Virus record (IMG/VR): IMGVR_UViG_3300018429_000064
Coordinates: 1-43,223 of that record
Length of the DNA: 43,223 nucleotides
Direction: 5' to 3' (one strand)
DNA from: a virus
Shown: one piece after another, positions 1 through 43,223 of the stretch
Layout: each line of letters starts with the position of its first letter
Numbering within the stretch: the stretch's first letter is position 1
Translations under genes and position numbers: made by a program
Notes under the pieces: generated by a model
What the model was told of the DNA's origin: nothing
Seen by the model: the letters and a program-made list of their open reading frames with translations, nothing else
Databases searched by the model: none

Positions 1-1098
1 ATGAACGCAACGCAACGGCTCTCCCGCGGCATCTACAAGCGAGGAAACGTCTACTGGCTCGCCATCCAAAAGGAAAAGAAACGGCACTACATTTCCCTGA
101 AAACCTCGGACCTGAGCGAAGCAATCCGAAACGCTACCCGGCTCCGGCACTCGCCCGCTCTTGAGTCCGGCAGCATCATTCGCCACGCCGTCGATCGCTT
201 CGTGAATCACATGCGGCTGCGACGTGAGGCAGGGGAGAATGGGGGGTGGGCAAAGGCAACCGTCAACTCCAAAAACTACGTCCTGATTACCTTCGCGGAA
301 TGGTGCGGCAACGTTCGTCCATCCGACATCACAACCGATCGCGTGAGGAAATATTACAACCTCCGCCTGGCCGACACTTCCGCCAATACCGCTTTCGGCA
401 ACCTGATGACGATTCGCAGTTTCTTCAACTGGTGTCGAGACGTAGAGAAGACCGTTCGCGATAATCCCTGCAATGCTCTCCGGCTCTCCGCTCCTGATTG
501 TGCAGCGCGAAAGAACTTCTGCCCCCCCGAATTGGTCAACCGCATCATCAGCGAATGTGAACGGGACGACATGAAATTCGTTTACTACTGCGGGTTTCAC
601 GCCGGCCTTCGTGCGCTTGAGATCGTGGAGGCGAGGCCCTTTTGGTTCGATCTGCGGGCTGGCATTCTCCACCTTCGGAAGACTCCGACGATGCAGTTTA
701 AGGATCGAGAGGAACGCAGCATCCCGTTGACTGGTGAGTTCCTGGCCTTCATTCGCGATGACTACGGTTTGCGCGAGCCCTTCATGCTGCACCCCGAAAA
801 CCAGCACGGAAAGAACCGCTACCGCTACGACTTCACCCGTCCGTTTCGAGAATGGATGCTGCGTCAAGGCTGTCCGTGGGTAACGCCTCACACCATGCGC
901 CACACGTTCGCATCCCTCCTCGCAAGCGCTGACCACTCGATATTCAAGATCGCGACCTACTTGGGCGATGACGTTCGCGTGGTGCAGCGCCATTACGCAA
1001 AGCTGCTGCCAGAGGCCGGTGCGCTTGATTCGGCCTTTCATGTCTCCTCCAAAGAGCGCAAGGCATCGCAGGCAGCATCCAAGGCCAAGCGGTCGTAG
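1..1098 (+). CDS. int: Tyrosine site-specific integrase
   Basis: A 365-residue tyrosine recombinase that would catalyse phage integration and, with a directionality factor, excision. The N-terminal ~50 residues (basic, with a YWL and KRHYISLKT pattern) resemble an arm-type DNA-binding domain, residues ~60-150 a core-binding SAM-like domain, and ~175-345 the catalytic domain. Catalytic residues visible are R204 (in GLRALE), a likely beta-strand lysine near 227-234, H297 and R300 (in HTMRHTFAS) and the nucleophile Y332 (in VQRHYAKL). The usual LGH motif reads LGD at 321-323. The gene starts at the first base of the window, so a longer N-terminus cannot be excluded, although the length is normal for the family. 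Its 3' end overlaps a convergent excisionase-like gene by about 60 bases. No attachment core could be identified. Confidence 0.95.
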   Translation: MNATQRLSRGIYKRGNVYWLAIQKEKKRHYISLKTSDLSEAIRNATRLRHSPALESGSIIRHAVDRFVNHMRLRREAGENGGWAKATVNSKNYVLITFAEWCGNVRPSDITTDRVRKYYNLRLADTSANTAFGNLMTIRSFFNWCRDVEKTVRDNPCNALRLSAPDCAARKNFCPPELVNRIISECERDDMKFVYYCGFHAGLRALEIVEARPFWFDLRAGILHLRKTPTMQFKDREERSIPLTGEFLAFIRDDYGLREPFMLHPENQHGKNRYRYDFTRPFREWMLRQGCPWVTPHTMRHTFASLLASADHSIFKIATYLGDDVRVVQRHYAKLLPEAGALDSAFHVSSKERKASQAASKAKRS

Positions 1099-1235
1099 AC
1101 CTTGAACCGCGGATTGTCCACCTTGGGCGCCAGCAGCTTTTGTTTGATGAGAGCGTCCATCACAGCTCTCCCGCCGACGTACTCGGTGGCGACATCTGGA
1201 CGCATCAGGCGGGGCCATGCAGCTACGAGGTTCAT
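1038..1235 (-). CDS. Small DNA-binding protein, excisionase-like
   Basis: A 65-residue protein whose centre (RPDVATEYVGG, then DALIKQKLLAPKV and YDRLALDAACDAL) has the pattern of short winged-helix or MerR-like excisionases: a first helix, a recognition turn ending in a 'K..LL.P' segment, and a final 'YDR.ALD..CD.L' helix. This is family resemblance rather than a proven match. It is the last gene of a four-gene minus operon, starting by an ATGA overlap with the gene before it, and it runs convergently into the 3' end of the integrase by 61 bases. That position next to int supports a role as recombination directionality factor or small regulator. An internal methionine at base 1205 (MRPDV) is an alternative start. 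Confidence 0.65.
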   Translation of the reverse strand: MNLVAAWPRLMRPDVATEYVGGRAVMDALIKQKLLAPKVDNPRFKVYDRLALDAACDALRSLEET

Positions 1236-1606
1236 CTGGAAGGAAATAACCGCTTGCTGAGAAGAGCGATGACATCACCCATCGTCACCGGAAGATCGGC
1301 GTCAGGCGGAATGGCGAGGAGGAGAAGCCCCCGGTTTGTCGGCGCTGGTGAAAGAGTCTCGGCACCCGCCTCGGTAGCTTCACGGGGCGTTTGGTTGCGA
1401 TACTGTGCCGAAAGTGGTTGAGCGGGCGGGGCGCTACTCCCGCTATTGGTTATTCTCCCGTGAGTGTTTCCGGGCTCAGTCCGACCGGAGTCCATTGCGC
1501 TGACACCCAACGCTTCGTAGTCCGCGTGTCTGCTTTCCACGCCGCCGCTCAATCCCCCGTTGCCGGGAAAGTCTGAAAGTGCTCGGATGTCCGTTGCGGT
1601 GGTCAT
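1232..1606 (-). CDS. Hypothetical protein in the integrase-adjacent operon
   Basis: A 124-residue protein of unknown function. The first ~90 residues are rich in Gly, Ser, Ala and Pro and look disordered. The last ~35 are more hydrophobic, with LLLLAIPPDADLPV followed by a short basic helix. No family is recognised. It is judged real because it is bracketed by two 4-base overlaps (start at 1606 with the upstream stop, stop at 1232 with the downstream start), the coupling seen throughout this operon. The disordered composition makes it the weakest of the four genes. Confidence 0.5.
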   Translation of the reverse strand: MTTATDIRALSDFPGNGGLSGGVESRHADYEALGVSAMDSGRTEPGNTHGRITNSGSSAPPAQPLSAQYRNQTPREATEAGAETLSPAPTNRGLLLLAIPPDADLPVTMGDVIALLSKRLFPSR

Positions 1607-1908
1607 TTCGACTTGTTCGCTCCTCGGTACGGGAACAATTCAGGCAACGCTTTCCGCAGAGCAGAGACGCGAGTTACCACTTCGCCGTAATACGCGCCGC
1701 CCTTGCCGTTAAGCTTCTTCCCCATTTCCTTGGTAGAGAGATCGGAGTTCCAAAGCTCAGCCAACTCAACTACATCCGCCGGGATGGGAAACACTCTGCC
1801 GTTGACGCAGTAGGTGTTCTCGCTCAGCCCGCTTACCAAGTTGATGGGCGGCTCGCCGGATTGCTCCACGTCGATGGCGATGTTGCCAATGCGAATGGTT
1901 GTTTTCAT
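1603..1908 (-). CDS. Hypothetical protein, possible helix-turn-helix
   Basis: A 101-residue protein. The start at 1908 (MKTTIRIG) is preferred over 1935 because it forms a TCAT/ATGA overlap with the upstream ribbon-helix-helix gene. The N-terminal half is beta-rich (TTIRIGNIAIDVEQ). The C-terminal half, from ELWNSDLSTKEMGKKL to VVTRVSALRKALPELF, resembles a small helix-turn-helix in which 'LSTKEMGKKL' would be the first two helices. No named family is recognised. Translation is probably coupled to both neighbours. A DNA-binding or accessory regulatory role in the lysogeny operon is inferred from context. Confidence 0.6.
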   Translation of the reverse strand: MKTTIRIGNIAIDVEQSGEPPINLVSGLSENTYCVNGRVFPIPADVVELAELWNSDLSTKEMGKKLNGKGGAYYGEVVTRVSALRKALPELFPYRGANKSK

Positions 1909-2087
1909 TTTTTGAACAGAGGAGGCAGCTTCCACTTCTTCGCCCGCAGGTAAGAAATCCAGAGGCCCTCGGTGAATTCGGATAGATTCTTGCGGCCCTT
2001 GCGGGGGTTTGCTTCGACAAAGGATTTCACCGCCTGGGCAATCGGCGTCCTAATCGAGAGATTCACGGCGGAGTTTCCGTTCTTCAT
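1905..2087 (-). CDS. Ribbon-helix-helix DNA-binding protein, minus-strand arm
   Basis: A 60-residue basic protein with the outline of a ribbon-helix-helix (MetJ/Arc-type) repressor: a short strand (AVNLSIRT), a first helix (PIAQAVKSFVEANP), a turn, a second helix (NLSEFTEGLWISYLRA) and a basic tail. It is the first gene of the minus operon ending in the excisionase-like gene. A perfect 14-bp palindrome lies 23 bp upstream of its start. A second protein of similar layout is transcribed away from it at 2192, so the two probably bind the shared intergenic region and control each other. Target and regulatory direction are inferred. Confidence 0.65.
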   Translation of the reverse strand: MKNGNSAVNLSIRTPIAQAVKSFVEANPRKGRKNLSEFTEGLWISYLRAKKWKLPPLFKK

Positions 2088-2191
2088 TGGATTACTTTCT
2101 AAGCGCCTGTGCGCATATGCGCAAGACTATTTTTCAACTTTCTTCTTTTTCCTTTACTTTCCCTTGCGCGTGTGCGCATATTCGACCATCG
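2088..2191. promoter_or_regulatory. Divergent control region between two ribbon-helix-helix genes
   Basis: The 104 bases between the divergent starts at 2087 (-) and 2192 (+) contain a perfect 14-bp palindrome TGCGCATATGCGCA at 2110-2123 and a second copy with one good arm (TGCGCATATTCG) at 2173-2184. A T-rich tract lies between them. Each site sits just upstream of one start codon, the arrangement expected when bound repressor blocks either promoter or ribosome access. No convincing -35/-10 pair could be assigned by eye. Confidence 0.6.
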
Positions 2192-2380
2192 ATGAGTGCA
2201 GAAAATGGACGGGAGGCGTTCAACCTGAGTATCAACACGGAAGTGAAACGCCTTATGAAGATCGCCTGCGCCGAGTCTGGCGAAGACGTGTCCGATGTTA
2301 CAGAAAAGCTCTATGCGGAGTTCCTGAAACGTCACGCTGCGGGAAAGCGCGTGCGCTACGGAGGGAAGAAAAAGCGATGA
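2192..2380 (+). CDS. Ribbon-helix-helix DNA-binding protein, plus-strand arm
   Basis: A 62-residue protein starting at MSAENG. The longer in-frame extension back to 2087 would translate the operator region and is rejected. The layout is ribbon-helix-helix: strand EAFNLSINT, helix EVKRLMKIACAESGE, helix DVSDVTEKLYAEFLKRHA and a very basic tail ending GGKKKR. It opens the plus-strand operon that continues to the ParB-like genes. The half-conserved operator copy lies 8-19 bp before its start codon, so autoregulation or repression by the divergent protein is likely. No Shine-Dalgarno sequence is evident. Confidence 0.65.
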   Translation: MSAENGREAFNLSINTEVKRLMKIACAESGEDVSDVTEKLYAEFLKRHAAGKRVRYGGKKKR

Positions 2381-2544
2381 TCGAGCCGACTCCCTCACCG
2401 GCCCTTCTCCCACCGCGCTCTCTCGGTGGCTCACATTTGCCTTTCACCCAAAGGGAACACCCGGAGGAAGCAATCTTGTTTCGGTTATTCACAAGGGTTC
2501 GGTCTGTAAGGAATTTCCTTAGAAGTGGTGCCGCAAATCCTTAG
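2377..2544 (+). CDS. Possible 55-residue linking ORF
   Basis: An open frame starting by an ATGA overlap with the ribbon-helix-helix gene and ending with a stop directly abutting the next start (TAGATG at 2542-2547). The product is proline- and arginine-rich with no recognisable domain. The exact fit at both ends favours translation, but the composition is not convincing and the stretch also holds a palindrome, so it may instead be a non-coding spacer. Confidence 0.35.
   Translation: MIEPTPSPALLPPRSLGGSHLPFTQREHPEEAILFRLFTRVRSVRNFLRSGAANP
2507..2521. promoter_or_regulatory. TAAGGAA-T-TTCCTTA palindrome before the ParB-like operon
   Basis: A perfect inverted repeat with 7-base arms and a single central T, located 24 bases upstream of the membrane-protein gene that leads into the ParB-like genes. 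It could be an operator or a centromere-like binding site for a ParB-like protein. Neither can be decided from sequence. Confidence 0.45.
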
Positions 2545-2892
2545 ATGAAATTATTTCTCACCATCCTCTCAGCAATACTGGTGGCGGGGGTGCTTTTCGT
2601 GATCGCCTTCCGGCTAAACGGGCGTTGGAAGACGTGGGAGCGGGAGAAGGCCAGGACTATCAGGGCCATCAACCTCGCTGGGGGCCGGTTCGAGCAGCCA
2701 TACGCAGCCTTTGAAGACCTGATGCGCGACGATGTGAAGATCGACATGACCACGGTGAGCAGGGACGAAAAGGCTGGCTTGCGAATACTCGCCGAAATTC
2801 TCGATCTGAAACCGTTCCTTGGCTTGAACCCTGAAGAAAAGAAAATGCAGGCGCTCGCCAAGTTGGCTGAGCCCACACCCATACCGGAATGA
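2545..2892 (+). CDS. Small membrane-anchored protein
   Basis: A 115-residue protein with one N-terminal transmembrane helix (residues ~3-23, LFLTILSAILVAGVLFVIAF) followed by a cytoplasmic, charged, helical domain of ~90 residues. No family is recognised. It precedes the first ParB-like gene with an ATGA overlap at 2889-2892, so the three genes are probably co-translated. Placement next to ParB-like proteins hints at a membrane tether or sensor, but nothing in the sequence proves this. Confidence 0.7.
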   Translation: MKLFLTILSAILVAGVLFVIAFRLNGRWKTWEREKARTIRAINLAGGRFEQPYAAFEDLMRDDVKIDMTTVSRDEKAGLRILAEILDLKPFLGLNPEEKKMQALAKLAEPTPIPE

Positions 2893-3749
2893 AAACCGAA
2901 CAGATTATTTACGTCGACCCGCGGGAAGTCACTTTCCTGATTCATCGCGACCGTGACCCGGAAGGGTTTGCGCTGATGAAAGATTCGATTCGCGAGATGG
3001 GGATTCGCCAGCCTATCCAGGTGCGGGAGTTGACGCAGAAAGGGCAACACAAATGGCAGGCGTTCTTTGGGGAAGGTCGCTGCACTGCGGCCCTCGAACT
3101 GTTCGAAGAGACGGGCGATAAACGTTTCCTGCGCGTGCCGGCGACAATCGAGAAGGAAGCTGAAGGAGAGATTGCCGGCCGGTTCCTTTCGGAGAATCTC
3201 ATTCGCCGATCGCTGAGCTGGCAGGAACAAGCCCGCCTCATCAAACAAGATGTAGAGGCCGAGGGGGGCCCGTTGACACCAGACAGGCTCTTCGCTCTCT
3301 CGCAGCGGTACTTTATCACCGTGGCGCATCTGGAAAAGTTGCTGCGGATCCTGTCGAAACTGAGCCCTGCGCTTGAAAAGGAATTGAAGGAGATGACCAT
3401 TCGGGAGGCCGAACTCTTGACGTCGCTCCCGTCAGCGGGTCAGGAGATCGTGATTGAGACGCTGAAAGAGGAAGGGTTGCAAAAGACCGCCTCCAATATT
3501 GCCTCTGTAGTGCGTCGGGCCCGGGAAGCGCACCAAGAGACGGGGCAATGGTCAAAGAGCGCCCTGAAGGCTTCCTTGAAGCGAGTAGGGGAGGATTTAG
3601 AGCGGGTCAGGAAATCATTGAAACCGATCCGGCTTCATCACAGCCTTGGACCCGCTAACCTCGAGACTCTTTTGCAGGACAGGAAATTCAGACGTGCGCT
3701 CGACAAGCACAAAATCAACTACGCGAAGTTCGAGGAGGCCATGAAATGA
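2889..3749 (+). CDS. ParB/RepB/Spo0J-family protein 1
   Basis: A 286-residue ParB-like protein. The N-terminal domain (residues ~5-110) carries the family boxes: 'MKDSIREMGIRQPIQV' (~30-45), the nucleotide-box equivalent GEGRCTAA (61-68, where the canonical second Arg is Cys) and ENLIRRSLSWQEQA (102-115). The middle (~115-215) is a helical DNA-binding-like region and the C-terminus is helical and basic. ParB proteins clamp DNA in a CTP-dependent way around parS sites, and the degraded arginine box may affect CTP use. It overlaps the next ParB-like gene by 4 bases. No ParA ATPase gene is in the window. Confidence 0.85.
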   Translation: MKTEQIIYVDPREVTFLIHRDRDPEGFALMKDSIREMGIRQPIQVRELTQKGQHKWQAFFGEGRCTAALELFEETGDKRFLRVPATIEKEAEGEIAGRFLSENLIRRSLSWQEQARLIKQDVEAEGGPLTPDRLFALSQRYFITVAHLEKLLRILSKLSPALEKELKEMTIREAELLTSLPSAGQEIVIETLKEEGLQKTASNIASVVRRAREAHQETGQWSKSALKASLKRVGEDLERVRKSLKPIRLHHSLGPANLETLLQDRKFRRALDKHKINYAKFEEAMK

Positions 3750-4693
3750 CAGACACCTTCACCTGGTCCCGCCCGAAAGAGATCATCCGGCGCCGTATCC
3801 CTTTGGGGTTGATCGATGTCCCAACGGAATACGAGCGGACAGATTCCCTTGTGGAAGATGATGCGTTGCGTCGGAGCATCGAGAAGTCCGGCGTGCAACA
3901 ACCGATCATCGTTCTGCCCGTTGGCGATAGATTCACGCTGGTCAAAGGCACCCGCCGCCTTGCCGTCTCCCACCTTGCCCGCTTCAAAGACATCCCGGCC
4001 ATCGTCGACACCCCACCGGAGGGAGTCGAGATTGAGACGTACCGGAACCGGCTTCGCTTCGTTCTCACCCATGCCCGGCAGGATCTCTCGCCCTCCCAGC
4101 GCTGCAACCTCATCAAACAGATGATGGAAATGTTCGGGCTCAACCAAAAGGACGTGGCCGATTACCTCGGGGTCGATGCAGGGAGCATCACCAACTGGCT
4201 CGCCATCGGTAAATATATCCCGCCCATTGTGGAAGCGATCGACAAAGGAGAAATTACGATGTTCCACGCTCGCTCCTTTGATGGACTCGCACCTGTAGGG
4301 CAAGAGCGCGTCTGGAAGGCCACCAGGAAGGTTTTACCGACGCTCTCAGGCCATCAGGCACATCGGCTGGTCCGCACCGAATACAGCCCGCGGAGTCACC
4401 CTGAGTTCTACACCAGCCCGGAGAAGACCATCGAGAAGCTGCAACGCACCAAACGCGGCCGGAAAGCCAAGGCCCGCCCAAAGCTGAGCCGAGACGAAAA
4501 AAAGGTGCTGGTCCGTGATCTTGAGACCCGAGAGACCGAGCTCGCCGATTCCCAGGAAGAACTGAAGCAGATGAAAAAGGAGATCGCCTTGGCCACTCAG
4601 CCCATCAACGCCATCATGCGGAACAAGGAATTGCGGGAGAGCTTGCCGGAAGATACGCGGGAAGAGTTCGAGCGGTTCGTCGAGATTTACTGA
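3746..4693 (+). CDS. ParB/RepB/Spo0J-family protein 2
   Basis: A 315-residue second ParB-like protein. It has an N-terminal ParB domain with an intact arginine box, VKGTRRLA, at 66-73. A clear helix-turn-helix follows (residues ~132-153, NQKDVADYLGVDAGSITNWLA), then the RepB-like segment 'EAIDKGEITMFHARSF' and a basic, then coiled-coil-like C-terminus (~240-300). It differs strongly from the upstream ParB-like protein, so the pair is not a recent duplication. Its stop overlaps the convergent small gene at 4687. A role in partition, in silencing or as a transcriptional regulator is possible. Without ParA, classical partition is not supported. Confidence 0.85.
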   Translation: MTDTFTWSRPKEIIRRRIPLGLIDVPTEYERTDSLVEDDALRRSIEKSGVQQPIIVLPVGDRFTLVKGTRRLAVSHLARFKDIPAIVDTPPEGVEIETYRNRLRFVLTHARQDLSPSQRCNLIKQMMEMFGLNQKDVADYLGVDAGSITNWLAIGKYIPPIVEAIDKGEITMFHARSFDGLAPVGQERVWKATRKVLPTLSGHQAHRLVRTEYSPRSHPEFYTSPEKTIEKLQRTKRGRKAKARPKLSRDEKKVLVRDLETRETELADSQEELKQMKKEIALATQPINAIMRNKELRESLPEDTREEFERFVEIY

Positions 4694-4887
4694 CGGCAGG
4701 CCCTCTCATTCCACGCTGTTTGAATCGGTTCACTGCGCGTCCACTTTTTCAGGTCGAACACCTCGGGATCGCCAGTGTATTCCCCGATCTTCGTCCCGTG
4801 CTTGTGGCAGAAGACTTCCATCTTCTTGTCGTCCCACTCAAAAACAGGGCGACATTCGAGCAAGGTTGGTTCGGGTTCGCTTTTCAT
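4687..4887 (-). CDS. Hypothetical 66-residue protein, last gene of the late operon
   Basis: A 66-residue acidic protein starting at MKSEPEP. This start is chosen because it falls 1-2 bases after the HNH-like gene's stop at 4889. It contains one CxxH-type segment (VFCHKHGTKIGEY) that might bind metal, but no second pair is obvious. No family is recognised. It ends the long minus operon and converges on the second ParB-like gene with a 7-base overlap, leaving no room for a conventional terminator between them. Confidence 0.55.
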   Translation of the reverse strand: MKSEPEPTLLECRPVFEWDDKKMEVFCHKHGTKIGEYTGDPEVFDLKKWTRSEPIQTAWNERACRQ

Positions 4888-4888
4888 A

Positions 4889-5419
4889 TCAATATCCGTC
4901 AACCGGGAACACGTTGTATCTCGGCGCTGGCGCAAGTAGGCCCCATTCCCTTGCGGTCTCCGCGTGTTGATGCGGCCACTCCCGGCACCTGAAGCAGCTC
5001 GGCCTGAAGAACGGCACGTAGCAGAGCAACCGCCCGATTCTCCCGGCCCAATGATGAACTTCCGTGGCCAGGTTCACCAAGATATTCTCCCCGTGCTCGC
5101 GTCTCACAATGCAGATGATGCAAAACTTGTTTTCGGGCAGGCTCAGGAAGGCCGATTGCAGCACGTAATAGCCCCGGAGCGCGTTCCGTTTGGCCTTGGC
5201 CACCTTCTTTAGTGGCCGCTTCCGTTTCAATTCGCCACGGGCATTGTAGATGAATCTCGTCCCGGCCTGCTTCAGCTTGCGGAGCATCGAATCGCGCAGG
5301 CTGACTTTCCGTTTCAATCCTCGAACCACTCTCGGCGCCGTTCGCTCCCTATTGTCGCGTGATCGATCCTTAAAGAATGATTCTCCCACCGGAACAGGGC
5401 TGCGAACCATCGAGCCCAT
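4889..5419 (-). CDS. HNH-like endonuclease fold protein
   Basis: A 176-residue protein with a very basic N-terminal half (residues ~20-80) and a C-terminal HNH-like core: 'LATEVHHWAGRIGRLL' supplies the HH pair, then 'CFRCREWPHQHAETAREWGLL' supplies CxxC-like and His positions. This layout is common in small phage proteins of the type 'ATEVHH..GR.G.LL...F...CR.CH.W.H..P..A...GLL'. HNH proteins nick or cut DNA and often assist packaging, but this one follows the lysis genes rather than the terminase. It may be a homing-type or host-directed nuclease. It begins just after the endolysin stop. Confidence 0.7.
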   Translation of the reverse strand: MGSMVRSPVPVGESFFKDRSRDNRERTAPRVVRGLKRKVSLRDSMLRKLKQAGTRFIYNARGELKRKRPLKKVAKAKRNALRGYYVLQSAFLSLPENKFCIICIVRREHGENILVNLATEVHHWAGRIGRLLCYVPFFRPSCFRCREWPHQHAETAREWGLLAPAPRYNVFPVDGY

Positions 5420-5420
5420 T

Positions 5421-5885
5421 TCACGACTTCACGATGTAGGGGGTCTTGCCGAGAAAAAGGTTGCGCTCGGATGCCCTGCGACGGGTCAGACCGCGAAGCA
5501 CTTTTCCGCCCGCCTTATTCCATCTCAAGAATTGGTCGGCTGCGCCCGCAATGTTGTAGTCATTCAGCATCCGCAACAGGGTAGATTTGCCAAGCCCGCC
5601 GGTATTGAAATCGAAACTGACCAAGGCGGCGTATTGATCGTCGCTCAACGGGACTTTGACGAACGTCTCAACCCGGGCTTCGAACTGGCGCATATCGTAA
5701 CGCAAAAGCTCCTCGGCTTTGGCTTGAGTGATGACTCGCCCGCGGTAGACAGTGCCGTCCTTGTGCTGCAATCCGGTGTGTCCGTAGCCGATTGTCCAGA
5801 CGCCGACTGAATCCTGGTAGGCTTTGAGGTAACAGCCTTCGAAGTGTTTTACGAGATCGATCCCGCGCTGGTTGATCTTTCTCAC
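5421..5885 (-). CDS. GH24 phage lysozyme (endolysin)
   Basis: A 154-residue T4-type lysozyme that hydrolyses peptidoglycan glycan strands at lysis. The catalytic residues follow the T4 spacing: E16 (in VKHFEGCYLKAY), D25 (QDSVG) and T31 (WTIGYGHT). Length and the 'DDQYAALVSFDFNTG' and 'GLTRRRASERNLFL' motifs fit the family. The start is GTG, chosen because the protein then begins RKINQRGIDLVK as family members do, and because it directly abuts a 19-codon hydrophobic ORF. No cleavable signal peptide is seen, so a holin or the upstream membrane proteins must release it. Confidence 0.93.
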   Translation of the reverse strand: MRKINQRGIDLVKHFEGCYLKAYQDSVGVWTIGYGHTGLQHKDGTVYRGRVITQAKAEELLRYDMRQFEARVETFVKVPLSDDQYAALVSFDFNTGGLGKSTLLRMLNDYNIAGAADQFLRWNKAGGKVLRGLTRRRASERNLFLGKTPYIVKS

Positions 5886-5945
5886 TTATCTGGGACAGAG
5901 GAAGCCGAGCACTACGACGAAAGCGAAATAAATTACCGCCCTCAT
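5886..5945 (-). CDS. 19-residue hydrophobic peptide in the lysis cassette
   Basis: A tiny ORF encoding MRAVIYFAFVVVLGFLCPR, essentially one transmembrane helix. Its start makes an ATGA overlap with the stop of the upstream lipoprotein gene, and its TAA directly precedes the endolysin GTG. That exact fit between two real genes and the hydrophobicity argue for translation. It could be a mini-holin, a pinholin regulator or simply a coupling leader. Confidence 0.5.
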   Translation of the reverse strand: MRAVIYFAFVVVLGFLCPR

Positions 5946-6133
5946 TTGCTCTTGCTGTCAGCCGTGACCGGACGCTTCCCCTTGAAGGTGATCTTGGTCG
6001 TGAGTCCGCCAGTTGTCCCTCGCGAATCAGACGTGACATGGGAACCGACCTCGAGGGAATGCACTCGACCGCGGAGGTCAGCGCCGGCACATCCGACAAC
6101 GCAGAGACAAGCGAGAAGCAGAAGAATTTTCAC
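5942..6133 (-). CDS. Small lipoprotein, possible outer-membrane spanin
   Basis: A 63-residue precursor with a lipoprotein signal peptide: MKI, hydrophobic LLLLACLCV, and lipobox VVGC with the lipidated Cys at residue 15. This leaves a ~49-residue hydrophilic mature part rich in Ser, Thr and Lys. It starts at GTG, overlapping the stop of the upstream gene by GTGA, and sits between membrane proteins and the endolysin. In phages infecting Gram-negative bacteria this is where Rz1-like spanins lie, although the mature part is not proline-rich. Confidence 0.65.
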   Translation of the reverse strand: MKILLLLACLCVVGCAGADLRGRVHSLEVGSHVTSDSRGTTGGLTTKITFKGKRPVTADSKSK

Positions 6134-6337
6134 GGTTGCTCAATCCGAAGTGGAACGAACCGACCAGTCACGGGATCACGGGTGATGATCTTCGAATCAG
6201 GCTTCAAGAAGACCGGCTTCCCGTTGACGCTGACGTTTATCCCGGCGGGGCTCGATGTGGCCTTGGTTCGCAACGCAGCCCGTAAACGAAAGAGAAAGCG
6301 CGATCGCAAAGAGAATCGCGATTAGGGCGGTCCTCAT
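6130..6337 (-). pseudogene. Lipoprotein gene broken by one extra base
   Basis: The start at 6337 makes an ATGA overlap with the upstream gene, and the frame begins with a lipoprotein signal (MRTALIAILFAIALSLS then FTGC). As given, that frame stops at 6197 after 46 codons with a basic, unnatural tail. The +1 frame is open over the second half, encodes a natural-looking domain (VSVNGKPVFLKPDSK, IITRDPVTGRFVPL) and ends at 6130 in a GTGA overlap with the next lipoprotein. The whole span is 208 bases, 3n+1. Removing one C from the CCCC run (GGGG at 6247-6250 on +) joins the frames into a ~68-residue lipoprotein. This may be a true frameshift, a sequencing error or programmed shifting. Confidence 0.6.
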
Positions 6338-6717
6338 ACTGGCACAACGATCTTATTCGGCTGCTCTGTCGCAACCGTCTTGATGATGTCCATGGGAGAA
6401 GCTTCAGCCACGGTCGCTTTCAGTCCGCGCTTGGTGGTGGCGAATGCCTGGCTGCGGGCAACGATTGTCTCGTAAGCGTGTTTCAATCGACTCCAGATAC
6501 CCAGGCCGATCGGAACGACAATCGGAATCGCAAGGCCGACCAGCACGTTGACGATCATCGCAAGGTTGATGCTAATACCGCTCCCCCACAGTTCGGCGGT
6601 GTCGCCGCGCATCAGCTTCTCGGCAACGTCAGCCTCGATAACGTTTTTCGTGACAAGAAAGACGATGAGGGCCGTCAGACCATTCCGAAAAAGGTTGCCC
6701 AGAATGATCTTGCTCAT
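6334..6717 (-). CDS. Integral membrane protein of the lysis cassette, holin candidate
   Basis: A 127-residue protein with two hydrophobic stretches: ~10-25 (NGLTALIVFLVTKNVI) and a strong one at ~47-72 (INLAMIVNVLVGLAIPIVVPIGLGIW). An amphipathic, basic C-terminal region follows (SRLKHAYETIVARSQAF...). Length and topology fit a phage holin or holin-like membrane protein, but no family signature is certain. It overlaps both neighbours by 4 bases and lies a few genes before the endolysin, which supports a lysis role. Confidence 0.65.
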   Translation of the reverse strand: MSKIILGNLFRNGLTALIVFLVTKNVIEADVAEKLMRGDTAELWGSGISINLAMIVNVLVGLAIPIVVPIGLGIWSRLKHAYETIVARSQAFATTKRGLKATVAEASPMDIIKTVATEQPNKIVVPV

Positions 6718-6830
6718 TTGAAGAGAAGCGACCCCATGTACAGCGCCAGACCGAGCGCGATAAGGTTGCGGTGCCAGAGCGTTTCAATGGCGAACACTGT
6801 CGGCGCGGCAATTATTAGTCCCGTGGCCAT
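6714..6830 (-). CDS. 38-residue membrane peptide
   Basis: A short ORF (start ATG at 6830, stop overlapping the next start by ATGA at 6714-6717). It encodes a hydrophobic N-terminus (MATGLIIAAPTVFAIETLW), a short polar HRN turn and a second hydrophobic stretch (LIALGLALYMGSLLF). An AGGA Shine-Dalgarno within the boundary repeat GAATTGAAAC lies 8-20 bases upstream. It may be a small holin or antiholin. Confidence 0.55.
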   Translation of the reverse strand: MATGLIIAAPTVFAIETLWHRNLIALGLALYMGSLLFK

Positions 6831-6837
6831 ACGTTCT

Positions 6838-6862
6838 GTTTCAATTCCTACCCGCCAACGGG
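6838..6862 (-). repeat. Boundary element: GAATTGAAAC with CCCGTTGGCGGG
   Basis: On the minus strand a CCCGTTGGCGGG inverted-repeat-like block (6851-6862) is followed by TAGGAATTGAAAC (motif 6838-6847) and then, 8 bases on, the start codon at 6830. The same two blocks occur in the same order at 36213-36236. The surrounding 66-base gap (6831-6896) holds nothing else recognised. Confidence 0.65.
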
Positions 6863-6896
6863 AAAGGGGTCAAGGGGAATCCTTTTGGGAGACTCC

Positions 6897-6983
6897 CTAC
6901 TTCTTTACGGGTTCTGGAGTAGGAGAGGGCGATGGACTGGTTGGCGGTGGTGTCGGTGGTGGTGGTTCGGTTGGTTCTGGCAT
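6897..6983 (-). CDS. 28-residue proline-rich peptide
   Basis: A short ORF beginning one base after the stop of the upstream membrane protein (TAAAATG) and ending at TAG. The product is extremely proline-rich: MPEPTEPPPPTPPPTSPSPS, then PTPEPVKK. Proline-rich segments are typical of Rz1-type spanins, but this one lacks a signal or lipobox. It could be a free peptide, or a detached spanin-like tail of the upstream coiled-coil membrane protein. The low-complexity coding sequence could also be fortuitous. Confidence 0.45.
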   Translation of the reverse strand: MPEPTEPPPPTPPPTSPSPSPTPEPVKK

Positions 6984-6984
6984 T

Positions 6985-7338
6985 TTATGGTCTGCCCCTT
7001 TTCAGGGCGCCTCCGGTTTGTAGTTTGTCGGCTGACACTTGTTCTTCAAGTCGTTTCTTGAATTCATCTTTCACTCGTTGCTCTGCGTCTTCAAGCTGTT
7101 TTTTGGTCGCGAAGGTCTTACCTTGCTCCTTCAGTTCGCTGATGTCGCTTTTGATCCCAGGCCACTCCTTTTTAATATCCCGCGTGTCATCCCTGATTGA
7201 GACGGCCAGATTGAGCAGCGCCCACAAAAGTAATGCCCCGACCCCCTGCACAATCACGGTGAACACCCTGAACACGTAGGCGATCGCCATGTCCTTGTTT
7301 GAGCCTGCTCTCATCACGAATCCGTTGTTGTTGAGCAT
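6985..7338 (-). CDS. Membrane protein with coiled coil, possible inner-membrane spanin
   Basis: A 117-residue protein with one transmembrane helix (~19-47, IAYVFRVFTVIVQGVGALLLWALLNLAV) followed by a long charged coiled-coil region (~50-105, DDTRDIKKEW... SELKEQGKTF... KKRLEEQV). A membrane helix plus periplasmic coiled coil near an endolysin and lipoproteins is the architecture of an i-spanin (Rz-like), though sequence alone does not prove it. A run of nine C residues (minus strand) lies where the ribosome binding site should be. Confidence 0.6.
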   Translation of the reverse strand: MLNNNGFVMRAGSNKDMAIAYVFRVFTVIVQGVGALLLWALLNLAVSIRDDTRDIKKEWPGIKSDISELKEQGKTFATKKQLEDAEQRVKDEFKKRLEEQVSADKLQTGGALKRGRP

Positions 7339-7344
7339 GTTCTA

Positions 7345-7353
7345 GGGGGGGGG
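7345..7353. repeat. Homopolymer of nine G (+) between two lysis-region genes
   Basis: The 15-base spacer between the stop at 7354 and the start at 7338 consists mostly of nine consecutive C on the coding strand, with no Shine-Dalgarno. Such tracts are prone to slippage, so the length may vary among copies or be a sequencing artefact. Confidence 0.8.
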
Positions 7354-7836
7354 TTAAGGTGCTCTTTTTGGGGCGAACTGCGGGCGCATTATCAGCAACA
7401 CCACTGTAATAATCGCAACGCAGAAAAGGACCGCGCCTATACAAACCTTCGTCACCGCTGCGATCTTATCATCCAAGGTTTGCATTCGTTGCTCCGATTC
7501 TGGACGTGGCATGAAGGTCCGGGCCTGGTCGCTCAGTTGGCCCCGGAACTCGTTGACTGAATCGAACCGCTTTTCTGCGGCGTTCTCAGCTTTTGCCACC
7601 GCCTCTTTGGCCGCGGTCAATGCAGCGTTTACGGCTTTCTCTTGGCCTTCAAAGCGTTGCTCATACCGTTTGTCTACCTCGGCGAGTAGTTCCTCGAAGT
7701 GAGATTTCAGAGTATCAACGGTCCAAGACGAAGGGGATTCTTTGGTTTGCCCTCCACTCGCGGCAGTCTGCCCGCTCCCAACGACAGGGAAACTCAGGAA
7801 GATGATCGCTCCCGCTATCCCGTATGCGCGCATCAT
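7354..7836 (-). CDS. Exported coiled-coil protein with C-terminal membrane anchor
   Basis: A 160-residue protein with an N-terminal signal-like segment (residues ~1-22, AYGIAGAIIFLSFPVVGSG), a helical coiled-coil body (~40-95, ELLAEVDKRYEQRFEGQEKA ... AKAENAAEKRF) and a conserved-looking stretch 'FRGQLSDQARTFMPRPESEQRM'. A strong C-terminal transmembrane helix (~130-150, VCIGAVLFCVAIITVVLLIM) follows. Comparable small coiled-coil plus C-terminal helix proteins are frequent between phage tail fibres and lysis genes. The function is unknown. It starts by an ATGA overlap with the tail fibre gene. Confidence 0.7.
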   Translation of the reverse strand: MMRAYGIAGAIIFLSFPVVGSGQTAASGGQTKESPSSWTVDTLKSHFEELLAEVDKRYEQRFEGQEKAVNAALTAAKEAVAKAENAAEKRFDSVNEFRGQLSDQARTFMPRPESEQRMQTLDDKIAAVTKVCIGAVLFCVAIITVVLLIMRPQFAPKRAP

Positions 7837-9821
7837 TTCGCGGTGACGGTCCAGTTGGTTCCGTTGTAGCAGCCCAGGACGTTATTGGCGCCGCCACCGG
7901 TTATGGTCGCACCCCAGATGGCGGTGGAGGAATCGGTAAACCATTGGCAGGTGCCTGCCCCCGGTGAGGATTGCGCGGCGGAAAACGCCACGGCTTTATA
8001 TCTCACCGCCCCAGATGGGTAGACGACTAACGTGGCCGCGCTGTAATCCCCAATGGTGATCGGGATGCTTCCGCCAAGGGCAACCGTGCCGTCCTGGTAG
8101 GCTTTGAGTTGCGTATTGCTCTCGTTCGTCAGGCTCGCGCCCGCGCTGCCGCTGGGGAAATTGTGCAGAGAAGACTGACCGGAAAACCAACGAAGATAGC
8201 CCGCGAATCCGGTGGCCCGATACTTCATATTGGTGCCGTTGAAGTAGGTGTTATCGCCAAACCAAGTGTTATTCGGGTTGTAGTTTTGGAACTCAAGGCC
8301 ACCCACTTTCAGGACTGAATCGGAGGTATTCGCCGGCAGCGCGATCTTTTCGAAGTTGGCCGTGCCAGTAAATGTGGGGTTAGCGGTCGGCGCCTTGGCG
8401 TTGAACGTGGTCCAATCAGCGGAGGTTAGGAAACCCTTGTTGGATCCCGACGCGGCCTGGCCGTTGGTGTAATCGAGAGAAATATTGCCAGAACTGGCGT
8501 TGAAATCGGCGGCGGTGAAAGTGGACGCGCCTTTAGTGGAACCATCAGCGGCAGCGTCCGCAATCGTAAGAGTGCGATTCGCGCTGAGATCGCCGCCACC
8601 GGCAAGCGGTGTCGTAGTGGAAATGGTGCGGGCGTGAGTAACGAAATCGGTATCGGTGGTGGCGGCATTGATCTCGGTGGTGGTGTCCCACTCGGTATCG
8701 CGCGTGACAGCACTGTGAAGAGAGAGAGTATCGCCGGTCAGAGTGATTTCGCTGGCGGTGCCTGCCAGGTTTGTGTCGTCGCTGATGTCGAGGCCGGAAA
8801 TAGTCGTCGTCGTGTGGGTATGAGCAAGAAGGGACCAGCGCGCATCACCCAGGGAATTAAAATCGGTGATGCCATAGCCCGCGATCGTAGTGGGCAGGCT
8901 GGTGAGACTGGCAAAGGTGTGCGTATGCGTGGTCAGTGAAAAATCGTTATCTGTCGTGGCCGCATTGATTTCCGCTGCGGTGTCCCACTCCGTATCTCGG
9001 GTCAGTGCGCTGTGCGCGGAGAGCGTGTCCCCAGTCAGCGTGATCTCGTTGGCAGTGCCGGCCAAGTTCGTGTCATCGGAGATATCGAGTCCAGATACGG
9101 TGGTCGTGGTGTGGGTGTGGGTCGTAATGGAAAAATCGTTATCCGTGGTAGCGGCGTTAATCTCGGCCGCCGTGTCCCATTCCGTGTCAAGAGTCGCTCC
9201 GCTCGGAAGCTGTCCAGTGGTAGCGCTCCCGCTCAGGTCGGAGAACGCTGGTTGCGCCTTCGTGAAAGCCCCGGTGGTCGAATTGTAGGCCGTGAACCAC
9301 TGCGAAGCCGTGGCGGTCGTGTTCGCGGGAACAACCTGATCCCCCGTATTGGTGCCGGTCAGGTTCGATCCTGCGACCGTGCCGGACGCCAGAACGCTCG
9401 TAGGCGTGATCGCTCCCAGGGAAAGGGCTATTGTGCCGCTCAGGGTAATCGGAGAGCCGCTGATGCCTATTCCGTTCGCTCCCGATACCGCTACGCTGGT
9501 AACCGTGCCTGCCTGAGCCCCGGGAGCGATCCCATCGAGCTTGGCCTTGTCCGTCGCCGACATGCTGCCGGGGATGCTCCCCGTTGCCGGGACAATGGAA
9601 ATGGCCGGAGTCGTTCCCCCGCTCGAGACGATTGGCGCGGTTCCGCTGACGGACGTAATGCCGCCACCCACAACCTCGACCCCGTTCACCATCAGCTTGC
9701 CCGTGCCGAACTTCACGGTCTTGGTGTTTATCACCGTCCCGTCTGCCGTTATTCGGACATCCTCTACTTGCCCGAAACAGACCGGAGCAATCAGGCACAA
9801 GATCAGGGAAAGCTTTTTCAT
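7833..9821 (-). CDS. Tail fibre-like protein with internal repeats and a signal peptide
   Basis: A 662-residue protein rich in Thr, Ser, Gly and Ala, typical of trimeric phage fibres, which bind the host surface. The N-terminal ~18 residues look like a Sec signal peptide (MKKLSLILCLIAPVCFG). Fibre modules follow (SVSGTAPIVSSGGTTPAISI; 'MSATDKAKLDGIAPGAQAG'), then a tandem repeat block (~210-395) with three DTEWDT..EINAATTD.DF copies and two GLDISDDTNLAGTA.EITLTG copies, and a beta-rich C-terminus. A signal peptide is not expected in a virion fibre. Paralogous modules recur in the tailspike gene. It is ATGA-coupled on both sides. Confidence 0.8.
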   Translation of the reverse strand: MKKLSLILCLIAPVCFGQVEDVRITADGTVINTKTVKFGTGKLMVNGVEVVGGGITSVSGTAPIVSSGGTTPAISIVPATGSIPGSMSATDKAKLDGIAPGAQAGTVTSVAVSGANGIGISGSPITLSGTIALSLGAITPTSVLASGTVAGSNLTGTNTGDQVVPANTTATASQWFTAYNSTTGAFTKAQPAFSDLSGSATTGQLPSGATLDTEWDTAAEINAATTDNDFSITTHTHTTTTVSGLDISDDTNLAGTANEITLTGDTLSAHSALTRDTEWDTAAEINAATTDNDFSLTTHTHTFASLTSLPTTIAGYGITDFNSLGDARWSLLAHTHTTTTISGLDISDDTNLAGTASEITLTGDTLSLHSAVTRDTEWDTTTEINAATTDTDFVTHARTISTTTPLAGGGDLSANRTLTIADAAADGSTKGASTFTAADFNASSGNISLDYTNGQAASGSNKGFLTSADWTTFNAKAPTANPTFTGTANFEKIALPANTSDSVLKVGGLEFQNYNPNNTWFGDNTYFNGTNMKYRATGFAGYLRWFSGQSSLHNFPSGSAGASLTNESNTQLKAYQDGTVALGGSIPITIGDYSAATLVVYPSGAVRYKAVAFSAAQSSPGAGTCQWFTDSSTAIWGATITGGGANNVLGCYNGTNWTVTAK
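8640..9200 (-). repeat. Tandem module duplication inside the tail fibre gene
   Basis: The segment coding DTEWDTAAEINAATTD occurs three times (near 8690, 8985 and 9175) and the segment coding SGLDISDDTNLAGTA twice (near 8770 and 9070). The approximately 300-base unit is conserved at protein level but differs at many third positions, so the duplication is not recent. Confidence 0.75.
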
Positions 9822-10519
9822 AGTCCGTCGACCCTCACGAATTGCACCGCGTTCGTCCCGGCGTCGTAATCGAGTGGTTGAACAATCCCGGCATCCTCAT
9901 CGGTCGGATCGTTCCCGGCGATCAACTGCCAGACGCTTTGGGACCGCGCTCCGCTGATAACCCGGATGATGATAAAGAGCGTCCCGAGCGCTCGGCCCTC
10001 AGTCACTTGCCCGTCGAGATTGGACGAACCGCCACCCGTCAACCCGGTAATGGTCGGATCGTAAATGACGCCGGGAATTGTCGTTGTGGCCCCAGCGTCC
10101 GTGGCTTGCAGGGTAATGGGGCGCCGGAATGGGCTGATTCTGTTTCCATCGCCGTCCACCAGGTCCACGCAGAAAGCTGCTTCGCGTTCCGCTCGGCCTT
10201 CAAGGAAATCAGCAATTTCTTGCGTGTTCAGATTCAAGATGCCTTCGAACCCGTTGCGGATCGGAGTCAGCGGTTGAGTGCTCGCCAGCGTGATAGGTCC
10301 GGCGGTGATATTCCGTAGCGACAAGATAGTGGTGTACGCTCCGTCACCGCTGGCTGGGTCGTAGCAGAAAGGATGCGGCGTGCCAGGATGCCGACCGGGC
10401 TGAACGAGATACAACCGGATCGGCTGGTTGTTGTCCTGGGTTAGAACAATTCCGACTTCCGCGTTGTGCCCGAAGCCCCAAGCGAAACGTTTGTTTCGAG
10501 TGTCGCAGTAGAGGTCCAT
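9818..10519 (-). CDS. Phage structural protein, likely tail/baseplate component
   Basis: A 233-residue beta-rich protein of unknown exact role. The C-terminal segment (IAGNDPTDEDAGIVQPLDYD) is related to the C-terminus of the 506-residue protein at 13610-15130 (GAADAGDPTGEVAPLDYHAT). Both also carry a comparable '...EI..FLEGRAEREAAFCVDLVD' versus '...LEVEIQFAGQAAQKFYHEVH' region, so they are probably paralogues used at the tail tip. It lies between tailspike and fibre genes, with an ATGA overlap to the fibre gene. No enzymatic motif is seen. Confidence 0.65.
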   Translation of the reverse strand: MDLYCDTRNKRFAWGFGHNAEVGIVLTQDNNQPIRLYLVQPGRHPGTPHPFCYDPASGDGAYTTILSLRNITAGPITLASTQPLTPIRNGFEGILNLNTQEIADFLEGRAEREAAFCVDLVDGDGNRISPFRRPITLQATDAGATTTIPGVIYDPTITGLTGGGSSNLDGQVTEGRALGTLFIIIRVISGARSQSVWQLIAGNDPTDEDAGIVQPLDYDAGTNAVQFVRVDGL

Positions 10520-10520
10520 G

Positions 10521-13500
10521 CTAAAAGTCGCGGGCTCGTTCTGCGTTTAGTGTGCCGGTGACGCTCATGGTGGAAGTGTCAAACTGAGCGCGGGCTACGA
10601 GATACACGCGCTGCGTTGTGGACGTAACGATATAGCGTTTGACGGGAAGAGTCCCGGAAGGTCCACCCGTAGCGCCGCCCATAGTAATACCCGGAAACCC
10701 GTGGACGCTCTGCGCGTATTGTCCGGCCACCAAGTCTAGAACGTTATTTGTAAGGGAGAGGGCGGCCCAAGTTTGGATCAATCCGGTGGTCGCAGCTTTA
10801 CTGAAAGTGAATCCCGGTTGCACGTCCCAAACCCCCATGGGCAGATCAAGGAATGTCACCGTTATATCTGACAGACTTCCGGGCAGCGAAACGTTGGCAG
10901 TCGCAGTCAGTCGTTCGCTCGGCTTGCCGTGAACGCTCAAGTTATCCGAGCCGGTAACGGTGGCGTGCAGTGTGCCGATATTCCCGCCAAAGACGGTCCA
11001 CGGAATCGAAGCGGCCAAGCAGTTGTTGTCGTTAAAGATTACGTTTTGGTTAACCGTGTTGACGTCAAGGCAGGTGGTAATGGTGTCGGTGGTGTTGCCG
11101 GTGATAACCACATTCGAGATGGCGTCGCCGCCCCCGCCGTATAGCCGGATGGCCGTTGGGCCACCCCTAATTGTATTTTGACTGATCGTGCCTGATCCAG
11201 CGGCAACCACGGGGTTGATGCCAGCGGTGGAGAAACCATCGATTATGTTATCCGTGATCGTGAACCCTCGGCTTTGAATTTCAATTCCATTCGTTGAATC
11301 ACCGCCGAACGAGCCGGTTCGGGACACATGGTTGCCTGTCACGATGCAACCGATGTAAGTGCTCCCGGTGCCGCCTGAATTGCACGTCACCTGTCCTCCA
11401 CCCACGTTGTAATTGTTTCGAAACGTGTTGTTTAAGACCTTCGCCCCAAACGCAACCGTGAGATTGACGCCACAAGAATCGTTAGGCTGGGTGACAGTGT
11501 TGTAATTGTTCTCAATCAGGCAATTCTCGATCGTGAGATAACTAGGAAGAACCGCGCCGCCGGTCAGAATGCCAGTGCCATATCCGGTGGCATTGATCGT
11601 TCCGCCATTGCTGTGGATCCAGCAGTTGCGAAAGGTCGCGGCTGTTGCGTCAATAAAGGTGTCTCCAACAAATGCGCCATTTGATTCGCCGTGTTTAATC
11701 TCAACGTTCTCGACAAGAGCGTGAGTTCCACCGATGCCGAGAACGAAATCGAATTGGAGCGGGGTGACGCTGATATTGCCGCGGTTGCCGTCCAACGTCA
11801 GATCCCGAACGGTCACGTTTGACGTGGTGTTTTGAAATCTGAGAACGAAACCATTAGACGCGCCACTGAGCTTTTTGAGAATCGTTACACCGCGCCCCGC
11901 TCCAATTATTTTGGTGCCGGTGGGAGGCTGAACGTCATTCAACAGCCAAGTGCCTTCAGCGAAAAACAGAACGGGATTAGCGCCGGCTGCCGAGATGGCT
12001 GCGGTGACGGCGGCGGTGTCATCAAAAGCGTCGTCAGGGACGCCAGCGGACCCGGTGGCATAGGCGGCGACGTTAAAGACTTGCCCGCCCTTGTCCCGAA
12101 TCGGCCCTGTGACGCTGGTCGTGGCCGTGGTAGTTGTACTGGCAACCGTGGTGAAGTTGCCTCCCACGGCGTTGACGTTGCGCCCCGCGTTGACATCGCG
12201 GGGTCGTGCCGTTGCCGCCCCGCCAATGTCGGAAGTGTTATCCGCCAGCCATTGAATGCCACCCGTGGAATTCGTGGTCGGAACAGCCGCGAGATTGCCC
12301 GCCGCGCCCTGGTCATTGTAGGAAGTCGAAGCGGTGTTCGTGATCTTGCCGAGCGTGCTGGGGCTCAGACCCGCCACCGTGCGGTAAATGTCATACGTCA
12401 CCGCCCCTGAAACAGCCGTCCAACTCAGGGTGTTGAAATTGTTCGTGTCGAGAGTCGCGTTGCCGGTGGTTGTGGTCCCGGTTGTGCCGCCAACGGTTTC
12501 AGTTCCATCGCCCAGCTTTGCCACAATGCGGTAGGACCAAGTGGATATCCCAGGTACGCCAGTGTTGCCGACTGTTGGCGCACCTGGATTCGCGAGCGAT
12601 CGCAGGGTGACGCTGCCTGTGGTGTGGGAGATGAAGTCTTGCGCCATCGTCCACGTGCTGGTCGTGTCGGTGTAAGCGGTCGTGGCGTGTTGCCGCAATT
12701 TGTTCAGCGCGCCGGTTGTGATTTTGGTCGCGTCCAGATCGGGGATGCGGGCGACGTCAAGAGTTCCCGTCGTGATCTTCGCGGCATCAAGGGAAGGAAT
12801 CCGGGCGGGATCGAATGCCCCGGTGGTGATCTTCGCAGCATCAAGGTTCGGGACCTGCGCGGCGGTGGCCGTCCCGGTGAGGTCTGAGAACGCTGGTTTT
12901 GCCGTAATGAAGTCTCCGGTCGTGGCGTCGTACCCGGTCAGGAAAAACGTTGCTACATCTGGAGTGTCAGACGGAAGAACGAAGTCACTGAGAGCCACCG
13001 CGCCAATCTTTGAACGTGCCGCCGCTGCATCGGCCAACGCATTGAAGTCCCGGCCGAAAGCGGTTGTTGTCACCCCGGCCAGCGCCGTCAGGTCTGAATC
13101 AAGCGGTTGCCCATCCACAATGCCGTAACCAGCCAGAGTGGTTTTGCCTAGGTAGGTGATGAACGCGGTCCCGTCAGCCTGGATGAGAGCGCCACGGCCA
13201 TATGCAGTGGTCGCCAAGGCAGAGATTGCCGTCAGGTCTGAGTCGAGCGGTTGTTTGCCTGAGAGTGACCCAGAGAGCCCGCTGATGTTCGCCTCGGTCA
13301 AACTAGGGGAGGTGATCGCGCCCATTGCGACTAACGCGGTGAACACGTTGCCACTCGGCCGTACGATCGGGGCTGCACCCCAGAACGCCAGCTTATCCCC
13401 CGTGTCGCCAATCCTGGTTCCGTTCGTGGATCCCAGGTCGAACACGCGAGTTCCCGCCGCATCGCTCACGACGATACTTCCGAGAGTGAGCGTGACGGAC

Positions 13501-13616
13501 TTTAGGTTGAGCTCGGTCTGGATGAGCTCCTTCGATTGCGTGTCGACCTGAAGCGGCTGCGGTGCCGCGGCGAGCGTACCGACAATCAGCAAGCTCGCGA
13601 GTATTGCCCTTACCAT
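10521..13616 (-). CDS. Tailspike with right-handed beta-helix (pectate-lyase-like) domain
   Basis: A 1031-residue adhesin. It begins with a hydrophobic signal-like segment (MVRAILASLLIVGTLAAAPQ), followed by fibre modules with repeats (QPLDSDLTA..., AAKITTGAFDPARIP/AKITTGTLDVARIP). From residue ~510 the pattern 'VPDDAFDDTAAVTAAISAA ... LFFAEGTWLLN' opens a parallel beta-helix typical of polysaccharide-degrading tailspikes, with many 'N.T...N..' turns to ~880. A C-terminal beta domain ends it. Such spikes usually bind or cleave capsule or O-antigen. The active-site residues cannot be placed by eye. A module near residue 220 (DATTGDFITAKPAFSDLTG) is shared with the 662-residue fibre. Confidence 0.82.
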   Translation of the reverse strand: MVRAILASLLIVGTLAAAPQPLQVDTQSKELIQTELNLKSVTLTLGSIVVSDAAGTRVFDLGSTNGTRIGDTGDKLAFWGAAPIVRPSGNVFTALVAMGAITSPSLTEANISGLSGSLSGKQPLDSDLTAISALATTAYGRGALIQADGTAFITYLGKTTLAGYGIVDGQPLDSDLTALAGVTTTAFGRDFNALADAAAARSKIGAVALSDFVLPSDTPDVATFFLTGYDATTGDFITAKPAFSDLTGTATAAQVPNLDAAKITTGAFDPARIPSLDAAKITTGTLDVARIPDLDATKITTGALNKLRQHATTAYTDTTSTWTMAQDFISHTTGSVTLRSLANPGAPTVGNTGVPGISTWSYRIVAKLGDGTETVGGTTGTTTTGNATLDTNNFNTLSWTAVSGAVTYDIYRTVAGLSPSTLGKITNTASTSYNDQGAAGNLAAVPTTNSTGGIQWLADNTSDIGGAATARPRDVNAGRNVNAVGGNFTTVASTTTTATTSVTGPIRDKGGQVFNVAAYATGSAGVPDDAFDDTAAVTAAISAAGANPVLFFAEGTWLLNDVQPPTGTKIIGAGRGVTILKKLSGASNGFVLRFQNTTSNVTVRDLTLDGNRGNISVTPLQFDFVLGIGGTHALVENVEIKHGESNGAFVGDTFIDATAATFRNCWIHSNGGTINATGYGTGILTGGAVLPSYLTIENCLIENNYNTVTQPNDSCGVNLTVAFGAKVLNNTFRNNYNVGGGQVTCNSGGTGSTYIGCIVTGNHVSRTGSFGGDSTNGIEIQSRGFTITDNIIDGFSTAGINPVVAAGSGTISQNTIRGGPTAIRLYGGGGDAISNVVITGNTTDTITTCLDVNTVNQNVIFNDNNCLAASIPWTVFGGNIGTLHATVTGSDNLSVHGKPSERLTATANVSLPGSLSDITVTFLDLPMGVWDVQPGFTFSKAATTGLIQTWAALSLTNNVLDLVAGQYAQSVHGFPGITMGGATGGPSGTLPVKRYIVTSTTQRVYLVARAQFDTSTMSVTGTLNAERARDF

Positions 13617-15130
13617 CCCGACATCTCCCAGTGCTTGTTGTTGGTCGTGGCGTGGTAATCGAGCGGGGCGACTTCACCCGTTGGGTCGCCGGCATCGGCA
13701 GCGCCAGCGCGGAGAATCCAGGTCTGCGGATAGCCGTTGATGAGAATGACGTAAATCGTGTCGAGCGTCAGAGCGGTGGTGGCCACGGACTCAAGCGAGA
13801 ACGCCCCGCCCCGCAGAGCGGTGACGGTTCGTGAGTAAATCAGATTGTCCGCGATGGCCGTCATCGAGACGAAACTCATCATGGCCGCGGTGACCATCGT
13901 TCCCGGGTCGATCAGATCGCGGTGTGCTTCGTGAACCTCATGGTAAAACTTCTGCGCGGCTTGCCCTGCGAATTGTATCTCAACCTCGAGCAGCAACCGC
14001 AGAACCGTGGCCTCGGTTGCGTTGAACGCCTGGAACATCCCCACGGTATTGAGCGGCATGTTCCCCGAGACTCCGATTGGGACAACGAGATGCGTCACGT
14101 CCGCCGACACCGCCACGTCTTGGTTGGCGTCCACTCCGCTGAATTCCCAGGCGTTTGAAGCGCGACGGGTCACGATGTAGCGGCCGGCCTTCAGAAAGGA
14201 TTGCATCTGCGCTTCGGTCGCGTCGAAAGGTGCCTGGAACGTGTACCCGTCAACCGTGATAAGGACTGTCCCGGCGTAGGGAACGGGATCGAGCGTGAGA
14301 CGTTTCGTTGCGGGGAGATCAGCCGAGGCCAACTGCAATGTCGCAACCTGTGCCGCGGCAACCGGAAGCGGCGTGGAGAGCGTGGCGAAGCAATACGGGT
14401 TTGCCACTATCCGAATGGCCTGCACTTCGTGAAGCGCCGTGGTTCCGGCCTGCACCCGTGACACCACGACCACCGAGAGCGGCGCCATGTTGGCATTGAC
14501 GGGCCCCGAGATGGCCGTACGCGCCCCGAATGCCCCCGCAAAGGTCACTTCATACGCCCCGACCTTGGGACGGGTCACGGTGACACCCCCAAGGGCTGTG
14601 ATGGCCGCTGTGGCGTTCAATGCGGCCTGCACCTGGGCGGCGGTAGCGTCCACTGCAATCTCGGTCGTGATCTCTTGCAGCGCGCTCCCGTTCGTCCAAG
14701 TGGTCGGAGTGGTTCCGGTCGCGGTGAAGATGTTGCCCGTGGCGTTAGCTGTCGCCCCCACATTCAGGAAGCTGTCCCCGGCCTCGTAGCTGGTGATGAG
14801 ATAGCGTTTCGTCGCAGTCAGTAGCCCAAGGGTTTGCGGAGCGACCGGGGCCAACGGAAACGTTCCCGTTGATGGGACGCGATCCACCGCGCCCAAGGCC
14901 ATGCGAACGCTGGCTGCCGAAAGGTCGACGTCATCAAAGGCGCGTTCGCCGGTCGTACTCGGGACGCAGGCACGGATTCGGGCCATGCCGGCGTCGTTCC
15001 GTATCAATCTCCCAGGCTTGCGAGTGCCTTCTACAACGCGGGAACCATCGAGAGTTAGTCGGCCAGTTGCCTGCGGGTCGGCCAGGTTAAGGATGAGATC
15101 GAAATTCGGCGAGAACATGGTCTGTCGCAA
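13610..15130 (-). CDS. Large tail structural protein with shared modules
   Basis: A 506-residue structural protein, probably in the baseplate or fibre attachment region. Residues ~110-165 contain a module 'KRYLITSYEAGDSFLNVGA ... TGTTPTTWTNGS' that recurs in the 211-residue protein at 15172-15807. Residues ~165-225 contain a 'V..AL.A..AI..L..V.V......YEVTFAGAF' module that recurs in the protein at 21924-22826. The C-terminus is paralogous to the 233-residue protein at 9818. It overlaps the tailspike start by 7 bases. A boundary element lies just upstream of its start. Confidence 0.7.
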   Translation of the reverse strand: MRQTMFSPNFDLILNLADPQATGRLTLDGSRVVEGTRKPGRLIRNDAGMARIRACVPSTTGERAFDDVDLSAASVRMALGAVDRVPSTGTFPLAPVAPQTLGLLTATKRYLITSYEAGDSFLNVGATANATGNIFTATGTTPTTWTNGSALQEITTEIAVDATAAQVQAALNATAAITALGGVTVTRPKVGAYEVTFAGAFGARTAISGPVNANMAPLSVVVVSRVQAGTTALHEVQAIRIVANPYCFATLSTPLPVAAAQVATLQLASADLPATKRLTLDPVPYAGTVLITVDGYTFQAPFDATEAQMQSFLKAGRYIVTRRASNAWEFSGVDANQDVAVSADVTHLVVPIGVSGNMPLNTVGMFQAFNATEATVLRLLLEVEIQFAGQAAQKFYHEVHEAHRDLIDPGTMVTAAMMSFVSMTAIADNLIYSRTVTALRGGAFSLESVATTALTLDTIYVILINGYPQTWILRAGAADAGDPTGEVAPLDYHATTNNKHWEMSGW

Positions 15131-15132
15131 TT

Positions 15133-15174
15133 ATGAGAGAGATTCTCATTTTTGAAAGGCTTTTGTTTCAATTA
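15133..15174 (-). repeat. Boundary element: TAATTGAAAC plus ATGAGA/TCTCAT inverted repeat
   Basis: In the short gap between structural genes, the minus strand reads TAATTGAAAC (15165-15174, containing the upstream TAA stop), then 15 bases later an inverted repeat ATGAGA-N5-TCTCAT (15133-15149), then the next start at 15130. The same pairing occurs at 27267-27306. Confidence 0.65.
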
Positions 15175-15807
15175 CAACCGCGCTGCATCCGATCGGCACG
15201 GCTTCAACACCATATGCGTGGTGCTGTAGGCCACGCCCAAGGGTGAGACATACCAGTTGGTGGTCATGTCGGTGGATTTCCCCAGCCCGCCCGAGTTCAA
15301 TCCCGACACAACCGGAATGTCCCCGATCGCCAAGGTGCAGCCAGGTTTAAAGAATGGGTCTTCCGTCACAACGCCAACGACCTGCCCCGGGCTGGCCGAG
15401 TTCTCCGCGATGCCGACCGCTTTATAAGTGGCATCCTCTTCGCTCACCGTGCTGCCGTTCGACCACGTTGTTGGAGTCGTGCCGGTCGCTTTGAAGACAA
15501 CGCCGGTCGCGTTCGAGGCCGCACCAACGTTTGTGAAATCGTCGCTGGCCGCATAGGTGGTGATGACATACCGCTTCCCGACAACAAGAGATCCTGACGT
15601 GGCGGGGGCGAGAGGCGTAGCGTCTGCCGGATAGAAAAGATCGTCGGTTCCCTGGAACACGGGCATTCCGGCCGTGATCGTGGCGCCGGCAATACACTGG
15701 TTCGGCACGGGAACGGAATCCCCTTGCAGGGTGAATCCGGGCATTTGAAAGCGTTTCGCGTGGGCGGAAGCCAGCACGTTTGCGGGTGCAACAGAGTAAT
15801 CAGCCAT
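15172..15807 (-). CDS. Capsid-cement-like structural protein with inserted module
   Basis: A 211-residue protein whose N- and C-terminal parts (AGATITAGMPVFQG ... AVGIAENSASPGQVVGVV ... LAIGDIPVVSG ... SPLGVAYSTTHMVLKP) resemble the beta-sandwich of phage capsid-cement (DUF2190-type) proteins that decorate heads. Residues ~70-120 are an extra module (GKRYVITTYAASDDFTNVGA then TGTTPTTWSNGS) nearly identical in pattern to one in the 506-residue neighbour. It is located among tail genes rather than beside the capsid gene, so it could instead decorate the tail. The function is inferred from fold resemblance only. Confidence 0.6.
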   Translation of the reverse strand: MADYSVAPANVLASAHAKRFQMPGFTLQGDSVPVPNQCIAGATITAGMPVFQGTDDLFYPADATPLAPATSGSLVVGKRYVITTYAASDDFTNVGAASNATGVVFKATGTTPTTWSNGSTVSEEDATYKAVGIAENSASPGQVVGVVTEDPFFKPGCTLAIGDIPVVSGLNSGGLGKSTDMTTNWYVSPLGVAYSTTHMVLKPCRSDAARL

Positions 15808-15839
15808 GGTGTTATTTCAGGTTTGGGGTTTCGAAAGCT

Positions 15840-16445
15840 TTATACGTTTTGCAGCAAGTCCGTGTCGGAATTCGCCAGACCGGATGCGGTCGCGTACCAA
15901 AAGAGGGTTGAACCGAGAAGGACGCTGACCGGGGCGGTGTAGACGAACCAGCCGCCGCTATCCTGCCGGCAATGAATGGTCGCGCCTCCGGTGGCGCAGG
16001 TCAGGGAAATGACCACCGTGCCGCCACCGATCACGCCGCTGTCAATCGCGTAAACGGGAATGGCGCAGGCGTCCGGCGTGTCAGCGGTGCTTCCTGTGAC
16101 CGCCTCGGCAATTTCGTTTCGCCACTGCTTCACTCGCTCCAGTTTATTTTCAATCACCCAAGCCTGGTACGCAGGGTCAGCGTAATACGCTTCGAACTCG
16201 GCCACCTTCAAGATGGCGGCGCGCGTTGTCATGCCTGAGAGAATTTCCTCACGCTGGCCTGGGATCGCGACCAGCCATCGATCCACTTCCAACCGCTCGA
16301 TGGAATTGAGCGTACCCGGATAGACGGGCGCTCCCGCTGGCGGGGTGGGTTCGGTGTGAATGAACCACGGTTCGGGTGGCGTCTGCTCGCGAATCAAGGC
16401 AGACGGCTTCGGGGCTATTTCGGTTGCGTAATTTTCAGCGGCCAT
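15840..16445 (-). CDS. Hypothetical tail protein with chitobiase-C-like beta domain
   Basis: A 201-residue protein. The N-terminal ~65 residues are proline-rich, 70-120 are helical (ERLEVDRWLVAIPGQREEIL ... AYYADPAYQAW) and the last ~70 residues ('GTVVISLTCATGGATIHCRQ' and 'VYTAPVSVLLGSTLFWYATA') resemble the beta-sandwich repeat found at the C-terminus of chitobiase-type enzymes, often used in adhesins. It probably sits at the tail tip or fibre base. No catalytic residues are recognised. Confidence 0.6.
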   Translation of the reverse strand: MAAENYATEIAPKPSALIREQTPPEPWFIHTEPTPPAGAPVYPGTLNSIERLEVDRWLVAIPGQREEILSGMTTRAAILKVAEFEAYYADPAYQAWVIENKLERVKQWRNEIAEAVTGSTADTPDACAIPVYAIDSGVIGGGTVVISLTCATGGATIHCRQDSGGWFVYTAPVSVLLGSTLFWYATASGLANSDTDLLQNV

Positions 16446-16454
16446 AAAAGGTTG

Positions 16455-16673
16455 TTACTCGATCACGATGGTTAGTCCGCCCTCTGTTCGATCAACCCGG
16501 CCATTTGTTATGCAAGGAGGCACACTTACTTGCGTGCCCTCTAGGTGTCCAACAACGGCCTTGGCGTGAACTTTGATTTTCAATTCGCCGATAGCGTTCA
16601 CCACGTCGATCAGAGCGTTGATCGTCTTCCAGTTCTGATCCACGGGTTGGTCGGCTGCAAGTTTTTGAATCAT
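16455..16673 (-). CDS. Small phage tail-region protein
   Basis: A 72-residue protein starting at MIQKLAADQP. This start gives an ATGA overlap with the upstream gene and is preferred over the longer frame from 16712. A helical N-terminal half (NWKTINALIDVVNAIGELKI) precedes a beta-rich C-terminus. No family is recognised. It belongs to the coupled tail operon. Confidence 0.65.
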   Translation of the reverse strand: MIQKLAADQPVDQNWKTINALIDVVNAIGELKIKVHAKAVVGHLEGTQVSVPPCITNGRVDRTEGGLTIVIE

Positions 16674-17677
16674 CCGTAAATTGTCTTTCGAACGTAAATC
16701 GCCCCCATCCACGGCTCGATTGAGCCTGCCAGAAAATGCACGTAATTATTTGTGTCCGGCTGACTTCCGCTGGCCGGATTGAAAGGGAACCCGTCGCTTG
16801 CTTCCACCCAGGTAAATATTCCGACTGACTGCACCGCTACATCTGGCACGCCTTGAAATAGGCCGATGGTCTGGCCCTGAAGGTAATAGTCATAGATGAC
16901 ATTGACCTGGATGGTCTTGGTCCTGGCCGCTATCGCTACCGCCGTAAGATTGCCGTCCGTCCACTGCTTAAACAGCTTCTTGTAGGTCTTGCTGTACGAT
17001 CCCGGCTCCTGTCGACTGGCGGGTTTGCGAGCCCAGACGCGATCCCACTCAACCATTCCGGCAATGCCTACATCTTGCAGTTGCGTTTCTTCCACCAGGT
17101 AGAACGGCCCGCCACCGTACGGACCCACCGTGTTAAGAGGGAGGGGATTCCAATAGGTGCGCTTCTGACAAAAGCGTTGCGTAATCACGAGAGAGTCAGT
17201 GCCAGCGGTAGCGATTGGACGTGAGAACCGGATAGCCCCGCAGGGAATTGCCGTGTCCCCAATGTTATCGAAAAAATGCAGCTTGTTTAACGGACTAAGA
17301 TGCAGCCGCTCCGCGAAGCTCACTTGCATTTTCGACACTTCGCCCTGTCGGCTAACATTCCCGATGTCGGTTACCCGGCAAGGAACTGAGATCGATGGAG
17401 GTATTATTAGATCGAATATGTCACCTATCGCGATGAAGGACGCTGCGGTTCTAAACTGCACCGTCATTGTGCCAACGCCTTTCACTGTGGAATAGGCCGA
17501 GGAGGTAATGGCCCCGAACTCGGTAGTTTCGTCCGGCCAATCGATACCTCGAAGCGCCTTGTTGAAAACAATCTCTTCCACGACCGACGCCCCCGCATTC
17601 GGGAATGTGATTACCTGCGTCCCATGAATGACCGACTGTCCGGCGGGTGCGTCTATTACTGTGGGTGGCTGGGGCAT
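16670..17677 (-). CDS. Tail protein paralogous to the tail-tube candidate
   Basis: A 335-residue protein whose first ~115 residues match the 124-residue protein at 19491-19865 almost position by position: MPQP.TVIDAPA.Q.V.HG.Q..TF..AG..V.EEI...K..R..D..DE. The remaining ~220 residues are unique and include aromatic-rich segments (QKRTYWNPLPLNTVGPYGGG). A tube-like domain plus extension after the tape measure gene suggests a distal tail or hub protein that continues the tube. It is separated from the tape measure stop by only 3 bases. Confidence 0.7.
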   Translation of the reverse strand: MPQPPTVIDAPAGQSVIHGTQVITFPNAGASVVEEIVFNKALRGIDWPDETTEFGAITSSAYSTVKGVGTMTVQFRTAASFIAIGDIFDLIIPPSISVPCRVTDIGNVSRQGEVSKMQVSFAERLHLSPLNKLHFFDNIGDTAIPCGAIRFSRPIATAGTDSLVITQRFCQKRTYWNPLPLNTVGPYGGGPFYLVEETQLQDVGIAGMVEWDRVWARKPASRQEPGSYSKTYKKLFKQWTDGNLTAVAIAARTKTIQVNVIYDYYLQGQTIGLFQGVPDVAVQSVGIFTWVEASDGFPFNPASGSQPDTNNYVHFLAGSIEPWMGAIYVRKTIYG

Positions 17678-17680
17678 GAC

Positions 17681-18832
17681 CTATTTGTTCACGATGGGCT
17701 GAGCCGTGTTTGTGGCGATCTCCTGTAACCGTTCTTCGGTGACGCTAAGAGCTCCCTTGAAGTCAGAAGACATCTTTTCGCTCGGCTTCAGGTTAGTGAT
17801 GGAGTCCTTCATTTCACCGGCCGCGTTAAAGGCAGTGTTCGCGCCTACGGGGTCGAAATTGAGTCTTGCGGCCTCCCCTTGCGCTTCTAGAGCCATCGCT
17901 TTGCGGGCATCCTCGCCGGCTTTCCACCGCTCGTAAGAGATGGACCATGTAGTTCCGTCTGAATTGAACCCACTGGATGCGGAGGGCGTGTCGGCGAGTT
18001 CTTTTAAACTCATTCCGGCCCGCTCCGCTTTCATGTCGTTATACTTCTTCGTGATCTCCCGAATTGTCTGGGTCAGTTCAATGAACGCCTGGGTCTGCGT
18101 AGCCACTGAAGAACCGAGCTCGCGGAATTTAATTCCGGCCTCCATTGCTTCCTTTTCAAAGCCCGGAGCGTTGCTCGCCTTTATGTCGGATTGTTCGCGG
18201 CGTTTCCCTACCATGTCGCGAATGGCCTGGTCCTCCATTTTCGACAGATCGGCGATTTGTTTCTTGCGGCCTGCATCCTCCGCCACGGCCCCAAGAATGA
18301 ACCCGAACGGGCTGCCGCCTCCTCCCGCGATATCCTGCCCCAACCGGGAGTAGGGCGCTTTCTGCACCTTCTCTAATCGCTCCCGCAGTGAGATAAGTTT
18401 TTCGAGATGGCTTTGGATTCCCGCCATGGACTGAAACGCGGCATCCGGGCGGGCCTTGGAAAGTTTGGCCCTCTCCGTGTTCAACTCCAAGTATGCCTTT
18501 TGAAATTTACTGAGCTGATCGATTATGACCGCGCCGCCTGCCAATGCGATGCCGCCCCCAAGCGACAAATTCAGGCTGTTCTCCAATCGATCGAGAGAAG
18601 CCGAGGCTACATCCGCCGCGCTCGATGCGTTCATCAACGTTCTCGAAAACCCCTGGAACTGATTCGTGACCTTGTTGTTGCTTTCGAGCAGGCTCTTTTG
18701 CCTCCGGTCGGTCTTGTCCAAGGCATCCGACACGCCGCGTCCCATGTCTTTGACGCCCTGAATGGTTTTCGACATCTCGGCGCGCACCTGGCTGGTGTCC
18801 GCCCCCAACAGCCATGTAATTTTATCGGCCAT
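17681..18832 (-). CDS. Tape measure-like tail protein
   Basis: A 383-residue helical protein. It opens with the pattern common in tape measure proteins (ITWLLGADTSQVRAEMSKTI), has a hydrophobic stretch near 93-110 (SLGGGIALAGGAVIIDQL) and long charged helices with abundant Gln, Lys and Glu. At about 0.15 nm per residue an extended helix of this length would give a tail near 57 nm, short for a siphovirus. It is preceded by a chaperone-like gene with an 11-base overlap and followed by the tube paralogue, the normal order around a tape measure gene. Confidence 0.75.
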   Translation of the reverse strand: MADKITWLLGADTSQVRAEMSKTIQGVKDMGRGVSDALDKTDRRQKSLLESNNKVTNQFQGFSRTLMNASSAADVASASLDRLENSLNLSLGGGIALAGGAVIIDQLSKFQKAYLELNTERAKLSKARPDAAFQSMAGIQSHLEKLISLRERLEKVQKAPYSRLGQDIAGGGGSPFGFILGAVAEDAGRKKQIADLSKMEDQAIRDMVGKRREQSDIKASNAPGFEKEAMEAGIKFRELGSSVATQTQAFIELTQTIREITKKYNDMKAERAGMSLKELADTPSASSGFNSDGTTWSISYERWKAGEDARKAMALEAQGEAARLNFDPVGANTAFNAAGEMKDSITNLKPSEKMSSDFKGALSVTEERLQEIATNTAQPIVNK

Positions 18833-19469
18833 TGGCTTCGACTCCGTTCAATGGCCGATTAGCCTTCTTCGCCTCTTCCCGATCATAGAAGCGCAACACC
18901 ACCGCATCTTGCAGGGGTTTGAATTGCGGCTGGTTCGCTCCGATCCAATTCAGGTATTGGAACAACTCGGTCAGCGGCGTCTGCATGATCTTGTCCCGGT
19001 CCCACCCGTAGGCGTATGCGATCCGGTGAACCATGCTCGCCCCTAGACCCGCCGAGATTGCCTTGCCTGAGCTGCTCGAGGCCGGACGGTCCATGAAGGC
19101 GCGTTTGATGTAGCGGCGAATCCCAGGCTCGAAATTGAGCCAGCGCGGGTGCCATACAATTCGTTTCAGGAACGCTCGGCGACGGCGCCCCGCCAGCCAC
19201 CGCCGCAGCTTTCCGATTCGCCCGCCGGTCGTGAAGTCTCGCGGGTCATATTCCGGGCTCACCACCCACAAGAAAAGGCCGATGTCCGCCACGTCTGGAA
19301 TCTGCCCAGTGAAGAACGGTGAGCGTATCTGCGAAAGAATCATCCAATGTTCGAGAGTGAATTGCCGGACCTCGATTCCGTTAATCGAGAGATTTATGGG
19401 CAGTAACGCCCGCTCGCGTATGGCGTCCTCTACCTGCTTAGCGCGGGCTAGTGCTTGGCCGAGATTCAT
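18822..19469 (-). CDS. Tail assembly chaperone-like protein
   Basis: A 215-residue protein placed directly before the tape measure gene, where tail assembly chaperones occur. Residues ~25-75 (LSINGIEVRQFTLEHWMILS ... DIGLFLWVVSPEYDP) and the C-terminal helix 'DKIMQTPLTELFQYLNWI' have the look of that class. A basic stretch lies in the middle. No programmed frameshift signal producing a G/GT-type extension was found at its 3' end. Placement is the main evidence. Confidence 0.6.
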   Translation of the reverse strand: MNLGQALARAKQVEDAIRERALLPINLSINGIEVRQFTLEHWMILSQIRSPFFTGQIPDVADIGLFLWVVSPEYDPRDFTTGGRIGKLRRWLAGRRRRAFLKRIVWHPRWLNFEPGIRRYIKRAFMDRPASSSSGKAISAGLGASMVHRIAYAYGWDRDKIMQTPLTELFQYLNWIGANQPQFKPLQDAVVLRFYDREEAKKANRPLNGVEANGR

Positions 19470-19490
19470 GGATCTCGCTAAGCCTCCCCG

Positions 19491-19865
19491 CTAATTCAAG
19501 TCCTCGGAGAACGCGATATTGATTTTGGTCGCTTCCGCCTGATTGAAACGCGGACCAACCTCAGTCACGATGAATGGAATGGCCGTGGCCCCGTCGGTGT
19601 CAAGAAAGCTGCCCGTCTCACCGAAAGCTATGCGCGTGGTGGAGGTTTTGAGTTGAATGGTCATCGAGCCCGTTCCCTTGGTCGTGACGTAAGCTGATTT
19701 GCTCGGCTTGCCCATCTCATCCATTTGATCCAAGGCGCGGCTGCCCTTGGTGTAGGTGATCTCCTCGGCCACCAACTGCCCAGCCGTCGAGAAGGTTACG
19801 AGTTGCGATCCGTGCCGGACGGTTTGCGAAGCCGGCGCATCAATGACGGTAGAGGGCTGTGGCAT
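19491..19865 (-). CDS. Tail tube-like protein
   Basis: A 124-residue beta-rich protein, small and acidic at the C-terminus, positioned between the tail-terminator candidate and the chaperone-like gene, as major tail proteins are. It shares its whole length with the N-terminal domain of the 335-residue protein at 16670. The start ATG is preceded by the boundary motif AAGAATTGAAACACC, part of a 65-base gap that holds several inverted repeats. The name rests on gene order plus paralogy. Confidence 0.65.
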   Translation of the reverse strand: MPQPSTVIDAPASQTVRHGSQLVTFSTAGQLVAEEITYTKGSRALDQMDEMGKPSKSAYVTTKGTGSMTIQLKTSTTRIAFGETGSFLDTDGATAIPFIVTEVGPRFNQAEATKINIAFSEDLN

Positions 19866-19934
19866 GGTGTTTCAATTCTTAAGGGTTCGTCTCAATTATG
19901 CAACTGAAATTCTCATGGATGAGAAGATTCTCAT
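19866..19934 (-). repeat. Boundary element with overlapping TTCTCAT/ATGAGAA inverted repeats
   Basis: On the plus strand TTCTCAT-GG-ATGAGAA (19910-19925) is immediately followed, sharing its right arm, by ATGAGAA-GA-TTCTCAT (19919-19934). The motif GTTTCAATTC lies at 19869-19878, four bases from the tube gene start codon. Here the order of the two blocks is reversed relative to the other copies. Confidence 0.65.
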
Positions 19935-20395
19935 TTCGGCCAAGCATCGTCTCGAACGTGGAACGTGATATCGGCCGTGATCTCCGACCAGTCATTCGTG
20001 CCGTCAACGCCGCGGGTCAGCCCAGTCTCTCTCAATTCTGCGACCGCGTGGAACGGCAAGCGCGCCTCGGTGAAGCTGTTCCGGTAACGTTGTATCTCAA
20101 TCCGCACCCGTCCGGTCATCACGCGCTGTTTGTCGCTGTTCACGCCGCGCATCGTCACCACGCGGGTAATCAGGCTCCCTTTCCACCAAGACGGGAGCAA
20201 CTCGCCATTGTACGGGTAAAGCTGGCCCAGCGGAACGACGCTGTTCAACTGCACTTCGATGTAGGGCTCCTTTTGCGCGTCCCGGTCTTGGTCGGAGAAT
20301 TCAAGATACACCGCGTGACCCTTCCCCTTCAGGATGGCTGCCCAGGCGTCCTCTACCCGCTCGTACTCAAAAAGCTGTTCGAGTGTTCCAATCAT
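19931..20395 (-). CDS. Tail completion/terminator-like protein
   Basis: A 154-residue mixed alpha/beta protein. It begins with a helix (TLEQLFEYERVEDAWAAIL) followed by strands (AVYLEFSDQDR ... PYIEVQLNSV ... VRIEIQRYRNS ... ITADITFHVR), the general layout of tail terminator or minor tail proteins that cap the tube near the head. No definite family match. It is ATGA-coupled to the upstream neck protein gene, and a boundary repeat overlaps its last codon. Confidence 0.6.
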   Translation of the reverse strand: MIGTLEQLFEYERVEDAWAAILKGKGHAVYLEFSDQDRDAQKEPYIEVQLNSVVPLGQLYPYNGELLPSWWKGSLITRVVTMRGVNSDKQRVMTGRVRIEIQRYRNSFTEARLPFHAVAELRETGLTRGVDGTNDWSEITADITFHVRDDAWPK

Positions 20396-21144
20396 GCGGC
20401 GACTTTCAGGCTAGGGTATGCGCGGGCGATCTGTTTCACGTCTTCAAAAACGCCGTGCTCCATGTTTCTCCGAAAATATTGATAGCGCCCATTGATCGAC
20501 GTTTGCAGGATCCGGTTCCCATCGATTGTACCAAGCATGATTCGCCCCTGGTTAATCATCTCCAGCCACATCGAATCTGCGTTGCGGAACTTGCGAGCGA
20601 GCCCGTGGCGTTTCGTGTTCCCCTTGAACGCGGGTGCGTCGCGGATGTAAGCAGGGATTCCCGTCAACGGAATGCCGGCGGCATCGGCCATCTGCACCCA
20701 CGTCTGGCCAGCCCGCCCCAGCACTGCGCGCACGTCGATCTGTTTATTCTTTAGGTCCATCAGGAGTTGCTGATACCGCGACCACCGCGGTTGCCCGTAG
20801 CGGAAGAATTCGGTCATCGGGTGAAACGTTCGTCCACCGGCCCGCTTCCCCTTGGCTACCCCTTCGTATTGCGCCCCTGGGAAGTCCGCATACCACGCAA
20901 TCCCGGCCTTGGTGATGTAGACGATTGGAACACTGCTCCCGGGCCCCATCAGAGTGCGATTCTTGAACGCGATGCTGCGCTTGATTCGCTCGACATTCGC
21001 CCGCGTGGTCAGCCTGACGCAGTTCTCCAGAATCCTCGCGACCTCATGCAGCATAACGTTCCAGGCATTCGTGCCGAGGGGCGGCATCGCTGCGATCCGC
21101 TTGCAGAAGTCTTGAAGGTGGCTGGTGTCGACTATGACAGGCAT
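20392..21144 (-). CDS. Minor tail/neck protein
   Basis: A 250-residue protein. It opens with a helical region (TSHLQDFCKRIAAMP ... WNVMLHEVARILENCVRLTT) and has a central 'YADFPGAQYEGVAKGKRAGG' and aromatic-rich C-terminal part. Order after the head proteins and before the terminator candidate is that of HK97 gp10-type neck proteins, though at 250 residues it is larger than most. No catalytic features are visible. Confidence 0.6.
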   Translation of the reverse strand: MPVIVDTSHLQDFCKRIAAMPPLGTNAWNVMLHEVARILENCVRLTTRANVERIKRSIAFKNRTLMGPGSSVPIVYITKAGIAWYADFPGAQYEGVAKGKRAGGRTFHPMTEFFRYGQPRWSRYQQLLMDLKNKQIDVRAVLGRAGQTWVQMADAAGIPLTGIPAYIRDAPAFKGNTKRHGLARKFRNADSMWLEMINQGRIMLGTIDGNRILQTSINGRYQYFRRNMEHGVFEDVKQIARAYPSLKVAA

Positions 21145-21146
21145 AG

Positions 21147-21479
21147 CTAGTTCGATTTACCGAGAAACATATGCACGGTGGCCGAGTTGGGGTGAGCGTC
21201 TTTCGCCATGTAGGTCAACTCCTCAGTTCCGAGCGAAGTTGTGACGGTCACTGCGCTGACGCGATCCTTCAGCCCGTTCTCAACCAGCTCCGCGAAATCT
21301 GCGTCTTCCAGCTCGAACTCGCTGCTCGCTTCGACATCCATCCCGTTCAAGTGCGCCATCCGCTTCAAGCTGATGGAATGCGAGATGCCGGTTTTCTCGA
21401 TGCCGTTGAATGAGATCGTCGCCGGTAGCGAGTCCCTCAGTTCTCGAAAGGCTTGGCGGCTTTCGTCGATCGTCGCCAT
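21147..21479 (-). CDS. Hypothetical head-tail connector region protein
   Basis: A 110-residue protein with an acidic middle (ASSEFELEDADFAELVENGL). Its start has a clear GGAG Shine-Dalgarno about nine bases upstream. It lies between the head proteins and the neck protein in the connector cluster. No family is recognised. Confidence 0.65.
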   Translation of the reverse strand: MATIDESRQAFRELRDSLPATISFNGIEKTGISHSISLKRMAHLNGMDVEASSEFELEDADFAELVENGLKDRVSAVTVTTSLGTEELTYMAKDAHPNSATVHMFLGKSN

Positions 21480-21491
21480 GTCGCGACGCTC

Positions 21492-21647
21492 CTACTTCCC
21501 GTCAGGTTTCTTTTTCCCGTCAACGGGCGCCGTCAATGGGTGGCCTGGTTCGCCCGCCCGCGGGAGATGAACGGCAATGCCCGCTTTCTCCTGCTCGGTC
21601 TCAAAAGCCTTTTGAAAATCTACCTCGGACTTCTTTGGCTCGGCCAT
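21492..21647 (-). CDS. 51-residue hydrophilic protein
   Basis: A short ORF starting two bases after the upstream stop (TAACCATGG) and filling the gap between two connector genes. It begins MAEPKKSEVDFQKAFETEQE and ends in PVDGKKKPDGK. It is charged and probably unstructured. The last part is encoded partly by the palindrome CCCGTCAACGGG (21516-21527), so that repeat is translated here. Confidence 0.6.
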   Translation of the reverse strand: MAEPKKSEVDFQKAFETEQEKAGIAVHLPRAGEPGHPLTAPVDGKKKPDGK

Positions 21648-21649
21648 GG

Positions 21650-21910
21650 TTATTTGCTGCGTTTGCCCCGCGTCTTCAGCTTGGGCATGGCCTGTTCACG
21701 GTTCTTTGGCTCAGGGCCAGAGTCGGAGGATGCCGGCGGGGCTTCGGATGCGGGCGCCGCCTTCTTGTCGCCCTTTATTCCGTACTGCTCGGCCTGGGCG
21801 TCGGGAATTTCATTTCCTGCTCGGACGAGAAGAAATTGCGCCTTGGGGTCGCCCTCTTCAACAACGTTCTGGCGATCCGCAGTGAGATAATAGGTTTTGG
21901 ACGATATCAT
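21650..21910 (-). CDS. Small head-associated protein
   Basis: An 86-residue protein. The start at 21910 (MISSKTYYLTADRQ) is chosen over 21952 because a strong GGGAGG Shine-Dalgarno lies 6 bases upstream and the longer version would overlap the preceding gene. A compact N-terminal half (VVEEGDPKAQFLLVRAGNEI, DAQAEQYGIKG) resembles small proteins often encoded just after phage capsid genes. The C-terminal half is Ala/Pro/Lys-rich and disordered. Confidence 0.68.
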   Translation of the reverse strand: MISSKTYYLTADRQNVVEEGDPKAQFLLVRAGNEIPDAQAEQYGIKGDKKAAPASEAPPASSDSGPEPKNREQAMPKLKTRGKRSK

Positions 21911-21923
21911 GGAAGCCTCCCGG

Positions 21924-22826
21924 TTAATCGATCGCGCCTTTGCGAACTTCAAAATTCATTACCGTGGCGGTTGTATCAGCTCCGCTCGCGTGAGTGTTCC
22001 AGATTAAGACGGTGAAGCTGCCCGCACCCACTGAATTGACGCTCACCTGCGTGTCCACGTCGCCAGAGACTTTCGTAAGAATGATGTTGTCTGTCGCAGC
22101 CACGGTCGAATTTGTCACCGTAAAAATGGCCGGGGTAACAGCCGCTAGACTGTCCGCAGTGGTCGTGATTTTACCAACTCGCTTGTCGAGAGTTACTCCT
22201 GTGGCGCGGCTGGTGATCTGCGTTACCGCTCCGCCCGATCCACTTTTCCATCCTCGGAATAGCTGCCAATTCGGAGAATCCTTGGTCGTGCTGATATTTT
22301 GATACAGCTCACCGTTGGTCGAATCTTTCACTAATGTTCCGATTGGCGCATCACCCCAAGTTGCCGCTACCCCTGCGGTAGTTGTCGTCAATGTCGGAGC
22401 AGCGCCGCCCGTGAGCGAGTTTGTTCCGATGCTTAGCGCAGGCATGTCCTTGCGCGCATTTTTCCCCGCCATCGTGATCAAATAAGTGCCGATGCCGCTC
22501 GTGCCAGTCCCGGCAGACACCACAACCCCGCCAGATCCAATCACGGAAAGGGCTTCGAGTTTTGCGTCAATATCTGCGATCAAGGTGGCGTCCGTAGCGC
22601 TCCAAGTGATCGGCGCGGTAGTCCGCCCGCCAGCGACGGCGATCGTGAACGTGCCGGCAGACGTGCTCGTTTGAATCGTAAGGGTGTCGACCTCGCTTGT
22701 TCCGTTGGCGGGAACGCCGGCATACTCGTACAAAGAGACGGTCTTGACGGTGGAGTCCTGCGCTAAGGCAGGCATAGCCAACGCGGTGAGTGCGATGATC
22801 GCGAAGAGGGACGTGATTTTTTTCAT
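21924..22826 (-). CDS. Secreted-type structural protein after the capsid gene, possible decoration protein
   Basis: A 300-residue protein starting at MKKITSLFAI. Residues 1-22 form a textbook Sec signal peptide with an ALA-Q cleavage site. The mature part is beta-rich and contains a module (TFTIAVAGG..., IDAKLEALSVIGSGGVVVSA, YLITMAG) related to one in the 506-residue tail protein. Its C-terminal domain runs 'GVTLDKRVGKITT ... FTVTNSTVAATDNIIL ... FEVRKGA'. It sits immediately downstream of the major capsid gene where decoration proteins are common, but a signal peptide is unexpected for a virion protein. Confidence 0.68.
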   Translation of the reverse strand: MKKITSLFAIIALTALAMPALAQDSTVKTVSLYEYAGVPANGTSEVDTLTIQTSTSAGTFTIAVAGGRTTAPITWSATDATLIADIDAKLEALSVIGSGGVVVSAGTGTSGIGTYLITMAGKNARKDMPALSIGTNSLTGGAAPTLTTTTAGVAATWGDAPIGTLVKDSTNGELYQNISTTKDSPNWQLFRGWKSGSGGAVTQITSRATGVTLDKRVGKITTTADSLAAVTPAIFTVTNSTVAATDNIILTKVSGDVDTQVSVNSVGAGSFTVLIWNTHASGADTTATVMNFEVRKGAID

Positions 22827-22861
22827 AGGGTGTTCGATGTGGTTCGCTGACTCCAAATTTA

Positions 22862-24925
22862 TTACGAGCGGGCCGGGAATCCGGTAAATTCCAGGAAGCA
22901 GGCGGGGCGGTAGGTTGCCAACAGCAGCCGGTGCTCGGCGCGGAGCATGATGAGGTTGCGGCGGAAGTCGTCTTCGTTCGCGTTGGTCATTTCGATCCGC
23001 ATTCCTTCGCGCATGAAATACTGCGCTCCGAGCTTCCAGCAGCCGGCCACCGGACGCCCGTATTGCACCGCAGTTGTTTTCACGACCGGCTTGCCCCAGA
23101 AAGTGTACATCTCCATGAACACCCCGTAACCATAAGGGATGTAGAACGGTCCACCCATTAGGTAGCGCCCCTGGCTGTCTTTCAGGAGGCTAGCCGTTTC
23201 CCAATCGTAGGGATGGAAGGCGTAGCCATCCGGTTCGAAAAGTGATCCAACTTCGATGTCGGTCAGTCCTTTCTTCAGGGAATCAGCGACCGTTCGATCA
23301 TCAGTTGTCACGATGGCGCGCGTTTGCACGCCTGCCGTCGTGAAGATGCCCTTCAAATTGTTACCGAGTCCGTCTCCGTAGAGGATCTGCTGTTCGGTTC
23401 GGTTGTCCACCATGAACGGGAGCCGATTGTCGATATAGCTCCGGGCGGCGGGGAAATCAGCCATGAATTCATCCGGCACTTTGGTTGTGACCGCGACTTT
23501 CTTGACGCCTTCGGTTTGAGTCGCCAAATCAGGTTCCCAATTTGGTTTCAATCCGCGTTCCCCAACCATGCCGGCCATCGGCATTCCCGGCGCGTTACCG
23601 CTGGCCGCAGGAACCGCCACTCCGTCCACTGTGCCAAAACTGTTCTCACGGGGATAGATGAGAGCCGCCGCGCCGATCGTGCCTGGCGCCAGCATGTCCA
23701 TGATTGTCAACCGCTGCATTCCCAAGCCGAGAACCTGCGGCTGAATCTGCACGTTGACGGCCGCTAGATCCGAGGAAGTGAATCCAGCGCGCTCTGCCAT
23801 TGCGACCTTGCCGCGAATGCCGAGAATGGCGATATCGGTTTCAATCGCAATATCTCGGCGTTGTCCGGTCAATTTTCCGCGCGCTTGGAAATCTTTCGAG
23901 TTCACGAACTGCGCGCCGATGCTTTCGCGTTTTGAGCCATTCTTGTCGCGCTCTCCGACCACTTCAATCTTGCCGTCGCTGTCCGGGGTCTGGATTGCCT
24001 TCACTTCCGAAAAAGTTCCGGTCATCACAGCGTCTTTGAAGTCCTGCACACTTTTCCCTTCCTTGATGTGCTGTGCGGCGACTTCGGCTGTATCGATCTT
24101 CCGGCCGCCAAGTCCTTTTGCGGCAAAATGTTTCACGAGATCGTTGATGCCATTGACTCGATTGCGCTCAATCTCAGCGCCTCTCTGTTGGCCGCGTTGT
24201 TCGGCGTTTGTGACTTCGGCGGAGGTGGTGCCGGTCGTTGCGTTATCGCCTTTGTCGGCCTCGAACAGGAAGTTGCGCTTTTTCATAGGAGTTTCGCTTT
24301 TGTGAGAATTTTCTCGCTCTTGAGAATCGTTATTCTCATTTCTGCGAGTGTCGTCAAGAGATTTTTTTTCTATTTCAACTGTTTTTTCTTCCTGCTCGAA
24401 AGCCCGGCCGACTCCAACGGTGAAATCCGCGGGGATAGAAACCAGGCTGCATTCGTACAGAGTCCACTTCGTTGCCAGGTAGGTTTCCTCCTTTTCGTCA
24501 ACCTCGAATTTATCGACGTCGTAACCAATCGAGCATTCGGTAAGAATCCCATCGAGAAGATCCTTGAGCATCTGCACGCCGGCTTCGCTCTGCGAGAATT
24601 TTAGGTCCACGTAAAGTTTCCCGTCCCGCAGTTGCGGGTTCGACACTTTGCCAATGAGCGTATCTCGGTCGTGGTTGAAGAGAAGCGGCGACGCTCCGCT
24701 GGTCACGCGGGAGAGATTCACCGCGCCTGGTTCGTGCGAGAGAATCTCCGTTCCGTAGTATCGGTCGTGCGGTTCGTCACTGGAGACGCTGACGTTTTTG
24801 ACGACGCGGTTTGATTCGTCAATCTCGGCTCGGACGTTCCCGGTGCCGGGTGCGTCTTCAATTTGAATTCTGGCTGTTCGAAACTGCGGCGGGAGTTTCT
24901 GACCGTTGATAAGTTTCTTTTTCAT
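22862..24925 (-). CDS. Prohead protease fused to HK97-fold major capsid protein
   Basis: A 687-residue fusion. Residues ~15-180 are a U35-type prohead serine protease with the catalytic His (LLFNHDRDTLIGKV, H85), the catalytic Ser (GILTECSIGYDV, S132) and the typical 'LYECSLVSIPADF' strand. Residues ~180-215 are a polar Asn/Glu/Ser linker. From ~216 (PMKKRNFLFEAD) comes a scaffolding-like helical region and then the HK97 capsid core to the C-terminus (VPDEFMADFPAARSYIDNRL; AFHPYDWETASLLKDSQGRY). Self-cleavage would release the shell protein. The linker DNA carries a TGAGAAT/ATTCTCA inverted repeat like those found between other genes. It is ATGA-coupled to the portal gene. Confidence 0.88.
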   Translation of the reverse strand: MKKKLINGQKLPPQFRTARIQIEDAPGTGNVRAEIDESNRVVKNVSVSSDEPHDRYYGTEILSHEPGAVNLSRVTSGASPLLFNHDRDTLIGKVSNPQLRDGKLYVDLKFSQSEAGVQMLKDLLDGILTECSIGYDVDKFEVDEKEETYLATKWTLYECSLVSIPADFTVGVGRAFEQEEKTVEIEKKSLDDTRRNENNDSQERENSHKSETPMKKRNFLFEADKGDNATTGTTSAEVTNAEQRGQQRGAEIERNRVNGINDLVKHFAAKGLGGRKIDTAEVAAQHIKEGKSVQDFKDAVMTGTFSEVKAIQTPDSDGKIEVVGERDKNGSKRESIGAQFVNSKDFQARGKLTGQRRDIAIETDIAILGIRGKVAMAERAGFTSSDLAAVNVQIQPQVLGLGMQRLTIMDMLAPGTIGAAALIYPRENSFGTVDGVAVPAASGNAPGMPMAGMVGERGLKPNWEPDLATQTEGVKKVAVTTKVPDEFMADFPAARSYIDNRLPFMVDNRTEQQILYGDGLGNNLKGIFTTAGVQTRAIVTTDDRTVADSLKKGLTDIEVGSLFEPDGYAFHPYDWETASLLKDSQGRYLMGGPFYIPYGYGVFMEMYTFWGKPVVKTTAVQYGRPVAGCWKLGAQYFMREGMRIEMTNANEDDFRRNLIMLRAEHRLLLATYRPACFLEFTGFPARS
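24321..24338. repeat. TGAGAAT-CGTT-ATTCTCA inverted repeat in the protease-capsid linker
   Basis: A perfect inverted repeat with 7-base arms and 4-base centre, inside the coding sequence for the linker. A second, shorter GAGAA-TT-TTCTC repeat lies at 24304-24315, and a degraded TTTCAA motif is near 24372. It is the same repeat type as in the intergenic gaps at 15133, 19910 and 27267. Confidence 0.7.
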
Positions 24926-26703
24926 GCGCGTGCGCCAGCTCGCGGCCGGCTTTTCTTTTTCGGGGTTTTCTTTGGGGGCTTTTCTTCTTCGCCCTCATCG
25001 TCTTCCGGTTCCTCTTCGAATTCCTCAGTGCCAGAGCTGTCGGCGTTGCTGACATACAGCCCGGCCTCTTCCATTAGGATTTTTTCGATGGCCTGTTCCT
25101 CGATGATCTCTTCGAAGTCTTTTCCGTTCTCATTGCAGATGCGAGTTCGGCTATCGAGCATAGAATCGATCGCTTGCTGGTCTGCCTTTGCATCTTTCAA
25201 AGGATCGACCCAGGGCCATCGGCGGCCTTGGAATTGCGGCTGATTGAATTTCTCAAACTTGGTCAACGGCAACGGAATCGCGCCATTGGCCAAGGCCATC
25301 TCAAGCCACGCGGAGAAAATCGGAATCTCTGCCGTCTCGATGTCGAACTCCTGGGTCAACGTCCACAGCTCGCGGATATCGAGCGACCCGGCCCTCATCG
25401 AAGAGTAATTCACGCCCTCAAGGTCGCCGGCCATGATGTTGTATTGGTCGCCCGCTCCTGCGCAGACTTCGCGAATCATCTCTTTCTTGAATGCCGGAAA
25501 GTTGCCGCTCGGATGCTTCGGGTCGTGCGCTTTGGCTTCGTAGCCGTACGGGAGCGTTTTCCACATCGCGGGCTCAACTGAATCAGTCAGGCGCTTCCCG
25601 TTTTCACTGATCTTTTGGATATACTCAGCCAGGTCTTCTGGCACTACCCCCGGCACAGTTGCCTGATAGTGACCGCCCTTGCACGCCTCCGCTCGGGCGC
25701 TGATGACTTCCGCTTCGCTGTATTTGTCGAGGTGCCGCAGTTTCGACATGATTGAAGCGATCCACGGCGCCCCGCGACCGCTCTCCGAATCCTCGAACTG
25801 GCAATAGTGGATCATGTCCGGCGCTTCCACGCGCTCGCAATTACTGATGCCGCCGCGAGATGCTGGCATGGAATAGTGCCGCCAATCGTTCGGTTGCCGA
25901 TTTATCACGTAATACGCGACCGCCGCGCCCCACTTGTCGTATTCGATCCCCATTTTGACGTGGCGACCGTTGTCCAAAAGCTGGTTGATGCTGTGATCGA
26001 CCCATTCCGATGAAATCAGTTGGATAGCGAAACCGAAGTTGTTATCGATCGGTGCGGACTTGTCGCCCTTGCGCCAACGCAGAAGTCGAATGAACACGTC
26101 CCCGTCGCGGGCGCACATAATGAGGCGCTGATGGCGGGTTTGCTGGTAGGAGTGCCGCCGGCCAACCGTGCAATTCTGCTTCAACTGCCAGCGCTTCCAG
26201 GCTCGCTCAATCAGGTTGTTCGCGTAGGCGTCAGGCTGACCCGTTTTGATTACCGCCTTGGTGCGGGTGCTGCCGTTCTGGCCGGTCGTTTCTTCCACGA
26301 AGAATTCACGGGTTCGCAGTTTTATGCCGTGCTTCTCGGCACGCTCGACCAATTCTTTCCGGGAACGCCGTTTCGCTTCCAGCCATGATTTTTCCTCCGC
26401 GGCATACACCACGCGGTCGGCTTCCTCCTTGATCTTCATTTGCAAGATAATGCCGGTGGCGCCGAAAACGTTGGCGATGAGATCCACGCGGAATTTCCGC
26501 ATGTAGGGGTTCATTTTGAACAAGTCGCGGCTGTACTGAACGAGAAGCGACCAGTTCGACTGCAGGTCGGCGTCATCGGTGATGCCGGACATGATCCAGT
26601 CCGTTTGCTGCCTGCCGACTGAGGAGATTTCCGAGAACCCGCGAGTGAGGTTGCCCAGCGCCCACTTGCGGATCTTGAATTTGAGACGGTCGAGAACTTT
26701 CAT
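24922..26703 (-). CDS. Portal protein, lambda gpB family
   Basis: A 593-residue portal protein, the dodecameric ring through which DNA enters the head. Family features include the N-terminal helical region (~40-70, SNWSLLVQYSRDLFKMNPYM), the clip/stem portion with 'AWKRWQLKQNC' and 'RDGDVFIRLLRW', and the diagnostic C-terminal block near 500-540, 'GRRWPWVDPLKDAKADQQAI' then DSRTRICNENGKDFEEI, which parallels lambda gpB. An acidic then lysine-rich tail follows (EEEPEDDEGEEE, KPPKKTPKKKSRP). It is ATGA-coupled to the gpW-like gene upstream and the capsid gene downstream, the lambda order. Confidence 0.93.
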   Translation of the reverse strand: MKVLDRLKFKIRKWALGNLTRGFSEISSVGRQQTDWIMSGITDDADLQSNWSLLVQYSRDLFKMNPYMRKFRVDLIANVFGATGIILQMKIKEEADRVVYAAEEKSWLEAKRRSRKELVERAEKHGIKLRTREFFVEETTGQNGSTRTKAVIKTGQPDAYANNLIERAWKRWQLKQNCTVGRRHSYQQTRHQRLIMCARDGDVFIRLLRWRKGDKSAPIDNNFGFAIQLISSEWVDHSINQLLDNGRHVKMGIEYDKWGAAVAYYVINRQPNDWRHYSMPASRGGISNCERVEAPDMIHYCQFEDSESGRGAPWIASIMSKLRHLDKYSEAEVISARAEACKGGHYQATVPGVVPEDLAEYIQKISENGKRLTDSVEPAMWKTLPYGYEAKAHDPKHPSGNFPAFKKEMIREVCAGAGDQYNIMAGDLEGVNYSSMRAGSLDIRELWTLTQEFDIETAEIPIFSAWLEMALANGAIPLPLTKFEKFNQPQFQGRRWPWVDPLKDAKADQQAIDSMLDSRTRICNENGKDFEEIIEEQAIEKILMEEAGLYVSNADSSGTEEFEEEPEDDEGEEEKPPKKTPKKKSRPRAGARA

Positions 26704-27254
26704 CGGCCAAAGACGGTGTAGATGTTTCGGGAACGTGACCGGCCAAGCGCCTGGTCTACCAGCGCTTGTTCGCGGTCGACGATCAGTTGTTGCCGCCCGA
26801 TGGCGTCTTGCAGTTCATCGAGATTCTTCTTCGTGAAGCTTTGCCCGTTGAAATTGACAGCCTGATTCACACCTGAGGCGAGGGTATGCAGCGCCGTTTT
26901 CATCGCCGCCAGTGTTTCCTGCGCCTGGGTCAATGCGAGTTCCGCCGTGGGGTCTGCGACCACCTGCACGGTTCCCATGTCGAGCGATGCCCGCTCAGTC
27001 GTGGCCGTCTCGGTGTAAACGAACGTCACAGAGTATTCGCCGGGTGAGATCGCGGCGGTTTGCGCGGCGGTGATTACGAGATCAAAGGAATTGTTGGAAC
27101 CGGCGGACGCGGCGAAGTTTTTCAGCGCAGGCCCGTTCAACACGACCGCCAAACCCCAATCACTGGACGGGTAATCGCCATCCGAGATGTTTAAGCGAAC
27201 GGTGTTGCCCGCGATGATCGCAGCGGGGAACTGAGTCAGGGTGTCAACGGCCAT
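26700..27254 (-). CDS. gpW-like head-joining protein with N-terminal beta domain
   Basis: A 184-residue protein between terminase and portal, where lambda carries W. The last ~75 residues ('LAAMKTALHTLASGVNQAVN', then FNGQSFTKKNLDELQDAI ... SRNIYTVFGR) follow the gpW plan: helix, beta turn with a 'V...G.....' hairpin, helix, basic tail. The first ~105 residues are an extra Ig-like beta sandwich (ISDGDYPSSDWGLAVVLNG ... PGEYSVTFVYTETA) not present in lambda gpW. gpW-type proteins stabilise filled heads and prepare tail attachment. The start is 12 bases downstream of a boundary inverted repeat. Confidence 0.72.
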   Translation of the reverse strand: MAVDTLTQFPAAIIAGNTVRLNISDGDYPSSDWGLAVVLNGPALKNFAASAGSNNSFDLVITAAQTAAISPGEYSVTFVYTETATTERASLDMGTVQVVADPTAELALTQAQETLAAMKTALHTLASGVNQAVNFNGQSFTKKNLDELQDAIGRQQLIVDREQALVDQALGRSRSRNIYTVFGR

Positions 27255-27266
27255 GTGCCGCTATTC

Positions 27267-27306
27267 TTCTCATTTTTGAGAAACAGCGCAAGCCTTGTTT
27301 CAATTC
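27267..27306 (-). repeat. Boundary element: GAATTGAAAC plus TTCTCA-TTTT-TGAGAA
   Basis: In the gap between the MT-A70 gene and the gpW-like gene, the minus strand carries GAATTGAAAC (27297-27306, its TGA being the methyltransferase stop), followed 14 bases later by a perfect 6-base-arm inverted repeat with a 4-base loop (27267-27282). Confidence 0.68.
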
Positions 27307-27878
27307 TGCGACAATTCCATCTCTACGTCTTTCTCGACCTCATTGCCCCACACGTCCCACCCCGCGCGTTTCGGGAACAGTGGCGTGTAAGGTCGTGCAA
27401 AAAGCTCAAGGTATGGCCCCGGTGACACTTTCTCGACCAATCTCATAAACTCGTCAGGCTTCGCACTGTGAATCTTTCCGTTGGCGTAGGGTTGCTTCCA
27501 AAAGCTCACCCCCGCCGGGAGCTCGTTTTTTGGCCACGGCAAACCGCCGCGTGATGCCAATAAAACGGGTTCGTGTCCGTTACCATTGAAACCGCCCATG
27601 CCTGCGTTGCGGAGGCCCCAGATAATCTCCCCGCACGGCTCAAAGCCCCATGCCCGCGCCACTGCCACTGCGATGCCCTCGCGGAAATAGCGGCGGGTTG
27701 CCCAAAGATACAGATGCGCGCCTTCCGCCGACAATTCACCGACAGGGAGCCTTGTGATTTCCTCGACTGACATGAATCCGTAAGGCACGACCGTCGCTCG
27801 CTTTCGACGTCCGCCAGCGCCCATCCTCGCCGTGATTGGCCACGGTGGATCAGCTACGATTGCTCGGTATTCCTTCAC
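27300..27878 (-). CDS. MT-A70 family DNA adenine methyltransferase
   Basis: A 192-residue N6-adenine methyltransferase. The catalytic DPPW motif is at residues ~10-13 (YRAIVADPPWPI). Downstream blocks are GAHLYLWATRRY, WGFEPCGEIIWGLRNAGMGG and 'HSAKPDEFMRLVEKVSPGPY', ending with the NPPS-like 'LELFARPYTPLFPKRAGWDV'. The GTG start at 27878 is chosen because it overlaps the terminase stop by GTGA and begins just before the first conserved strand. An ATG at 27905 would overlap the terminase by 31 bases. Its insertion between terminase and gpW is unusual. The likely role is modifying phage DNA against host restriction. Confidence 0.88.
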   Translation of the reverse strand: MKEYRAIVADPPWPITARMGAGGRRKRATVVPYGFMSVEEITRLPVGELSAEGAHLYLWATRRYFREGIAVAVARAWGFEPCGEIIWGLRNAGMGGFNGNGHEPVLLASRGGLPWPKNELPAGVSFWKQPYANGKIHSAKPDEFMRLVEKVSPGPYLELFARPYTPLFPKRAGWDVWGNEVEKDVEMELSQN

Positions 27879-29875
27879 ACCCTGAATCCGCGTACCGGCC
27901 CCCATCCACTGCTTTCCCGTTGACGGGAGGGGGCGGGCGGTGCCTTGGCGGGTTCCTTCGCTTCCTCGGCTCTCGCAATCAATTCCTTTTCAATCGCGTC
28001 GAAGTTGCGTGGATGAACCCTGAGTGCAGCCAAACAGCCAACCTCGATGTCCAGCGCCTCGTTCCGCAGCAATTTCGGGTTGACGTATTTCCGAATCTCA
28101 ACCCCGCGCTCGTACGTGATCGTGACCGTCTCGGCGGTGAGTTGTTGGAAATATTCTTCGCCGTACTGCTTGTTGAAATGGATGATGCCTTCGCGGGGGT
28201 CATCCTCGGCCGGTTCCATCCGTAGACGCTCGTACACGCGATCCTTGGCTTCCCACGTGCCGATGTAGTGGCCTTTTAAATTCTTCGCCACGGTCGACAT
28301 CCCGCGGGTGATGATCGGGTGTCCGTGTTTGCCGACGCCTTTTGATGCGCGGACGTGGCCGGTCAATCCTGGGACGGGATCAGACCTCAGTCTTTGGAAA
28401 AAGCGGTAGACATCTTCCGCGTAGGCCCCGCCGTCGACCAACCCCATGGAAAGCTGAATCGTGCAGCCCAGCGCGTGCTCGAACTTCCGGGCCAACTCGA
28501 ACCGCAACGCCTGCCACACTTCCCGGTCGCGAATATGGCCGTCCAACACGACATGATCCATCCCCCACGACTCTTCATTGCGCCCCCAGACTCGCCAGCC
28601 GACCTCGAGCCGGTTCAACTGGCAATCGACGAACGCGGTCAGGACCAGGCCCGTTTCAGGCACCGTCAGCCCGTAATCTTCCCGGTGGTCGAAGATCGGC
28701 TTCCATGCCGGCGGCGGTTCGCCTTCCAACTCTGGGTCCCAGAGCTCGGCCGCCATCTCCTGCATCCAAACCCGCAAAGCCGGGATGCTGGTCTTGGCTG
28801 ACTCCCCTTTGGCAACAAATTCATGCAGCTTGGTCTTGAACCCTTTCGCGGTCGGGAGCAGGGACGTAAACCCGTTCCGCCAATAGCTCCGAACGGTCGG
28901 GTCCTTCCCCTTCGCCTTGTGGTAGTGCAGCAGGATGTTCGATTCCTGTTCCTCAGTGAGTCCGGCAGTGGAGAACCAGCGCCCGCCCGCAGCCATCTTC
29001 CTCCATTCCGCTTCGTTGTGCGCGTAATCGCATTTTACGCAGTTGCAGGTTGCCCGGTCCATCCGCCCCGCCGGCCACTTGAAATGTCCGTAGCGAATAA
29101 CCTGCAGGTGATGGCAGGCCGCGCATTCACAGAACCACTTTCGCTTGTCGCCCTGGTCGTAGGCTTCGTGGATGTTTGAATTGTAAACAGTCTCTCCCGT
29201 TGCCGGGTCGATGGTCGGCGCCAATGTCCCGGTCGATTCCAGAACGATAATCGCGTCGGCAAAGCCAGTGGTCCGCCCAAACGCCTTGTAGATCGCTTCA
29301 GGATCCAGCGCATCGAGTTCGTGTAGCAATAAAACCTTTACGGCCGTGCCGCGGAACTTCGTGAGACTGCCGGCGCTCACGATTCGAAGCCAACCGCCCT
29401 TGAACTTCTTGAATGACACTGTTCGACCGCTGTCCCGGCTCTTTTTCTCGACAAAATACCCAGCAAGACACGCTTCGATCATCGGCTCGATGTCACCGAT
29501 CGAGAAACGGTCGACGTCATCCTTGGTCGGATGCACGGAATAGATGTTCCCTGGGTCATCCGTTACTGTCCGCCCGATGATGTTGCAGCAGACCCCGAGC
29601 GTCTTGCCGTCGCGGATTGCGAACCAAAGGACGATCTTGTTTACCGCCTGGTCGTCCGCGTCGTCCATCGGATCCACGCAATGCGGCATCACCGCGTGCC
29701 GGTACCGGATTGGCTCGCCTGATGACAACGGGGACTGCCCAGGCGCCAGAATCCTCTCCTCGCTCGCCCAAACGGAGGGCTTTCGTTTCGGTTTGGAAAG
29801 GATATTCTCTGCCCACACCGCCCAGATCAGCGCCCGGGCCCCTGCGGTCATTGCGGCCTGAATCTCAGCCTTCAA
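27875..29875 (-). CDS. Terminase large subunit, lambda gpA family
   Basis: A 666-residue packaging motor and nuclease. The ATPase part carries a Walker A-like AIRDGKTLGV (~86-95) and a Walker B-position segment VLLLHELDAL (181-190), in which the usual Asp before the catalytic Glu is His185. Two zinc-binding CxxC pairs follow (CECAACHHLQ, CNCVKCDY), as in gpA proteins. The nuclease domain starts at 'VLTAFVDCQLNRLEVGWRVW' and continues through 'LVDGGAYAEDVYRFFQRLRS'. The start codon is TTG at 29875, overlapping the stop of a 23-codon ORF by TTGA. The small subunit gene is far upstream at 33673, separated by accessory genes. Confidence 0.93.
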   Translation of the reverse strand: MKAEIQAAMTAGARALIWAVWAENILSKPKRKPSVWASEERILAPGQSPLSSGEPIRYRHAVMPHCVDPMDDADDQAVNKIVLWFAIRDGKTLGVCCNIIGRTVTDDPGNIYSVHPTKDDVDRFSIGDIEPMIEACLAGYFVEKKSRDSGRTVSFKKFKGGWLRIVSAGSLTKFRGTAVKVLLLHELDALDPEAIYKAFGRTTGFADAIIVLESTGTLAPTIDPATGETVYNSNIHEAYDQGDKRKWFCECAACHHLQVIRYGHFKWPAGRMDRATCNCVKCDYAHNEAEWRKMAAGGRWFSTAGLTEEQESNILLHYHKAKGKDPTVRSYWRNGFTSLLPTAKGFKTKLHEFVAKGESAKTSIPALRVWMQEMAAELWDPELEGEPPPAWKPIFDHREDYGLTVPETGLVLTAFVDCQLNRLEVGWRVWGRNEESWGMDHVVLDGHIRDREVWQALRFELARKFEHALGCTIQLSMGLVDGGAYAEDVYRFFQRLRSDPVPGLTGHVRASKGVGKHGHPIITRGMSTVAKNLKGHYIGTWEAKDRVYERLRMEPAEDDPREGIIHFNKQYGEEYFQQLTAETVTITYERGVEIRKYVNPKLLRNEALDIEVGCLAALRVHPRNFDAIEKELIARAEEAKEPAKAPPAPSRQRESSGWGPVRGFRV

Positions 29876-29943
29876 AACTCTTTCGTGTCCTCTTCCTTGA
29901 AGGCGGGAGGGACGGGACTTTGGGGATTACCGGGAGCCGTCAT
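29872..29943 (-). CDS. 23-residue leader ORF before the terminase
   Basis: A tiny ORF coupled at both ends: its ATG overlaps the upstream gene's stop (ATGA, 29940-29943) and its TGA overlaps the terminase TTG start. The product begins MTAPGNPQSPVPPAF and ends in a charged EEDTKEF. It may serve mainly to couple terminase translation from the weak TTG start. Its first codons contain the GGCTCCCGGTAATCCC block repeated elsewhere in 29.9-33.3 kb. Confidence 0.5.
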   Translation of the reverse strand: MTAPGNPQSPVPPAFKEEDTKEF

Positions 29944-30338
29944 ACCTTTTCGTTCCCACGTCCGACAGAAGACTGGTGCGCTGGATTCCCAGGCCCGACT
30001 TCACGCTCTGGCCCGCATTCGTCGAACCAATGTCTGTTCGCGGGGTCGATGTGCTTATACAACGCGCCCTGTGGCCTCATGCCGCGTTTACGAGCGCAAT
30101 ACAACATAGCTCCGTCATCGTCAGCGTCTTTCAAGGCTTGCTCTAAGGCGTCAACGTCTGCCTCAGAAGCGACTGGCTCAGCGTCAGCGCAGGCCCAACA
30201 AAACACGTCATTACAACCGACGAAGAACGTCAGATCGCAGTGCCACCAAACGCAATCATGACATTCGTGTTCCGCTAGGATGCGAAGCAGTCTGATAACG
30301 TCGAATTGTGGCAGGGTAATCTGTCGTGGTGGTTTCAT
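29940..30338 (-). CDS. Cysteine-rich conserved phage protein
   Basis: A 132-residue protein with clustered Cys and His residues: ECHDCVWWHCDL, GCNDVFCWACADAEP, and later MLYCARKRGMRPQGALYKHI and FDECGPERE. The Cys arrangement suggests metal binding. The function is unknown. I believe the 'CARKRGMRPQGA.YK' segment is conserved in other phages, but this is from memory. It is linked to the terminase leader ORF by an ATGA overlap, and its start region (MKPPRQITLPQF) lies in a DNA block also found inside the Nudix protein gene. Confidence 0.65.
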   Translation of the reverse strand: MKPPRQITLPQFDVIRLLRILAEHECHDCVWWHCDLTFFVGCNDVFCWACADAEPVASEADVDALEQALKDADDDGAMLYCARKRGMRPQGALYKHIDPANRHWFDECGPEREVGPGNPAHQSSVGRGNEKV

Positions 30339-30342
30339 TGCT

Positions 30343-30621
30343 TTATACGGCTCCCGGTATTCCTAAATTCTTCTTCTCTCGCTCCTCTTCCTTGTCGGGT
30401 AGGGCAGCAACAGGGAACTTTGTTGCGCCCTTTTTTCGATTTCGATACTTCCGAGCGATGCCTTGCTGGTATCGTCGCGCGCGGTCGTTCCCGGTCTTGC
30501 ACATGATTTTGTGCCCCGGAGGTCGAATCCCGCACTCTGGGCAACGCTCCGTTTCGCTCATAAGGGCAGCAACAGCGGGGGTTTTGGATAACGGACGTGC
30601 AGGCTGGTTGGCGTTAATCAT
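30343..30621 (-). CDS. Small zinc-binding basic protein
   Basis: A 92-residue protein with a possible zinc site (CPECGIRPPGHKIMC) followed by a strongly basic helix (RARRYQQGIARKYRNRKK). It ends in a linker-like tail (FPVAALPDKEEEREKKNLGI) encoded by a repeat shared with neighbouring genes. A shorter start at 30561 (MSETERCPECG) begins just before the zinc site and is equally possible. No Shine-Dalgarno distinguishes them. The function is unknown. Confidence 0.6.
   Translation of the reverse strand: MINANQPARPLSKTPAVAALMSETERCPECGIRPPGHKIMCKTGNDRARRYQQGIARKYRNRKKGATKFPVAALPDKEEEREKKNLGIPGAV
30349..30410 (-). repeat. Accessory-block boundary repeat, copy b
   Basis: The minus strand encodes AALPDKEEE...GIPGAV and reads GCTGCCCTACCCG, then purine-rich GAGGAG-type sequence, then GGAATACCGGGAGCCGTATAAAGCA. 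Related copies are at 30943-30995, 31509-31550 and 33280-33340, with a part copy at 29921-29937. The GGGAG portion can serve as the ribosome binding site of the next gene. Confidence 0.6.
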
Positions 30622-30631
30622 AGCGACAGAA

Positions 30632-30871
30632 TTAGATTTCCCTGTGACGCTGAAAACTGCGGCGCACTAAATCGACATTCTGCGGCTCCGTGAACTTGTC
30701 CCAGCCCACTTTGTTCCGTATCTCGCAAGACTCCACGAAATCGCGGGGTTGAACGTGATCGGCAAGGGCGGTGCGATAATCGTCCTCGCTCTCGCCGTCG
30801 TTGATGTCGCGGAACTTGTGAACTTGGGCGGCACTTTTCAGGCTTCTTAGGTCAGGGAAATCCATTGGCAT
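30632..30871 (-). CDS. Small conserved phage protein
   Basis: A 79-residue acidic protein with 'FRDINDGESEDDYRTALADH' followed by 'RDFVESCEIRNKVGWDKFTE'. I recall similar short proteins ('DGETEEDYR.ALADHV...D.VES.EIR...GWD') from other phages, without known function. Two methionines (residues 1 and 3) are both possible starts. It is separated from the upstream Nudix gene by an 81-base gap (30872-30952) in which only the boundary repeat is seen. Confidence 0.65.
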   Translation of the reverse strand: MPMDFPDLRSLKSAAQVHKFRDINDGESEDDYRTALADHVQPRDFVESCEIRNKVGWDKFTEPQNVDLVRRSFQRHREI

Positions 30872-30942
30872 ATTTCAGGGTCTTTCTAGGTTGGTGTTTT
30901 GCGTTGGCGGTTAATCTGTCGGTTTGGTTGAAAATGCGTGAA

Positions 30943-30995
30943 CGGCTCCCGGTTACTCCAAATCCGTCTTCTCCTCTGTACCGGGTAGGGCAGCG
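30943..30995 (-). repeat. Accessory-block boundary repeat, copy c
   Basis: At the 3' end of the Nudix-DUF551 gene the minus strand encodes SAALPGTEEKTDLE and runs GCTGCCCTACCCGGTACAG, GAGGAGAAGAC, then, after the stop, ACCGGGAGCCG. It is the same order of blocks as copies b and a. Confidence 0.6.
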
Positions 30996-32851
30996 GAGGG
31001 AGTGGCGAGAATGCGTTTTACTAGCTTAAATAGCTCGGGACGGCTTCGCTCTAAAGCAATCTCATCCTCCGGCGACAAGGGATGTTTCCCCTCGTCAAAT
31101 TCAGTAAGAAATGTCGCGATCTCTAAATCAGAAATCTCGGGTAGGGCAGCGGACACTTTTTCTGACGGAGCGGGGGTATCTGGAGACGAAGCAGGAGGCT
31201 CGGATACCTGATGCGTTATCGAACCACGCTCAGGCCGTCCTACAGATGGAGCGGCAGGAAGTGGCATCCAGTGCGTAGCGTCTTGGACGTGCAAGAACTC
31301 TCCAAAACAACCATCAACCCATCCCGGTTCATCCGAGTGCCAATCGCTATCGCAGTATGACCCGGCTTCCCCGCAGGAATGATCTGGCTTACCCCAATAG
31401 CAGTCAGTGCGGCGGTTCCCATTCGCCCACAGGTCGATTATCGTCCCGTCTTTCGGAGCGGATTCAATGGGGAGCCACTTCTGTTTAGACGCTCCCTCTG
31501 CGCTTACGTCCGCCTCCGGTATCCCCGAAGTCTTTTCCTGCTCCGCTTCCCTCGAAATAATTGACTCGCAAGGTCGGCAACAACGGCCATGTGTTTGCTC
31601 GGTATCAACCCAATCGTCGGTCAGTTGATTGCAGCGAATGCAGTGCTCTTTCCGAGGTTCCTGCTCCGCTTCCTCCTCTCCCTTGAGGGTAGCGGGAACG
31701 GATTTGGAAGACGAAACCCTTGTTTGCTCAAGGCCATCGTTCCCGTTTACCACAGAAGGCCCGTAGTCGGCCTTTACGATACGAGGCGGAAACACGCCCG
31801 CCCCACAGTCGCGCGCGAGCGTTATCAGCCACGGCAAATTGCCAATGGTGTCTTCGCGCTCAGCGATTGTCGCCACGTCGATAATCTCGATCTTCTCCGA
31901 CTCCTGCGACCGGCAAAGGTTCAAGCTGTCCGAAGTCCAGAAACAAACCAACTCAAACGTTGCTCCGTCATTATTCGTGCCAGCCAGAGTCGCGAAGTGA
32001 CTCCATGTGAACCTGTCCAGACCAGCCTCTTCGATGAACTCACGACGCATTGCGTGCGCCGGTTCTTCGCCCAGCTCAATCTTGCCACCGATACCGTTAA
32101 GTAATCCCGCTTGCCATTGCGGCTTGTTTTTACGGATGAGTGCGACCCTTTGAAACGTTGGGTCGAACATGAATCCGACAACGTAGCGGGAAGAGGCAAT
32201 CTGTCGGGGCGCGTCGCCTGCTTTATACGCAAGTGGGGTTTCGTTCTCTAAACGCTCTTGCTCTCCCCTGACGGCAAGAGGGGCGGGATGGACGGAGGCT
32301 GCTTTGGTTAGGGCGGCGAGGATGATTGCCGGAACTTGGCTGTAGTAAGACACCCTCACGCCTTCGCTGCATAATTCTAGAACAGTCGATGCAGTCTCTC
32401 TCGCTATTTCTTCAAGTGTCTGCACCCCTTCGGCTGCGCCGTGGACACTGGTCGCGGGTGAGCTTTTCGATGCGCTGGGGTCAGATGGCGCTTCTAGTTT
32501 GCTCCACCGATACTTGAACGGCTCGCCGTAGCTCAACCTCGCGTCTGCAAGCGCGCTCCTCGCGTCAATGACGTGGCGCTGAACCCAATCGTCACAAATC
32601 CACGCCATCTTGTCGGCAGCGCGGAGAGCGAGCATCGTTTCAACTTCGGTGCGGTCATCTTCCGTCTCGACGGTCTTAGCGGGTGCGCTGCCGGGGGAGA
32701 AAGCGTTGATCGCTTCGATGATGAACGGAACCATGTCCGCTTTATCGGCATCCCGGCCATTATCGCGTTCCCAATGTTTAATCGCGTAGGCAGCGGTGGT
32801 GGCAACTTCGTGCTTCTTGTCTTCAGATTCAGAGTCGGTATCAGTGTTCAT
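30953..32851 (-). CDS. Mosaic protein with Nudix hydrolase and DUF551 domains
   Basis: A 632-residue multidomain protein. Residues ~215-350 form a Nudix hydrolase with an exact Nudix box near 253-275 (GKIELGEEPAHAMRREFIEE then AGL: G-x5-E-x7-REFIEEAGL), which would hydrolyse nucleoside diphosphate-linked substrates. Around 405-430 lies a Cys-rich segment (HCIRCNQLTDDW ... CCRPCES). About residues 464-537 resemble DUF551 (WLPIESAPKDGTIIDLW ... DATHWMPLPAAP). The linkers (YKAGDAPRQIAS, EKTSGIPEADV, SAALPEISD) match sequences found at boundaries of the small neighbouring genes, so this ORF looks built from formerly separate genes. There is no good Shine-Dalgarno at 32851. Confidence 0.75.
   Translation of the reverse strand: MNTDTDSESEDKKHEVATTAAYAIKHWERDNGRDADKADMVPFIIEAINAFSPGSAPAKTVETEDDRTEVETMLALRAADKMAWICDDWVQRHVIDARSALADARLSYGEPFKYRWSKLEAPSDPSASKSSPATSVHGAAEGVQTLEEIARETASTVLELCSEGVRVSYYSQVPAIILAALTKAASVHPAPLAVRGEQERLENETPLAYKAGDAPRQIASSRYVVGFMFDPTFQRVALIRKNKPQWQAGLLNGIGGKIELGEEPAHAMRREFIEEAGLDRFTWSHFATLAGTNNDGATFELVCFWTSDSLNLCRSQESEKIEIIDVATIAEREDTIGNLPWLITLARDCGAGVFPPRIVKADYGPSVVNGNDGLEQTRVSSSKSVPATLKGEEEAEQEPRKEHCIRCNQLTDDWVDTEQTHGRCCRPCESIISREAEQEKTSGIPEADVSAEGASKQKWLPIESAPKDGTIIDLWANGNRRTDCYWGKPDHSCGEAGSYCDSDWHSDEPGWVDGCFGEFLHVQDATHWMPLPAAPSVGRPERGSITHQVSEPPASSPDTPAPSEKVSAALPEISDLEIATFLTEFDEGKHPLSPEDEIALERSRPELFKLVKRILATPSAALPGTEEKTDLE
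31509..31550 (-). repeat. Accessory-block boundary repeat inside the Nudix-DUF551 ORF, copy d
   Basis: The minus strand reads GCGGAGCAGGAAAAGACTTC then GGGGATACCGGAGGCG, encoding AEQEKTSGIPEA. It is nearly the same as copy a at the end of the gene at 33275 (GCGGAGGAGCAAAAGACTTC then GGGATTACCGGGAGGCG). Here the stop and start codons are missing, so translation reads through. Confidence 0.65.
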
Positions 32852-32908
32852 AGGTGCTCAGACAGAGGGGACGGATTTGGATTTAAAGGAGGCGTCATAT
32901 GGTTTTCG

Positions 32909-33271
32909 TTAGGGTGAAGGGACAGAATTAGCTTTCAGAGCGAACCACTCAGGTGTGCTCCGCTCTACGGACTCGCGACCATCAAGTGGATTTGCGGCGC
33001 ACCACTCAGGGGTTGAAAGGCATGTCGGCCACGAAGCCTCGCCGCCGCATTGGTGACAAGGCTCGGTATCGTCTGGATCGTACCAGAGCGGATCTTCTTC
33101 GTGGAGTTCACCGGGTGCGGTTCGCCCTTCGCCGTCACACCCCCCGCAACTTTCCCAATAGATGTCCGAGCCGCATCGAGCGCAGTCACAATACCACTCG
33201 CGACCATCGCGCGGAGGGTTGCTTCCGATAACGGAATCTACGGTTGAGGCAATCTGTGGTGTTTCGCTCAT
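32909..33271 (-). CDS. Zinc-ribbon phage protein
   Basis: A 120-residue protein with DnaJ-type cysteine clusters: CDCARCGSDIYWESCGGCDG, then after a gap CHQCGGEASWPTC. The spacing suggests two zinc sites. The function is unknown. Translation should be efficient: GGGAGGCG from the upstream boundary repeat lies about eight bases before the ATG. The 57-base gap before the Nudix gene's start (32852-32908) shows nothing recognisable. Confidence 0.65.
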   Translation of the reverse strand: MSETPQIASTVDSVIGSNPPRDGREWYCDCARCGSDIYWESCGGCDGEGRTAPGELHEEDPLWYDPDDTEPCHQCGGEASWPTCLSTPEWCAANPLDGRESVERSTPEWFALKANSVPSP

Positions 33272-33274
33272 TTT

Positions 33275-33676
33275 TTAAACGCCTCCCGGTAATCCCGAAG
33301 TCTTTTGCTCCTCCGCTGCTTCATTGGAGAGGAGGGCGGCGACCTTTCGATCATAAAAAACAAGGATAGGGCTGTCTGCACCTACTTGGTTCACGAAGCA
33401 TTCTCGCCCGTAGCGCACCGCTTTAACGAGTGCAGGAATGTCTGTTCGGGAGGCGGCGATGAAAGCGGCGTTTACCGGAGCTATTCGGGTTGCCAGTATG
33501 TCTCCGCTTTGAAGGCCCTTCGGAGTGGTACTCCAAATTTGCTGCCACTCAGCCTTTGTGCCGGGACTGAAAATCCCGCCTGTTCCCCACGGCCCTTTCG
33601 TCGCTGCATTCGCTCGCTTCTCAATTTCCTCCAGTCTCTCGGTAAGAGAGTGGACGGGGTTGCTTGGGGTGTTCAT
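33275..33676 (-). CDS. Ead/Ea22-like phage protein
   Basis: A 133-residue protein with the pattern widespread in accessory early-region phage proteins: 'RANAATKGPWGTGGIFSPG' at the N-terminus and 'NAAFIAASRTDIPALVKAVR' in the middle, followed here by a C-terminal tail AAEEQKTSGLPGGV encoded by the local repeat. The biochemical function of the family is unknown. It starts by an ATGA overlap with the terminase small subunit gene. Confidence 0.7.
   Translation of the reverse strand: MNTPSNPVHSLTERLEEIEKRANAATKGPWGTGGIFSPGTKAEWQQIWSTTPKGLQSGDILATRIAPVNAAFIAASRTDIPALVKAVRYGRECFVNQVGADSPILVFYDRKVAALLSNEAAEEQKTSGLPGGV
33280..33340 (-). repeat. Accessory-block boundary repeat, copy a
   Basis: The minus strand contains GCCGCCCTCCTCTCC, GCGGAGGAGCAAAAGACTTC and GGGATTACCGGGAGGCG just before the start of the zinc-ribbon gene. 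It encodes the C-terminal tail of one protein and supplies the Shine-Dalgarno of the next. Confidence 0.6.
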
Positions 33677-34053
33677 GAATCAGGTTTCAGCTTCGCCAAT
33701 TCGACCAGGAGTTTCGCGGAGTCCCATTCCTTCCTCGACTGAATCACCCTGCGGACCTCGATCGTCACATCAGCCCACATCGCCGCGGCATCCGACTTCA
33801 GCATCAACGTCCCGCGCTTCTCGGCCGCTGTGATCTCCGCGGTGTCCGCCTCGGCCTTCCTCTGCCGGTCCCGGTCTGCATCGCGATCTGCCTTCGCCGT
33901 CAGCACTTCGAACGCTTCTCGGAACAAGATCCCCTTCGAATAGTCCACGCCGGCCGTCTTCAGGCGCCGCTGCAAGGCCATTCGATCCACTGCCAATTCG
34001 CTCGCCACGAACCGAACCGGGTGTCGCTGGGCTAATTTGGGTGAGTGGCTCAT
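33673..34053 (-). CDS. Terminase small subunit-like protein (Nu1-like)
   Basis: A 126-residue protein. The N-terminus has a helix-turn-helix-like region (VASELAVDRMALQRRLKTAG) followed by a long charged helix (ADRDADRDRQRKAEADTAEI) and a C-terminal 'MWADVTIEVRRVIQSRKEWD' segment, the layout of Nu1-type small terminase subunits that recognise cos and recruit gpA. It lies about 3.8 kb upstream of the large subunit rather than adjacent. The start codon lacks a clear Shine-Dalgarno. The 62-base gap before it (34054-34115) shows nothing else. Confidence 0.68.
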   Translation of the reverse strand: MSHSPKLAQRHPVRFVASELAVDRMALQRRLKTAGVDYSKGILFREAFEVLTAKADRDADRDRQRKAEADTAEITAAEKRGTLMLKSDAAAMWADVTIEVRRVIQSRKEWDSAKLLVELAKLKPDS

Positions 34054-34115
34054 TTTTACGCTTTGTCGCTAACTACAAAAAGTGGGCGTTACGGAACCTG
34101 CTCTACAGTGGACAC

Positions 34116-34604
34116 TTACGGAAGGACCCGCCTTTCGTATTGGAGCAACTCGGCCTCGCGGGCTGCCGCCTCTTCTCTCGTTATCAAGCGCCCTTCGTAC
34201 TTCCACGCATAGAAGCCAGCCACGTAGGGTTTAGACCATTCGGAGTGCTCGAGGAAGAAAGGGATGTCGGGATCTACTCGCGACTGGATGGTCAGGTGAC
34301 AGCGCTGGCAGAGCGCTAACGTGTTCCACCATGCGTCGTTCGCCTTGTCGCCATCGAAGTGGTGGACCGTCAGGATGCGCCATTGTGCTTCAACCGTGCC
34401 AGTGTGCGCCCTGGTATTCAGCCTCACTGGTCCACCATGTTGGCATTGCTTGTCGCACGGGGTCCACTCTCCCTTGCCATGCTTCCCTGTTTCGAATGGA
34501 TGGTGGCACCTGATGCAGCGGTGCCCAGCCTCCTCACGCACCTTTAGCCTACGGGCTTTGCCGTCCTCTGCGTATGCGCCGCGTGTATGTAGACGCCTTG
34601 CCAT
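34116..34604 (-). CDS. HNH endonuclease
   Basis: A 162-residue HNH nuclease. Metal and active-site positions are visible: C30-x2-C33 (HRCIRCHHPF), the HH pair at 81-82 in 'WRILTVHHFDGDKANDAWWN', Asn94, and C99-x2-C102-H103 (LCQRCHLTIQSRV). HNH proteins near terminase genes often stimulate DNA packaging cleavage, and this one lies immediately upstream of the small terminase gene. A homing-type activity is the alternative. Confidence 0.88.
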   Translation of the reverse strand: MARRLHTRGAYAEDGKARRLKVREEAGHRCIRCHHPFETGKHGKGEWTPCDKQCQHGGPVRLNTRAHTGTVEAQWRILTVHHFDGDKANDAWWNTLALCQRCHLTIQSRVDPDIPFFLEHSEWSKPYVAGFYAWKYEGRLITREEAAAREAELLQYERRVLP

Positions 34605-34607
34605 ACC

Positions 34608-34832
34608 CTACCTCTGCGCCCTCAGTGTCCGTGCTTCGTTGTCGAACTCGGATGCCAGGTCACGGCAGACCATTGATCGCGTGTACCAATGATCTTGAGA
34701 ACGCACATCCTTGGCCTTCATTGAAGCCCGAGCCATTCGGTTGTATGCGATGGCCCTGATGCGGAGGGTCTTGGCTATGCGGGTGAGGCTTGCTGCCCGT
34801 GGGGTCACGCGCTTGTTGGGCTTCTTTTTCAT
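34608..34832 (-). CDS. Small basic helical protein
   Basis: A 74-residue very basic protein starting at MKKKPNKRVT, chosen for its ATGA overlap with the 30-codon membrane ORF upstream. Helices such as SLTRIAKTLRIRAIAYNRMA are rich in Arg. It could bind nucleic acid, but no family is recognised. Confidence 0.6.
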   Translation of the reverse strand: MKKKPNKRVTPRAASLTRIAKTLRIRAIAYNRMARASMKAKDVRSQDHWYTRSMVCRDLASEFDNEARTLRAQR

Positions 34833-34921
34833 TTTCGCGTCATTAGGCACAAGAAGAATCCCACTCCCAAAACGCACATGGTGTAGACCCAGAATTGCCA
34901 AATGGGGTAATTGTTTATCAC
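34829..34921 (-). CDS. 30-residue single-pass membrane peptide
   Basis: A short ORF with a GTG start overlapping the upstream stop (GTGA, 34918-34921) and a TGA overlapping the next ATG. The product is one transmembrane segment (IWQFWVYTMCVLGVGFFLCL) with short polar ends. The perfect fit between two genes strongly suggests it is translated. The function is unknown. Confidence 0.6.
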   Translation of the reverse strand: MINNYPIWQFWVYTMCVLGVGFFLCLMTRK

Positions 34922-35595
34922 TTGCGCCCCCTCCCGTTCTGCCACTTCCGCCGATACACAAGATGGGCCTTCTCGAGCGGCGCCTTCCATTTCGCGTTAA
35001 TCTCGGCCGCGTGTTCGCTCAACCAGTTGGAAACGTCGATCATCTTCTGAAGCGCGGACTGCTCGTTATCAAGCTTGGTCACGCTCTTTGATTTCCGAGG
35101 CTTGCCGGGGTGCGCTTCACGGATCGTCCCGCGCAGTTCCTTCACGGTCATGGCCTCTTCCTCGGCTTTCGCCAGGAATTTGTCCTGCTCATCAGCCGGC
35201 AGCCTCGCCACCGCTTCATGGTGAGCGAGCGATAGATTCGCATGGCGCCGGTTGGGAGCGATCTTGCCCGCTATCCACTGCCAGTTTTGCAGGGTCTTAA
35301 TCCCGATCGTCCGCATATAGTCCCGGGTCGCATCGATCACGTCTGCGTAGCGCTCACCGAACTTCTCTTCGCCGAACCGCAGAGCGTCCCCGAGCATCAT
35401 GGCGGCCTGGGCGCTCCGCTTGCCCGTGTTCTCGTAAAGTCGGCAGAGATCCTCGGTGTATCGCTTCCACTCTGACTCGGGGGTTTCGTCTTTGAACACC
35501 ATCCCCGTGGCGCTCACGATCCCCCATTCGAACTCTCCCTGGTTTAGAATGCCTGAGATGTCGAGCGTGCCTGATTCTTCTGATGGTGGTTTCAT
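34918..35595 (-). CDS. LmbU/ParB-like putative DNA-binding protein
   Basis: A 225-residue protein starting at MKPPSEESG (ATGA overlap with the J-domain gene; the longer frame from 35763 would overlap that gene extensively). The core, roughly 'AMMLGDALRFGEEKFGERYA ... GIKTLQNWQWIAGKIAPNRR ... NLSLAHHEAVARLPADEQDK ... AMTVKELRGTIRE', follows the LmbU-type helix-turn-helix pattern known in regulators and phage proteins. The basic C-terminus ends in KWQNGRGRK. It may act in replication or regulation near the helicase and J-domain protein. This is inference. Confidence 0.65.
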   Translation of the reverse strand: MKPPSEESGTLDISGILNQGEFEWGIVSATGMVFKDETPESEWKRYTEDLCRLYENTGKRSAQAAMMLGDALRFGEEKFGERYADVIDATRDYMRTIGIKTLQNWQWIAGKIAPNRRHANLSLAHHEAVARLPADEQDKFLAKAEEEAMTVKELRGTIREAHPGKPRKSKSVTKLDNEQSALQKMIDVSNWLSEHAAEINAKWKAPLEKAHLVYRRKWQNGRGRK

Positions 35596-36212
35596 GCTGC
35601 GTGTTTCATCGTCGCAAGGGCGATGTCCTTTGCTGAGGTTATGGAAATAAATTGTTCGTGCGTGCCGCCGTTGTCGGGGTGGGCTTCGCGGGCCTTTCGG
35701 CGGTATGCGTCCAGAATCACTTGCTCTGGCGAGTTCGGAGGAATGTCGAGCGTCTCCCAGCAATCAGGCCCGCTCTTTGGCGGAAGTGCCGCAAACCCCG
35801 AAAACGCCTTGTCGAGCAGTTGAGAACTGCCCCACCGTTCGATTCCACGCATCGCCTCAATGGTTTTCGATATGGCCCGCATGTTCTTCCAGACTTCGTT
35901 GTATTTGTCGCAGGCGAAACAAACTGCCTGCTTTTTCCTAGTGAAATAGACGGCCACACCGGGATCTGTTGGCCGCGGCCCGCTGGCGCTCGGGTAGCCG
36001 TCTCGACGCAATGGCAGATTCGTGGAAATGACTATGCTGCTGAGGATATGAGTTCGTGCCTGTGGTCCGAGGGCAATTTGATTAATCTCGTGTACCAACT
36101 CTCTACGTATTGAATCAAAGGTTCCTTTGAATGCGCCACTCTCTCTTGCGTGCGGGGCCGTGCGGGGCCAGCTAATCGGCCAGTGTAAGGGGGTAGCGAG
36201 TTGATCTCCCAT
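35592..36212 (-). CDS. Phage J-domain (DnaJ-like) protein
   Basis: A 206-residue protein with a C-terminal J-domain fragment: CWETLDIPPNSPEQVILDAY, then RRKAREAHPDNGG with the essential HPD at 178-180. J-domains stimulate DnaK ATPase. The N-terminal ~150 residues have a conserved-looking segment 'VISTNLPLRRDGYP', 'GVAVYFTRKKQAVCFACDKY' and 'MRAISKTIEAMRGIERWGSS'. The start ATG is 0 bases after the motif GGGAGGAATTGAAAC, a strong Shine-Dalgarno embedded in a boundary repeat. It may bring host DnaK to replication complexes. Confidence 0.8.
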   Translation of the reverse strand: MGDQLATPLHWPISWPRTAPHARESGAFKGTFDSIRRELVHEINQIALGPQARTHILSSIVISTNLPLRRDGYPSASGPRPTDPGVAVYFTRKKQAVCFACDKYNEVWKNMRAISKTIEAMRGIERWGSSQLLDKAFSGFAALPPKSGPDCWETLDIPPNSPEQVILDAYRRKAREAHPDNGGTHEQFISITSAKDIALATMKHAA

Positions 36213-36236
36213 GTTTCAATTCCTCCCGTTGACGGG
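36213..36236 (-). repeat. Boundary element: CCCGTCAACGGG followed by GAATTGAAAC
   Basis: The minus strand reads CCCGTCAACGGG (36225-36236), AGG, then AATTGAAAC immediately before the J-domain ATG. The first part encodes PVNGRN and the stop of the upstream gene. It is the best match to the copy at 6838-6862. Confidence 0.7.
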
Positions 36237-36506
36237 AAAGCGGGCGTTCGCCTTCTTGTATTCCCTTCGGTAGCGCTGCTGAATTTCGTGGTCGAGCATC
36301 GCAATTCGAATCGTCATTTTCTCAGCCCAGCCGTGCAGCTTCATCGCCACCGATCCCCGAGGCTCGAATGTTCGCTGCATCACCCATTCAGACACGCGCA
36401 CGGGGTGCTCTCCGATGTCCTCGGCCAATGCCTTCACGGTGACGATCTTCGCCTTGATGATGGCGGTGCAGCGGTTCAAGAGGGATGTGAGGGTGTCGGC
36501 GCTCAT
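36216..36506 (-). CDS. Small helix-turn-helix protein
   Basis: A 96-residue protein starting at MSADTLTSLL (ATGA overlap with the upstream membrane gene; the longer frame from 36587 is rejected). Residues ~20-40 form a helix-turn-helix (VTVKALAEDIGEHPVRVSEW) followed by helical, basic sequence. A Cro/XRE-like DNA-binding function is plausible. The stop codon lies within the GAATTGAAAC boundary motif. Confidence 0.65.
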   Translation of the reverse strand: MSADTLTSLLNRCTAIIKAKIVTVKALAEDIGEHPVRVSEWVMQRTFEPRGSVAMKLHGWAEKMTIRIAMLDHEIQQRYRREYKKANARFPVNGRN

Positions 36507-36664
36507 GTTAATCCGTACAGCTTGGCGACGATTGACGTGCCCAGCATCAACATTGAGGCGGATGCGTAGGCGGCAAAACGGGGCCAATCGTCACAGATTA
36601 ACAGCCGCATAAAGCCGAAGATGAAAAACCCCAGCGGCATTAGGACGTGGATAAAGTATCTCAT
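36503..36664 (-). CDS. 53-residue membrane protein
   Basis: An ORF with ATGA overlaps at both ends (36661-36664 and 36503-36506). It encodes two likely transmembrane segments: FIHVLMPLGFFIFGFMRLLI, and FAAYASASMLMLGTSIVAKL after a short DDWPR loop. No family is recognised. It forms a pair with the next small membrane gene. Confidence 0.65.
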   Translation of the reverse strand: MRYFIHVLMPLGFFIFGFMRLLICDDWPRFAAYASASMLMLGTSIVAKLYGLT

Positions 36665-36840
36665 CTCCACTCCACCGCACTGTGACGCGAAGCGCGGTAT
36701 TCCTTAAATTCTGTCGCAATATCATGCTGCCGGCCTGGACTCCACCCGAGCCTGATTAAGAGAAGCGCGGCCAGTATCAGCCCGAGTATGGGCAGGATTA
36801 CTACCAACTGCCAGCGGAGCCATTTTTGGAGAGGTGTCAT
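36661..36840 (-). CDS. 59-residue single-pass membrane protein
   Basis: The start is placed at MTPLQKWLRW (36840, ATGA overlap with the upstream gene). One strong transmembrane helix (WQLVVILPILGLILAALLLI) is followed by a polar ~30-residue cytoplasmic or periplasmic tail. The function is unknown. Two adjacent small membrane proteins in the early region could affect host membrane functions or superinfection, but this is speculation. Confidence 0.65.
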   Translation of the reverse strand: MTPLQKWLRWQLVVILPILGLILAALLLIRLGWSPGRQHDIATEFKEYRASRHSAVEWR

Positions 36841-37253
36841 GGTAGGACTTCGCGAACGTGCACGGTGCCGACACAAACGTATCGAGCATCGGTTACCCGA
36901 ATTGCCGCTTGAACCTCACCGCTAGGCGTTAATAGAAGTTGCCACTCTCTTGGACTTTTTTTCGTGAATGACTTAACTGCCGACTCTATTGCTGAATTCG
37001 GGAACCTGTCTGTAAGACGCTCGTGCAGCATAGCGTCCGCGTAGGCGTATCGCAGAAAAGCTTCGACTTTATTGTTCCAAATGAGTTGTGCCGGAAAATC
37101 TTCATCTGGGGGATATGGTCCGGCGATTTTCTCGGCATCAGACTGTACGTTGCATTTCGCCAGATCAGATGGGCAATGCGCCGCGAAATAATCTCGTAGT
37201 GTCATTGTCGGTTTAATCACCATCGCCAGCCCCGGTCCACTCACTTCACTCAT
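36837..37253 (-). CDS. Conserved phage early protein
   Basis: A 138-residue protein containing 'MTLRDYFAAHCPSDLA' near the N-terminus and 'FLRYAYADAMLHERL', a combination that I recall from many small phage proteins of unknown function. The C-terminal half (LLLTPSGEVQAAIRVTDARY) may form a small beta domain. It is the first gene after the helicase and the 48-base promoter-like gap. No Shine-Dalgarno is obvious. Methionine 11 or 17 could also be used. Confidence 0.65.
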   Translation of the reverse strand: MSEVSGPGLAMVIKPTMTLRDYFAAHCPSDLAKCNVQSDAEKIAGPYPPDEDFPAQLIWNNKVEAFLRYAYADAMLHERLTDRFPNSAIESAVKSFTKKSPREWQLLLTPSGEVQAAIRVTDARYVCVGTVHVREVLP

Positions 37254-37308
37254 AATTCGCGAGATTAACGGTTTTCCGTTTCAAGTCAACAAGATTCTGT
37301 ATCAATTC
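37254..37308 (-). promoter_or_regulatory. Gap after the helicase with GAATTGATAC motif, inverted repeat and possible promoter
   Basis: On the minus strand, GAATTGATAC (37299-37308, containing the helicase stop) is followed by a TTGACT sequence, a perfect inverted repeat AACGG-AAAA-CCGTT (37267-37280) and TAATCT. TTGACT and TAATCT are 16 bases apart, compatible with a weak sigma70-like promoter with the hairpin in the spacer. This is the same motif-plus-inverted-repeat design as the other boundary elements. Confidence 0.45.
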
Positions 37309-38597
37309 GCAGATTGTTTTCGCTGCCTGAATTTAGTGATCTCTTTCACGAAGTTGAACGGCACCGCCTGCCTCCCGCCGTCCCGCTGCTTCGCGATCTT
37401 GATCTGTTTCTGAATCATCGGTTTTGATTCGTCCTCGCCTTCGCCACCCTCGATTACCCAAAGCTGGTCTGAATCGGCTGTGATACCCTGAGATCCTCGC
37501 GTTTTCGCCTTGCCGGTCTTCTCGTCGACCGTGAGCTGGGAGAGCTCGATGACCGTCATTCCCAGGTCGTGAGCGATCTGTTTTGTTTCGGCGCTCATCC
37601 GGTCCAGTTTGTCGGTCGTGTTCTCTCCGCGCTGCTTTCGCTCTGGCACAATTTGCAGATAGTCGATGATCGCTATTCGCGGCTTCAGTTGCAGACAGCG
37701 CGACCGAATCCCGGCGATGTCCAGACGTTCCTCGATGATCCACAACGGGGACTCGGCGAGTTCCGTGGCCGCTTTGCTGAACGCCTCTGTTTCAAAGAAC
37801 GTCGCTTCTTGACGTGCGATCTTGCGAACGGCCGTCTCGCTCCGAATCTGGATGATGCGTTGCGCCACCTGTTCAGCGCTCATCTCGAAAGAGAATATCG
37901 CGGTCGGGATGTTGCGGGTCACCGCCAAAGATGCCGCCATGCACTGTGCGAAAGCGCTTTTCCCACCTGATATCAGGCCGGCCAAAACGATCTTTGCCCC
38001 TTCCGCCAATCCGCCCACCTGTTCATCGAGGGTCGAGAAGCCGGTTGAGATGCCCAGAATCTTTTCGGGATCGCTCATGTTCTCGATGATGTCACCCACA
38101 ATGCGCCGGATGTTGCGGCTCTTTGATTTCCCGTCTCGGCTCACGATGCGCAATAGAGAGGCTTCCACGGTGCGCAGGACGCCCGCCACATCGTCCTGGT
38201 CGTCGATTGCCGCTGTCTTGATGGTCTCGCCGATACGATAGACGTGGCGCAACCAGCGCTTTTCTGCCATGCGTTCCAGATATCCAATGAGGTTCGCAGG
38301 GGAGGGGACCTCAGTGAAAATGGCGGTGACGCCGGACACTCCACCGATCGCCTCGAGCAACTGCGCGTCTCTCAGCTTCCCCGTGAACAGAATAAGGTCG
38401 AACGGGTGGCCTTGCTGCCAATCGTCGATCAATGCGTTGTAGACCGTCACGTAAACGGGGGTTGCGAACCATTCACGGCCATCATCTTTGATTCGATGCT
38501 GAACCGCGGCGATCGCATCCGCCCCGCCCTGCATCATCGAGCTCAAGAGCCCGCGTTCTGCTTCAATGTCGGCCGGGAGAGATTTACCCGACGCCAT
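37302..38597 (-). CDS. Replicative DNA helicase, DnaB-like
   Basis: A 431-residue DnaB-family helicase. The N-terminal domain opens with 'PADIEAERGLLSSMMQG'. The RecA-like ATPase carries Walker A GLISGGKSAFA (207-217, with Gly-Gly-Lys-Ser instead of the more usual GKT), FSFEMSAEQVAQRII, and Walker B IAIIDYLQIV (308-317), followed by 'MSAETKQIAHDLGMTVIELS'. The start at 38597 (MASGKSLPAD) is preferred since it begins at the conserved domain and overlaps the upstream gene by 14 bases. It would unwind phage DNA at the replication fork. The preceding loader-like gene is the natural partner. Confidence 0.93.
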   Translation of the reverse strand: MASGKSLPADIEAERGLLSSMMQGGADAIAAVQHRIKDDGREWFATPVYVTVYNALIDDWQQGHPFDLILFTGKLRDAQLLEAIGGVSGVTAIFTEVPSPANLIGYLERMAEKRWLRHVYRIGETIKTAAIDDQDDVAGVLRTVEASLLRIVSRDGKSKSRNIRRIVGDIIENMSDPEKILGISTGFSTLDEQVGGLAEGAKIVLAGLISGGKSAFAQCMAASLAVTRNIPTAIFSFEMSAEQVAQRIIQIRSETAVRKIARQEATFFETEAFSKAATELAESPLWIIEERLDIAGIRSRCLQLKPRIAIIDYLQIVPERKQRGENTTDKLDRMSAETKQIAHDLGMTVIELSQLTVDEKTGKAKTRGSQGITADSDQLWVIEGGEGEDESKPMIQKQIKIAKQRDGGRQAVPFNFVKEITKFRQRKQSAN

Positions 38598-38934
38598 ACG
38601 TGTTCGTCGGTTTTGGCGTCCCATTGACGGGAGTGCAGTTGCGTTTCCAATTCCTCATCGCCGCCTTGAAATCACGCATCGGCGCCGACGCCGTTCGCCC
38701 CATCTTCCACCCCCTGGCCTTGAAATGGTCGAAGAACTTTTCGGGCTCACCTGAGTTCAACCCGATCTCTTCTGCGTAGACCATGACGTCGTGGAGGCTC
38801 GGGCCTTTCGCTGCTTCCTTGCGGGCCTGTAGGCGCTGGATCTCTCCCAGGCATTCGCGGATTGCGTCCGACTTTTTTCCCTGCGTGCCAGATAAGGCAA
38901 GGGTTTCGAGTTCGGCTATGCGGTCGAGTTTCAT
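38584..38934 (-). CDS. Replication-module protein, helicase-loader-like C-terminus
   Basis: A 116-residue protein starting at MKLDRIAELE (ATGA overlap with the methyltransferase gene). The second half, 'VMVYAEEIGLNSGEPEKFFD' then HFKARGWKMGRTA and APMRDFKAAMRNWKRN, matches the 'FYDHYESNGWK.G...M.DWKAA...W' pattern at the C-terminus of phage replication organiser and loader proteins. The N-terminal helix is a likely coiled coil. It precedes dnaB, so a role in recruiting or loading the helicase is likely. No AAA+ motif is present. Confidence 0.72.
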   Translation of the reverse strand: MKLDRIAELETLALSGTQGKKSDAIRECLGEIQRLQARKEAAKGPSLHDVMVYAEEIGLNSGEPEKFFDHFKARGWKMGRTASAPMRDFKAAMRNWKRNCTPVNGTPKPTNTYGVG

Positions 38935-39500
38935 TGGAGTTCGGAGCGCTTCTCGAATACTGAAAAGCATCGAATGCGGTTGTTGAATCCGCAGAGGATT
39001 CCGATTGCCGCGATAAATTTGGCGTTCTTCGGCTGTGCTGGCAGTGAATAATGGATCAGCCCGACCCGACAACCTACGGCAAGCGCAGCCAGCGCATTCC
39101 TAACGAGCGTGTTTGGAGTCGGGTAGACGGCTGCTCCCGCTGCATACTTGTCCGCGTCGGCCTCTGAATAAGGAGGGTCAATTAGAATGGCTCTCCACGG
39201 CAGACAGTCCCATTTATTCTGCCTTCTCGGAAACGGATCGCGTGCATCCTGCAAAAAATTCGGGTCGGTTGCCGGATCAATGTCCAGCGTCATGTCTGAA
39301 CTCTCCCCGAAGCCTGCCGGATAAGGGTAATGACGGGCCATCCCTCCGCAGACATGCAAGACTGGCTCGTTTATTGAGGCACCGAGAAGCACGCGGGCAC
39401 GTTCAGGGAAGCCACCAAGATAGGCTCCGTAATATTTTCGCCCACCTTTCAATTTCGCCCGGGCCAGGAACCAAATGTCAGTGATGGGTCGGTAACTCAC
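38931..39500 (-). CDS. DNA methyltransferase-like protein with DPPY motif
   Basis: A 189-residue protein with a GTG start (GGAGCAAGC upstream acts as Shine-Dalgarno) beginning SYRPITDIWFLARAKLKGG. The SAM-binding region is probably 'EPVLHVCGGMARHYPY' and the catalytic motif is IDPPYSEADADKY (DPPY at 108-111). The class resembles phage-encoded adenine or cytosine-N4 methyltransferases. It starts by a GTGA overlap with the Lar-like gene, making an anti-restriction pair. The ATG at 39545 gives a longer but less convincing N-terminus. Confidence 0.78.
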   Translation of the reverse strand: MSYRPITDIWFLARAKLKGGRKYYGAYLGGFPERARVLLGASINEPVLHVCGGMARHYPYPAGFGESSDMTLDIDPATDPNFLQDARDPFPRRQNKWDCLPWRAILIDPPYSEADADKYAAGAAVYPTPNTLVRNALAALAVGCRVGLIHYSLPAQPKNAKFIAAIGILCGFNNRIRCFSVFEKRSELQ

Positions 39501-39734
39501 GCTTGCTCCTTTACCTTTTTCGGAAACGGTTTGCGCCAGTTCCAAAGTTTCACCGCAAATTCGCGGTCGTAATAGCTCAGGCTCGGATTCACGCAGCCTT
39601 CAGTCCATGCACGCGATCATCAGCGCCTTGTTCTCATCGCCCACATCCATCAGAATCGGACGCTCGCAGCAAAAGGGACACGTCTTCACTTCCACCCCTT
39701 TGACTCTGAACGTACTCTGTTTTCGCCCCGCCAT
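39497..39734 (-). pseudogene. Lar-like zinc protein gene broken by one extra base
   Basis: From ATG 39734 one frame encodes a zinc-ribbon start (VKTCPFCCERPILMDVGDEN) and stops at TGA 39600 right after 'IACMD'. The +1 frame continues the expected domain (EGC VNPSLSYYDREFAVKLWNW RKPFPKK) and ends at 39497, overlapping the methyltransferase GTG by GTGA. Together they give CPFC ... C-x4-C ... AVKLWNWR, like the Lar restriction-alleviation family (CPFC...AIEAWNRR). The span is 238 bases, 3n+1, so one base is extra near 39600. Frameshift mutation, sequencing error or +1 frameshifting at GAC-TGA are all possible. Confidence 0.62.
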
Positions 39735-39761
39735 ATTCCCTGATTCCTTTCTTCCCCGCCG

Positions 39762-39995
39762 TTAAAGTACCCGTCGCTCCTCCCTGACGCGAAGCGCCAG
39801 AAAAGCAGTGCACAGAAGAAGATAGCTAGGTGTTTTCGCGATTTTCACTCGCCGTTCACCCTCCGCAGAGTCCGGTTCCATCCTGTTCCGAGTCGTCAGC
39901 CCTCCCTCGGCGGGATCATACCTCATAGCGAGTGTCTCGTTCTCGCCGTCGCAAGGCCCTGTGCGCCTGCATTGCGTTCCCCGGTCGGCCGACAT
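39762..39995 (-). CDS. Hypothetical 77-residue protein
   Basis: An ORF with a strong GGGAGGA Shine-Dalgarno eight bases before its ATG. The product is Arg-rich with a Cys pair near the N-terminus (CRRTGPC) and a short hydrophobic stretch late (YLLLCTAFLALRV). No family is recognised. A GTG at residue 50, with GGAGG before it, could alternatively start a 28-residue membrane peptide. It lies downstream of a structured non-coding stretch. Confidence 0.45.
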   Translation of the reverse strand: MSADRGTQCRRTGPCDGENETLAMRYDPAEGGLTTRNRMEPDSAEGERRVKIAKTPSYLLLCTAFLALRVREERRVL

Positions 39996-40029
39996 ACTCG
40001 ATTCCTCCCGGTGATTACGAGCTAGTTCT

Positions 40030-40190
40030 ATGGCAAAAAGATGCCGCTCGGGGTCAGAAAGGTTTGCAGAACGACGAACCCGAAAGCACGGACTTCAACA
40101 CCCGTGCTCTCTCCCGAGCGGCGATGAAAGTGTAAGGCTTGTTCCATATTCTGCAATCCGGTTCTGACACCGGCACTAGCGTTTCTCATT
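40030..40190 (-). ncRNA. Candidate structured RNA or leader with three-way junction and U-run
   Basis: No convincing gene lies in this ~160-base stretch. On the minus strand a 10-base stem GCCGCTCGGG/CCCGAGCGGC (40113-40122 with 40043-40052) encloses two hairpins: AGCACGG/CCGTGCT (40102-40108 with 40085-40091) and a 6-base stem (40075-40080 with 40061-40066, one G-U pair). The closing stem is followed by ATCTTTTTG, terminator-like. A promoter-like sequence lies upstream at 40190-40220. It could be a small phage RNA, a leader for the 77-residue ORF, or a replication-origin structure. Confidence 0.4.
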
Positions 40191-40231
40191 TATGCGAATT
40201 CAGTTCGCATGTCAATTCTGTTTCAATTCTT
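40186..40231 (-). promoter_or_regulatory. Boundary element with promoter-like TTGACA and TGCGAA inverted repeat
   Basis: On the minus strand GAATTGAAAC (40222-40231, coding the last residues of the upstream gene) is followed by TTGACA, then TGCGAA-N5-TTCGCA (40195-40211, perfect arms), CATAAA and ATGAGAA. TTGACA to CATAAA is 15 bases, a little short but plausible for a sigma70-type promoter, with the inverted repeat placed as an operator in the spacer. The predicted transcript would cover the structured stretch 40030-40190. Confidence 0.5.
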
Positions 40232-40424
40232 TAAAAAAGTTCTCGCAAGCCTGCGCGTTAGTGAAGCTCTCGAATACGAGATTGTTCCCTACCCGCTTGA
40301 CGCTTATCAGCCTGTCGGTCGGCGGATCGTTGAGCACTTTCTTTAGAAACGCGACAGACACACTGACGCCTTCAACCGTCAACAAGCCCAGCTCGCTAAA
40401 TTCAATCGTCAACGTCTCGTTCAT
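40212..40424 (-). CDS. Small hypothetical phage protein
   Basis: A 70-residue alpha/beta protein (LTIEFSELGLLTVEGVSVSV ... FESFTNAQACENFFKELKQ). The function is unknown. It ends in a boundary motif: the last codons and stop form GAATTGAAACAGAATTGA. It lies in the recombination-gene cluster, three bases downstream of the preceding gene's stop. Confidence 0.65.
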   Translation of the reverse strand: MNETLTIEFSELGLLTVEGVSVSVAFLKKVLNDPPTDRLISVKRVGNNLVFESFTNAQACENFFKELKQN

Positions 40425-40427
40425 AAT

Positions 40428-40598
40428 TCATCCTCTCGGCAGATTCACTCTCTGCGGCTCAATTTGCTCATTCCCGGTTAGAATATTCTCGGCCTTACCG
40501 CCATTTCTCACCGCCTCTTTCAACTGCCTGATCTTCGGCAACTGCAAGTGTGCGTTGCGACTCCAGACACGGGGGCGGTAGGGTCGGCGCGGTTTCAT
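40428..40598 (-). CDS. 56-residue basic protein
   Basis: The start is at MKPRRPYRPR (40598, ATGA overlap with the RusA-like gene); the longer frame from 40691 is rejected. The protein is strongly basic (PRRPYRPRVWSRNAHLQLPK, IRQLKEAVRNGGKAENIL) and may bind nucleic acid. No family is recognised. Confidence 0.6.
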   Translation of the reverse strand: MKPRRPYRPRVWSRNAHLQLPKIRQLKEAVRNGGKAENILTGNEQIEPQRVNLPRG

Positions 40599-41053
40599 TT
40601 GCCAGCCTCCCTCACAACCACCCAACACCCAGGCCGATCGCTGAACGCCTTCTCTCCGTGATCCACCACAATCTGGGCATCGTCCCGCCACAGAATCCCC
40701 GTACAGGCGTCGGTCGTGCTCCGGGCCAGCTTACCGCAGTCAGGCCGGATAATGTGGTGTGACGGGGCTCCTGGCTTCAGGCTGATACCGTCTGAGCGGA
40801 AGTGAGACTTGGGGCGCTGCAATTTGAAGAACAGTTCCAATTCAATCGGGCCGATGAACGGAGCAAGGTCAGCCGCCTTCATTGCCTGGAACGCTGCGGC
40901 CACCACATCTTGCCGCCAGTTCTTCGTGCGCTCTCCACCGGCATCGACAATCGCAACCCGGCCCGTGTAGACGCCACCCTTCTTGATGGCGAAACCCTTC
41001 TTGGACCCACCCGGGGCAGGAATTCCCGCAACGAAAAATCTTACCTCAGTCAT
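40595..41053 (-). CDS. rusA: RusA-like Holliday junction resolvase
   Basis: A 152-residue endodeoxyribonuclease starting at MTEVRFFVAG (ATGA overlap with the upstream gene). RusA features are the N-terminal strand 'FFVAGIPAPGGSKKGFAI', a central 'IELELFFKLQRPKSHF', and the acidic block HHIIRPDCGKLARSTTDACT, then GILWRDDAQIV, where D residues form the metal site. RusA cuts Holliday junctions symmetrically. In phages it resolves branched DNA before packaging. The insertion between 'KKG' and the second strand is slightly longer than in E. coli RusA. Confidence 0.85.
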   Translation of the reverse strand: MTEVRFFVAGIPAPGGSKKGFAIKKGGVYTGRVAIVDAGGERTKNWRQDVVAAAFQAMKAADLAPFIGPIELELFFKLQRPKSHFRSDGISLKPGAPSHHIIRPDCGKLARSTTDACTGILWRDDAQIVVDHGEKAFSDRPGCWVVVREAGK

Positions 41054-41325
41054 GGCAGGTCGTGACTCCTCCACCAACAGAGAGCTAATCGTTTTTCAGT
41101 GACCGGCCATATCCCTCGGCATTCCGCAAATCCCAGGCGCTCAATCGATGCGTAAAGGAAAAGGTTCGTGCCTTCGACGTCACGCCACTGACCCAACGCG
41201 AACGGCGGGACCGGGGGCTGCCGGTCCAATGCGATCCAATCAGCCATCGTAATCAACAGGGGTTCTGTTTCAATACGCGCACTTCCAGCCACAGAGAACG
41301 ACACGGTTTGAGATCCGTGCATCAC
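41050..41325 (-). CDS. Hypothetical protein between nuclease genes
   Basis: A 91-residue protein with a Trp-rich C-terminus (GIWPVTEKRLALCWWRSHDL) and 'TMADWIALDRQPPVPPFALG' in the middle. No family is recognised. ATGA overlaps with the RecE-like gene upstream and the RusA-like gene downstream support it as real and co-translated. Confidence 0.6.
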   Translation of the reverse strand: MMHGSQTVSFSVAGSARIETEPLLITMADWIALDRQPPVPPFALGQWRDVEGTNLFLYASIERLGFAECRGIWPVTEKRLALCWWRSHDLP

Positions 41326-42248
41326 GCTGCCGCCTCTATTTCGTTCATCGCGTAGCTGGGCGGCTCAAGTTCCCCTGACTCGTACCCCGGCCAGCGGTCG
41401 TTCGTGATCGCGTCCGCCAAGTCAGAAAGGATCTTCGTGTACCTCTGCCGACCATGCCCCAGCCACCCGTTCACCCAATGAATGCAGCTCAGGTATGGAG
41501 GGAACTTGTCTTGTGCCAGAAAGCCGAACCGCTTTTTGCCGAGCCCGTTCGCGTTCGCCACGTCGCTGTAGAGTGCCGCCTGGATATCGTAGCCGAGTTC
41601 CCACGCCTGCCGAGCGAACTGCCGCGGGTGCGCTGTGCGTGCCGTCTTCAGGTCAATCAGCGCGTCTCCTACCGGAACGATATCGAACCGCGCTTTCAAC
41701 TGCATCTTGCGACCCTGATGCGCCCCACGTTGAAACTCGAACCCGGCAAACGCGGAGACTTCAAGCTGCTCCGACTTGCACGCCCCGAGTTCCTCAAAGA
41801 CCTCGCTGTTGAGCATGAGAGCGCGCCGCATCTCCTGAAGAACGTCCGCCTCGGCCTGGGTGATTATCTCAAGCCCCATCGCCTGAGTCTTGGCCTTCCA
41901 TTCCTCGTACACCTTTAGCTTGGTCGAGAACCCCTTTGCCTTGCAGGCCTTGTCCTCTTTGGCCTTCTCGAATAGCTCATCCTCGATGGCCTTGGTTCGC
42001 AACGCATAGACGCGATCGAATGAATCCGGCTCCAAAACAAAATGGTGATACCGGCGCCCATCCCGCAACGCCCTTGAATCCTTGTCCTCATCAGGATGCA
42101 GCGTTGACCAATGATACAGCGCCGGGCATCCGCCAAGGTCATAATCGAACAAGCGCAGACCGCTCTGATTCACCCCGAGCGCGTGGCAGTAATCTGCGAA
42201 AGGAAGATTCGGGACCAGCTTCGTTTCGGGTGTGTCGGTGAAGGTCAT
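41322..42248 (-). CDS. PD-(D/E)XK exonuclease, RecE/Exo VIII-like
   Basis: A 308-residue nuclease. The family order is visible: an N-terminal 'LGVNQSGLRLFDYDLGGCPA' segment, 'ALRDGRRYHHFVLEPDSFDR' (G...H..LEP), then the catalytic core 'KARFDIVPVGDALIDLKTAR' with D...D-L-K, and 'QFARQAWELGYDIQAALYSD'. Such exonucleases resect double-stranded DNA to expose 3' ends for annealing. The gene lies next to RusA and upstream of replication genes. No Erf/RecT-type annealase was recognised, although the protein at 42879 is a possible ssDNA-associated partner. Confidence 0.85.
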   Translation of the reverse strand: MTFTDTPETKLVPNLPFADYCHALGVNQSGLRLFDYDLGGCPALYHWSTLHPDEDKDSRALRDGRRYHHFVLEPDSFDRVYALRTKAIEDELFEKAKEDKACKAKGFSTKLKVYEEWKAKTQAMGLEIITQAEADVLQEMRRALMLNSEVFEELGACKSEQLEVSAFAGFEFQRGAHQGRKMQLKARFDIVPVGDALIDLKTARTAHPRQFARQAWELGYDIQAALYSDVANANGLGKKRFGFLAQDKFPPYLSCIHWVNGWLGHGRQRYTKILSDLADAITNDRWPGYESGELEPPSYAMNEIEAAA

Positions 42249-42265
42249 GTTTATGAGCGTCCTAG

Positions 42266-42754
42266 TTAAAATGTCACGAGCGCGGCGGCTTCGCGGCTGC
42301 TCATTTGAGGCTTGCGTGAAGCCCTTGCCTTACACGCTTCCCACGCCGCCTCGGCAAAATCCTTTGTAACGACTTCGAACGGGCCGCCGGGAACTACATG
42401 CACGACATCCATCAGGTTCTCATTCCCGTAGCGGTCAATTACTCTTAGATCCGTTTTCCACTCGCACGCATCTCCAATAAACCATCGGAGTGAATCGTAT
42501 TGATCGATCTGCGATTGCTTCAGTGGGGAACAATCCTCGACTTCCCAAATCGTGACCAATCTTGCAGGGGCGTCGATGAGAAATAAATCCGGTCGGTACC
42601 ATTTCAGTGATTTAGGAAATTCATCTTTAACCATGTCGAACTGGCTTGAAAGTTCTCGGAACAGGGCCGCGAAAAAGCCGGATCGTTCAGCGCGGTATTT
42701 TACCCCAAATCGTCGTACTAACGCTTCGTGTCTGCTCAGGTGCAGGGAACCCAT
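42266..42754 (-). CDS. PD-(D/E)XK-like endonuclease candidate
   Basis: A 162-residue protein with 'YRPDLFLIDAPARLVTIWEV' then ED, resembling the PD...(D/E)-x-(E/K) core of small phage endonuclease-like proteins ('YRPD.F..D...R.V..WEVED'). Sequence before and after is helical. A typical catalytic lysine is not evident (E-V-E), so activity is uncertain. The start makes a TAATG overlap with the 42-codon ORF upstream. GGGAGGGGTG acts as its Shine-Dalgarno. Confidence 0.65.
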   Translation of the reverse strand: MGSLHLSRHEALVRRFGVKYRAERSGFFAALFRELSSQFDMVKDEFPKSLKWYRPDLFLIDAPARLVTIWEVEDCSPLKQSQIDQYDSLRWFIGDACEWKTDLRVIDRYGNENLMDVVHVVPGGPFEVVTKDFAEAAWEACKARASRKPQMSSREAAALVTF

Positions 42755-42882
42755 TACTTCACCCCTCCCTTACGTGACACCTTCGCCTGTAACTTCTCGC
42801 ATTCACGGAGCAACGCCTTCATGGCTCGCGCAACGCCTATCAACCTTCCGATGGGTTTTTTAAGTTCGTCGTTCAATTTCAC
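42754..42882 (-). CDS. 42-residue basic helical protein
   Basis: A short ORF with GTG start overlapping the upstream stop (GTGA, 42879-42882) and ending TAA just before the next ATG. It is Lys/Arg/Leu-rich (KPIGRLIGVARAMKALLREC). Its last codons (RKGGVK) are encoded by GGGAGGGGTGAAGT, the same 14 bases that end the preceding gene (SVGGVK). Each copy provides the Shine-Dalgarno of the following gene. Confidence 0.6.
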   Translation of the reverse strand: MKLNDELKKPIGRLIGVARAMKALLRECEKLQAKVSRKGGVK

Positions 42883-43223
42883 TTCACCCCTCCCACGCTC
42901 GGCACCTTCACCCGGATGCAGGGCGTATTCGGTTTCCCGAAAGCATTGCAGGTCGTCGGATGAATCGTGATCGAATGCCCAATCCAGGTGTCCATGTCAT
43001 CGCCCAGCCCGAGCTCATCCCGAATCCGTTTAGCGTTGGTCTTGTTGACGCACATACCTTTCTTCTTCCCTTTGAAGAACAGAACGCGGGCGTCGAACGG
43101 CTTACCGTCCCGACCTTTCACGCCCTTTTGTTTGTCGGTGCTCTCGATCGTCACCGTGACCTCGCGGCCTTGCAGGTCGGCAGCCTCGAGGTACTGGGAC
43201 GGAAATTCTTCGCTGACCTTCAT
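42879..43223 (-). CDS. Conserved phage recombination-region protein
   Basis: A 114-residue protein beginning at the window edge (ATG at 43221-43223). The pattern 'FPSQYLEAADLQGREVTVTI ... GKPFDARVLFFKGKKKGMCV ... NKTNAKRIRDELG ... WIGHSITIHPTTCNAFGKPN ... IRVKVPSV' matches, from memory, a common small phage protein encoded beside RecE/RecT-type genes, probably an OB-like or ssDNA-associated protein of unproven function. Initiation signals lie outside the window. It couples by GTGA to the next small ORF. Confidence 0.75.
   Translation of the reverse strand: MKVSEEFPSQYLEAADLQGREVTVTIESTDKQKGVKGRDGKPFDARVLFFKGKKKGMCVNKTNAKRIRDELGLGDDMDTWIGHSITIHPTTCNAFGKPNTPCIRVKVPSVGGVK

Follow-up and report, generated by a model that had tools for sequence, protein, structure and literature searches.

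Does a short asymmetric sequence recurring in a single orientation at the gene boundaries of a temperate phage mark a dispersed regulatory site, and if so, how might such a site act? The question is raised by the 43,223-base IMG/VR virus record IMGVR_UViG_3300018429_000064, analysed over its whole length (hereafter the window), a temperate tailed phage with an integrase and two ParB-like genes on the + strand at its left, and with capsid, portal, terminase, helicase, RusA and lysis genes on the - strand, where most of its genes lie. Phages of actinobacteria provide the best-known cases of dispersed regulator sites with a fixed orientation. A terminase search in IMG/VR supplied two relatives, G1 (IMGVR_UViG_3300044812_000041; 71% terminase identity to the window) and G2 (IMGVR_UViG_3300044810_000026; 76%), both syntenic with the window over much of the genome; megablast against phage records gave no match, and scans of genome contigs found no relative. 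In the window and G2, and apparently in G1, the sequence opens at the integrase gene and closes at the start of a common - strand gene, an arrangement that looks like trimming at provirus gene borders; the segment 42879-43223 has 99% protein identity to G2, though most other genes are at 30-80%. Promoters throughout are predicted from sequence only.

A strand-specific element at gene boundaries

The sequence GTTTCAATT occurs exactly seven times in the window, on the + strand only (5224, 6838, 15165, 19869, 27297, 36213 and 40220), and reads as AATTGAAAC on the - strand, the gene strand; AATTGAAAC has no copy on the non-gene strand. The original prediction of seven copies in one orientation is thereby confirmed, with six coordinates correct and the last, given as 40222, found at 40220. 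Seven copies compare with 0.43 expected on both strands together, a count reached in 0 of 100 dinucleotide shuffles, and with 0.30 expected on the gene strand alone (order-2 Markov model; maximum 3 in 300 runs). Chance or base composition as the origin of the repeat, a concern raised by the selection bias of a 9-mer chosen by eye after reading, was tested and is excluded, the counts never being reached in shuffles, the other strand lacking the element and the relatives carrying the same one. A CRISPR repeat or relic was also rejected, as the copies are kilobases apart with unrelated flanks and form no regular repeat-spacer array; inspection by eye found no -10 at the right distance for the element to serve as a -35 box.

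Six of the seven copies, originally described as exactly at gene stops or starts, lie within about 10 bases of an ORF stop or start codon, the 5224 copy lies inside a gene, as had been described, and 14 of the 20 ATTGMRAC-type elements in the window fall outside genes (P=1e-4). Members beyond those first listed include ATTGAAAC copies at 41274, 6788 and 5318, ATTGAGAC/ATTGCGAC at 19896 and 15131, and several one-base variants, mostly on the same strand as the element (Table 1).

Table 1. Element copies and palindromic sites located in the window.
Feature	Position	Strand	Context
GAATTGAAAC copy	5224..5233	-	within ORF 4889-5419
GGATTGAAAC, further copy	5311..5320	-	same ORF 4889-5419, 87 bp upstream of 5224 copy
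ATTGAAAC copy	6781..6788	-	upstream of putative holin gene (ATG 6717)
GAATTGAAAC	6838..6847	-	after CCCG-TTGG-CGGG-TA-GG; ATG of 38-codon ORF 7 nt on; lysis region
CTCTCA-TAAT-TGCGACA, operator-like; right half is element in ATTGCGACA form	15123..15139	-	overlaps possible -10 CATAAT
Operator-like site, 2 mismatches	15143..15158	-	19 bp from neighbour
TAATTGAAAC	15165..15174	-	overlaps TAA stop of 15172-15807; upstream of possible promoter for 13610-15118
GAATTGAAAC	19869..19878	-	3 nt before ATG of 19491-19865
ATTGAGACG, relatives' form of element	19888..19896	-	20 bp upstream of 19876
Strict operator TTCTCA-TCCA-TGAGAA	19910..19925	-	exact motif match
Weaker second operator copy	19928-19943	-	next to strict operator 19910..19925
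Three-operator array, one mismatch each; starts 24293, 24311, 24333	24293..24348	-	inside protease-capsid gene
Strict operator TTCTCA-AAAA-TGAGAA	27267..27282	-	in possible promoter of head-tail joining gene 26700-27254
GTCGCA-GAAT-TGAAAC, two-armed site; right half is A-type element	27297..27312	-	contains TGA of MT-A70 gene 27300-27905
GAATTGAAAC	36213..36222	-	between Shine-Dalgarno-like GGGAGG and abutting ATG of 35592-36212; holds TGA of 36216-36587
Variant GAATTGATAC	37299..37308	-	end of DnaB gene; AACGG-AAAA-CCGTT present
Strict operator TTCGCA-TAAA-TGAGAA	40183..40198	-	overlaps possible -10 of early promoter, TTGACA upstream
GAATTGAAAC	40220..40229	-	8 nt before stop of 70-codon ORF; 4 nt upstream of early-promoter TTGACA
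GTATTGAAAC	41267..41276	-	downstream of DUF3799 gene

The relatives carry the element with one base changed, as AATTG(A/C)GAC, in about 20 copies each on the lytic gene strand, often in the arrangement [Shine-Dalgarno]-ATTGAGAC-ATG, with [GGGA]-ATTGAGAC-ATG as the tightest form; the window has just one copy abutting ATG. An unsupervised k-mer count returned TGTCTCAAT/GTCTCAATT as the top or tied-top 9-mer in G1 and G2, on one strand, and ATTGMGAY occurs on the gene strand 21 (G1) and 23 (G2) times, against about 3 expected each and 3 each on the other strand. Enrichment outside called genes is observed in all three genomes (P 1e-4 to 3e-5). Aligned, the element reads ATTG(A/C)(G/A)AC, the sixth position being G in the relatives and A in the window (outside genes, 34 G:2 A in the relatives vs 4 G:10 A in the window; P=5e-6), and because this G-to-A change is seen in ATG-abutting and promoter-side window copies alike, it suggests that one trans-acting factor reads both.

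Several positions are also conserved: all three phages have sites at the starts of 19491-19865 and 26700-27254 and in the region of 13610-15118; the start of the major capsid protein (MCP) gene in G1 and G2 and an early promoter in the window and G2 add positions shared by two. The ATTGAGACG copy at 19888..19896 matches the position of its counterparts in the orthologous promoters of both relatives, the G2 orthologue of the 36213 site reads GGGATTGAGATATG, and ATTGMGACATG follows the DUF3799 gene in G1 and G2. Most ATG-abutting positions differ among the three related genomes available, and the element is absent from distant terminase relatives.

Palindromic sites and their relation to the element

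Inverted repeats had been predicted near the copies at 15165, 19869, 27297 and 40220; they are present, as is the AACGG-AAAA-CCGTT reported with the 37299 variant, and exact matches to TTCKCA-N4-TGMGAA stand at 19910, 27267 and 40183. These repeats constitute a second motif, TTC(T/G)CA-N4-TG(A/C)GAA, with 12 strict palindromes in the three genomes (3, 2 and 7) against 0.02 expected per genome. Among spacers of 0-14, only 4 recurs, the one site elsewhere having a spacer of 1, and with two mismatches allowed, neighbouring sites less than 60 bp apart lie at 17-23 bp in 12 of 12 pairs; 18 simulated genomes had no site pairs at 15-25 bp. Palindromes recur at orthologous structural-gene promoters in the relatives, the 40183 site has a G2 counterpart at 41191, and the + strand integrase/ParB region holds no strict operator in the window, G1 or G2. 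The variable base differs independently between the two arms, with 5 of 14 pairs broken and no compensatory change, and the palindromes are on this ground taken as DNA operators rather than RNA hairpins. Temperate phage repressor operators of the 434/P22 type comprise six-base half-sites 4 bp apart, in neighbouring arrays over promoters; the 12 strict sites share the two 6-bp half-sites and fixed 4-bp spacer, and differ in lying over many lytic promoters rather than in one immunity region, with no adjacent repressor gene found.

Element and palindrome have a common core, TG(A/C)GA, with the same A/C freedom (TGAGA/TGCGA). A left arm (at least 4 of 6 matches at a 10-bp offset) accompanies 12 of the 53 elements not abutting ATG, including the window A-type site at 27303, against 2.8 expected, whereas 2 of 16 ATG-abutting copies have one, against 0.9 expected and thus without excess; in several promoters the left arm coincides with a possible -35 (TTGTCA, TTGCCA and similar). 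The excess on one side and its absence on the other point to promoter-side elements being operator halves; ATG-abutting copies may be half-sites standing alone, or the same word put to a derived use. As the window palindromes keep TGAGAA and its single elements have changed to TGAAAC, two factors are also possible.

In the window, a three-operator array lies inside the protease-capsid gene; in G1 and G2, arrays precede the MCP start instead. An in-frame ATG at 24286 (codon 214) follows the array by 7 nt at the protease/capsid boundary, the phrog_80 protease match covering 57-246, and a capsid-only protein might have an internal promoter and start here. An array at the start of the capsid domain in a fused protease-capsid gene predicts such an internal promoter.

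Another dispersed palindrome, CCCG-N4-CGGG (often TTTCCCGTTGACGGGAAA), has 12, 4 and about 22 copies in the window, G1 and G2 respectively (e.g. window 36225, 6851 and 27916), inside and between genes and sometimes directly before a Shine-Dalgarno sequence; because it occurs on both strands and inside genes, it is regarded as a separate repeat.

Proposed regulation of the lytic strand and its alternatives

From the motifs, the strand they occupy, how they are spaced and arrayed, the positions that are conserved and a base change coordinated across copies between relatives, we infer a protein, its binding, the sign of regulation and the use of one factor for palindromes and single elements. The reading we favour, at a probability of about 0.55, is that GAATTGAAAC is the half-site of a dispersed operator system whose regulator probably silences the lytic strand as a whole. 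A putative sequence-specific DNA-binding regulator would recognise TTC(T/G)CA-N4-TG(A/C)GAA, frequently arrayed at intervals of 17-23 bp, in or beside lytic promoters of the early replication gene, the major head protein, head-tail joining and tail genes, and the same regulator would also read single or degenerate half-sites, ATTG(A/C)(G/A)AC, oriented with transcription at gene starts and stops within lytic operons. Promoter-overlapping sites would block initiation, and single oriented sites may hinder elongation or the next gene's expression in the manner of stoperators. Two observations tilt the reading towards repression: several sites overlie the core promoter (27267, 40183 and G2 41191), and the integrase/ParB region is free of strict operators.

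A known parallel in layout is the stoperator system of L5 and other cluster A mycobacteriophages, in which more than about 20 short asymmetric sites per genome, in one orientation to transcription, occupy promoters and short intergenic gaps (PMC9283540). The likeness is in dispersed asymmetric sites with one orientation to transcription, as the strand counts in three genomes attest; the element here is found in gene gaps and at places predicted to be promoters. The sequences are unrelated, the cluster A repressor binds asymmetric sites as a monomer (PMC9283540) whereas a palindromic form also exists here, many copies here touch the start codon, and the repressor is putative.

Start-associated sequences (SAS) of cluster K phages, GGGATAGGAGCCC, offer a second comparison, with a 13-bp consensus containing AGGAG/Shine-Dalgarno, lying 3-7 bp from ATG and confined to non-structural genes (PMC3203893). 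Features shared with SAS/ESAS are an asymmetric repeat just upstream of ATG in one orientation, sometimes with an upstream stop codon or a nearby inverted repeat, and an inverted-repeat consensus that varies from relative to relative and gives no support to RNA pairing; proximity to start codons is marked here, TTGMRAYATG having 11 copies in each of G1 and G2 against 0.2 expected and the window sites at 36213, 19869 and 6838 lying 0-7 nt away. The consensus is different, ATTG(A/C)(G/A)AC rather than GGGATAGGAGCCC, the element precedes head and tail genes, and ATTGMRAC sits between Shine-Dalgarno and ATG, abutting ATG in G1 and G2.

These similarities bear on an alternative to which we give limited credence, that ATTGMGAC between Shine-Dalgarno and ATG is a binding site in mRNA for a protein or small RNA, of phage or host origin, which adjusts lytic translation, as proposed for cluster K SAS. 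TTGAGAC and TTGCGAC are indeed among the commonest pre-ATG heptamers on the gene strand of G1 and G2, and a suitably spaced GGGA/GGAG-like Shine-Dalgarno precedes most copies; however, the element, with its base change likewise present in the window, is also found in promoter-like settings 19-46 nt before ATG and forms one arm of palindromic sites that do not act like RNA stems, and the window has a single abutting copy. A more far-reaching possibility, also given limited credence, is that one regulator would use a palindromic operator at promoters and a half-site in the ribosome-binding region of lytic genes, controlling initiation and internal-start expression; its specificity would have drifted by a single base from one relative to another, and many sites would have changed along with it.

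Similarly limited credence goes to a scheme of late-promoter activation, with palindromes, and the element in the -35/-10 spacer, binding a phage activator that turns structural genes on. Several promoters suit an activator, one or two operators ending 5-8 bp before a possible -35 (TTGNNA), the usual activator place (e.g. G1 25987, G2 25014, window 19865, and loci L078/L083 of other viral contigs), and many sites precede structural genes; other sites, however, lie in the spacer or over the -10 (the three core-promoter sites above and contig G011), as is typical of repression, and the scheme does not account for the single elements at internal gene starts and stops. Short homology linkers for module exchange, or the neutral spread of a short repeat, would place sites at gene junctions and allow the turnover of ATG-abutting positions between relatives, but are very improbable given that copies share 8-10 bp only, with unrelated flanks, and that neither idea predicts the strand bias, the regular spacing, a palindromic motif in parallel or the conservation of promoter positions.

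Taken as a whole, the original prediction fares well in part. Its comparison with stoperator and start-associated repeats of unrelated sequence holds, in strand specificity, enrichment outside genes and positions recurring in two relatives, and so does its promoter/operator option, the nearby inverted repeats being separate palindromic operators; the RNA route is disfavoured for those repeats, and a recombination linker has gained no positive support. Equal counts within genes and on both strands, or a lack of conservation, had been named as evidence against it, and the results run the other way.

Candidates for the regulator were sought among the phage proteins. ParB1 and ParB2, DNA-binding non-structural proteins conserved in all three phages, are candidates, against which stand the strict operators of G011, where no ParB is detectable, and a 10-bp half-site distance that does not fit parS. 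The two ParB-family genes are adjacent in each phage (window 2889-4693; G1 7810-9799; G2 6410-8360), the second matching Spo0J/Noc structures and the first no solved structure; no ParA was recognised among the proteins scanned. The HTH protein 36216-36506 seems unlikely as a shared regulator, having an orthologue in G2 and no significant match in G1; contig ends may be trimmed. For host LexA, no published motif of such form was found in the literature. A divergent pair of small ribbon-helix-helix-like genes, probably the lysis-lysogeny switch, lies between the lytic and integrase/ParB strands (window 1905-2380; G1 7210-7666; G2 4976-5705), the G2 pair being paralogous (3e-15). Its gap holds other palindromes, which differ between phages (TGCGCATATGCGCA in the window vs TGTGGCACAA in G2), and the pair was set aside as the regulator.

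Wider occurrence

Thirteen stretches of viral contigs contain the array TGAGAA-N2-TTCTCA-N4-TGAGAA. Six loci (L074, L075, L078, L080, L083 and L084) have at least two strict operators exactly 18 bp apart, several of them in gaps beside head, tail or terminase genes, and in G011 (IMGVR_UViG_3300032288_002108) a CTTGC box is followed by three strict operators, of which two lie 10-14 nt before ATG. In unrelated phages, some operator arrays (L074, L075, L084) have TGCCA-N4-TGGCA-like inverted repeats on their flanks. Matches at L062, L063, L076, L077, L079, L081 and L082 look like chance, being single and, where inspected, mostly in coding sequence. The window has few or no detectable proteins in common with G011 or G008, the two contigs compared, which suggests that the operator outlives protein similarity or that the factor is the host's.

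The phages described here carry a clearly conserved and differently built dispersed-site system. Because one base has changed in parallel between relatives, the idea that a regulator co-evolves with its many sites becomes testable, and TTCTCA-N4-TGAGAA in 18-bp tandem arrays may be the signature of an unnamed regulator, of phage or host, that is widespread.
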